Under the pieces are notes generated by a model, which made no database searches, was not told where the DNA came from, and was given only the letters and a program-made list of their open reading frames with translations. This document shows positions 1 to 35,536 of a DNA stretch of 35,536 nt, one piece after another; position 1 is the first letter of the stretch; each line of letters starts with the position of its first letter. Source of the DNA: a virus; the IMG/VR virus record IMGVR_UViG_3300046004_001048, positions 1 to 35,536 of that record. One strand, given 5' to 3'. A program made the position numbers and the translations under genes.

Positions 1-369
1 ATCGGTTTCATCTATTAAAGAATAACCCACTTCATAACCGATAATCCTTTCGGGATCACTCATGTTTCTAAGCAAAATGTTTCCGTACTTTGATTTAATG
101 ATATTGTCGGAACGGTTTATAGTAAAGTCAATGTTATAATTAACTAACTGCTCCGTAAATTTGGGGATAGCGACGTCTTGTATAAGTCCGTATGTAGGTA
201 AATAGTAAGCACAATTAACATCTTGCATCATTATTTTTTTAATGATTGTTTTAGCAACCCCGCAATGACTTTTACCGCTACCAAAACCCCCAATTAAAGC
301 CGTGTGCTTCGATTGAGAGTTAATAAATTGCCTTTGGTGGCTAAGTGTTGGTATTTGTAATTGTTGCAT
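1..369 (-). CDS. terL: Terminase large subunit, 5' fragment cut by the window edge
   Basis: Codes for the first 123 residues of the packaging ATPase and runs off the left edge. Walker A GGFGSGKS is at residues 27-34. The Walker B segment LIDETD is the last thing before the edge. The protein sequence is identical to the N-terminus of the full gene at 34191-35399 despite ten base differences, all silent. The ATG at 369 lies inside the end of terS (29-bp overlap), as at the other end. It should be treated as the second reading of one gene on a circular genome, not as a second terminase. Confidence 0.9.
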   Translation of the reverse strand, partial: MQQLQIPTLSHQRQFINSQSKHTALIGGFGSGKSHCGVAKTIIKKIMMQDVNCAYYLPTYGLIQDVAIPKFTEQLVNYNIDFTINRSDNIIKSKYGNILLRNMSDPERIIGYEVGYSLIDETD

Positions 370-506
370 CTGTTAAAACTATTTCCGTTATCGGCGTTAT
401 ATTCGTTTGCTCTATAATTTGTTTAGGCATCCCATAATTATATTGAAAGAATAATTTAACAGCCCAATCCTTACCCTCTTTTAACGATGCTGTTAACGCT
501 TTAAAG
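1..506. repeat. Left copy of the imperfect 506-bp terminal repeat
   Basis: This stretch recurs at 35031-35536 with no gaps and ten substitutions, at 106, 112, 193, 211, 256, 259, 301, 310, 313 and 316. The first 105 and the last 190 bases are identical. It holds the 5' third of terL and the 3' half of terS. The repeat begins at the first base of the window and ends at the last, as expected of a contig that has been read past its circular closure. The mismatches argue against a simple assembler overlap. Confidence 0.95.
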
Positions 507-613
507 GCCAAAGGTTCTAAGGGAGAGAGCTTTTCAATTAGCTGTTGTTCTTCCGCTTTAGACTTTCGGCCTCCGTTGGTTTTATTACCTCCGTTGTTTT
601 TTCGTTTATCCAT
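341..613 (-). CDS. terS: Terminase small subunit
   Basis: A 90-residue protein that recognises phage DNA and delivers it to TerL for packaging. It has a basic N-terminus (MDKRKN...GRKSKAEEQ) followed by a compact helical part (KLSPLEPLAFKAL, DWAVKLFFQYNYGMPKQ). This resembles the small TerS proteins of Flavobacterium phages, and it directly precedes and overlaps terL. I chose the ATG at 613; the frame stays open to a TTG at 619, which is a poorer start. Promoter copy A lies 40 bp upstream. The call depends partly on position, because TerS proteins are poorly conserved. Confidence 0.8.
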   Translation of the reverse strand: MDKRKNNGGNKTNGGRKSKAEEQQLIEKLSPLEPLAFKALTASLKEGKDWAVKLFFQYNYGMPKQIIEQTNITPITEIVLTDATITNTNT

Positions 614-652
614 AATCAATTTATATCAATTAATTGATTAAATCTTTAATTA

Positions 653-688
653 CAAAAATACAAAAAAAACTAATACAATAACGTAATT
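653..688 (-). promoter_or_regulatory. Phage promoter element, copy A (terS)
   Basis: Read on the minus strand: TTACGT, 4 nt, GTATTAG, 9 nt, then TATTTTTG, which fits the Bacteroidetes -7 box TANNTTTG. Six other copies in this window have the same spacing. Transcription should start near 646 and run into terS and terL. The element is bracketed by 14-bp inverted repeats (622-635 and 685-698). Confidence 0.8.
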
Positions 689-715
689 AATTGATATATT
701 TTAAAGTGAAGTGTA

Positions 716-994
716 TTAACTCGCTAAAGCCATAATCAAATCGTTGAACTCAATCAATACTGCTCTTTTATTATTTTGGCTTGATCTACCAATTAGAGAT
801 ATTAAAGGCTTTAAAGTTTTGACTGTATAAAAATCACCGTTTAAGTTAAAACCTACTGAGCAATTCATAACAACTTTTTTACTGAATCTGTTTGTTCTAT
901 AATTAAATAAACGTTTATCCTCTAAAAAAGCATAATCCGGGAAGCCTTCTATTTTCCACTTGCTTATATAAATTAAACTGTAATCTTTTTTCAT
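716..994 (-). CDS. Small protein with a NUMOD-like N-terminal pattern
   Basis: 92 residues, starting at the ATG at 994. Residues 12-50 (W-K-I-x-G-F-P-D-Y-x-F ... LFNYRTNRFSKK ... GFNLNGDFYTVKTLKPL) resemble the short NUMOD4-type DNA-binding pattern found next to HNH nucleases, where a W-x-I-x-G-[FY] start is followed by a [VL]-x-N-x-x-[TS]-x-R strand and a K-L-[HR]-x-L end. No nuclease motif is present. It is the last gene of the segment that starts at promoter B. A function beyond possible nucleic-acid binding cannot be given. Confidence 0.5.
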   Translation of the reverse strand: MKKDYSLIYISKWKIEGFPDYAFLEDKRLFNYRTNRFSKKVVMNCSVGFNLNGDFYTVKTLKPLISLIGRSSQNNKRAVLIEFNDLIMALAS

Positions 995-1058
995 TTAGAT
1001 TCTAACGTTTATAAATTGTAATTCAATTAGTTAGCTGTTTTTGTATTGTGTTTATTTG

Positions 1059-1180
1059 TAGTTGCAGTTTATATTGGCAGATTTTAAACGTTTACGCTAC
1101 CTTTTTTTAAACTTTTACTTGTTTCTCTTACTTGTTATTTAACTGCTCCACCTCCAAAACAAACAGCAACACTGGCTATA
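1059..1180 (-). repeat. Degenerate intergenic repeat, copy 1
   Basis: This lies between two genes of the accessory segment. Its core (1059-1116) matches 2934-2991 closely: both hold AAAAGTTTAA, GTAAACGTT and ATAAACT-CAACTA read on the minus strand. It shares ATCTGCCAATATAAA exactly with the copy near 1970. Read on the minus strand, a 19-codon frame (1135-1194; Met-Lys-Ala-Phe-Phe ... Cys-Phe-Gly-Gly-Gly-Ala-Val-Lys) enters the repeat. It may be a real micropeptide or the relic of a longer one. Confidence 0.55.
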
Positions 1181-1212
1181 AAAAAGGCTTTCATCTCGGT
1201 TATTATTAAAAT

Positions 1213-1674
1213 TCAGTTTTTTTGTATTGGGTTTTCATAAATATTTCCAATAACATCACATAATTCCATCCATTGTGAAGTTTGCATATCAGCGCAAGCC
1301 TCGTAAAATGGAGTTGTATCTCTGTAAAAATCATCACAATGTGAATTAATAACCAAACCTCCATTAACTCTAAAAACCTTATGAAACATTTGCTTTCCTA
1401 ATTCATTTTTATATTCTAAAATATCACCTTCGTAAATTTCCTTTCCGTTTTTGTCTTTTAGTCCTGTAAATTGCATTAATTCTAACTTAACATCTTCAGC
1501 AAAATCACTATGCCAATAACCACCTCCAGACCCTTTTCCTATTCCAAAAAAAGCCTGCATAGCCCAAACCTCCCTATTTCCTCCCCAAAAACCTCCCGTA
1601 TTTGTAAATTCAAAATCAGCAAAGTTTATCATAATATTTCCGTTCCACACTCTAAATTTAATTTCTCTATTCAT
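1213..1674 (-). CDS. YopX family protein
   Basis: 153 residues starting MNREIKFRVWNG, the usual YopX opening (M-R-E-I-K-F-R-x-W). The characteristic centre LMQFTGLKDKNGKEIYEGDIL and end VIGNIYENP are present. The function of YopX proteins is unknown; they are common in phages and prophages and fold as a small beta barrel. I reject the upstream GTG at 1716, because the ATG at 1674 begins exactly at the family start and clears the neighbouring gene that ends at 1691. An extra glycine-rich stretch (GIGKGSGGGYW) follows the N-terminal strand. Confidence 0.85.
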   Translation of the reverse strand: MNREIKFRVWNGNIMINFADFEFTNTGGFWGGNREVWAMQAFFGIGKGSGGGYWHSDFAEDVKLELMQFTGLKDKNGKEIYEGDILEYKNELGKQMFHKVFRVNGGLVINSHCDDFYRDTTPFYEACADMQTSQWMELCDVIGNIYENPIQKN

Positions 1675-1690
1675 AATTTTTAGTTTTAAT

Positions 1691-1897
1691 TTAATTACTA
1701 TTTTCAATTGTATCACATTTTATTTTAAACAGTAACGCATCTAAAGCAAATTCTTTTGTGCTAAAATGCCAAGGGATACTTTCAATGCCTGCCACAGAAA
1801 TAAAATGTGTCCAGAATGTTTTTGTTCTAAATAAGTTGCTTTTAGTTTTCATAAATTCAACCACAAATCCACGTTCTTTTTTTATAATTCTATACAT
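1691..1897 (-). CDS. Hypothetical small protein
   Basis: 68 residues from the ATG at 1897. Basic N-terminus (MYRIIKKERGF), no transmembrane helix and no cysteine motif. The aromatic-rich middle (TKTFWTHFISVAGIESIPWHF) suggests a small folded domain. I do not recognise it. It sits 16 bp ahead of the YopX gene and is probably co-transcribed with it. Confidence 0.6.
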   Translation of the reverse strand: MYRIIKKERGFVVEFMKTKSNLFRTKTFWTHFISVAGIESIPWHFSTKEFALDALLFKIKCDTIENSN

Positions 1898-1969
1898 TGT
1901 AAATTTATTATTTTAAATTTTTAATAATATTCGTTTTTTAATAATTCAGCCCTTTTCATAGCCTTGTAC

Positions 1970-2078
1970 GTTATAATTTATATTGGCAGATATTCCTCGC
2001 CAAAGGTCTTTTTACTTATTTCTTTTCGCTTTATTTGATACTGTTCTTGTGCTTTTCCAACACAAATAATAACTCCGC
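1970..2078 (-). repeat. Degenerate intergenic repeat, copy 2
   Basis: This fills most of the gap between the methyltransferase gene and the 68-residue gene. It shares ATCTGCCAATATAAA and the purine-rich AGTAAAA stretch with the copy at 1059. Read on the minus strand without a normal start codon it has an open frame (..GVIICVGKAQEQYQIK.. ending EEYLPI) that aligns in phase with the frames seen in the other two copies. Copies 1 and 3 carry stops in this frame, so the family may be decayed remains of one small gene. Confidence 0.45.
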
Positions 2079-2158
2079 GCAACCTTTACTTGTTTTTTAA
2101 GTTATTAAGCGTGTTAGTTACTTCATTCCAAATAATTTAAAAACTCCATCTACACCGC

Positions 2159-2818
2159 TTAAAAAAGACTTGTCCAGTTAGTTTCCTGTATAATTCTACT
2201 TGTGGAAGTTTCAAAATATTTCTTATCGAGTTCACACGCAGTAAGTGTTAAATTCATTTTTTCCATTTTGTTAACGTTATCCAACGCAATCGCAATACTT
2301 CCACTACCCAAATGTGTGTCTAAAATCTTTTGGTTTGGTTCGGCATATTTTGTAAAAATCCATTCATAAAGTTCAATTGGTTTTTGTGTCGGGTGTATTC
2401 TGTTTTTAAAAGTTGTGCTAATATGAATAGAGTATTTTCTTACGGCTGTTTTAAAACTTGCCCAAGCCAGTTCCGCATCGGCATTATCAGAATCACCATT
2501 TTTTTTATCCCAAACAATCCAACAACTACTATCGTATGGTATTTTACTTATAAAATGATTTGCGCCCCATACAATTTGATTTTTACTTACCCTTAATAAT
2601 TCATCAAAATATTCTTTATCAGGTGATTTACAATCCCAATCAGTATCGTGATATATTTTAAACCCTGCCTTATTTCCCTTATTTGAATTTCTACTTTTAT
2701 CCATTCCTAATCCGTAAGGCGGATCAACAACAGCTAAATCAAAATAGTTATCAGGAAATCTTTTCATCAATTCCATATTATCTTCATTTGTAATTTCAAT
2801 ATAATTATTTATTATCAT
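2159..2818 (-). CDS. DNA methyltransferase, DPPY type (adenine-N6 or cytosine-N4)
   Basis: 219 residues. The catalytic motif IV DPPYG comes early (residues about 37-41, preceded by FDLAVV). The SAM-binding motif I DTHLGSGSIAIA lies near the C-terminus after HPTQKP. This is the order of beta-class amino methyltransferases. It is short for the family, so the target-recognition region between the motifs is small. No restriction enzyme gene is adjacent, so it is an orphan methylase that probably shields phage DNA from host restriction or marks it. I chose the ATG at 2818; the frame extends only to a TTG at 2848. Confidence 0.9.
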   Translation of the reverse strand: MIINNYIEITNEDNMELMKRFPDNYFDLAVVDPPYGLGMDKSRNSNKGNKAGFKIYHDTDWDCKSPDKEYFDELLRVSKNQIVWGANHFISKIPYDSSCWIVWDKKNGDSDNADAELAWASFKTAVRKYSIHISTTFKNRIHPTQKPIELYEWIFTKYAEPNQKILDTHLGSGSIAIALDNVNKMEKMNLTLTACELDKKYFETSTSRIIQETNWTSLF

Positions 2819-2933
2819 AACATTTTTTAAATTGTGAATATTCCGCAAGCGGTTTGCCTACGCTTTTTTAAATTATTTTTGTTTATTACTTCTCATTAAA
2901 ATTTATTTTACACCTCGCAAAGGTTATGCAAAT

Positions 2934-3053
2934 TAGTTGTAGTTTATAAAGGCTGACTTTTAACGTTTACAATACCGTTTGTTAAACTTTTTCTTCTGTC
3001 CTTTATTTGCTGTTTAAGCGTTAATGCCCCATTTACAAACACCAACTACGGCA
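2934..3053 (-). repeat. Degenerate intergenic repeat, copy 3
   Basis: The core 2934-2991 is the closest match to the core of the copy at 1059-1116. The whole element again occupies the gap just downstream of one gene (49-residue membrane peptide) and upstream of the next (methyltransferase). The in-phase reading (..AVVGVCKWGINA then stop) parallels the reading of copy 1 (..ASVAVCFGGGAVK then stop). Confidence 0.55.
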
Positions 3054-3066
3054 TAACCAAAAAAAA

Positions 3067-3216
3067 CTACTCACTCCATCTCAAGTAAAATAGTCTAACC
3101 ACCCAAAAAATAGCGAAGGCAATCCAAAACCAAGGGTATATTTCTCCTTTACTGGTGTTCGCTAAATTTAAACAGGCGTAAGTGCCTATAAACGCTATTA
3201 TTCTTTGTTCTTTCAT
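3067..3216 (-). CDS. Small membrane protein
   Basis: 49 residues, ATG at 3216, TAG at 3067. Residues 28-45 (YPWFWIAFAIFWVVRLFY) form one strongly hydrophobic, aromatic-rich transmembrane helix ending in a basic and acidic tail. The N-terminal half (MKEQRIIAFIGTYACL) may form a second, shorter hydrophobic stretch. No family recognised. It is too short for routine gene callers, but the frame is clean and fills the gap between its neighbours. Confidence 0.55.
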   Translation of the reverse strand: MKEQRIIAFIGTYACLNLANTSKGEIYPWFWIAFAIFWVVRLFYLRWSE

Positions 3217-3285
3217 CTTTATTTAATTTAGTATTAATTAATCCGTTTCTTTGGTTATCCTTTAAAGTTGTAGTTAATTAAAGGT

Positions 3286-3588
3286 TTAGTTATACTTTTG
3301 TTTATATTCTTCGATAATTTCAGCGTTTGTACGTTGAGCAACTCCAATTCTATAAACGTATTTACCAATTCCCATTCTTTTAAAATTGTTAGTTCTAAAC
3401 TCCTCAAAGGTTGGTGTATTTTTGTCCTTTAACGTAACACCAACTACGCATAAATTTAATAAAGCATCCATACACTCTATCAAATCAGTTTCTGTATATA
3501 AGTTATCGCTATTCCAGTAATTCTTACCGTCTTTTCGGTCTTGTACCGCTTCGATGTTTTGGTCATTAAACCACTTTTGTAAATCCAT
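3286..3588 (-). CDS. Hypothetical protein
   Basis: 100 residues from the ATG at 3588. Soluble and acidic in its first half (MDLQKWFNDQNIEAVQDRKDG, TETDLIECMDALL), with a basic C-terminus. No motif I can name. It lies between membrane micropeptides, in the unit that starts at promoter B. The preceding gap (3589-3798) holds no gene; it is AT-rich with repeated TTGCA/TGCAA words. Confidence 0.65.
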   Translation of the reverse strand: MDLQKWFNDQNIEAVQDRKDGKNYWNSDNLYTETDLIECMDALLNLCVVGVTLKDKNTPTFEEFRTNNFKRMGIGKYVYRIGVAQRTNAEIIEEYKQKYN

Positions 3589-3798
3589 AATATTTAGTTT
3601 TTATTTTTCTTTATTAATTTTATACGTCTACAGTTATGCGTAATTAAAGCCGATGTTTGTATTTATGCTATCTTTTTTTCGCCCAATGTAAATTGCATAA
3701 TTTGCACAATGTTGCAATAAGTGTTTTAAATGATTCTTATTTGTGCATAAATGTAGTTTTAAGCCAAATTTGAAATTAAAAGTCACCTATATAATATT

Positions 3799-3903
3799 TT
3801 AAACTCTGGTTAAAAATGAATAAACAGAATTAAGAACTATAATCGCTTCAAAAACTATGAAAGCGAATAAACTTAGTGCGATTATTACTTTTACTATTTT
3901 CAT
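3799..3903 (-). CDS. Membrane micropeptide
   Basis: 34 residues (MKIVKVIIALSLFAFIVFEA... VYSFLTRV). Nearly the whole chain is one transmembrane helix with a lysine-bearing N-terminus and a short basic tail, so it should insert in the inner membrane. It follows another membrane micropeptide after a 2-bp gap, and the two look like a pair. Both lie behind the structured leader of promoter B. A function such as superinfection exclusion or lysis timing is only a guess. Confidence 0.5.
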   Translation of the reverse strand: MKIVKVIIALSLFAFIVFEAIIVLNSVYSFLTRV

Positions 3904-3905
3904 AA

Positions 3906-4028
3906 TTAAGAAGGTTGAAAGCCTACGGTGATAGCGTTATACAATGTAACGGCGATTATCACCGTAACTACGGAAATAATTAAAACTTTTTGTAAGTTGA
4001 TCTCTAATTGAATTTTTATTGTTTTCAT
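3906..4028 (-). CDS. Membrane micropeptide
   Basis: 40 residues (MKTIKIQLEINLQKVLIISVVTVIIAVTLYNAITVGFQPS). A basic amphipathic N-terminus is followed by one transmembrane helix (about residues 14-33). It is the first gene after promoter B and its terminator-like leader, with the ATG 16 bp past the T-run. It is the first of a two-gene pair with the peptide at 3799-3903. Confidence 0.55.
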   Translation of the reverse strand: MKTIKIQLEINLQKVLIISVVTVIIAVTLYNAITVGFQPS

Positions 4029-4043
4029 AATTTAATTTTTTAT

Positions 4044-4111
4044 AAAAAAACACCCTCTAAGACCGCCAAGTGCAAAGAGAGTGTTTTGAATTTTTCTATC
4101 TTGGCGGATTT
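4044..4111 (-). ncRNA. Structured leader B: terminator or attenuator with crossing helices
   Basis: The expected 5' end of the promoter-B transcript lies here. On the minus strand the order is CCGCCAAG (4107-4100), AACACTCTC (4085-4077), CTTGGCGG (4070-4063), GAGGGTGTT (4057-4049) and a run of seven T (4050-4044, sharing one base with the stem). AACACTCTC pairs with GAGGGTGTT (9 bp, one wobble) to make a classical intrinsic terminator. CCGCCAAG pairs perfectly with CTTGGCGG in the terminator loop. The two helices cross, so they either form a pseudoknot or are mutually exclusive, as in an attenuator that decides expression of the downstream membrane peptides. Confidence 0.7.
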
Positions 4112-4117
4112 ATAATG

Positions 4118-4153
4118 TAAATGTAATAAAAAAACTAATACATCAACGTAGTT
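4118..4153 (-). promoter_or_regulatory. Phage promoter element, copy B
   Basis: On the minus strand: CTACGT, 4 nt, GTATTAG, 9 nt, TACATTTA (one mismatch to TANNTTTG). The spacing is identical to the other six copies. Transcription should start near 4111, directly into the structured leader. Confidence 0.75.
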
Positions 4154-4167
4154 TTTTGATTTATTTT

Positions 4168-4293
4168 TTATAAATGTTCTAATTTGTCAGGATCAATACC
4201 CAAACCCTCTAAAATTGTTATTGATTTCTCTTTGTTTTCGGCTTCTACGGTTATTCCGTTCCCGTCTTTGTCTATGTATTTGAATTTTGTCAT
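4168..4293 (-). CDS. Hypothetical small acidic protein
   Basis: 41 residues (MTKFKYIDKDGNGITVEAEN... LGIDPDKLEHL), ATG at 4293. The start resembles a small beta-hairpin domain. The stop lies 22 bp after the stop side of the primase-helicase gene and just ahead of promoter B, so it would be the last gene of the replication unit. Not recognised. Confidence 0.5.
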   Translation of the reverse strand: MTKFKYIDKDGNGITVEAENKEKSITILEGLGIDPDKLEHL

Positions 4294-4314
4294 TTTTTAT
4301 AGTTTATTTTTAAA

Positions 4315-6159
4315 TTAAAAAGGAATGTCGTCAGTTTCATTGTAAGCATCCCCGAAAGCGTCTAATAAGCTCCCTTGTTTTATTATCGGTTCTACTTCAA
4401 AATCGTTAGAGTTTATCCCCTTACGCATTTTATCAATTAAAGTAAAAGGAGAATAACCATTTATATAATATCTGTTATCCCGGATATTAAAAGTGATTTG
4501 ATCTACATTTTGCGGAATCCCTACGAGTTTTTGTTTCTTTATTTTTTGGCTGCCGAAAATTACATCTGGACTTTTAAAATCAATAGCCCTGTCCGGCCTC
4601 CAAACAAAGACAACGTTATCCGCTTTATCGGCAAAAGTACCCCCACCCTTTACATTGTTTAGTTCCGGCCTATAATAACGCCCGCCGTCCGCTTCATTCT
4701 TTTTAGCCGTTGTTTGATGAGCCACTAAATGAACGCTCACATCGTTTTCTACAGCAAAGCGCTTTAATTGTGTCATAAAACGGGATATGTATAAATCCTC
4801 GCGCTCGCCTGCTTTTAGTAAATGTTCTATCGTATTGTAAGGATCAATTATTAAAGTTCTAATCCCTTGTTTTTTCACTAAGTAACTTGCCTTTTCAAAA
4901 ATGGTATCAATTTTAAAATCGCGCTCTGGATAAATCAAAAAGAAGTAATCTTTTATATAATCAATACCCGTTTTATATTCTTCCTCAGTCATATAATTAT
5001 TTGAGTAATAAGGATCGCAGCTTTTACCGATATAAGTTTCTATTAAATCATTATAGAAGTCATCTAAAGGCATATTTTCCGGGCTAAAAACTGCTACTTT
5101 TGTGCCGTTGTTTACAGCCCGTATTAAAGAAAGTTGATTAAGCATTAAACTTTTACCCTCGTTTTGGTATCCCGTCCAAATAGTAACTTCCCCACCGCGC
5201 CAAGTCCACGCTTTATCTATTTCGTGAAAATAAGTACTCTCCCCGCGTTTCTGTCCGTTTCTATAACCGTTAAGCATAGAATCGTAACTATCCATAGCCG
5301 TAAAAATACCCTCGATTTTTACGTCCTTAGCTGTTTTAATCGTCTTTGCCAAACTTTCTTTTCCGTGCTTAATCAAATACTCGTTTGCATCCTTGCAGTC
5401 GTTAAAGTTTACTATTTTACATTTTTCAGCGCCAAACCTTCTAATCAATTCTGCTTGTCCTTTTTGGCCGGCCTCGTCGTTATCTACAGCAATAAAAATA
5501 GTATCTTTATTTTCGAAGTAGTTGTAATAATTGTCGATATAATCTAAATTCAATTCGCCTTTTAAATTAAAACCGTTTGGAACCGACACCACATTTTTAA
5601 CCCCGGCGCTATAAAAAGCCAATACGTCAAATTCACCCTCCACAATTACACAAGTTTTTTCCGTTGCGATATTATCTAAATTGTAAAATATCTTTTCAGA
5701 GCCTTTGTAAAGTTTAAAATTCTTTTGGCCGTCGCGGTATTTAACGTTTATCAATTCGCCGTTAAGAAAATAATCAAAACAAATACAATTTTCTTCTTTT
5801 GATGTTTGAGGCATCCACTCTTTTTGCTCGCGTATTTTAAGCGCTTTTAACGCATTAATATCTAATCCCCTTACGTTGACAGCGTAGTTTATTAGTTTAT
5901 CGCTAAAATCAGCTTTAATTGTCTTTACTATGGGTTTAATAAACATTTTATGGCTTTCTTTTTTCTTGAATGTATGTAACTGTATAACTTCCCCGCAATG
6001 GTTGCAACGTCCTAAGCCCGTATCCCAGAAAAGAGATAGACATTTATCGGTTTTCTTTTTGCGTGTTTCTGAGCAAATAGGGCAAGTACTTTCCTTTGCG
6101 CCTTCTTTGAGTTTGTATTGGTTAAAAATCTCAATTTCAAATCCGTTAATTTCTTCCAT
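4315..6159 (-). CDS. Replicative primase-helicase (T7 gp4 / Twinkle-like)
   Basis: 614 residues. The N-terminal zinc ribbon has CPIC (26-29) and CNHC (52-55). A TOPRIM-type primase core follows, with EGEFD (174-178) and DND (226-228). The C-terminal RecA/DnaB-type helicase has an unusual Walker A GYQNEGKS (330-337), Walker B TLIIDPYN (435-442) and HLVAHQTT (477-484). It would unwind the phage DNA and lay primers at the replication fork. The last residues NETDDIPF copy the acidic tip that SSB proteins use to bind partners. It follows the DUF6291 protein after a 4-bp gap and starts at the ATG at 6159. Confidence 0.93.
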   Translation of the reverse strand: MEEINGFEIEIFNQYKLKEGAKESTCPICSETRKKKTDKCLSLFWDTGLGRCNHCGEVIQLHTFKKKESHKMFIKPIVKTIKADFSDKLINYAVNVRGLDINALKALKIREQKEWMPQTSKEENCICFDYFLNGELINVKYRDGQKNFKLYKGSEKIFYNLDNIATEKTCVIVEGEFDVLAFYSAGVKNVVSVPNGFNLKGELNLDYIDNYYNYFENKDTIFIAVDNDEAGQKGQAELIRRFGAEKCKIVNFNDCKDANEYLIKHGKESLAKTIKTAKDVKIEGIFTAMDSYDSMLNGYRNGQKRGESTYFHEIDKAWTWRGGEVTIWTGYQNEGKSLMLNQLSLIRAVNNGTKVAVFSPENMPLDDFYNDLIETYIGKSCDPYYSNNYMTEEEYKTGIDYIKDYFFLIYPERDFKIDTIFEKASYLVKKQGIRTLIIDPYNTIEHLLKAGEREDLYISRFMTQLKRFAVENDVSVHLVAHQTTAKKNEADGGRYYRPELNNVKGGGTFADKADNVVFVWRPDRAIDFKSPDVIFGSQKIKKQKLVGIPQNVDQITFNIRDNRYYINGYSPFTLIDKMRKGINSNDFEVEPIIKQGSLLDAFGDAYNETDDIPF

Positions 6160-6163
6160 CGCT

Positions 6164-6856
6164 TTAAATTTGATTTGTTTTACCTATTCTTTTGGTCTTG
6201 AAATGCGACAGGTCTTGTTTGTTTAGCCAATGCGTGAAATGTCTTTTAAACTCCGCTTCATTTTGTTTCTGTTCCTGCATAGTAATTAAATGCGATTCGA
6301 AAGTGTCAATAAATGACATTACTAAATCTGGTTTAATGTGGCTTTGCATCGCTACCGTTTCCGTCCATTGTACATCTAATTTTGAATTTTGAGAAAAAGT
6401 TGCATTATTAATAATAATATATTTCTTTTCATTTACACTATCACTTACACTTACATTATCACTAACACTTACAGCGATGTTTGCGACAGAGTGCGATCGC
6501 ACTTTATCGGGTTGCGATGCTGTGCGACTTTTTGCGATAATTAATGCCTGCTCTAACGTAATTTCTTTTTGAAGAAATCTATTGTATAAATCTACGTTCC
6601 AACGTTTTAAATTACCTATTGCGCCGCTTTCGCTTTTCTTTTCTGTTTTACCTTCCCATTTTACCAAATCTCTTTTTAATTGCATTTTGATTGGTTCAAA
6701 GGCAATTTTTAAAAGTATGTTATCAGTTTCGGGGTTTTCATCATTTACATAAGCGAAAATATGTTTAAAGAGTTTTCCGGCCACATCATCCGGTAACTGA
6801 TTAATTAACCCCTGAGAGTCCGTGTACAAAACGAATGATTTTTTATCGACTGCCAT
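6164..6856 (-). CDS. DUF6291-type phage replication protein
   Basis: 230 residues. The N-terminus (MAVDKKSFVLYTDSQGLINQLPDDVAGKLFKHIFAYVND) is the DUF6291 signature. The C-terminus (FKRHFTHWLNKQ) resembles the DUF7833 end domain, whose relatives stand in the place of replication initiators or helicase loaders in Bacteroidetes phages. A low-complexity linker of repeated Ser-Val-Ser-Asp joins the two (about residues 129-141). It directly precedes the primase-helicase, which supports a loader role. It is transcribed from promoter C through a terminator-like leader. Confidence 0.8.
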   Translation of the reverse strand: MAVDKKSFVLYTDSQGLINQLPDDVAGKLFKHIFAYVNDENPETDNILLKIAFEPIKMQLKRDLVKWEGKTEKKSESGAIGNLKRWNVDLYNRFLQKEITLEQALIIAKSRTASQPDKVRSHSVANIAVSVSDNVSVSDSVNEKKYIIINNATFSQNSKLDVQWTETVAMQSHIKPDLVMSFIDTFESHLITMQEQKQNEAEFKRHFTHWLNKQDLSHFKTKRIGKTNQI

Positions 6857-6873
6857 AACTTAAAATTTGGTAC

Positions 6874-6964
6874 AAAAAAATCCCTTAGGTTTCGTTGTGG
6901 TGGCAACTACTCCCTAAAGGATAATAATAATTTCTTTAGCTATAATGAACCCACCAGAACATTA
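6874..6964 (-). ncRNA. Structured leader C: attenuator-like
   Basis: On the minus strand the leader holds TGGTGG, then ATCCTTTAGG (6922-6913), an inner hairpin GTTG-CCACCA-CAAC, CCTAAGGGAT (6889-6880) and seven T. ATCCTTTAGG and CCTAAGGGAT pair over 10 bp with one wobble, giving an intrinsic terminator about 20 bp ahead of the DUF6291 start codon. The exposed CCACCA loop is fully complementary to the upstream TGGTGG. This repeats the topology of leader B, in which the 5' end pairs with the terminator loop. Confidence 0.65.
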
Positions 6965-6970
6965 CAAAAG

Positions 6971-7006
6971 CAAATATACAAATAAAACTAATACATTAAC
7001 GTAGTT
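6971..7006 (-). promoter_or_regulatory. Phage promoter element, copy C (replication unit)
   Basis: On the minus strand: CTACGT, TAAT, GTATTAG, 9 nt, TATATTTG, a perfect Bacteroidetes -7 box. The start should be near 6964. It drives the DUF6291 protein, the primase-helicase and the 41-residue gene. Confidence 0.82.
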
Positions 7007-7019
7007 TTTTAAATTATTT

Positions 7020-7442
7020 TTATAAAGGTTTTCCAAAAGTTCTTATTTTAAAATTTTGGTAGTTTTTTAAGTACTCAGAATCGTAATTCATTAAGTTGTC
7101 GTGCTGCTTTAAATAGGAAATAATAGTACCGTGGTTTTTATTTAAGATGCTCCCCGTACGCTTTAAAGTATAGTTATATTCCTCTTTTAAATATTTTGAA
7201 ATAGCGAAGCGGCCTGTTACGTTTTCGCGCAATCTGGATGCGTCTAACACATCGCATTTAAAAGACTCATTAATCATTGTAATTAGTTCCGCAGGCGTTC
7301 TTGTAACGTTATAATCAACTCTGGTCGTTTTATCTATAAACTCATTTATAATACTTTCGCACACGTTTTTGATCTTCGGATCGTTTCTATGTTTTTTAAC
7401 AAAATTTGTTTTTATCTGTTCTAAAATTTCTAATGTTCTCAT
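7020..7442 (-). CDS. DnaA domain IV-like DNA-binding protein
   Basis: 140 residues. The C-terminal half (RENVTGRFAISKYLKEEY... GSILNKNHGTIISYLK) follows the DnaA C-terminal helix-turn-helix pattern, in which a R-x-x-x-x-R-x-[AI] helix is followed by a second motif resembling D-H-T-T-[VI]. No ATPase domain is present, so it may bind an origin or operator without being an initiator ATPase. It overlaps the VRR-NUC gene by 4 bp (ATGA) and is the last gene of the early operon. The ATG is at 7442. Confidence 0.7.
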   Translation of the reverse strand: MRTLEILEQIKTNFVKKHRNDPKIKNVCESIINEFIDKTTRVDYNVTRTPAELITMINESFKCDVLDASRLRENVTGRFAISKYLKEEYNYTLKRTGSILNKNHGTIISYLKQHDNLMNYDSEYLKNYQNFKIRTFGKPL

Positions 7443-7828
7443 TTGTTCTTTAAATATTTATCAATTTCTTTTATAATGTTTTCAAAATCCCACGCGAAAA
7501 AAGACTTATACCCTTTTTCATTGAGCTTTAAAATGGTTTTTTCTTGGTTAATTAAGTGATCTTTAGCGCTCGCTTTTATTTCTCCGTTGCGCTTGTACGG
7601 GTTTGCTATTTTTAACTCTATAAATAGCCCTTTAAACTCGTTATTAGGCTCTAAAATCAGTAAATCTGGGCAATGAAAATCAAACTTTTGTATCGCTTTG
7701 TTCCGGGCCTGCTGCTGAGGCGTTAATTTTAAACTCGCTATCGTATCGGATAGGTAAAAAACCTTTGGATATTTGTAATTTAAGTACTTGCAGACGGCTT
7801 TTTGTAATGAGTATTCTTCGTATTTCAT
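7439..7828 (-). CDS. VRR-NUC domain nuclease
   Basis: 129 residues. The PD-(D/E)XK core is visible as CPDLLILEP, then GLFIELK, followed by a Q/E helix NQEKTILKLNEKGYKSFFAW, which matches stand-alone VRR-NUC nucleases of phages. These are thought to cut branched DNA during replication and recombination. Its neighbours (NinB-like, ERF, SSB-like) support a recombination role. It overlaps the preceding 46-residue gene by 3 bp around its ATG at 7828. Confidence 0.82.
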   Translation of the reverse strand: MKYEEYSLQKAVCKYLNYKYPKVFYLSDTIASLKLTPQQQARNKAIQKFDFHCPDLLILEPNNEFKGLFIELKIANPYKRNGEIKASAKDHLINQEKTILKLNEKGYKSFFAWDFENIIKEIDKYLKNK

Positions 7829-7968
7829 TAAAAATTTATTTCAAATTGTTTGCATTTCATTTCGTTATCCATTTTATCACCGGTTGTTTTGCACCATTTT
7901 AATTTTTGCTTATTACTTGGGTGATTTTTCCATTCTTCAAAAGTGAAGGGATAAATAAGCGCTTTCAT
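7828..7968 (-). CDS. Small protein between NinB-like and VRR-NUC genes
   Basis: 46 residues (MKALIYPFTFEEWKNHPSNK... KMDNEMKCKQFEINF). The start overlaps the stop of the NinB-like gene (ATGA) and the stop overlaps the ATG of the VRR-NUC gene (TAATG), so all three are translationally coupled. This is strong evidence that it is real despite its length. It has two cysteines 12-14 residues apart but no zinc motif. Function unknown. Confidence 0.7.
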   Translation of the reverse strand: MKALIYPFTFEEWKNHPSNKQKLKWCKTTGDKMDNEMKCKQFEINF

Positions 7969-8399
7969 AATTTTAATAACATTTCTTGGTTTGGCTCTGG
8001 AGCATCAATTTCAAAATGTTCTAATAAATAGATTCTTATTTCTGTATGGTAAATTTCCATTTCAGTAGTTGTGTTTTCTGTTGTCGATTTTGTTGTTTGT
8101 GTAATTTCGCCCGTTTTCATATTTACACTTTCGTGAAAAACAAACTTGTTTGATAAAAATTTGTGCGCCTTGTCAATACTCCAAACTTCGCCCCATAAAT
8201 CTAAAGCGCCCTGTTGCATTAAAGGAATTAAAAGCCCCCAATAATACCTATTTTGAGGGCTTGTCCTTTTCTTTTTAGGTTTGTCAAAAGTTAAAACAAC
8301 GTCGGAATCATTAAAGGAACTAATGGCTTTTAATACTAAGTTTCTGTTCCGCTTGAATTTCCCATTAATTACCGACGTTGTTATTTCAACTTTTTTCAT
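7965..8399 (-). CDS. NinB-like recombination protein
   Basis: 144 residues from the ATG at 8399 (MKKVEITTSV). The block KKKRTSPQNRYYWGLLIPLM, followed by a W-x-x-x-x-A-H-x-F-L helix, is the hallmark of the NinB/Orf family, single-strand DNA binding proteins that act with phage recombinases in place of host RecFOR. A threonine-rich strand (TQTTKSTTENTTTEME) precedes the C-terminal helix. The frame extends only to a TTG at 8420, which would overlap the previous gene. Confidence 0.8.
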   Translation of the reverse strand: MKKVEITTSVINGKFKRNRNLVLKAISSFNDSDVVLTFDKPKKKRTSPQNRYYWGLLIPLMQQGALDLWGEVWSIDKAHKFLSNKFVFHESVNMKTGEITQTTKSTTENTTTEMEIYHTEIRIYLLEHFEIDAPEPNQEMLLKL

Positions 8400-8400
8400 T

Positions 8401-8634
8401 TTAAAATCTGTATTCTTCAATGTTTAAATATTCGTCTATTTCAACTCCATTTTCATTAAAAAATAATTGGGGTTCTCTACAAGTATACCAGTGATTTACT
8501 AAGAAATTTAATATATCATCATCAATTAAATGCAATAAACTATCGTTTTCATTTAGTAAATGTTTACGCTCGTGCTGTATAATCCAACTTAATTTTCCGT
8601 TAATTTCTTCTATTACTTCATTATTTACTTCCAT
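8401..8634 (-). CDS. Hypothetical acidic protein
   Basis: 77 residues from the ATG at 8634, helical and acidic (LNENDSLLHLIDDDILNFL). Its stop lies one base before the NinB-like start. It is part of the early recombination operon; no family recognised. Confidence 0.6.
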   Translation of the reverse strand: MEVNNEVIEEINGKLSWIIQHERKHLLNENDSLLHLIDDDILNFLVNHWYTCREPQLFFNENGVEIDEYLNIEEYRF

Positions 8635-8704
8635 AATTTTAGTTTTTTAAACCCCTAATTAAAGGGGTGTTAAATCAAATGTTTTAATTAATAGTTCTAA
8701 GTTT

Positions 8705-9058
8705 CTAAAAGGGCAAATCGTCTACTTCCTCATCAATCTTAAAAACTCTGGCCGGGTGAACTTCCGCAACCGGAGCGACACCGTCTTTCAACTCATTAAT
8801 TACCCACCCTTGCAAAGTGTTAAAAACTACGATTTCGCCGTGTTTGTTTTCCCATTCGCGCCCTCTTAAATTGATACCTATTTTTACGTTATCACCTACG
8901 CTAAAATTGTTTAGTAAATCGCATTTATCCTGCACAAACTGAATCCCTAAAACTTGCGGGTATTGCTCGTCTGTAGTTAAAGACATTTCGCGTTTTACAA
9001 ATTTTTCGCTCACTTGTACAGGAGCGCCAATCGTTTTAATTTTTCCAAATACTTCCAT
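8705..9058 (-). CDS. SSB-like OB-fold protein (DUF3127-like)
   Basis: 117 residues. Beta-rich body (FGKIKTIGAPVQVSEKFVKREMSL, VKIGINLRGREW) ending in an acidic tail VDDLPF, the tip by which SSB proteins recruit replication and repair partners. The pattern matches the DUF3127 OB-fold group, which replaces SSB in many Bacteroidetes phages. It is placed directly beside ERF and NinB-like genes. It probably coats single-stranded phage DNA during replication and annealing. Confidence 0.78.
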   Translation of the reverse strand: MEVFGKIKTIGAPVQVSEKFVKREMSLTTDEQYPQVLGIQFVQDKCDLLNNFSVGDNVKIGINLRGREWENKHGEIVVFNTLQGWVINELKDGVAPVAEVHPARVFKIDEEVDDLPF

Positions 9059-9072
9059 TGTTTAATTTTTAT

Positions 9073-9525
9073 TTATTTAATTATTATACTTGATTTTCTC
9101 GGAGTTGTTGACACTTTCGGAACTTGCACGCCGTTTTCATCGTAAAACTCTTGATCGCTTTTTAAAGCCACTTTTAAAAGGCTTTCCCGGTGCGCTAATT
9201 GGCTTTTTAATTCTAACCATACAATGTCATCGGAATAATTAGCGGTGTCGCCTCCGTTTACATAATTGAACTCAAGCCCCATTATCATTTTCTTTTCGTA
9301 GATTTCTAAACGTTTTCTAAATTCGCTGTCCGCTGAATCTAAAGTCCATTTCATACGGCAAACATTTGCCATAGCTCTTTCTGGCTCAACTTCGCCATTT
9401 TCATAAACACTATTTACCAATTGAATACCGGCTTGTATTGCCTCTTTTTTGGTAAATGTTGGATCGTACATTCGGACAATCTCGTCCGCCCTTAGCTGTA
9501 AAAACATTTCAGATGTTGCCCCCAT
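9073..9525 (-). CDS. Hypothetical protein coupled to the ERF gene
   Basis: 150 residues, mainly helical, with a basic C-terminus (TTPRKSSIIIK). The ATG at 9525 shares a base with the ERF stop (TAATG), so the two are translationally coupled. Its place next to a single-strand annealing protein suggests an accessory recombination factor, in the position that Gp157-type proteins hold in other phages, but I see no sequence match to that family. Confidence 0.65.
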   Translation of the reverse strand: MGATSEMFLQLRADEIVRMYDPTFTKKEAIQAGIQLVNSVYENGEVEPERAMANVCRMKWTLDSADSEFRKRLEIYEKKMIMGLEFNYVNGGDTANYSDDIVWLELKSQLAHRESLLKVALKSDQEFYDENGVQVPKVSTTPRKSSIIIK

Positions 9526-10055
9526 TATGCGGCTGTTTTAGGTGTTAGTTTTTCTTTTAATTCGTTTTTTAAATCATTTGTTTCTACTTTTTCGGCAGCT
9601 GAAAATGAATTATAAATAGTTGCTAATTCGTTAACTGTTTTAGCCTCATTTAATTTATAAGATAAGGTCTTAAAATTTACCGGGGCGCTTGCTTTGTTGC
9701 CGTCGTCATCGTCAGCTCCAACGCATACAAAAGATTGTAGGCCATATCTACGGGCGTAAGTAATTCCGCTCCCTTGCGCTTGTGCGTCATTTTGCTTGTT
9801 GTAAATGATTTCAGTAAAACTTTCCATCATTTCCCCAGATTCGTGTAAAAGGATCGTGACAATAAAGTTTTTACCTTCTATATGTTTCATCGGTTGTAAT
9901 ACACTTATTCCGTTTGCATTAAGTACCGGAATAACAGCCTCTCTAATAGCGTTTAAATCCGCGTATTTCGATTTAAAAAAAGGGTTTGTATTTCCTTTTG
10001 TCGCGTTACTCATTTCGCCTTGGGCTTTCACCAAAGCTGTAGCTATATTTTTCAT
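9525..10055 (-). CDS. erf: ERF family single-strand annealing protein
   Basis: 176 residues. The N-terminal ERF domain is clear: NPFFKSKYADLNAIREAV, then GSGITYARRYGLQSFVCVGADDDDGN. ERF proteins anneal complementary single strands and circularise or recombine phage DNA. A helical C-terminal tail (about residues 130-176) follows. The genome may depend on it to circularise terminally redundant DNA. The ATG is at 10055. Confidence 0.93.
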   Translation of the reverse strand: MKNIATALVKAQGEMSNATKGNTNPFFKSKYADLNAIREAVIPVLNANGISVLQPMKHIEGKNFIVTILLHESGEMMESFTEIIYNKQNDAQAQGSGITYARRYGLQSFVCVGADDDDGNKASAPVNFKTLSYKLNEAKTVNELATIYNSFSAAEKVETNDLKNELKEKLTPKTAA

Positions 10056-10070
10056 TTTATTAGTTTTTGT

Positions 10071-10268
10071 TTAATTAATAATTTTATTAAAAGCGGCGGC
10101 CATTTGGTCGTTATCGCTTATGTAAATATTGTTGCATCTTAAAAGCCATTGATAAAATAATTGTTTGTTGTTTGTTGGTTTTACCGTTGCTTCAATTTGG
10201 TTGTTAATTCCATCCCTATTAACAAGGCCGGATAAATCTTTTTTGAAATTGGAATAGTAACAGTCCAT
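10071..10268 (-). CDS. Hypothetical small protein
   Basis: 65 residues starting MDCYYSNFKKDLSGLVNR at the ATG at 10268, which overlaps the stop of the previous gene by one base (TAATG). The frame is open for 24 more codons upstream but these lie inside the neighbouring gene. The end LFYQWLLRCNNIYISDNDQMAAAFNKI looks helical. Not recognised. Confidence 0.6.
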   Translation of the reverse strand: MDCYYSNFKKDLSGLVNRDGINNQIEATVKPTNNKQLFYQWLLRCNNIYISDNDQMAAAFNKIIN

Positions 10269-10450
10269 TACAAAGAGGTTAAAGCATCTAATAATAATCG
10301 GTATGTTTTTGTTTTTCCGATATGATAGTTTAGATTCCATTCAGCATCCTTTACCATTTTTTGTAACATTTCTGTTTTTTCAATTTCGCTATCAATAAAG
10401 CCTAATGTTGCACCTACTTCAATTTCTGGGTAATAAGTTTCTGTTTTCAT
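10268..10450 (-). CDS. Hypothetical small protein
   Basis: 60 residues from the ATG at 10450, helical with mixed charge (EIEKTEMLQKMVKDAEWNLNYHIGKTKTYRLLLDALTSL). Possible short coiled coil. Coupled to the next gene by a one-base TAATG overlap. Unknown function. Confidence 0.6.
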   Translation of the reverse strand: MKTETYYPEIEVGATLGFIDSEIEKTEMLQKMVKDAEWNLNYHIGKTKTYRLLLDALTSL

Positions 10451-10455
10451 AATGT

Positions 10456-10578
10456 TTAGTTTTTAATGGTTATTTTAGTATCAAAAATTTTGTTATAATT
10501 AATCACTTTTACTTTTATGCGCCCTTCGCTACTTAGGCAGGGCGCTTTACCTCCGATTGTGATTTTAGTTAGTTCCAT
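10456..10578 (-). CDS. Hypothetical small basic protein
   Basis: 40 residues (MELTKITIGGKAPCLSSEGRIKVKVIN... TKITIKN), ATG at 10578, one base after the stop of the 102-residue gene. Strand-rich and basic. The tight packing on both sides (1 bp and 5 bp gaps) supports it as a true gene. Confidence 0.55.
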   Translation of the reverse strand: MELTKITIGGKAPCLSSEGRIKVKVINYNKIFDTKITIKN

Positions 10579-10579
10579 T

Positions 10580-10888
10580 TTAGTAGTTGATTGCGTTTAA
10601 GATTTCTTCGTCCGCGAACTCATCTTCATAATCAATACTATTTTCGTCGATGACAGAAAAATTTAAAACTTCTAAGCTGTCAAAATCATACTCATCAATA
10701 GCTGTAAATTTTACGTTTTCTGCAAGCTCAATTACAATGTTGAAATTTTTGGTTTCAATTTCTTTTTCGAAAATTGCGGAGGCGTTTCTATCTCCTTCAA
10801 AAATTTGCTCAAACTCAAGGTCTATTTTTTTAATAGCCATTAAAACTTCCTGTTTTAACTTTGCTGATAATTTTGTTTTCGTTTCCAT
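10580..10888 (-). CDS. Hypothetical acidic protein with its own operator
   Basis: 102 residues from the ATG at 10888. Basic helical N-terminus, strongly acidic C-terminal half (VIDENSIDYEDEFADEEILNAINY), a DNA-mimic-like charge pattern. A TACATTTG -7 box and a repressor-type operator lie 20-36 bp upstream, so it is the first gene of a separately controlled early transcript. An anti-host function, such as inhibition of a nuclease, is possible but unsupported. Confidence 0.65.
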   Translation of the reverse strand: METKTKLSAKLKQEVLMAIKKIDLEFEQIFEGDRNASAIFEKEIETKNFNIVIELAENVKFTAIDEYDFDSLEVLNFSVIDENSIDYEDEFADEEILNAINY

Positions 10889-10907
10889 ATTTTTTTGTTA
10901 TGTCGTT

Positions 10908-10924
10908 TTGTTCTAACAAATGTA
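10908..10924 (-). promoter_or_regulatory. Early promoter -7 box overlapped by a repressor-type operator
   Basis: On the minus strand TACATTTG (10924-10917) is a perfect -7 box. It runs straight into TTGTTAGAACAA (10919-10908), a near-perfect dyad sharing the TTG of the box. The same overlap in the same phase occurs at 11433-11449, so one regulator probably controls both promoters. Confidence 0.65.
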
Positions 10925-10975
10925 ATGAACTTTATTCGAACTAAAAAACTTTTTACGAACTTTCTTATAACTTTT

Positions 10976-11155
10976 TTAATAAATTTTTTTCATGGCCTGC
11001 ATTGATAATAATTTAGTGAGGTCTAACTCGACCGCACTATTTATCTGTTTACGTGTGTATTTATTGGCGTTAATCGTTTTATCTGAGTGATCCATAACAA
11101 CGCCCCGTTTAGAAAGTAAAAGGTTTAAAATCAATGTTTCTTCTTTGGTTATCAT
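10976..11155 (-). CDS. Hypothetical small protein
   Basis: 59 residues (MITKEETLILNLLLSKRGVVMDHSDKTINANKYTRKQINSAVELDLTKLL...). The second half (N-K-Y-T-R-K-Q-I-N-S-A-V) looks like a short helical DNA-binding or regulatory element. It lies 11 bp downstream of the Cro-like gene and fills what would otherwise be a 278-bp gap. Confidence 0.6.
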   Translation of the reverse strand: MITKEETLILNLLLSKRGVVMDHSDKTINANKYTRKQINSAVELDLTKLLSMQAMKKIY

Positions 11156-11166
11156 TTAGTTATAGT

Positions 11167-11397
11167 TTAGTTTTTTAAAGAAACGTCTTTAATCTTGTTT
11201 TCGAATATGTCTTTATACGATAATTTCAATTCTTTTTTTATGATTTTTATCACTAAAATATTTCCTACTTTATTTTGCGATTTTCTGTCTGCCCACCTGT
11301 AAACATTGACTTCTCGCGTGTTAAATTTGTCAGCAATCAATTTTCTTAAATCATAATTTTGTCGGAGTACTGTAAATATTTCGTCTTTTATTATCAT
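11167..11397 (-). CDS. Cro-like helix-turn-helix regulator
   Basis: 76 residues starting MIIKDEIFTVLRQNYDLRKL. The segment RKLIADKFNTREVNVYRWADRK fits a small helix-turn-helix. It is the first gene leftward from the divergent control region, the classical position of Cro. An ATG at 11457 would add 20 residues but lies upstream of the predicted transcription start at the TATATTTG box (11449-11442), so I use 11397. Confidence 0.65.
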   Translation of the reverse strand: MIIKDEIFTVLRQNYDLRKLIADKFNTREVNVYRWADRKSQNKVGNILVIKIIKKELKLSYKDIFENKIKDVSLKN

Positions 11398-11419
11398 TGT
11401 ATTTGTTTTTAGATTAATT

Positions 11420-11449
11420 TTGTTATAACAATTTGTTAGCGCAAATATA
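11420..11449 (-). promoter_or_regulatory. Leftward early promoter with two operators
   Basis: TATATTTG on the minus strand (11449-11442) is a perfect -7 box for the early operon. Operator 1, TTGTTATAACAA (11420-11431), is a perfect 12-bp palindrome. Operator 2, TTGTTAGCGCAA (11433-11444), shares the half-site TTGTTA...CAA and overlaps the -7 box. Their centres are 13 bp apart, about one helical turn. Binding of the divergent XRE repressor here would shut down lytic genes. Confidence 0.65.
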
Positions 11450-11502
11450 AATAACATTATTTGTTTAAAAAAACTTTTAACTAACTTATTTATAACTTAA
11501 AG

Positions 11503-11850
11503 ATGAAAACGGATATAAATAACGAGATTTTAATTAAAGCTGTTAAAAAATTACAGCTAAGATTTCCGGTTGCTGAAATTGAACGAGCCACCGGATACGG
11601 AAAAGGAAGTATCAGTAATTTTTTAAACAGCCAAAAGCCTGTTTCTGATAAATTTTTAGAAACATTCAGTAAAGCCTTTAATATTGATCTACGCGAGTTT
11701 GGTTATACAAAGGGATTAGAGCGTGTTAGTGAGCTAATCCCAGAGCATAAGGATAATGAAGGCCTAAAGGATAAATTAATCCAAAATTTGGAGCGCTACG
11801 TGCGCCGTTTAGAAGATGATATTGATAGAATGAGGAACGATAAGCAATAA
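11503..11850 (+). CDS. XRE-family repressor (CI-like role)
   Basis: 115 residues. Residues 21-62 (FPVAEIERATGYGKGSISNFLNSQKPVSDKFLETFSKAF) form an XRE helix-turn-helix. The C-terminus (LKDKLIQNLERYVRRLEDDIDRMRND) is a likely dimerising coiled coil. There is no peptidase domain, so RecA-driven self-cleavage is not expected and induction must work another way. It is divergent from the Cro-like gene across a 105-bp control region containing the palindromic operators. Confidence 0.78.
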   Translation: MKTDINNEILIKAVKKLQLRFPVAEIERATGYGKGSISNFLNSQKPVSDKFLETFSKAFNIDLREFGYTKGLERVSELIPEHKDNEGLKDKLIQNLERYVRRLEDDIDRMRNDKQ

Positions 11851-11946
11851 TTCCAAAAATAATAAAATTTTTTTACTGATAATAATATTGAAAGTTTAAG
11901 AATCTTTAATAATAATGAGGTAATTTTTATAAAATGCATAGCTGTT

Positions 11947-11954
11947 TAATTTTG
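11947..11954 (+). promoter_or_regulatory. Candidate -7 box for the second XRE gene
   Basis: TAATTTTG fits TANNTTTG and stands 75 bp ahead of the ATG at 12029. No clear -33 TTTG at the usual distance is visible. The presumed leader contains an unbroken run of 14 A (11980-11993). Confidence 0.4.
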
Positions 11955-12028
11955 ATATAAAGCTACCGCTTAATTTTAGAAAAAAAAAAAAAATAGAACT
12001 GTTTTATAACCTTAATAAACAAACGGGT

Positions 12029-12346
12029 ATGGAAACTAAACAAATGGAAACAATAAGCGATTTAGATGCAAAAATGTTACAACTTTTTGAAGAACTAAAG
12101 AAAAGAGGCGTTTTAAAATATAAACGTGCTTTTTGCGCCGCAATGGGATTGCCTGAGCAAAACATAAATAACATCATAAACGGTAAAAACCATTTTAACC
12201 TGATACACGTTTTTAATATTTGTCGTTTTTACGGAATTAATGCCAATTGGATATTCGAAACTGAGGATAATTTGTTTATCTCAAAACCGTATAAAAAAAC
12301 CGTTACACAAATGTTACACAAAACAGGTGAAAAACAAGAAATTTGA
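12029..12346 (+). CDS. XRE-type helix-turn-helix protein next to attP
   Basis: 105 residues. The segment FCAAMGLPEQNINNIINGKNHFNLIHVFNICRFYGINANWIF has the flavobacterial XRE pattern with its Y-G-I-N-x-N-W-[IL] end. It lies between the repressor and the integrase, the position of an excisionase or an integration control protein. One integrase arm-type repeat (12301-12322) is inside its 3' coding end, so its translation and site occupancy may interfere with each other. Confidence 0.68.
   Translation: METKQMETISDLDAKMLQLFEELKKRGVLKYKRAFCAAMGLPEQNINNIINGKNHFNLIHVFNICRFYGINANWIFETEDNLFISKPYKKTVTQMLHKTGEKQEI
12301..12322 (+). other. Putative integrase arm site, left (P arm)
   Basis: Two direct copies of TTACACAAA spaced 11 bp apart, preceded by CG. 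The same block recurs at 12472-12493 with 21 of 22 bases identical. The pair brackets the attP core at 77 bp and 52 bp, matching the layout of lambda-type arm sites. Confidence 0.6.
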
Positions 12347-12398
12347 AAAACACAAACCCGCGTAAACACTGGGATTAACTTTTTAAAAATGGACTCCC

Positions 12399-12420
12399 TC
12401 GAATCCCTCTTTCTCCGCAC
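12399..12420 (+). other. attP: attP core: 3' end of a tRNA-Ser gene
   Basis: The sequence TCGAATCCCTCTTTCTCCG followed by CAC is the T-loop, the 3' side of the T-stem, the acceptor strand and the discriminator G of a tRNA. G at position 73 points to serine. No other part of a tRNA is present, so this is an integration core and not a tRNA gene. It stands 73 bp upstream of the integrase, as is usual. Confidence 0.8.
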
Positions 12421-12423
12421 ATT

Positions 12424-12465
12424 TTCGGGAAGCCTAATAAACAAATGGCTTCCCGAATTTTTTTT
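12424..12465 (+). terminator. Intrinsic terminator just after the attP core
   Basis: A perfect 11-bp stem TTCGGGAAGCC / GGCTTCCCGAA with a 12-nt loop and eight T. It ends the transcript of the XRE gene. After integration the host tRNA-Ser would be rebuilt up to the core and then read directly into this hairpin, giving it a new terminator and shielding the integrase gene. Confidence 0.88.
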
Positions 12466-12471
12466 AAATAG

Positions 12472-12493
12472 CGTTACACAAATCTTACACAAA
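12472..12493 (+). other. Putative integrase arm site, right (P' arm), overlapping the int start
   Basis: The second copy of the double TTACACAAA block. Its last base is the first base of the integrase ATG, so bound integrase could repress its own synthesis. Confidence 0.6.
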
Positions 12494-13644
12494 TGACCGC
12501 CAAATACACAAATCCGAAAATCTCAAAAACTACAAATTTGTGGTATGTTCACTTTCGGTATGAGGGCAAACAATTTCGTTATAGGATGTATTATAATAAG
12601 ATTGAAGATTTAGAACAGCGCCAAATCTATTTTGAAGAATTGTGTAAAGGGTTTTTAAAACAGTTAAAAGCGGGGTGGAATCCAAACATTCCCCAGGTTG
12701 TAGAAAATCAAAGCGAGTTAACACTAATTAACGCTTTGAAATTCGCGCTCGAAAAGAAAAAACCAAACATCTCTAACAAAACTTATTCCGGCTATAACGG
12801 ATCGCTTAACTTTTTAGAAATAGCTATTAAAAGTATTAACCTTACTAACCTAAAAATAACAGAAACCAAAAGAGCGCACGTTAAATTAATAATGGAACGG
12901 GCAAAGGTCTTAAATAAATGGAGCAACAAAGCGCACAACAAACACCTTAACCATTTTAAGGCTATTTTAAGCGAGCTTCTGCAATGGGATATTATAGAGG
13001 TTTCCCCAGCATATAAAGTTGATAATTTGAAAGTATCCGCTCCTGACGCAAACCGTCCCGCAAATAAAGAAGATATGGGACGGATTAGAAAAGAACTTGA
13101 AGAAAGTCACTATAATTTTTATGTTTTTTGCATTACAATATTCTTTACAGGTATCCGGCCAGAGGAAATATTAAAGATTAAATTATCAATGGTTAGTTTA
13201 AAAGATAGTGTTATTATTTTACCACCCGAAATAACCAAAACGAATAAAAAAAGGATCGTACCCATTAGCCCGCATTTATTACCTTACTATATTAATATGC
13301 AATTTGAATCCTTGCCTAAAAATTATTATTTGTTTGGAGCAAAAGACATAAACCATAAACATAGGGCTAAAAAAGAATGTGATTTTATCCCTGCGCCTAT
13401 TAAAATGAAACGAGATACAGCCACAAGGCGTTGGGCGGCTATAGTTAAAACAAAGTTAAAAATTGATATGTCAATGTACGCTATGAAAAAGGCGGGTGCA
13501 AACGCGCTTATATTGGCGGGTGTTTCTATTGGTGCAATTAAAGATTTATTCGGCCATAGCTCAGAGGTAACTACGCAAATTTACATAACTAATTTAAAGG
13601 AAGTGAACCGAAAGGAGATATTAGAGAAAGGAACGGACTTTTAA
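12493..13644 (+). CDS. int: Tyrosine recombinase (phage integrase)
   Basis: 383 residues. The N-terminal arm-binding domain (residues about 1-65) and the SAM-like core-binding domain (75-180) precede the catalytic domain. Catalytic residues: Arg222 in TGIRPEE, Lys in ITKTNKKR (249-253), His355 in LFGHSS, Tyr364 in TQIYI. The usual H-x-x-R of box II is replaced by Tyr329-x-x-Lys332 (MYAMKKAG), a variation I recall from Bacteroidetes recombinases. It would integrate the phage at a host tRNA-Ser gene using the adjacent attP. Confidence 0.93.
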   Translation: MTAKYTNPKISKTTNLWYVHFRYEGKQFRYRMYYNKIEDLEQRQIYFEELCKGFLKQLKAGWNPNIPQVVENQSELTLINALKFALEKKKPNISNKTYSGYNGSLNFLEIAIKSINLTNLKITETKRAHVKLIMERAKVLNKWSNKAHNKHLNHFKAILSELLQWDIIEVSPAYKVDNLKVSAPDANRPANKEDMGRIRKELEESHYNFYVFCITIFFTGIRPEEILKIKLSMVSLKDSVIILPPEITKTNKKRIVPISPHLLPYYINMQFESLPKNYYLFGAKDINHKHRAKKECDFIPAPIKMKRDTATRRWAAIVKTKLKIDMSMYAMKKAGANALILAGVSIGAIKDLFGHSSEVTTQIYITNLKEVNRKEILEKGTDF

Positions 13645-13721
13645 AAGCAATGGTGCGGGGCGTTATTCCGCATCCCCTAAAGCGAGTTAGGATTCTAAAC
13701 TTTAAACTAACCGTTGCTTTT
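13643..13721. terminator. Branched bidirectional terminator between convergent units
   Basis: AAAAGCAATGG (13643-13653) pairs with CCGTTGCTTTT (13711-13721) over 11 bp with one wobble. Inside are a TGCGG/CCGCA hairpin (13654-13672) and a weaker TTAG/CTAA hairpin. A T-run flanks the stem on both strands. It starts on the integrase stop codon and should end both the integrase transcript and the opposing late operon. Confidence 0.6.
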
Positions 13722-13820
13722 TGTTGCTATTCTCTTATCTGTCATAATTGTTATTTTACGGGTTTGGCAACCCATTTTATGAACTCCGTTTTTTTGACCG
13801 CAATACTTACATTTTTTCAT
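13707..13820 (-). CDS. Small zinc-ribbon-like protein
   Basis: 37 residues (MKKCKYCGQKNGVHKMGCQTRKI...). Cys4-x2-Cys7 with His14 and Cys18 could bind one zinc ion. A longer frame on the opposite strand (13650-13853) covers the same DNA, but it would be an unlikely aromatic-rich protein. This one continues the minus-strand operon after the phosphoesterase and ends at the shared terminator. Confidence 0.55.
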   Translation of the reverse strand: MKKCKYCGQKNGVHKMGCQTRKITIMTDKRIATKSNG

Positions 13821-13879
13821 AATGTTTTTTATTTTGTCCAATTTTTACGATAATAAACTGGACTTTTTACGCTTAATTT

Positions 13880-14770
13880 TTATCCCATTTTCATAGGCAG
13901 GGCAATCGGTAGCGTTCCTTTATTTAAAACCACACCGCAACCAATCGCGGGTTTCTTAAAATGCTTCCCATAGGCCATAGCATAACTTTTATTGTCAACT
14001 CCGCAACCCACTTGCATACCAAATATTATAAAGTTCGCTCCAACAGCATACTCTGCGTATAATTGCGTATGTAAATGCCCTTGCACTTGACTTTTTAACT
14101 CTGATTTCATTCTATTTTTAGCCGTCCCTCCCTCGCCGTGGTTAAAATCAACGTTGTGTAATTCTATATTTTCCACAAAATCCCACCCCTGAGTATTTAA
14201 AACGTCCTTATACTCACGAATCCATTGTTTTGATACGCCGGAACTATACGCTTTTCTATAAACTAACCTATCGTGGTTACCTATTATAACAGTCGCTTTA
14301 GGGAAAGTATGATACCAATCACTAATCATATCAATAGCGCGGTCTAATTCCTCGCCCGCTCCATATCCGTCAGGATCGCTTTCGTGATAACTTGAGTAGT
14401 GATTGTCGATTATATCACCTATAAAAATAACAGTACCGCAATTGTATAATTCCTGTTGATCTCTGCAAAACTTCAAATACTTGGGTAATGTAAACGGCGC
14501 GTGTAAATCTCCAATAACTAAAACATTATCAATATCCCCACCTTTAAACGGCGCAAACCTATTTCTTTTTTTAGGCTCTACGTTTGCGAAAATTGGCGTT
14601 TCTGTAGCTGTCGGTAAACCGTACTTTCTTAAAATAGCAATGTGTTTTCTTAGGCCGTCAATTTCGGAAGAAGAACCTTCCGGGAATATAATTTTTGCAA
14701 TACTTACATTACTTTCTTTTGTGTTGAAATATTTTATTGATTCAAAATTAAAGCGGTCATATTTGCACAT
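13880..14770 (-). CDS. Calcineurin-like metallophosphoesterase with an N-terminal extension
   Basis: 296 residues. The metal-binding signature is complete: GDLH (87-90), GDIID (118-122), GNHD (164-167), FNHGEGG (209-215) and GHLH (231-234). The first 60 residues (SNVSIAKIIFPEGSSSEIDGLRKHIAILRKYG) look like a helix-turn-helix, which would bring the enzyme to DNA. Phage members of this family cleave nucleotides, phosphodiesters or protein phosphates, so the substrate is open. It follows an Nmad1 gene, which may hint at nucleotide or DNA modification metabolism. Confidence 0.85.
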   Translation of the reverse strand: MCKYDRFNFESIKYFNTKESNVSIAKIIFPEGSSSEIDGLRKHIAILRKYGLPTATETPIFANVEPKKRNRFAPFKGGDIDNVLVIGDLHAPFTLPKYLKFCRDQQELYNCGTVIFIGDIIDNHYSSYHESDPDGYGAGEELDRAIDMISDWYHTFPKATVIIGNHDRLVYRKAYSSGVSKQWIREYKDVLNTQGWDFVENIELHNVDFNHGEGGTAKNRMKSELKSQVQGHLHTQLYAEYAVGANFIIFGMQVGCGVDNKSYAMAYGKHFKKPAIGCGVVLNKGTLPIALPMKMG

Positions 14771-14776
14771 AGTTTT

Positions 14777-15085
14777 TTATTTAGTTTTATTATCTTTTAA
14801 AATCATTGAAAGAAGCAGCGTGTAATTCGCTAAATCTAAAATACTATCTTGTATGCTTTCATTATTTGGGTTTGATGTTGCGTTAAGTAAAACACCTAAT
14901 CTCGCAACCTTAGTGGCCATAAGTGATAAACAGTTTAACTCTGGGGTTAATCCACAAATTGCACCCGCGAGTTTAAAGTTAGAAAGCCTATCTGTATTTG
15001 CGTAGTCGTTACCTTTACTAAACATAACGGATTCCATTTGCCCCGTCATCTCTTTAAAGACATTTACCTGTTCTTCTAAAGTCAT
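14777..15085 (-). CDS. Nmad1-type (DUF1599) protein
   Basis: 102 residues. The blocks MFSKGNDYANTDRLSNFKLA and ATKVARLGVLL...NNESIQDSILDLANYTLLL are the recognised DUF1599 / nucleotide modification associated domain 1 pattern. Members are all-helical and related to MazG-type folds, with an unproven link to modified nucleotides. It overlaps the spanin-like gene by 4 bp (ATGA). The ATG is at 15085. Confidence 0.82.
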   Translation of the reverse strand: MTLEEQVNVFKEMTGQMESVMFSKGNDYANTDRLSNFKLAGAICGLTPELNCLSLMATKVARLGVLLNATSNPNNESIQDSILDLANYTLLLSMILKDNKTK

Positions 15086-15579
15086 AAAGCGAAAATTTTA
15101 GCCTTATATTTCCAAACAAAATAAATCGCTATAGGAATAAGTAACCATAAAAAAGGTAAAAAAGGATTTGATTTTCTTTGTGTATTGTTTGTTTTGGTTT
15201 CGGCCTTTTCTGTAGTGATTGTGTCGGCCTTTTTAACGCTGTTATCCTTAACCGTTGCTTTTTCCGCAATAGTTGTATTCACTTTCTTTTTACGGGTTGT
15301 TACGGAGGCGTTTTTGTAGGTTTTGCCGTTTACAATAATTTCCTTTTCGTTGTCGATTGGTTTTACTTCTACTTCTTCCACTTCTTCGATTACAACAGTT
15401 TTAACTTCTTTGTTTGTTGCAATATCTTTCTTTTCTGTTGCTGTTTTTTCAGTTAGTAAAGATTCCTTGACAACTGATTTTTGAACTTTGCGGGATCCGC
15501 AACCCAACAACATCAAAAATATAGAGATAAAAACGAGTGTTATTATTAATTTTTCTAAAAAGTTATTTTTCAAAGACAT
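15082..15579 (-). CDS. Candidate unimolecular spanin (lipoprotein with C-terminal membrane anchor)
   Basis: 165 residues. The N-terminal signal ends in a lipobox LMLLGC (Cys27), giving an outer-membrane lipoprotein. The C-terminal NPFLPFLWLLIPIAIYFVW (about 138-156) is a transmembrane helix with a basic tail. The periplasmic middle is a charged, threonine/lysine/glutamate-rich rod. This bipartite anchoring is the hallmark of u-spanins such as phage T1 gp11, which fuse inner and outer membranes at lysis. It lies close to the endolysin and holin-like genes. Sequence identity to a known spanin is not shown. Confidence 0.65.
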   Translation of the reverse strand: MSLKNNFLEKLIITLVFISIFLMLLGCGSRKVQKSVVKESLLTEKTATEKKDIATNKEVKTVVIEEVEEVEVKPIDNEKEIIVNGKTYKNASVTTRKKKVNTTIAEKATVKDNSVKKADTITTEKAETKTNNTQRKSNPFLPFLWLLIPIAIYFVWKYKAKIFAL

Positions 15580-15582
15580 AGA

Positions 15583-15783
15583 TTAAGGAGTTACGTTATT
15601 ATTAATTTTATCCTTTATAACTTCCTCTATAATTACGCAATCTTGAAAAAACTCCGCGCGCTCAAAACGGGTTAATGTTTCGTTTAATTCAGCGAAAGGC
15701 AACGCATACAAATACGCCTTAAAAGCGTTAATACTTGTAAACTCTTGCCGTAAATTATAAGGATTGGTTTTAAATAGGTTCAT
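15583..15783 (-). CDS. Hypothetical small protein
   Basis: 66 residues from the ATG at 15783 (MNLFKTNPYNLRQEFTSINAFKAYLYAL...). Mixed charge, helical, no motif recognised. It is the first gene after promoter copy D, with a leader of only about 13 nt, and is followed at 3 bp by the spanin-like gene. Confidence 0.6.
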   Translation of the reverse strand: MNLFKTNPYNLRQEFTSINAFKAYLYALPFAELNETLTRFERAEFFQDCVIIEEVIKDKINNNVTP

Positions 15784-15802
15784 CTTAGCGGATTTTGTTT
15801 GT

Positions 15803-15838
15803 CAAATATAAACAAAAAACTAATACATTAACGTAATA
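15803..15838 (-). promoter_or_regulatory. Phage promoter element, copy D
   Basis: On the minus strand: TTACGT, TAAT, GTATTAG, 9 nt, TATATTTG. It reads into the 66-residue gene, the spanin-like gene, Nmad1 and the phosphoesterase. No terminator-like leader is present here. Confidence 0.82.
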
Positions 15839-15864
15839 AATGTATTTATTTAACTAAAATGCAA

Positions 15865-16413
15865 TTAATTAACTTTATAATATTTTTCAAACAATTCTTT
15901 TCGGTGTTCAATACCATTTAAACCGCCGTTAATTCTTTTGGTTATTAAATTGATTGCGTTGCTATCCGCCAAAACATTCAGGTTATTTTTTTGCCAATAC
16001 CATAAAGCTGCAATCATTGCATTGGCTTCAATTAATAATAAATCAGGATTGTTTAAAAAATCAATGCGTGTATCTTTGCTTAATAAAATATACTGATTTT
16101 TACCGGTGTTTTGCAAAAACCCCCTGCCTCTATATTTAAACCCGTCACCGCTTGCCTCATTGCCGTTACCCATCCTGTTTGCATAAACCCTATTTGCAAT
16201 TGCTTCGGGTTTTCTTTGATATTTAATCGCTTCTAAATCGGTAAAATACTTGCCAAATGTTTTTCTTAATCCGTTAGCAGAATAGTTTAAATTTTCGGCA
16301 ATTGGTTTTAATCCGCTTTCGTGTTCAATTTGCGCCATAAAATGCGCCAAACGTAATTTTGTATTTACATTGTAATTACTTAAAAGCGTCTTATATTTTA
16401 TGGTTAAATCCAT
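15865..16413 (-). CDS. Endolysin, GH19 chitinase/lysozyme-like
   Basis: 182 residues. AHFMAQIEHESGLK (residues 23-36) holds the catalytic glutamate in the H-E-S-G motif. GDGFKYRGRGFLQNTGKNQY is the substrate-groove block of GH19 muramidases, and ITKRINGGLNGIEHR is the C-terminal block. No signal peptide, so it needs a holin. It cleaves peptidoglycan at the end of the lytic cycle. Holin-like genes lie immediately upstream in the transcript (4-bp gap). Confidence 0.9.
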   Translation of the reverse strand: MDLTIKYKTLLSNYNVNTKLRLAHFMAQIEHESGLKPIAENLNYSANGLRKTFGKYFTDLEAIKYQRKPEAIANRVYANRMGNGNEASGDGFKYRGRGFLQNTGKNQYILLSKDTRIDFLNNPDLLLIEANAMIAALWYWQKNNLNVLADSNAINLITKRINGGLNGIEHRKELFEKYYKVN

Positions 16414-16416
16414 TAA

Positions 16417-16707
16417 TTATTTTAATAAATTATTTGCAAGCCAGCCAAAAAAAGCGCCCAAAGCCATTAATAAAGAAACCAACGCCACTTTTATATTTTC
16501 TAATTTCGTTAACCGCACACCGTATTGTTTTGTTAATGAAAAATAACCTTCTTCACCTGTTTCGTCATCATTAAACAACTTATTATGTATTTTAGTCATT
16601 TTGTTGTTTAATTCGGTTGCTTGGTGTTTGGTTTCTGCAACGTCTTTTTTAATATATTCAACGTCAATTTTCATTACCGTGAATTGGTCGCGATCTTCTT
16701 GTGTCAT
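16417..16707 (-). CDS. Holin-associated membrane protein (XhlA-like)
   Basis: 96 residues. The N-terminal two thirds are a coiled coil (VEYIKKDVAETKHQATELNNKM...). One C-terminal transmembrane helix follows (IKVALVSLLMALGAFFGWLANNLL, about 72-95). This layout is that of XhlA-type proteins, which act with a holin. It stands between the holin candidate and the endolysin. Confidence 0.65.
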   Translation of the reverse strand: MTQEDRDQFTVMKIDVEYIKKDVAETKHQATELNNKMTKIHNKLFNDDETGEEGYFSLTKQYGVRLTKLENIKVALVSLLMALGAFFGWLANNLLK

Positions 16708-16718
16708 TTTAGCAATTA

Positions 16719-16901
16719 TTATTTTTTTACACCTGTTTCATCTCCATCTTTTGAAGCAATTAACCCAACACTTACCATAAATGCGGTCGCCGTTAAAAAC
16801 TGCTCTGTAGTTATTTTGTTGAGTAAATAAATACCCAGCATTGCTAATATTAACAAACCGCTTACCGTTGTTTTCCAATTTTTGATGATGAAGTTTTTCA
16901 T
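16719..16901 (-). CDS. Holin candidate
   Basis: 60 residues with two hydrophobic segments: VSGLLILAMLGIYLL (about 13-27) and FLTATAFMVSVGLIAS (about 35-50). They are separated by a short polar turn, with a basic N-terminus and a lysine-rich C-terminus. Small size, two helices and placement directly before the XhlA-like and endolysin genes support a class II holin. No family match can be claimed. Confidence 0.6.
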   Translation of the reverse strand: MKNFIIKNWKTTVSGLLILAMLGIYLLNKITTEQFLTATAFMVSVGLIASKDGDETGVKK

Positions 16902-16932
16902 ATTTTAATACTTTTTATACAGTGATTTTTAT

Positions 16933-17709
16933 CTAAACTTGCCTACCTAACGTTGTTTGAAACGCTTGTACTATATTATAAAAAGTTAAACTTTCCGCAT
17001 CTGTCATCCCACTTCCTATTGAAGCAAATGCGATATTTTTATTAGAATAATTACCCGGAGGTGAACCTGCCATTATATTCATATTTGAAGGAGAAAGCGA
17101 ACCTGATGCACCTGTATTTGTAGTACCTATTTGGTATCCATTTTTAAACGCTTTATGAACTGTTGCTGATGTTCTTGAACTCATAAATAAACCTAAACTA
17201 TTAGGAACTGTAACAGTTACCCTTCCTGTAGAGCCATTGTATGAATCTATATAGGTTACTGCATTATTGTATTTTGTTATAATTGAAAACCCACCTGCAG
17301 CTATTTCTTGCGATGCTCTATTAATATTTGTTCTTGAGTAAACAGATATATGTGTACTATTAACGGCAAGGTTTAAAGAAGAATTAAAAAAAGAATTTGC
17401 ATAACCACTCGTACCATCCCCAGTAACACCATTATCATTATGTGTTACTGTACCCATAAAACTTAATCTAAATGCTTTGTCTGTATCTTTTGGGTTTATT
17501 AAATTAAATTTATGTTGAAAACTTCTTGTTTGTAATATTCCATCTGATACAAATGGATATATTGCCGAAAATTTATGTAATAAGTTATTTAATTTTAAAT
17601 CTGAAATTAGCGTTTTTATTGCGTTAATTTTATTAACGTCAGATAATTGGGTTTGAAACAAAAAATTATCTGACGTGTAAATTACTTTATTTCCTAAACT
17701 TCCAAACAT
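16933..17709 (-). CDS. Lectin-like structural protein at the tail-fibre locus
   Basis: 258 residues, beta-rich and rich in Ser/Thr/Asn/Gly. The body (SFMGTVTHNDNGVTGDGTSGYANSFFN... ISVYSRTNINR) and the end MTDAESLTFYNIVQAFQTTLGRQV fit concanavalin A/LamG-like domains that close phage fibre operons in Flavobacterium. It follows the 1000-residue fibre after one base, so a role in host surface binding is likely. Confidence 0.6.
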   Translation of the reverse strand: MFGSLGNKVIYTSDNFLFQTQLSDVNKINAIKTLISDLKLNNLLHKFSAIYPFVSDGILQTRSFQHKFNLINPKDTDKAFRLSFMGTVTHNDNGVTGDGTSGYANSFFNSSLNLAVNSTHISVYSRTNINRASQEIAAGGFSIITKYNNAVTYIDSYNGSTGRVTVTVPNSLGLFMSSRTSATVHKAFKNGYQIGTTNTGASGSLSPSNMNIMAGSPPGNYSNKNIAFASIGSGMTDAESLTFYNIVQAFQTTLGRQV

Positions 17710-17710
17710 T

Positions 17711-20700
17711 TTAATAATTTTTTAAGGCTGTTAAAAATATAGGTGTGGTTGTATTCACGCAATATATTTGTATGTAATTTGTTTTTGTTCCATCAAAATT
17801 ATATACATCAGACACATTAACACCACTTGGAAAGGTTAATGTATAATTTCCACTAACTACTAATGTAATTGTTTTACAAGGTGTTATGTTTGAAAAAGTA
17901 AGTACTGTATTGGCTGTTAAAACTTTTATAAACTGAACACCTAATGACCAATCAATATTTAACCCTGTTCCTAAATTAACTTCTGCTTTTAATTCAGGAC
18001 TTAATTTTAAAACACTTATAGATTCATTTTTTATATAACCACTATTATAATTTGAATTAAATTTTTCAATAATTTTACGTGCTATAAATGAATGTCCTAA
18101 ATCGTTAGGGTGCGTTAAATCATTTGTATAAATTGACTGCATTTTATAGTCATAACTATTTTTCATTAAGCTATAAATATCTAAATACTCTAAATTATTT
18201 AAAATAGCCACTTCAATAAGTGCAGTAGCATAAGTACTTGAATTATAATTTATTAAAGGCGAAGGCGTTATTAGATAAATTTTACAATTTATACTTGTTA
18301 ATGAATCAATAATTGTTTGTAAATTAGCTTTGTATGTCGCTATTGAAATACTATTTTGTGTTTCATTTACGCCTAAATAAATTATAGCCGCTTTAGGAAT
18401 ATTTTGTGTTGTAATTTGAGTTAACCCATTTATAACTTTAGCGGCAGTTTCACCAACACCACCAAAAATATCCCAATTTCTTTCTAAAGATATATTTTCA
18501 ACAAATGAATTTTTAAAAATTGATGCACCATAACCAACAGTAATACTATCACCAATATATGCCAATCCATTTATAAGTCCATTATTTGTAATTTTATAAT
18601 TTGTTATTTTTGAAGTGCCACCTAAAATATATAACCCTAAACTACCTACATCAGGAATTAATTTATTACCTGATCCAGCGCTAATGTCAGTAGCATAAGT
18701 ATATGAAACTGTTGTTGAAGTACTTAAAGTTATATTATAAAAAGTTGCAATAAATTTATTATCAATTCTTTCTAAGGTTAACTTTAATGTATCGCCAATA
18801 TTAAATAAAATAGATGTAGATGTTGCTAAAATAATAGTTTGACCGTGTGTGTACATTATTATTTTTCCACTATCAGCACTATTATCCAACACAATTTTTA
18901 CATCAAGCGTAGTTATACTAACATCAGTTTTAACACTTAGCGCAACACCGTAACTTGTAGCTGTTTTTTCGCTCGGAATTATAGTTAGTTCTTGTAACCA
19001 TCTTGTCACTAAAAAAACTGTATTATAATTAAAATATTTTGTCCAAGTATTACTCCCTTGAATGATATTTAAACCGCTTGAAATATTATAATCGGTAGTA
19101 TTTGCCATTGTTGTTGTTAAATCAGACGGTAATCCACCTGAAACAAAACTATTATCACTTACAACACCTACAATTCCGTTTGGTTTTATTGCTGTTATAT
19201 CGTTATTAACTGCCGTTCCTCCACTAATAACAATATCCCCACTTCCTAAAATTGAAGTTGAATTAATTGTTTTAATATTTGTGCCACTTACTAAAGTCGC
19301 CTGCTTGCCGTTTACGGTTGCAATTAAATCTGCTATCTGTTTTTGCAGTTTACCAAACGCTTCTAAAATAGTATCGGTTGCAACAACGGCTGTGCTTGTT
19401 AAAAAGGAAATACCTGTTAAAACAGTGGCTAAAGCACCACCACTTGCGGGATGTGTATGGCTTGTAATTTCACCAATTAACTTAGCTTCAATTTCAGCTT
19501 TTGTGATGTCGCTGTTTTTTTGGGCGTCTGTTGGTGCGTGTGCGCTTTGTGAATGGTCGTAAGCGGTTTTACCCCTGTCGCCTCTGTAAGCTGTTGTATC
19601 GGTTTCACCTAATGTAACGCCTGCACCTATAACTAAATCCCCGCTTCCTAAAATGGTTGCTCCGTTAATGGTTTTAATGTTTGTTGCGCTTACTAAAGTG
19701 TTTTGCTTTAAATTTAAAGCGGTTTGTGTTGCTATAGAAACGGGTTTGTTTGCATCGCTTGTATTACTCGCATTACCTAAACCCACTTGTGCTTTAGTAA
19801 CGTTATGAGGATTTGCGTAGTTTGTTAAATGTGCTATTAAGTTTGCACCGTTTGTGGTTATCCAACTTATAGAACTATTCCACGAAGAAACCACAATGCT
19901 TGTAATAGCATTTAAAACGCTTAAATTTGTGTGTGTGTGATCCGCTACTATATTAATATCTTTACGAACTACTTTAATATCTAATTCACCGCTTTTAACC
20001 GTACAGTTCGCATCTGATAAAACAAATATTTCACCCGGATAGTCTTTAATATCTAACGTATCAATACTAAAGTCGCGCGTAGGGTTAACTTTAATACTTC
20101 CCGCAACCTTTAAACTGCCATTATAAACTTGTTTTGTTACGGGAAAATCTGATCCAATCCCTAATTTTATGTAAATTTGAAACTCTTGGTTTGCTACGGT
20201 TGTGGTTATTTCAATAGCGGGTATAATAGTTATTAAATCCCCTATTGAAGTTTGAGAAAAGTCCAATTGGTTTAATGTAGTATCCCACATTGACGTAACG
20301 CCGTAAGGAGCGTTTAAAATGTTTGTAGTATCATCTAAGGTATCGTTTGTTATTTTCTTCTCTACGCCCGACAAAACGGTTAAAGGTGTTGTTTGTGTCG
20401 CTAAATCTACATAATGAAACGAACCAACGGAGCTAAACATTTCAACGGGTTTGTTTTTAATGTAATCGCTTGCCATTGTGTCGGCCTGTTCCCAATCCGG
20501 CTGTATATTTGCTTCGCCTCCTAAAGTTAAATTATCTAACTTTTCTTTATCCTCATTTGTGAAGTCGTTGGCGCTTAAATCTTTTCCCGTTACTTTATCA
20601 ACTTTATTGTTGTAAAGTTCGGTATTCATATCGTTTTGATGGCCAAACGCGGTTCTTAACTCGTCGCCTAAGCCGTCATTAGGTGCTGAAATATTGTGAT

Positions 20701-20713
20701 TAATTTGTGCCAT
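17711..20713 (-). CDS. Tail fibre with an SGNH/GDSL esterase domain
   Basis: 1000 residues. The N-terminus (DGLGDELRTAFGHQNDMNTELYNNKVDKV) is a phage fibre attachment pattern. The middle has two copies of a strand block TLVS-[AG]-TNIKTIN...ILGSGD-[LI]-VI. From about residue 715 to 885 lies an SGNH hydrolase: GDSI (block I), FGGVGET (II), YLGVNE (III, Asn-Glu in place of Asn-Asp) and DLTHPNDLGH (V). It probably deacetylates or otherwise trims host surface polysaccharide. A small beta domain ends the chain. It is coupled to its neighbours with gaps of 0-1 bp. Confidence 0.85.
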   Translation of the reverse strand: MAQINHNISAPNDGLGDELRTAFGHQNDMNTELYNNKVDKVTGKDLSANDFTNEDKEKLDNLTLGGEANIQPDWEQADTMASDYIKNKPVEMFSSVGSFHYVDLATQTTPLTVLSGVEKKITNDTLDDTTNILNAPYGVTSMWDTTLNQLDFSQTSIGDLITIIPAIEITTTVANQEFQIYIKLGIGSDFPVTKQVYNGSLKVAGSIKVNPTRDFSIDTLDIKDYPGEIFVLSDANCTVKSGELDIKVVRKDINIVADHTHTNLSVLNAITSIVVSSWNSSISWITTNGANLIAHLTNYANPHNVTKAQVGLGNASNTSDANKPVSIATQTALNLKQNTLVSATNIKTINGATILGSGDLVIGAGVTLGETDTTAYRGDRGKTAYDHSQSAHAPTDAQKNSDITKAEIEAKLIGEITSHTHPASGGALATVLTGISFLTSTAVVATDTILEAFGKLQKQIADLIATVNGKQATLVSGTNIKTINSTSILGSGDIVISGGTAVNNDITAIKPNGIVGVVSDNSFVSGGLPSDLTTTMANTTDYNISSGLNIIQGSNTWTKYFNYNTVFLVTRWLQELTIIPSEKTATSYGVALSVKTDVSITTLDVKIVLDNSADSGKIIMYTHGQTIILATSTSILFNIGDTLKLTLERIDNKFIATFYNITLSTSTTVSYTYATDISAGSGNKLIPDVGSLGLYILGGTSKITNYKITNNGLINGLAYIGDSITVGYGASIFKNSFVENISLERNWDIFGGVGETAAKVINGLTQITTQNIPKAAIIYLGVNETQNSISIATYKANLQTIIDSLTSINCKIYLITPSPLINYNSSTYATALIEVAILNNLEYLDIYSLMKNSYDYKMQSIYTNDLTHPNDLGHSFIARKIIEKFNSNYNSGYIKNESISVLKLSPELKAEVNLGTGLNIDWSLGVQFIKVLTANTVLTFSNITPCKTITLVVSGNYTLTFPSGVNVSDVYNFDGTKTNYIQIYCVNTTTPIFLTALKNY

Positions 20714-21181
20714 TTAGTACCAAGGGATAAAGTTAGTTGTTTCGCTTTGCGCTTCCTCTGCTCCGTATTCTGGAATAGTGATCGTTGTCATAAAATCTTT
20801 AAAATTACTCTCGTAACTCAATGCGATAGCCTCGTAATTTTTAGACAATTGATTTACTTTTACATCGCTTGAATTTGTAGCGTTTTCGGCGCTTAATTTA
20901 AAGACACCCCCATTACTAACTTTATCAACAGATAAACTCAAATAAATTGAGGCTGTAAAAAACGCTGTCATATAAACTACATAGTCATTATAAATAGTTA
21001 AATAAGCGCCTGAGAGCGTGTCTAAATCGGCGTAAATCTTATCGTATAACTTCGTGCCTAAAACGCGTTTAACTTGCGTTGTTTGCGCTGTATTGATAGC
21101 GGGTTTAATAGAATCGCTGTCAATGTTTCCGTTAAAGCCTGTTAGGGCTGCTATATCGTTGGGTTGCAAAAATAATTTCAT
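20714..21181 (-). CDS. Head-tail connector-like protein (DUF6712-like)
   Basis: 155 residues, helical (SIKPAINTAQTTQVKRVLGTKLYDKIYADLD... YVVYMTAFFTASIYL) with a flexible acidic end. The length, the helical bundle with a Q-x-x-x-V-K-R-V-L-G pattern and the place directly after the portal gene (TAATG overlap) agree with the connector proteins annotated as DUF6712 in flavobacterial phages. Assigned largely on context. Confidence 0.55.
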   Translation of the reverse strand: MKLFLQPNDIAALTGFNGNIDSDSIKPAINTAQTTQVKRVLGTKLYDKIYADLDTLSGAYLTIYNDYVVYMTAFFTASIYLSLSVDKVSNGGVFKLSAENATNSSDVKVNQLSKNYEAIALSYESNFKDFMTTITIPEYGAEEAQSETTNFIPWY

Positions 21182-22536
21182 TATACCGTTGTTTTATCTG
21201 GGTTTCCTAATAACCTAACCGCTTGATCCCTTCTAAATCCAAAAATCAAATCTAAAATTGCGATAGCGCTTTCATAGGTTGTTGTTCCTGCCGCGTAAGA
21301 TGCTTGAACTTCTAACAAGGCTTGAACACCTCCAACACTTCCTTTTAATTCCGCTTGTGCTTGTGCTGTTTCATTATTTACCGGAGCTTCCGCCGTGTTT
21401 TCCAATTCTGTTTCTTCTACAAAATCTTTAAAATCTAAAACCATTGCATTGTCTATTAAATCAAAAACAGATTGCAGGCCGTTTAGTATTACTTCCCGCA
21501 TAGGGTTTATATTTCTACGGTAAAGTCCTTTAGTTGCTACAGCTATTTCGTCGGCGTTAGAGCTAAAACCACTTCCGCTATTAGAACCGCTAAATAAAAT
21601 AGGAGGCGCTGAGTGCGCTACTATTAATTTCCTTTCGCTTTCTTCTGCATAGAATACATTTTGTTGGTTTAGCTCTGGCGGGTGCAATTGATCCACCACT
21701 ACAGCTTCGTCCGCGCTCTCATTAAACGAAACAATTACAGCGCTTTGGTTTTCAGTCCCTACAACCTTACCCCTTACTTTTTCGGCTTGTTCTTTTGCGA
21801 CGTTGTCGTCTGCTATCCTACCGTTATTGTAATTAATAATTGTTAACCCTGTCATTGCATTTTTAAAATGCTGTTTACCGGAGTTAGATAACTCGCCTTC
21901 AACTTGCGCCCACGGGATACCCGCTAAATAATCGGGTATAGGAAAGAACGGCTCGGCGGTAGGCCGTCTTACATAAAGTATTTCTAAATTGTTATCGGTA
22001 TATTTGCCCGTAAATTTTGGATATAAGGCAGGTTTGTAACGGCCTCTGTTTTGCCAATCGTAAGAATACCAATAACCATCTACTTTGTTGTTTTCGTCAT
22101 AGTTTACGCCTAATTTATAAATAGGCATATATTCGATTTTCAAAGGCTTTTTATCCTTAACATTTAAAGCGGAGTTCCATATAATTTGCGCCGCGTAACC
22201 GCCGTAAGTTTTATAATCTTGACATATCAATAAAACATCTTCCTGCGAGATAACAGATTTTACGTTTAAATAACATTTTTCTTTTCCTGCTTTATCAACT
22301 AACCCTTCACCATAAATATAACTCACAAACGCATTGATAATAGAAGCGTTTGTAGGGCTGTCATCGTAAGCGTTTTTGTAGGTTTGAAAGTTTATATTGT
22401 TAACTCCATTCGTTACCCACTTACGCCCGTATAAAGGCTTAATATCGATAGGTTGAAAGGCGCTCATTTTTACGTTGCCCTCAAAAACGTGTACGCTATT
22501 ATTTAAAACTGTATTTGCTATTTGTTTGGCTGCCAT
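21181..22536 (-). CDS. Portal protein
   Basis: 451 residues. The features fit a portal: an N-terminal region with NASIINAFVSYIYGEGL, mixed alpha/beta core (IEYMPIYKLGV, LEILYVRRPTAEPFFPIPDYLAG), the stem/crown segment SAPPILFSGSNSGSGFSSNADEI and a long C-terminal helical part with an acidic, alanine-rich tail. It forms the dodecameric DNA gate at one capsid vertex. It lies two genes after the major capsid protein and is followed by a connector-like gene. Confidence 0.82.
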   Translation of the reverse strand: MAAKQIANTVLNNSVHVFEGNVKMSAFQPIDIKPLYGRKWVTNGVNNINFQTYKNAYDDSPTNASIINAFVSYIYGEGLVDKAGKEKCYLNVKSVISQEDVLLICQDYKTYGGYAAQIIWNSALNVKDKKPLKIEYMPIYKLGVNYDENNKVDGYWYSYDWQNRGRYKPALYPKFTGKYTDNNLEILYVRRPTAEPFFPIPDYLAGIPWAQVEGELSNSGKQHFKNAMTGLTIINYNNGRIADDNVAKEQAEKVRGKVVGTENQSAVIVSFNESADEAVVVDQLHPPELNQQNVFYAEESERKLIVAHSAPPILFSGSNSGSGFSSNADEIAVATKGLYRRNINPMREVILNGLQSVFDLIDNAMVLDFKDFVEETELENTAEAPVNNETAQAQAELKGSVGGVQALLEVQASYAAGTTTYESAIAILDLIFGFRRDQAVRLLGNPDKTTV

Positions 22537-22828
22537 AATTGTAATTTTGAATATCTGTATTCGATTCTACTATTATTAATTTCCCTTTGTAGATAATTTC
22601 AGTATCATTTAATAAAGTAATCTCGTATTTGTTTTGTGTTTTAAAATCTTGTGGTTGTTCTAAAACGGTAATGTTTAATTTGTCGCTAACCGTAAATGAT
22701 ACAGCGGGCGTTATGGTTAAATTTGTGCTTTCATTGCGTAAATTCAGCGTTAAAACGTCGCTAATAATTGGATATTTGCGAGGTATTAGGCTAAAAACTA
22801 AAGGATTATCTAAAAAAAGTACTTTCAT
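22499..22828 (-). CDS. Hypothetical structural-region protein
   Basis: 109 residues, mostly beta strands (VLTLNLRNESTNLTITPAVSFTVSDKLNITVL... IYKGKLIIV). It overlaps the start of the portal gene by 38 bp. A terminator lies just upstream of it. It may be a minor head or tail component; no family recognised. Confidence 0.6.
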   Translation of the reverse strand: MKVLFLDNPLVFSLIPRKYPIISDVLTLNLRNESTNLTITPAVSFTVSDKLNITVLEQPQDFKTQNKYEITLLNDTEIIYKGKLIIVESNTDIQNYNYGSQTNSKYSFK

Positions 22829-22841
22829 TTTTGAAATTTTT

Positions 22842-22868
22842 AAAAAAAAAGACGGTTATTAAACCGCC
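22842..22868 (-). terminator. Intrinsic terminator after the putative tail-tube/decoration gene
   Basis: On the minus strand GGCGGTT and AACCGTC form a 7-position stem with one mismatch and a 4-nt loop, followed by nine T (22850-22842). It would stop or reduce transcription before the portal gene, yet no promoter is visible between it and the portal. Confidence 0.65.
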
Positions 22869-22893
22869 TTCCTCCAATTATTAACCACAAAAA

Positions 22894-23445
22894 CTAAACA
22901 TAAGCCATTAAAGCGGTAGCGTATGCGGTTAAGCCCGCGCCCGTCAATAGATATTTTCTTGAAAAATCAGGTTCCATTGTTTGGAACGTAACCGTATAAC
23001 CGTTTAAATCACCAATAGTACCTCCCGTATCACCGTCGGCTGTAATTGCTTGCGCTCCTAATTGTGAACCCGCAACTACGATAGTACCGTCTTTCTTTTC
23101 AATGAATAAAACAACGTCACCTTTCAATAATTCTTCAACCATTAAAGTATCTGCAATATCAGAACCGGCTGCTATGTTAAACGTACAAGGGATTGTACCT
23201 GTTACGCCTGTACTTCGATTGTCGCCACCACTTACCCCGTTTTCAAGGTATTTGGTAGCGGTGTTTTTTAATTCCAAACGGGCAATAGTTCCCGCGCCCA
23301 TTCCTGTAGGTAAAGCCACAACTCCCGCCGCTGTGGTCACTACTCTATTAAGGGAATCATAAGGAGCTATACCAATAGCAACCACTCCCGCAATTTTGGA
23401 GGTGCAAGCTAATTTCCTGCTTTTTGTTAATGTTACACAACTCAT
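22894..23445 (-). CDS. Putative structural protein (tail tube or capsid decoration)
   Basis: 183 residues, beta-rich and Gly/Ala/Thr-rich with few charges (VVTTAAGVVALPTGMGAGTIARLELKNTATKYL). The pattern GDTGGTIGDLNGYTVTFQTMEPDFSRKYLLTGAG resembles tail-tube proteins, where a loop is followed by a T-x-x-x-x-x-P strand. Terminators flank it on both sides, as is common for genes of abundant structural proteins. The choice between tail tube and decoration protein is open. Confidence 0.5.
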   Translation of the reverse strand: MSCVTLTKSRKLACTSKIAGVVAIGIAPYDSLNRVVTTAAGVVALPTGMGAGTIARLELKNTATKYLENGVSGGDNRSTGVTGTIPCTFNIAAGSDIADTLMVEELLKGDVVLFIEKKDGTIVVAGSQLGAQAITADGDTGGTIGDLNGYTVTFQTMEPDFSRKYLLTGAGLTAYATALMAYV

Positions 23446-23457
23446 ATATATAAGGTT

Positions 23458-23484
23458 TTAAAAGGGGGTATTAAAAACCCCCTT
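23458..23484 (-). terminator. Intrinsic terminator after the major capsid gene
   Basis: A perfect 8-bp stem, AAGGGGGT at 23462-23469 with ACCCCCTT at 23477-23484, and a 7-nt loop. On the minus strand the stem is followed by TTTTAAAA. It lies between the capsid gene and the next gene and could give capsid mRNA a defined 3' end. Confidence 0.72.
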
Positions 23485-23499
23485 ATATTAATTTAATTA

Positions 23500-24543
23500 C
23501 TATCCTCCGTAAAGAGTTATGTATCTTTGGTTTGTTACCCAAGTAGTAAACGCTTGTACGTTTTTATACCAACGTTGTTGCGCTCCATTAGCAACTTGCC
23601 CAACTTCTAAACTTGAAGCATCAGAAACCAAATCCATAAGTATTTTTAAGTACTTAGGTAAGGTTAAAATTCTAAATCCAACTAAAGGCACGAATTTAAT
23701 TTCGATACCATTGTAAGAGATTTTTTCAGTTGCTCCCGAACCTTCTACTAAGAAGTTTTTATTTGAAGCGGCGCCTACTGAGTTGTTAGCAACTTTAATT
23801 AATTGCATATCACCAAGCGGTGCAAAAATCATAGGTGAATCAACTTTATTATTAACCACTTTTGAAGGAGCGGCTGCGTACATTTTACCGTATTCGGCTG
23901 CTATGTTAGCGGCTGTAGGCGTTACAATGGTAAGTACTTTTTGGTATTCACCTAATCCTGCACCCGGTACAGCTTTAGCGTTAGAATCGTTATGTAAAAT
24001 AGTTGCCGGAATAGAGTTAACCAAGTTAACAGGCATAGCGGCGGCCAAAGTTTGGGCACCTGCGCTTATCGAACCCTGAGGAGCGCCCGGAACTAAACCA
24101 GCGATTAACGCTTTTTGAGCGGCGGTAGCACCATCCCAAATAAGATTTTCCAAACCTTCACCAATTGCAGGGGTAATTTGTTGTAGTACCGCATTGTCAT
24201 ATTCAGATGAAACCAAATTAAAAGCGCCTGCTGTCATTGATTTTTGGAAACGTGTATCCAATAATGTAGATTCGTCAATAACATCGGATACTTCAATACG
24301 GCCTAACGTTACGGCTGTTTTATTTGCTTTTGAATCAATTGTGCCATCGGCTACAACTGCGCCACTTGTAGCGGCTTTAAATGTTACACCTACTTTACTT
24401 TCGTAAACATCGGCGCCGGATTTGTGCCCTTCTTGAATGTCGATAATGCGATCTCTAAAAGTCGCGGAATCTTGGTATAATTCTAATTGAATTTCCGCAA
24501 GTTCAGATTGTGGGAGTTTAGTCCCGGTAAAAGTTACTGCCAT
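23500..24543 (-). CDS. Major capsid protein (HK97-fold)
   Basis: 347 residues, rich in Ala/Val/Thr and low in Cys, as usual for coat proteins. It starts MAVTFTGTKLPQSELAEIQLELYQ. An early helical arm is followed by VTFKAATSGAVVADGTIDSK, an extended loop region, and LVGFRILTLPKYLKILMDLV. It lies directly downstream of the protease/scaffold gene (6-bp gap) and is followed by a terminator, the classic arrangement. The HK97 fold is inferred, not shown. Confidence 0.82.
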   Translation of the reverse strand: MAVTFTGTKLPQSELAEIQLELYQDSATFRDRIIDIQEGHKSGADVYESKVGVTFKAATSGAVVADGTIDSKANKTAVTLGRIEVSDVIDESTLLDTRFQKSMTAGAFNLVSSEYDNAVLQQITPAIGEGLENLIWDGATAAQKALIAGLVPGAPQGSISAGAQTLAAAMPVNLVNSIPATILHNDSNAKAVPGAGLGEYQKVLTIVTPTAANIAAEYGKMYAAAPSKVVNNKVDSPMIFAPLGDMQLIKVANNSVGAASNKNFLVEGSGATEKISYNGIEIKFVPLVGFRILTLPKYLKILMDLVSDASSLEVGQVANGAQQRWYKNVQAFTTWVTNQRYITLYGG

Positions 24544-24549
24544 AGATTG

Positions 24550-25515
24550 TTATTTTTTGTTTTCTTTATTAAATTTCATTTTTTCAAAATTGCTCATTTC
24601 AGCATAAGATTTTTTAGCTTCAATAGGTAAGTTTGGGATAGAGGCTGCAGCGGGTGTTTGGCTCGCCATTGTTACCAACGCTTCATCTGCTTTTACTTTT
24701 TCGGCTTCAATGTTCACGAGTTCCGCTTTTAGTTTTGCGTTTTCTTCAAGTAAAGCATCGTACTTTAATTGTAGTTCATCAGCTTCCGGGGCCTCTGTGT
24801 CCTTTACTGCATCTGGTGTATTAGGAACGTTTTCAGAGGCCGCTTCTGCTTTAATTTCTTCTGGTTCCGTTACTTCAACTTCCGCAACGGGTGCATCTTC
24901 TTCCGGCTTTTCATCTTCCTTTTTAGGATCAGCCGCAAAAAATGCTTTTAAATTATCCCACAAACCCTGTGGTGTTTTTTCGATTTCCATATTTATAATT
25001 TGATTGTTATTAATTACTTCCTTAAATAATACATTGCCTTCAATGCTAAGGCCGTTTAAATTCCCGTCTTTACATTGGCTCCATACTTCGTCATTATCAA
25101 CTTTAAACCCCATAACCAAATCCCCTTTTTTAGTTACCAAACCCAACTCATTAGATTTGTCATTAGCAGGGTTTGCCACGATCCAACTTTCAAAAGGAAA
25201 TACGCCCTCGGTGTTAAATTCCGCATGGTCTATATTGGTTCCGCTATTGGCGTTTGTTCTGAAATAGTTTTGCTGAAATTTTTCAATCGTTTCTGCTGTA
25301 TAAAAAACATTGGCGGGTTCGCCTTGTATGTTGTTTCTGTAGATTAGTTTATCCGGAGACATAGCAACGGAAAAGATTTCCCTTTTTTCTTCATTGGTAA
25401 AGTATAAAGGGGCTTCTATTTCCTCCGCAAACTTTACCATTGTCATTTCTAAGGCGGGATTTTTAACCAAACTAACTTTAAATTTTTCTTTAAATGTTAT
25501 TTCGTATATTTTCAT
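24550..25515 (-). CDS. Prohead serine protease with scaffold-like C-terminus (XkdF-like)
   Basis: 321 residues. The protease half has His97 in NIDHAEF and Ser157 in GLSIEG, preceded by MGFKVDNDEVWSQCKDGNLN, the XkdF-type pattern. The second half is acidic (PEEDAPVAEVEVTEPEEIKAE) and then coiled coil (DELQLKYDALLEENAKLKAEL...), typical of scaffolds. An internal ATG at 24990 (Met176, MEIEKTPQGLW) could start a separate scaffold from the same gene. It would cut itself and the capsid protein during head maturation. Expression seems to pass a terminator lying 14 bp upstream of the ATG. Confidence 0.85.
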   Translation of the reverse strand: MKIYEITFKEKFKVSLVKNPALEMTMVKFAEEIEAPLYFTNEEKREIFSVAMSPDKLIYRNNIQGEPANVFYTAETIEKFQQNYFRTNANSGTNIDHAEFNTEGVFPFESWIVANPANDKSNELGLVTKKGDLVMGFKVDNDEVWSQCKDGNLNGLSIEGNVLFKEVINNNQIINMEIEKTPQGLWDNLKAFFAADPKKEDEKPEEDAPVAEVEVTEPEEIKAEAASENVPNTPDAVKDTEAPEADELQLKYDALLEENAKLKAELVNIEAEKVKADEALVTMASQTPAAASIPNLPIEAKKSYAEMSNFEKMKFNKENKK

Positions 25516-25601
25516 AGATTATAAACACAAAAAGCACTACCCAATTTAATAGGTAGTGCTTTTTCATTAGATGTTAGGGTGGTATATATCATCATATACA
25601 T
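25512..25601 (-). CDS. Candidate leader peptide read through the terminator
   Basis: 29 codons (MYMMIYTTLTSNEKALPIKLGSAFCVYNL) beginning 5-8 nt after the expected start of transcript E. The frame crosses the whole 13-bp terminator hairpin, and its TGA overlaps the ATG of the protease gene (ATGA). Ribosomes translating it would hold the hairpin open. No ribosome binding site is visible and chance cannot be excluded. Confidence 0.4.
   Translation of the reverse strand: MYMMIYTTLTSNEKALPIKLGSAFCVYNL
25529..25564. terminator. Strong bidirectional terminator at the head of the capsid operon
   Basis: A perfect 13-bp stem AAAAAGCACTACC / GGTAGTGCTTTTT with a 10-nt loop and T-runs on both strands. 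It lies between promoter E and the protease gene, so transcripts from E must read through it to express head genes. Confidence 0.88.
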
Positions 25602-25612
25602 TACAATAGTTA

Positions 25613-25648
25613 CAAATATACAAAATAAACTAATACAACAACGTAATA
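25613..25648 (-). promoter_or_regulatory. Phage promoter element, copy E (head genes)
   Basis: On the minus strand: TTACGT, TGTT, GTATTAG, 9 nt, TATATTTG. It is very similar to copy F 166 bp away, including flanking AATAGTTACAA on the plus strand, so E and F look like a tandem duplication. The gap 25516-25828 holds no conventional gene: only E, F, two terminators, the leader frame and the short F transcript. Confidence 0.82.
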
Positions 25649-25681
25649 AATGTAATTATTTTTAATTTATTTTTAAGGTAT

Positions 25682-25772
25682 AAAAAAACCACCCCGAAAG
25701 GTGGCTCATCAAATGAAAAAAAGACCAATTTAATCCGCAAGAAAATATTTATTAATCAAAATTTAATAGTTA
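25682..25772 (-). ncRNA. Predicted short phage RNA from promoter F
   Basis: Promoter F should start near 25772. An intrinsic terminator follows at 25706-25682 (AGCCACC / GGTGGTT stem, 6-nt loop, seven T). This gives an RNA of about 90 nt with no convincing reading frame; the longest are a 9-codon frame with a TTG start and one that begins inside the terminator. It could be a regulatory RNA or a decayed duplicate of leader E. Confidence 0.5.
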
Positions 25773-25778
25773 CAAGGT

Positions 25779-25814
25779 CAAATGTACAAAATAAATTAAT
25801 ACAATAACGTAATT
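25779..25814 (-). promoter_or_regulatory. Phage promoter element, copy F
   Basis: On the minus strand: TTACGT, TATT, GTATTAA (one change from the family), 9 nt, TACATTTG. It has no protein gene before the next terminator. Confidence 0.78.
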
Positions 25815-25828
25815 ATTTAAAATAATTT

Positions 25829-26701
25829 TTAAGCACAAAGTTTATTTCCCTTTTTAATATTATCTACTGCCCAAAGTGGTTGAAAATTAGTGTAATGGTT
25901 TAGTTTTAATAAGTGTTCCTCATCTTCTGCGCGTGATACAGGATAAATATGGTCTAAGTGCCATTCTCCTAAATTATTCCAATCCATTCCATTAGTAAAT
26001 TGTTTTTCTAAATACTCTTTAAATTCATCAAATGAACAACCCAATATTTGATTTATTTTAGATTTTTTGGAATATCCTTTGTTTTTAATTGAAACATAAA
26101 TTAAACCCCTTATATTACCTGTTAATTTAAATAAATGGTCTACTTCCCTTCTTTGTTTTGAATACACTCTTCGATATTCTTTTATCTCTTCTTTATTATT
26201 TAACCTCCATTGATTCGTACGTTCTATTACTTGTTCTTTATTCTCCAGTCGATATTGCTTTGTGTATTCACTTATCGCTTCTTTATTATTCAATCTCCAT
26301 TGATTCATACGTTCTGTTATTTTTTCTACATTTTTTAAATGATATTTTTTACATCTTTGTTGGTTTTTTTCAGGATGTAACAAATGATATTTTTTCCTTT
26401 TTTCTTTAATTTCTTCTTTATTAATTAACTGATATTGCTTTACCGTCTCTTTTACTTTTTCTTTATTATTTGACTTCCATTTATTTGTACTCTCTTTTAC
26501 TTTTTCTTTATTACATAAACGGTATTTTTTTGCAGATTCGTTTATTTTTATTTTATTGTCTAAACGATATTGCTTTTTTAGTTCGTTTATTTCTTCTTTA
26601 TTATTTAACTGATATTTTTTTTGATATTCTTTTATAACCTCTTTGTTATTTAAACGATATTGTTTTCTTTGTGCTTTTCTTTCCTCTATACTTTGCGCCA
26701 T
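25829..26701 (-). CDS. HNH-type endonuclease with eleven 15-residue repeats
   Basis: 290 residues. Residues 15-179 are eleven unbroken repeats of 15 residues, consensus [YW]-R-L-N-N-K-E-x-[IV]-K-E-x-x-K-[KQ]. They are very basic and probably form a helical rod or DNA-binding array. The C-terminal domain has an HNH-like core: WHLDHIYPVSRA (247-258), HYTNFQPLWAVDN (269-281), KKGNK (283-287). It is a free-standing nuclease with its own promoter (copy G), placed between the tail and head modules. Roles could be a homing-type nuclease or DNA degradation or packaging. A repeat-expanded linker is unusual. Confidence 0.8.
   Translation of the reverse strand: MAQSIEERKAQRKQYRLNNKEVIKEYQKKYQLNNKEEINELKKQYRLDNKIKINESAKKYRLCNKEKVKESTNKWKSNNKEKVKETVKQYQLINKEEIKEKRKKYHLLHPEKNQQRCKKYHLKNVEKITERMNQWRLNNKEAISEYTKQYRLENKEQVIERTNQWRLNNKEEIKEYRRVYSKQRREVDHLFKLTGNIRGLIYVSIKNKGYSKKSKINQILGCSFDEFKEYLEKQFTNGMDWNNLGEWHLDHIYPVSRAEDEEHLLKLNHYTNFQPLWAVDNIKKGNKLCA
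26165..26659 (-). repeat. Eleven tandem 45-bp coding repeats
   Basis: These encode the 15-residue units of the HNH protein. The units keep their exact length throughout but vary in sequence. Units 7 and 8 have drifted most (HLLHPEK, HLKNVEK). Such an array can gain or lose units by slippage or recombination without a frameshift. Confidence 0.85.
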
Positions 26702-26733
26702 AATATTAGTTTTTAATTGGTTAAGTTAAAAAC

Positions 26734-26769
26734 CAAATATACAAATAAAACTAATACTATAACGTAATT
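26734..26769 (-). promoter_or_regulatory. Phage promoter element, copy G (HNH gene)
   Basis: On the minus strand: TTACGT, TATA, GTATTAG, 9 nt, TATATTTG. The start should be near 26727, with a leader of about 25 nt to the HNH ATG. Confidence 0.82.
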
Positions 26770-26778
26770 ATTTAAAAT

Positions 26779-26806
26779 AAAAAAAGCCTTAAATTAATAA
26801 GGCTTT
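26779..26806 (-). terminator. Intrinsic terminator at the end of the tail operon
   Basis: A perfect 9-bp stem AAAGCCTTA / TAAGGCTTT with a 6-nt loop. On the minus strand it is followed by a run of seven T. It overlaps the last codons of the 69-residue gene and directly precedes promoter G. Confidence 0.85.
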
Positions 26807-27003
26807 CCTTGTTCAACTCTCGCAATATGTTCATTACAGGCGGTTATAAATCTGTCATAATCCCGGTATGTGATAACCGTTAGGTGTGAACTGATCTTAT
26901 AATGCCTTTCAATACTTACATTTTTAAACGTTTCCTTTTTTTGTAGAGAGTTTAAACGGCTTACGATTGCTTCTATTTGTTCCATAGGCCGAAGTTTAAC
27001 CAT
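26794..27003 (-). CDS. Hypothetical small protein after the tape measure gene
   Basis: 69 residues from the ATG at 27003 (MVKLRPMEQIEAIVSRLNSLQKKETF...). Helical N-terminus, strand-rich middle. It is the last gene of the tail operon. Not recognised. Confidence 0.6.
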   Translation of the reverse strand: MVKLRPMEQIEAIVSRLNSLQKKETFKNVSIERHYKISSHLTVITYRDYDRFITACNEHIARVEQGKPY

Positions 27004-27025
27004 AAAGATAGTAAATTAATTTAAC

Positions 27026-28738
27026 TTAAAAGCTATTACTTACAACTTTAGCTTGTACGCCCGCTTGCACTTTGGTAATGTCATTTTCTAAAACGGTAAC
27101 GCGTATAGGCGCTTGTTCATTTATTTTCCCTGCCATTGTGTTTCCTATCTGGTTTTCTTTTGATGCTTGGAAGTTTACTTGAGGCGTTGCGCTTGCACCA
27201 GAGTTTGCTCTCGAACCCCCGGAGTTATTTGCTCCCGAACCTGCACCGCCTCCACCTAATGAACTTAATGCCTTAACAGTAGCGGCAATACTTGAAGCAA
27301 CCCCAATACCCGTAGAAATATTATTCATTGCGATAACAGGCACGGCGCTTGCACCACTTGAAGCAATCGCTTGTGGTGTTGCTAACGCTCCAATATTTGC
27401 GAGGTTGTTGGCAATAATCATTTTACCAATTCCCACCGCATTTTCTGCAATTATAGCGGCCTTTTGTATCGCTTTACTTTTTCCAAAAATACCCGCAATT
27501 AATCTAATACCTTGTTGTGCGATATTTAATTTAGCATCTTGAATGTCGCGCTCTTGTTGCAACATTGCCTCCGCTATTACTTTATCCTCTGCAATCTTTT
27601 TAGCGCGCTGTTCTAATCTATAATCCTCCGCTTCAATTTCCTTTTGTTCCTTTTCCGCTTGTTGTTCTTTTAAAACTTTTTGCCCCTCTGCTATACGTAC
27701 GCGATCTTCCTCTGCAAGTTTTTGTTCAAGTGCTTTACGCGTTGCAATCTTTTCGGCTTCTTTATCGTAGGCTTCTTTTCTGTTTGCTGCTCTTTCTGCA
27801 GCTAAGGCTTTTAAACGCGCGGTTTCTTCACTATCGGCTCTTTTGTCGGCTTTGTTAATTGCGCGTCTGTTATTGGCGCTTTCCTGCTCTAAATTATAAA
27901 CAGCAATTTGTGCATCGCTTGCCTTTTTTAAATCTTCATCGCTTGTATCAGATAACGAATTTTGTAAAAGTATGGCCGCTAATTTACGGCGGGCGTTGGC
28001 AAGTTCTTGTTCTGTTTGTTGCCCCTCCGCTTCCCTTACCGCGTCAATCGCTTTTTTCTTTTCCGCATAGGTTGCGTTTTCATCTGTGATAATTTCTTTT
28101 GCGGCTGCTAAATCTCTATTTAACTTTGCGCGGGTTTCGCCTAAACTACGCATAGCATCTTCAACTAATTGTAACTCCTCTGTAGCTTTGGCCGCTAACT
28201 TAAACTCCTTTTCAACTTCCGCACCAAAACCCGCAACAGCCGCTTTACCGTCGGCCATAGCGCCTTTAAAATCACCCGACATAAATTTAGTTATAGCGCC
28301 CGCAATTTTTAAGAACCTATCGCGTAAAATATCAATGGTTGCGCTAACGCCTGCCATCATTTGTTCAAACTTATCCGCACCGTCGTTTGTGGAAGTAAAC
28401 GCTTTAAATAACAAAGCTAATCCCCCAACAATAGCAACAATGGTTAACACAATAGGGTTTGCAACCATTAACCACATTTGCTTTAACATCGCTTTCATTC
28501 CGGAAACAGCTTGCCCCATTGGCCCGCCTAAACTTTCAATCGCTTCCGCTTGTCCTTTTGCACCTTTAGCCGCCGCTTTGTGCGCTTCGCCTGCTTCTTT
28601 TGTGGTTTTTACAGCCCTTATTTGGGAGGTTTCAGCTCTTTCAATACTACCGGATAATTCGTTTACCTCTTTTGAAGCCTCGTTAGCGTTGGTATCAACG
28701 GTTATTTTAATTTTTTGTTCTATATCCTCGTTTGCCAT
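27026..28738 (-). CDS. Tail tape measure protein
   Basis: 570 residues. Long coiled-coil stretches (about 185-400, rich in Ala/Glu/Lys/Arg) flank hydrophobic segments (MWLMVANPIVLTIVAIVGGLALLF at about 88-111). A glycine/serine-rich linker and beta C-terminus follow. It starts with a typical tape measure opening (IKITVDTNANEASKEVNEL). It sets tail length and ejects DNA. At 570 residues it implies a rather short tail, though length scaling is only a rule of thumb. Confidence 0.82.
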   Translation of the reverse strand: MANEDIEQKIKITVDTNANEASKEVNELSGSIERAETSQIRAVKTTKEAGEAHKAAAKGAKGQAEAIESLGGPMGQAVSGMKAMLKQMWLMVANPIVLTIVAIVGGLALLFKAFTSTNDGADKFEQMMAGVSATIDILRDRFLKIAGAITKFMSGDFKGAMADGKAAVAGFGAEVEKEFKLAAKATEELQLVEDAMRSLGETRAKLNRDLAAAKEIITDENATYAEKKKAIDAVREAEGQQTEQELANARRKLAAILLQNSLSDTSDEDLKKASDAQIAVYNLEQESANNRRAINKADKRADSEETARLKALAAERAANRKEAYDKEAEKIATRKALEQKLAEEDRVRIAEGQKVLKEQQAEKEQKEIEAEDYRLEQRAKKIAEDKVIAEAMLQQERDIQDAKLNIAQQGIRLIAGIFGKSKAIQKAAIIAENAVGIGKMIIANNLANIGALATPQAIASSGASAVPVIAMNNISTGIGVASSIAATVKALSSLGGGGAGSGANNSGGSRANSGASATPQVNFQASKENQIGNTMAGKINEQAPIRVTVLENDITKVQAGVQAKVVSNSF

Positions 28739-28739
28739 A

Positions 28740-31001
28740 TTAATAATTTAATAATGTTAATTGTGCTTTGCCCGTTGTTATGTCAATGTTTGCTTCTATT
28801 ATTGAAAATAGATTTTCCCCTACTATTATATCGTTTTGAAGTCTAAAGCCCGCAGGCGTAAACCCTCCACCTTGTACCGTTGTCGCTTCATTTAAGTATA
28901 TTTCATTGCTCGGTAAATCAAAAGTGAACTCCTGCTTTAAAACGTTTGCATCCAATAGCCTTGCCGTTTGTGAATCGTAGTTTTTAGAGTACAAATTGAT
29001 AGGATATTGATTATTGCTATAATCTACCAAAACAGAAAAGGCGAAAGAGTCCCCGTTTATATTCCACGGCGCTACTTTAATATGACTATCTAACTTTGCG
29101 TTAATGTTAACCCCTGAGTTATTGGTACTTTTAAAACCTAAGCTGTTTTGTAGGGCTGTATTCCCGTGCGAATAGAAAACTGTTAACTCCCCAAAATTTG
29201 GCGTATATCTTGTTTCGCCCGTTTCTATAATTTCGGAAGCATCGGCTGTAAATCCGTAGTGTGTTAGTATCCCGTTACTCCCGGAAAGGATAACAGGAAC
29301 TATTAAACTAAAATTTGTTTCTACTTTAAACTCTCTCGCGTCGTTTGGCCTAATAACAGGGTTAACCGCTTGGCCGTATTCTAAAGCGGCGGCTGTGAAA
29401 TAATCTACATTACTTCTGTATTCGCTTGTAGCGTGTTTAAAATTATAATAGTTGTAATCACTTGGAACGCTTTTTTTATGACTGCTTATGTCAACGTATG
29501 GCGTGTAGTTTAACGTTGCTTTTGAATAACTCAACCCGCTTGTTTGAATATCTTGTGGCGTTAACCAATACAAGTTTTCATCATTTGGAGAAGTGTCAAA
29601 AACTGATATGTTAAAAGCCTTAAAAAATGAACTCAAAAAATCAACAGCTTTAATATCTGGTAAAGACTTTAATAAATCAATGTTAGTACCGCTAACGTCG
29701 GCGCTGTTGTTATTGATAGCCGATCTATAATAATACGTTGCATATTCGCGCCTACTAAATGTACCTGTCTTACCGTCGTAATATCTAAACTCAGCACCAA
29801 ATAAACAGTTTATCCACGATAACGGTTGATTAAAGCTAACGTGTACCTCGAACTCAATTTCATTGCCTATAAACAAAGCGTCATTTACTTGTAAAGAGCA
29901 GTTAAAAGCTTTTCTATTCGGATACCATACATCGTTACCTAAATCGAATTTATCAGAAACTAATATCTCGTTTGTTCCTTTTCGTTTAAGTGTTACCGTT
30001 GCTGTGCTTGCCGCCGAACCTCCCGTGACGATCACCCCCGAAAACTCAACCTTAAAATTAAAAAACTCTGTATAATTACTTGAATTTGTAAATGGTAAGG
30101 CTCTTTTAACTACTTTAAATGTATTTGTAGCTGTATCCGCAAAGGCTGTGTATTTTTTAGGATCAGGAATCCCTCCCTCGTTACGACTGTCATAAAAACC
30201 TAACGCACCAAACGGACTTTTAATGGTTAATTTTGTTAGCGTTGTATTGTAAATATTCTCGTTATTACAAAAGACATACAAATCTTTATACTCTTTTCGC
30301 TCAAATAGCGGACAATTAACGATTAAACCATACTTTTTTATGATTAAATCAATGATTGTACTAAAAGAAACCGCAGGCCTCAGCTCCGTGGACTGTATTA
30401 AGTTTATAGACGTAGGCAAAACCCTTGCATCGTATGCCACATTATCTTTTAAAGTTGATGAAATATTACTATTAAACCCCCAAACCCTAATATTTGAGAT
30501 CAACGGCGTAAAAAATGTAGCGTTCACACCGTCAATTATCTTATTTTGAATCCCTTTAATTAATGCAAAGACATTTTTAAAAGTCCAATCAACCACTAAA
30601 GGCTCGTTTGAGAGGTCGCGTATGCTGTCATTACCCATTCTATCCTTTAAATTTAACATCGACGTTGTAAAACTCCCTGTAAATTGCTCAGGCTTGGCGT
30701 TGGTATAAGTTAATTCACTTAACACCACAAAGCCGGATAGGTTTAAAACGCCGTCGGTATAAATTTTACAATGATATTTACGGGCTGTATTAACTTTTAT
30801 TACATCGGTATCCCCAAAGAAACCAAAAGCCATTCTATTTTTAGGCGTTGCAGGAAAATTAAAGTTTTGAGAATACGGCGCAAAGATTTTAGAAATATCC
30901 TGTAAATCCTTTTGCGTGTACTTCATTAAGATACTTTCATCTTTTGAAAGGTCTAACTTGGTAAACTCTAAATTGTCAATTGATATAAATACCTCAGTCA
31001 T
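28740..31001 (-). CDS. Large tail protein, probably tail tip
   Basis: 753 residues, beta-rich. N-terminus MTEVFISIDNLEFTKLDLSKDESILMKYTQKDLQDISKIFAPYSQNFNFP. It adjoins the tape measure gene (1-bp gap) and the 396-residue gene (TAATG overlap). Size, composition and location suggest a tail-tip or baseplate-hub protein, but I recognise no enzymatic motif and no named family. Confidence 0.55.
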   Translation of the reverse strand: MTEVFISIDNLEFTKLDLSKDESILMKYTQKDLQDISKIFAPYSQNFNFPATPKNRMAFGFFGDTDVIKVNTARKYHCKIYTDGVLNLSGFVVLSELTYTNAKPEQFTGSFTTSMLNLKDRMGNDSIRDLSNEPLVVDWTFKNVFALIKGIQNKIIDGVNATFFTPLISNIRVWGFNSNISSTLKDNVAYDARVLPTSINLIQSTELRPAVSFSTIIDLIIKKYGLIVNCPLFERKEYKDLYVFCNNENIYNTTLTKLTIKSPFGALGFYDSRNEGGIPDPKKYTAFADTATNTFKVVKRALPFTNSSNYTEFFNFKVEFSGVIVTGGSAASTATVTLKRKGTNEILVSDKFDLGNDVWYPNRKAFNCSLQVNDALFIGNEIEFEVHVSFNQPLSWINCLFGAEFRYYDGKTGTFSRREYATYYYRSAINNNSADVSGTNIDLLKSLPDIKAVDFLSSFFKAFNISVFDTSPNDENLYWLTPQDIQTSGLSYSKATLNYTPYVDISSHKKSVPSDYNYYNFKHATSEYRSNVDYFTAAALEYGQAVNPVIRPNDAREFKVETNFSLIVPVILSGSNGILTHYGFTADASEIIETGETRYTPNFGELTVFYSHGNTALQNSLGFKSTNNSGVNINAKLDSHIKVAPWNINGDSFAFSVLVDYSNNQYPINLYSKNYDSQTARLLDANVLKQEFTFDLPSNEIYLNEATTVQGGGFTPAGFRLQNDIIVGENLFSIIEANIDITTGKAQLTLLNY

Positions 31002-32191
31002 TAGCGCACGTTTAGAATTTTACTTGTTGTTTCCTCGAAATTGATTGTGTAATCTATTGCATTTTTATCATTCATTCTGGTTTTCCTACCAAAATCAGAA
31101 TCAGTTACCGTTACGGGAATTTGTTGGTGTGCTTTAAAAAACCCATTACCATTTTCCGTTACCGTTGCGCTATCAATTGTTATAGTTGTATCGTCAACAG
31201 TTATGTAAGTATTGTCAATTGTTATCCCTATTGTATTGGTCGTTTGCCTATCCCCCTTAAATTTGATTAGGTATATTTTAGGGCTGTAGATAATTTGTTC
31301 AATAGTGCTATTCATATCCTCACTAAGCGCTCCCGTATTAATCGAATAAGATTGCGCAACCTCTTTAATATCCCTTAATTTAGAGTGCATATATTGGTTG
31401 TCTATTTGGGAAGGATCGCGAAAGGAACGGCTCGAAGTATTCGCATCTACTTTATTTTTAACCGTTACTTTACCGTGAGAGGTGAACATTTCCCAAAGCC
31501 CTAACTTATTTAAAAACACAATTAACATAGGCTCTTTACTGCATCGCATCCAATTTGCGGAAGGTGTTACGCTCGTTTGCGTTATCATATTGGCGCTTGT
31601 GGCCGTCGCTACGCTTGTACCTAAATTAAAAGATTGCGTGAAGTAATTATGAACGCTTGGATTGTACCATTTGTTTACCGTTTCAACGAATCCGTTTGCA
31701 CCGTTTGGACTGTTGCCGTTTGTTCCGGCCAAACTTTGCTCGTAGTTCCAACGATAGCCAAGTGTTGCGAAGTTAGTGCTGTAAATAATACGCTCAACGC
31801 CTGCCATACTTGTTACATCGGCAATTACTTGCCAGAAAACACCCTGCCCTGTTATGGCCGCGCCAGTTAACTCGTTATAAACAAACATTGGCTGGTTTGT
31901 ATTTAAAGCGTTAGGCGGGTTTATTAGATACGCTTTGATAATGTCGGCCACCTCAAAGTTAATGTAGTTATCAGATACACTTATTTTGCTTTTAGAGAGC
32001 GTTGCGTTTGGACTGCCTAACGTTTTATTCTGGTTGCCGTTCCAAATCCACAAATAAGCGATTACGGATTGTATGGTATTGTTTTTAGCTACGTTTTGAA
32101 TCCGTAAATGTATCGGACTGTTTGAAAATGTGATTTTGTCGGCTGTATCAATAACCGTTCTGTTAACTACTTCTAAATTTGATGCTGCCAT
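31001..32191 (-). CDS. Tail-associated structural protein
   Basis: 396 residues, beta-rich, high in Asn/Thr/Ser. The segment IGITIDNTYITVDDTTITIDSATVT is an alternating strand repeat. It is translationally coupled to the 753-residue tail protein (TAATG). Probably a tail-tip or distal tail component; no family recognised. Confidence 0.5.
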   Translation of the reverse strand: MAASNLEVVNRTVIDTADKITFSNSPIHLRIQNVAKNNTIQSVIAYLWIWNGNQNKTLGSPNATLSKSKISVSDNYINFEVADIIKAYLINPPNALNTNQPMFVYNELTGAAITGQGVFWQVIADVTSMAGVERIIYSTNFATLGYRWNYEQSLAGTNGNSPNGANGFVETVNKWYNPSVHNYFTQSFNLGTSVATATSANMITQTSVTPSANWMRCSKEPMLIVFLNKLGLWEMFTSHGKVTVKNKVDANTSSRSFRDPSQIDNQYMHSKLRDIKEVAQSYSINTGALSEDMNSTIEQIIYSPKIYLIKFKGDRQTTNTIGITIDNTYITVDDTTITIDSATVTENGNGFFKAHQQIPVTVTDSDFGRKTRMNDKNAIDYTINFEETTSKILNVR

Positions 32192-32227
32192 AATTTGGTT
32201 GCGTATTACTTCATACGCTATTGTTTT

Positions 32228-32554
32228 TTATTTAAAATCTTGTACTATTGCGTCCGTTATTGATTCTATTATTATTGCCGTTGCATCTTCTAAATGGTCG
32301 TTAATTGCTATTAGCAAAGCGTTCTTTTCACCGCTTGTTATACCTTTGGGATAATTCCATTGGCCGTAAACCATTTGCCCGAATGTTAACACCGTATCAG
32401 GCCTAACCATATAATTCTGTTCATCTTGTAAACGCCCGGTGTCGCGTCGACTCGTTTCTGTTGCTTGTTGATAAACCAACTCCCCTAACTCGTTAAGGTG
32501 CTTTTTTATGATTTGATCCGCGTCTATTTGCTGTTTACTTCTACGCCTCGCCAT
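32228..32554 (-). CDS. Tail-completion-like protein, paralogue 1
   Basis: 108 residues. Shares DTG-x-L ... VLTFGQMVYGQW with DTGALKRS ... VTFRQFVYGQY of the next gene, so the two arose by duplication. The D-T-G-x-L start of the core is the pattern of HK97 gp10-like neck proteins. It overlaps the paralogue by 14 bp. It probably joins head and tail or closes the tail. Confidence 0.55.
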   Translation of the reverse strand: MARRRSKQQIDADQIIKKHLNELGELVYQQATETSRRDTGRLQDEQNYMVRPDTVLTFGQMVYGQWNYPKGITSGEKNALLIAINDHLEDATAIIIESITDAIVQDFK

Positions 32555-32918
32555 CTTTTGCTTTTTTAGATGCTATTAAATTCCTAATCTTTGAAGTTGT
32601 AGATTTCCAAAGGTTGCTTAATACGCTTGATTGTGTCGCGCGGCCTTGTCGCGTCCTACCTACTTCAACTTCAGCACCTCCGAATTGCGTGTAAACTATA
32701 CGCCATTGAACGCCGTAAGGCATTAAACGGATCGCGTTCTTCTCTAACTTTGAGTTTGTGCCATACTGCCCGTAAACAAACTGTCTAAACGTTACCAAAC
32801 CACGAATGTAAGTGTAGGCAATGGAACGTTTTAAAGCCCCTGTATCAACTCTTGCATCGCTTTTAGATTCCCTTACCACTCTTTCACAAACGGCTCTTAT
32901 TTCGTCCTCTGTTAGCAC
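32541..32918 (-). CDS. Tail-completion-like protein, paralogue 2 (HK97 gp10-like)
   Basis: 125 residues. RVDTGALKRSIAYTY matches the gp10-type core and the C-terminal basic helix is typical. The start is GTG at 32918, overlapping the stop of the previous gene (GTGCTAA); there is no ATG before residue 60, so GTG is forced. Likely a neck or tail-completion protein. Confidence 0.6.
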   Translation of the reverse strand: MLTEDEIRAVCERVVRESKSDARVDTGALKRSIAYTYIRGLVTFRQFVYGQYGTNSKLEKNAIRLMPYGVQWRIVYTQFGGAEVEVGRTRQGRATQSSVLSNLWKSTTSKIRNLIASKKAKDGEA

Positions 32919-33370
32919 GATTTACCCATATTAGGAATTGATAACGTTACTTCAAATTGAAACCCATCGCAAGTATTTATACCCCATTTTCTTAAAGGCT
33001 TTTCATTTGGTCTAAAACCCTCCGGTAACTCAATGTTAAATTCATTGTTTTGCCCCGTCAATACATTGAAGAAACGTGTACAAATGTTTGCCGTTTCATT
33101 TACGTTATCCAAATAGTTTATATCGGCTAATAATTTATTATCCGTTTTGATTGGTTGCGTATCGCGTTGCTGTATTACGGTTATTTTAAATGTTGTAAAT
33201 ATTACATCGCTTTCCGTTGACTTATTTATAAAATCAATATTAACCAAAGGATAAATATTCTCTTTGTTTTGATCGAGTTCTAACGTTGGTAATATTGAGA
33301 TTGTGTTTACAAGCTCGTTACTTTTAAAGTGGTTTATTAACCAATCGTATATTATTTGTATTTCGTTCAT
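32912..33370 (-). CDS. Tail-terminator-like protein
   Basis: 152 residues. An N-terminal helix (IQIIYDWLINHFKSNELVNTISILPTL) is followed by alternating strands (YPLVNIDFINKS, FTTFKITVIQQRD), as in small tail-terminator proteins that cap the tail tube. It neighbours the gp10-like pair. Assigned from shape and context only. Confidence 0.5.
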   Translation of the reverse strand: MNEIQIIYDWLINHFKSNELVNTISILPTLELDQNKENIYPLVNIDFINKSTESDVIFTTFKITVIQQRDTQPIKTDNKLLADINYLDNVNETANICTRFFNVLTGQNNEFNIELPEGFRPNEKPLRKWGINTCDGFQFEVTLSIPNMGKSC

Positions 33371-33371
33371 C

Positions 33372-34001
33372 TTACTTTAAATTTTCTACAGTTCTTTTTC
33401 TTAGGCAATATTCCCCCAAAAACAAATATTTATCTAAACTCCATTTAACAATTTTATCGAACTTTGATACATCGCCTCCCGCGATTAGATATGTCATTTC
33501 CATATAACCGCCGTATTGTTTAGCGAAGTCCTCGCGCTCCTCTGAGCCTTGTGTGATCTCGCTAACGCCCCCAAAATTTGGCGGGTTATATATCCACTCG
33601 TAACCCTCTTTAATTTTTGACGCAACCTCATTAAACATTCCGATAATCACTTCAACTTGTGCCACGTTTATTTTATCAAAGTTAACGGCGCGACTAAAAA
33701 AATACTTTGGTTTAACTACCAATTTTAAAAAATCCATTACCATTCCGTCACTAATAAACGTATCGCAATCAATAAACTTTCCCGCGTTGTCAAAGTCCAA
33801 ATCTATTTTATAAGGCAATGTTATTTTATCCGGCATAGTCCTTAGCGCCCTTTCAAATTCAACTAAATTAACAGGGTTAAAATATTCAATAGTTTGCCTT
33901 ACGATAAACTCCTCTGAATAATCCCCGTCTATAATTTCGGAAAAATTGCTAAAGGTTTGGTAACTTATATCGCCTTTGTGTTTATATGTTTTGGAACGCA
34001 T
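33372..34001 (-). CDS. Hypothetical structural-module protein
   Basis: 209 residues from the ATG at 34001 (MRSKTYKHKGDISYQTFSNF). The open frame extends to a TTG at 34043, which I reject. Mixed alpha/beta, with a C-terminal helix KWSLDKYLFLGEYCLRKRTVENL. It overlaps the 68-residue gene by 20 bp. Its place after TerL and before the tail-terminator-like gene suggests a head-tail or assembly protein. No family recognised. Confidence 0.6.
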   Translation of the reverse strand: MRSKTYKHKGDISYQTFSNFSEIIDGDYSEEFIVRQTIEYFNPVNLVEFERALRTMPDKITLPYKIDLDFDNAGKFIDCDTFISDGMVMDFLKLVVKPKYFFSRAVNFDKINVAQVEVIIGMFNEVASKIKEGYEWIYNPPNFGGVSEITQGSEEREDFAKQYGGYMEMTYLIAGGDVSKFDKIVKWSLDKYLFLGEYCLRKRTVENLK

Positions 34002-34188
34002 AGACGGCCTCGAGTTTATATAATTCCGTTTCACTTTCGCCAAACAATTCTTTTAAAACCTTTTCGCTTTTTAGCTCATTCTTTAAAACCGTTCTAAACT
34101 CACTCCTTAAAAACGGGTGATACTGTTTTAAAAAATCTTTTGTATGGGTTTTACCCAATTCCCTTAATTCAATTTTCTTTTTTATCAT
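33982..34188 (-). CDS. Hypothetical basic protein after TerL
   Basis: 68 residues, helical and lysine-rich (MIKKKIELRELGKTHTKDFLKQYHPFLRSEFRTVLKNEL). It starts 2 bp after the terL stop, so it is translated from the same message. Not recognised; a small accessory of packaging or tail assembly is possible. Confidence 0.6.
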   Translation of the reverse strand: MIKKKIELRELGKTHTKDFLKQYHPFLRSEFRTVLKNELKSEKVLKELFGESETELYKLEAVYAFQNI

Positions 34189-34190
34189 AA

Positions 34191-35399
34191 TTATAATACT
34201 TGTGAAATTCTACCAAATAAATTTTTAAATACGCAATAACCGCCCGCCTCTGTAATATGGTCGAACCCGCTTTGTTTGTCGGGAATGCCACTTTTATACG
34301 CTTGGTTTTCTAACGCCTCCGCATATACGGGGCAAGTTTTGTCGTTAACGTAATAGTTATCATTTTGAAACGCTAAATTAACAGCGTTCACTCTTTCATT
34401 AACAGCAGGGTTTTTCTTCGGAGCAACCACTTCAAATCCGTTTTGTTTCAATATGGAAAAATCAGAAGCGCCAGAAGTACTACGGGCGTTTCCGCTTGCA
34501 TCTGGATTCACTATAATTTTATGGCCTATGTAATTCTCTTTAAGATAGTCACATATTGTTTGCGTGTCGTAGCATCCCGCAATTTCACCAACTGCATAAA
34601 GTTTAGCGTTACGCTTAACGTGAACTACTGCATTCATATTGGTAATGTTAAAATCTAAGCCGACGAATAACATTTCGTTCTCTAAAGGAAGCGCGTTTGT
34701 GCGGTGTGCTTTACGGTTGTATGAAGTATAAACGCTCGCGCTATTGATATTTACAAACTCCCCGTTTAAATAGGCATCTACTTGCGCCGTTGTATAAGTT
34801 TCTTTTAACGTTTGTATGTAACCCTCTGGCAAAAACGGATTATCGTAGGTCTTTGCTTTTATAACAGCTTTGTTTTCGCTCGCGTTCTTGACAAAAAATT
34901 CATAAAGCCATTTAAAGCCCTCAGGCGTTCCTACAACATCGGTTTGATTAATATGTCCTAAAGGTAAAACGGAGCGATTACGGCCTATTATTTTCATAAA
35001 TACGTCGCTCATTTTGTCTTTGCTTAGTATATCGGTTTCATCTATTAAAGAATAACCCACTTCATAACCGATAATCCTTTCGGGATCACTCATGTTTCTA
35101 AGCAAAATGTTTCCGTACTTTGATTTAATGATATTATCGGAGCGGTTTATAGTAAAGTCAATGTTATAATTAACTAACTGCTCCGTAAATTTGGGGATAG
35201 CGACGTCTTGTATAAGTCCGTAGGTAGGTAAATAGTAAGCGCAATTAACATCTTGCATCATTATTTTTTTAATGATTGTTTTAGCTACGCCGCAATGACT
35301 TTTACCGCTACCAAAACCCCCAATTAAAGCGGTGTGCTTAGACTGGGAGTTAATAAATTGCCTTTGGTGGCTAAGTGTTGGTATTTGTAATTGTTGCAT
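34191..35399 (-). CDS. terL: Terminase large subunit
   Basis: 402 residues, complete. The ATPase has Walker A GGFGSGKS (27-34), Walker B SLIDETD (117-123) and the coupling segment VVGTPEGFKWLYEFF. The RNase H-like nuclease has Asp249 in VGLDFN, Asp300 in VNPDASGN and Asp380 in GFDHITEAGGY. It drives DNA into the prohead and cuts the concatemer. The start ATG at 35399 lies inside terS. Its short length is normal for the flavobacterial type. Confidence 0.93.
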   Translation of the reverse strand: MQQLQIPTLSHQRQFINSQSKHTALIGGFGSGKSHCGVAKTIIKKIMMQDVNCAYYLPTYGLIQDVAIPKFTEQLVNYNIDFTINRSDNIIKSKYGNILLRNMSDPERIIGYEVGYSLIDETDILSKDKMSDVFMKIIGRNRSVLPLGHINQTDVVGTPEGFKWLYEFFVKNASENKAVIKAKTYDNPFLPEGYIQTLKETYTTAQVDAYLNGEFVNINSASVYTSYNRKAHRTNALPLENEMLFVGLDFNITNMNAVVHVKRNAKLYAVGEIAGCYDTQTICDYLKENYIGHKIIVNPDASGNARSTSGASDFSILKQNGFEVVAPKKNPAVNERVNAVNLAFQNDNYYVNDKTCPVYAEALENQAYKSGIPDKQSGFDHITEAGGYCVFKNLFGRISQVL

Positions 35400-35536
35400 C
35401 TGTTAAAACTATTTCCGTTATCGGCGTTATATTCGTTTGCTCTATAATTTGTTTAGGCATCCCATAATTATATTGAAAGAATAATTTAACAGCCCAATCC
35501 TTACCCTCTTTTAACGATGCTGTTAACGCTTTAAAG
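35031..35536. repeat. Right copy of the imperfect 506-bp terminal repeat
   Basis: The counterpart of 1-506. The ten differences fall between 35136 and 35346, all at third codon positions of terL; each pair of codons gives the same amino acid. Confidence 0.95.
35371..35536 (-). CDS. terS: Terminase small subunit, 3' part cut by the window edge
   Basis: Encodes the last 54 or so residues of TerS and is base-for-base identical to 341-506. Its 5' part is supplied by the left end of the window when the genome is closed. Confidence 0.9.
   Translation of the reverse strand, partial: FKALTASLKEGKDWAVKLFFQYNYGMPKQIIEQTNITPITEIVLTDATITNTNT

Follow-up and report, generated by a model that had tools for sequence, protein, structure and literature searches.

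Results

The stretch of viral DNA analysed here (the window, 35,536 nt) carries seven minus-strand copies of one promoter-like element with the consensus YTACGTT-NNN-GTATTAG-TT-N7-TANNTTT[GA]. All seven positions given in the initial annotation were verified, confirming the seven-copy observation. The 18-base pattern used there is exact in 5/7 copies, those at 4118 and 25779 having one mismatch each, while the best further match anywhere in the window has five mismatches. Counted with the TACGTT pattern at up to three mismatches, the 7 copies stand against 0.10 ± 0.33 in dinucleotide shuffles, none of which reached 7. The fixed spacing was likewise upheld, the register TACGTT-N3-GTATTAG-N9-TANNTTTG being the same in 7/7 copies, and further invariant bases are the sixth T of TACGTT and a TT two bases after TTA. 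The partly dyadic variant TACGTTAATGTA is present in two copies as described before, at 6971 and 15803. A repressor, too, would be expected at a dyad that overlaps the core of a promoter.

Copy 1 (653..685, minus strand; TACGTTATTGTATTAG-N9-TATTTTTG, an exact match) heads, from 685, the operon of the small and large terminase and virion genes (including 341-619 and 34191-35399). The one mismatch of copy 2 (4118..4150, minus strand; TACGTTGATGTATTAG-N9-TACATTTA) is the last base of its -7 box, and this copy heads, from 4150, a segment of small genes and a methyltransferase. Copy 3 (6971..7003, minus strand; TACGTTAATGTATTAG-N9-TATATTTG, exact) heads, from 7003, the replication operon with its DUF6291 (6164-6856) and primase-helicase (4315-6159) genes, and copy 4 (15803..15835, minus strand, exact) the genes at 15583-15783, 15082-15579, 14777-15085 and 13880-14770. 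Copy 5 (25613..25645, minus strand, exact) heads 24550-25515 and the capsid and portal operon; before the same operon, in tandem with it, stands copy 6 (25779..25811, minus strand; one mismatch, TTAA for TTAG), about 100 nt downstream of which a terminator scan placed a terminator-like hairpin (25707-25686). Copy 7 (26734..26766, minus strand, exact), which heads an HNH-like gene (25829-26701), lies directly 3' of another such hairpin (26810-26779, same scan). Every leftward unit except the early operon is thus headed by the element, in agreement with the earlier statement that the copies head nearly all transcription units outside the early region. Neither the early operon nor the lysogeny module of the window contains a copy.

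Occurrence in phages and host genomes

Exact or near-exact matches revealed the same element in nine other IMG/VR contigs, with several copies each in G001, G002, G005, G006 and G010 and one or more in G004, G007, G008 and G009; two further contigs were added via a linked gene. When the element and NinB were compared with isolated phages by BLAST, neither search turned up a close relative. That the element is not abundant in host DNA was borne out by a scan of 84,980 prokaryote species, which returned two promoter-unlike matches only, and in 397 Flavobacteriaceae genomes a correctly placed -7 box was found with 0/15 core matches. The element is a phage element and not a host promoter element.

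Relatives with other cores in the same register

On the sequences compared, what is new here is that close relatives carry a different element, in the same register and before comparable genes. L072/G013 and L074/G014 were reached via NinB (79% and 78% identity to the query, respectively), and a TACGTT-type core was found in neither. In G014, a relative of 31 kb with no lysogeny module, the 17-bp inverted repeat GTAGTAY-N3-RTATTAC occurs seven times; in G013 the core is YTWAACC-N3-GNNTTAR, with three copies. Both keep the register of the window element. These substitute cores lie upstream of comparable, often orthologous genes. The leader gene at 15583, the first behind copy 4, is orthologous across element types: in G002 and G005 it follows TACGTT-type sites and in G014 one of the TAGTAY type; the first gene behind copy 5, in the capsid operon, has its orthologue behind an AACC-type site in G013, and the HNH gene of copy 7 has one behind a TAGTAY-type site in G014. 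G001, G002, G005, G010 and G014 have sites placed much like copy 2, behind the replication genes, and copy 3 has an orthologous promoter in G002. The -7 box is unchanged while the whole promoter set switches its core sequence, and for such a joint change a DNA-binding activator, encoded by the phage and acting at the 7-3-7 site, would be the best explanation. No integrase or repressor gene was recognised in G014, which, with its seven sites, argues that these are not prophage-repressor operators.

A scan with the G013-type core gave 94 matches, mostly single and chance-like. The repeated promoters of G018 and G019 were rejected as further elements, several of them being canonical TTTG- or TTG-N19 promoters.

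Promoter architecture

The -7 box of the element is that of Bacteroidota sigma-ABfr, TANNTTTG in 6/7 copies and TACATTTA in one. With TANNTTTG spanning -12 to -5, as it does in F. johnsoniae (PMC6847099), the 7-3-7 core would be placed at about -37 to -22, with its centre at about -30. The core is rigid in the relatives too, and its distance to the -7 box varies (N7, N9, N10 and N11, with N16-18 in a few weaker sites of the relatives). The -33 box had been described as missing, which is so for TTTG (0/7) and for TTG in 5/7 copies, but the copies at 4150 and 25645 have a TTG at N18. When the 17 core sites of the window, G013 and G014 were taken together, TTTG was found 17-23 nt upstream of the -7 box in 0/17 and TTG in 2/17, in contrast to G018, where three of five repeated promoters have a canonical TTTG-N19. 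The missing -33 box is nevertheless weaker evidence than had been assumed, since a -33 signal is hardly discernible across the F. johnsoniae genome (PMC6847099). Nor was a TTG found at N17-23 in the early promoter of the window, and thus, with the -33 element weak in Flavobacterium, its absence alone does not require an activator.

Early region and regulator candidates

The early promoter has a -7 box, TATATTTG, at 11442..11449 (minus strand, located by sequence), with no element upstream. Between 11397 and 11503, the immunity and early control region, the element was not found; the palindrome GTTATAAC (11422..11429, minus strand) is present there instead, a probable repressor operator unrelated to the element. 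This palindrome is kept in G002, G009, L292 and L293, and G010 has a different one. The HTH protein encoded at 11503..11850 (plus strand; Pfam HTH_3 just below the cut-off) has a recognition helix that varies with the palindrome, G010 differing in both. Because its recognition helix tracks the GTTATAAC operator, this protein is likely the CI-type repressor of that operator, and it was rejected as the factor of the element.

The first early gene (11167..11397, minus strand; its start taken as an internal ATG downstream of the -7 box) encodes a small Cro-like HTH protein with a conserved NVxxWAxRK segment. The 6/6 records that hold this gene family carry the TACGTT-type element, and by this co-occurrence the Cro-like protein would be the best lead for the activator. 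In G001, a possibly chimeric contig, early genes are present and the Cro-like gene is absent. The AlphaFold model of the protein is all-helical; like that of the 10071-10340 protein, it is of low confidence and too poor to interpret. A secondary candidate is the second HTH protein of the lysogeny module (12029..12346, plus strand; Pfam HTH_3 just below the cut-off), whose relatives of at least 53% identity all come with the element and those of at most 44% without it. Of the small early and lysogeny regulators that had been proposed, the Cro-like gene remains a candidate, while CI-like lysogeny genes are unlikely in general because G014 keeps an equivalent element system without a lysogeny module.

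Several other proteins were considered and rejected. The last gene before copy 3 encodes a small protein resembling a DnaA DNA-binding domain (7020..7442, minus strand; assigned from its sequence and the phmmer relatives L086 and L120), with no Pfam or PDB match; no homologue of it was found in the element carriers G001, G002 and G010, and it is therefore not the common factor. The gene just before the replication promoter differs in protein from phage to phage. The small protein 10071-10340 is encoded in all seven early regions with the three element types and in 0/4 comparison phages, but similarity among its versions does not track element type and no DNA-binding family was found for it. 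NinB, Erf and SSB are shared, yet equally close in phages with other elements, and the RHH-like protein, whose gene precedes the terminase promoter in G010, G013 and G014, is truncated in G002 and not present in the window. No DNA-binding candidate common to every record with the TACGTT-type element was found.

In G002 the element is followed by a gene for a Sigma70_r2 protein; G004 and G005 have copies of it, and G015 and G016 homologues. PHROGs and Pfam scans found no sigma or RNA polymerase gene in the window, and phmmer with the G002 protein gave no match in the window, G010, G013 or G014; as it was not found in the window, the sigma-like protein was rejected as the factor of this phage. 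The initial annotation had invoked a phage-encoded activator or sigma-like factor. A phage-specific trans-acting regulator is well supported, because of the phage-only occurrence of the element, its multi-copy placement and the coordinated set switching in relatives. In contrast, for this phage there is no support for a sigma-like factor, given the lack of a sigma match in the scans of window proteins, the restriction of Sigma70_r2 to some relatives and the ordinary host -7 box.

Discussion

The seven sites are probably the middle and late promoters of a temperate Flavobacteriia phage, run by a phage-encoded activator at the 7-3-7 core. Host RNA polymerase with its primary sigma would read the TANNTTTG -7 box, and the activator would bind the YTACGTT-NNN-GTATTAG core, replacing the contact between sigma and the -33 element. 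The early operon would fire from its element-free promoter with the activator among its products, which would then jointly turn on the operons for replication, virion and accessory functions. We infer both that the regulator is an activator and not a repressor and that it is phage-encoded.

It is unlikely that the core is instead an operator for a phage repressor, whether CI-, Cro- or late-acting, that silences the middle and late promoters. Its inverted-repeat symmetry (clear in G014, partial in the window) and overlap with the promoter core would suit such an operator, as would the two HTH lysogeny proteins and the Cro-like protein encoded in the window, and the 'LPEQN' segment of the HTH protein at 12029 is conserved only in TACGTT-type phages. 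However, another palindrome, found at the early promoter, is the probable CI operator; equivalent sites number seven in G014, which has no lysogeny module; and near-invariant sites mostly without a -33 element suit positive control better. Less probable again is that the sites are one strong sigma-ABfr promoter, homogenised across copies, whose extended spacer RNA polymerase reads alone, without an additional factor. The -7 box is near consensus, two copies have the TTG at N18, and AT-rich motifs are a normal feature of F. johnsoniae promoters at -18 and -28 (PMC6847099), but a core of some 14 fixed bases, G and C among them, far exceeds what sigma is known to need, the sequence is not used by host genomes, and the whole set switches sequence in relatives with the -7 box unchanged. 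A host-encoded transcription factor that binds the core, with element types following host genus, could differ between genera; it should, however, have host promoters of its own, and with none among the 84,980 species or the 15 core matches from Flavobacteriaceae, we consider it very improbable. That the entire element is read by a sigma factor or an RNA polymerase of the phage, as the Sigma70_r2 proteins of some relatives might suggest, is scarcely credible, no such gene having been found in the window by PHROGs, Pfam or phmmer and the -7 box being the host sigma-ABfr box.

Activation through the core would resemble that of T4 middle promoters, in which the MotA box TGCTTtA is read by a monomer during MotA/AsiA sigma appropriation (PMC2988021). 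In both, a phage element centred near -30 (an inferred position here) replaces a -35-type element and the host -10-type box is kept; there are many copies, for which joint firing is proposed here, and the early promoters are without the element. Unlike the MotA box, the window core is TACGTT-NNN-GTATTAG/A in 7/7 copies, a two-part core of 16-17 bp that shows dyad symmetry in relatives, used with a Bacteroidota-type host polymerase. Most of the window proteins were scanned against PHROGs and Pfam, where small diverged proteins could be missed, and no MotA or AsiA family match was obtained. The Mu Pm promoter, with the Mor and C activators, also combines a host-type -10 box with a two-part site upstream of it, but the Mor site, a 16-bp element with two inverted repeats of 5 bp, is centred at -43.5 (PMC4390567) and the window core at about -30. 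No Mor or C match was found in the families scanned. In lambda CII-dependent promoters, as in the element, a two-part site takes the place of a good -35 box, lying astride the -35 region; CII reads the direct repeats TTGC-N6-TTGC, unlike the two different halves with N3 here and the inverted repeats in G014. Compared with Bacteroidota primary-sigma promoters (-33 TTTG / -7 TANNTTTG), the -7 box is identical in form, but TTTG is absent in 7/7 copies and a 14-base fixed core is present instead. In the part of the literature searched, no phage-encoded activator or activator-dependent promoter class has been described for a Bacteroidota phage.

The presence in related viruses of the same switch set in another sequence suggests that each virus may make its own activator to steer the host polymerase. 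Somewhat speculatively, the activators of this lineage could be small proteins that evolve fast and capture the Bacteroidota primary sigma at -30, their DNA specificity being swapped as a unit, so that a change of activator rewrites all middle and late promoters of a phage without a change of register. If true, sigma appropriation would have a counterpart in Bacteroidota, one with naturally orthogonal pairs of activator and promoter, and since the Bacteroidota primary sigma is divergent, a phage protein acting at the -33 position would probe that sigma directly. The TACGTT, TAGTAY and AACC promoter sets, in one register, would provide ready-made, possibly orthogonal promoters for Flavobacterium genetics; they would make the factor findable by simple co-expression, and would show how a phage can change regulator specificity over a whole regulon.

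Results

Bases 1-300 of the window recur at 35031 with 98% identity, so it can be read as a circle of about 35,030 bp. Its gene content identifies it as a temperate tailed phage: alongside Erf, SSB and NinB it codes for primase-helicase, methyltransferase, terminase, portal and chitinase-like endolysin proteins, and a module on the plus strand holds two HTH genes and an integrase gene. Distant DNA matches and the promoter type point to Flavobacteriia as hosts, and no close relative was found among isolated phages.

The seven minus-strand sites described in the initial annotation, each a YTACGTT-NNN-GTATTAG core with a -7 box (685, 4150, 7003, 15835, 25645, 25811 and 26766), were all present with identical internal spacing. 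Five were exact and two carried one mismatch, while the next best match in the window had at least five; 0.1 copies were expected by chance. All seven are non-coding and stand at the start of a leftward transcription unit, with terminator-like hairpins directly upstream of copies 5 and 7, and no copy was found in the early operon (11397 to 7020) or the lysogeny module. Between each of the tandem promoters at 25811 and 25645 (25529-25811) and the next gene lies a terminator-like hairpin (25707-25686 and 25564-25529, respectively); the two promoters may give short RNAs of ~80-100 nt or provide the capsid operon with an attenuated leader, and this region had no Rfam match. The small-gene segment holds three direct repeats, GTTGCAGTTTATATTGGCAGATTTT, spaced by ~0.9 kb (1061-1085, 1970-1994 and 2936-2960).

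Pattern scans detected the element in nine further IMG/VR records (G001, G002, G004-G007, G009, G010 and, as a near match, G008), several of which hold multiple copies. The TACGTT-NNN-GTATTAG core was rigid across records, with a gap to the -7 box of 7-11 nt, or 16-18 nt at a few weaker sites. Weak copies in L063 (G007 5028) and L067 (G010 24018) have the -7 box 18 nt away, not 9, and lie at the 15082-type operon promoter, shifted about one helical turn upstream. Host genomes were checked for random abundance of the element, which the initial annotation had held would count against it, and it was not abundant: 84,980 prokaryote species yielded two matches, neither promoter-like, and in 397 Flavobacteriaceae genomes the core occurred 15 times versus about 110 for the reversed control pattern, with a correctly placed -7 box beside none of the 15. 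The element is thus a phage element and not a host element.

The TACGTT-type core was absent from two NinB relatives, G013 (L072) and the 31-kb phage G014 (L074), at 78-79% identity to the query. When cores were sought there upstream of TANNTTTG boxes with no prior motif, GTAGTAY-N3-RTATTAC was found at seven places in G014 and YTWAACC-N3-GNNTTAR at three in G013, both in the register of the window core; in these relatives the element has been exchanged across the promoter set as a whole. The right half is largely common to the three types (GTATTA in the window, RTATTA in G014, NNTTA in G013), which diverge mainly in the left half. Genes downstream are partly orthologous: the 15583 leader gene follows sites in the window, G002, G005 and G014, a capsid-operon gene in the window and G013, an HNH gene in the window and G014, and the DUF6291 gene in the window and G002. 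Because most virion genes of G014 belong to none of the families that it has in common with the window, element type goes with the early region rather than the virion genes, in a comparison that spans few lineages and whose counts are not independent.

Among candidate activators, the Cro-like first gene of the early operon (11167-11397, minus strand; true start inferred from the -7 box position) has family members in just five IMG/VR contigs other than the window. Three were previously found element carriers, and the new ones, G422 and G423, have the element with one mismatch; as both are close relatives of G002, the co-occurrence represents about three independent lineages. In the Cro-like protein, the segment likely to serve in recognition, NVxxWAxRK, is largely conserved. 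The HTH protein at 12029 has a similar pattern, and a gene of its type is absent from G014. In G001, whose contig may be chimeric, the early genes are present but the Cro-like gene is missing; at L055:1600-1640 a virion gene is joined straight to the early cassette by an ATGA overlap, the lysogeny module being absent, a layout due either to genuine rearrangement or to chimerism of the contig. A sigma-like protein encoded by G002, which has copies in G004 and G005 and homologues in G015 and G016, was rejected, being absent from the window.

This sigma-like protein of G002, L057:5739-6272 (G002 24639-25172), resembles Sigma70 region 2 and is first in the terminase-side operon there; in both G002 and G005 its gene is itself preceded by a TACGTT-type promoter. 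The window protein at 7020-7442 resembles a stand-alone DnaA DNA-binding domain, with relatives scattered among other NinB-bearing phages (L081, L086, L098, L120 and L124). A conserved C-terminal tail, [ILV]x[EQ]SK[LMI], is found on small early proteins in related phages (G010 34416-34769, L067:14616-14969; G014 27008-27217, L153:11508-11717; G015 26206-26463; G016 29079-29330; G018 20419-20715) and is retained in very short proteins of G002 and L090; several of the small early proteins are HTH-like, and they are possibly regulators with a common peptide motif.

Discussion

In F. johnsoniae the -7 box lies at -12 to -5 and the transcript starts 4-5 nt later (PMC6847099), a geometry that would place the core at about -37 to -22, centred near -30. 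In T4 middle promoters the MotA box occupies this position, and the -35 contact is replaced by MotA with AsiA-remodelled sigma (PMC2988021); Mu Mor binds at -43.5 (PMC4390567). On this analogy we favour a proposed activator that would occupy the -33 place and contact sigma; it may be a dimer, as the inverted repeat in G014 suggests. The missing -33 box lends only mild support, as the -33 element is hardly visible genome-wide in F. johnsoniae (PMC6847099). TTTG-N19 occurs in three of five repeated promoters of the more distant relative G018, and in 0/17 core sites of the window, G013 and G014.

The sites might instead be prophage-repressor operators. In G014 neither an integrase nor a repressor gene was recognised, which makes this role unlikely for its sites and, by extension, for those of the window. 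The window early promoter combines a TATATTTG box with a GTTATAAC palindrome, kept there in G002, G009, L292 and L293. Because it is conserved, and because in G010 both the palindrome at this promoter and the recognition helix of the 11503-type protein differ, the palindrome, rather than the element, is the likely immunity operator.

In the literature searched, no description of a promoter class or activator for Bacteroidota phages was found. The element is a real, phage-specific, multi-copy promoter element, and its promoters most likely form an activator-dependent middle/late class, the activator being predicted.
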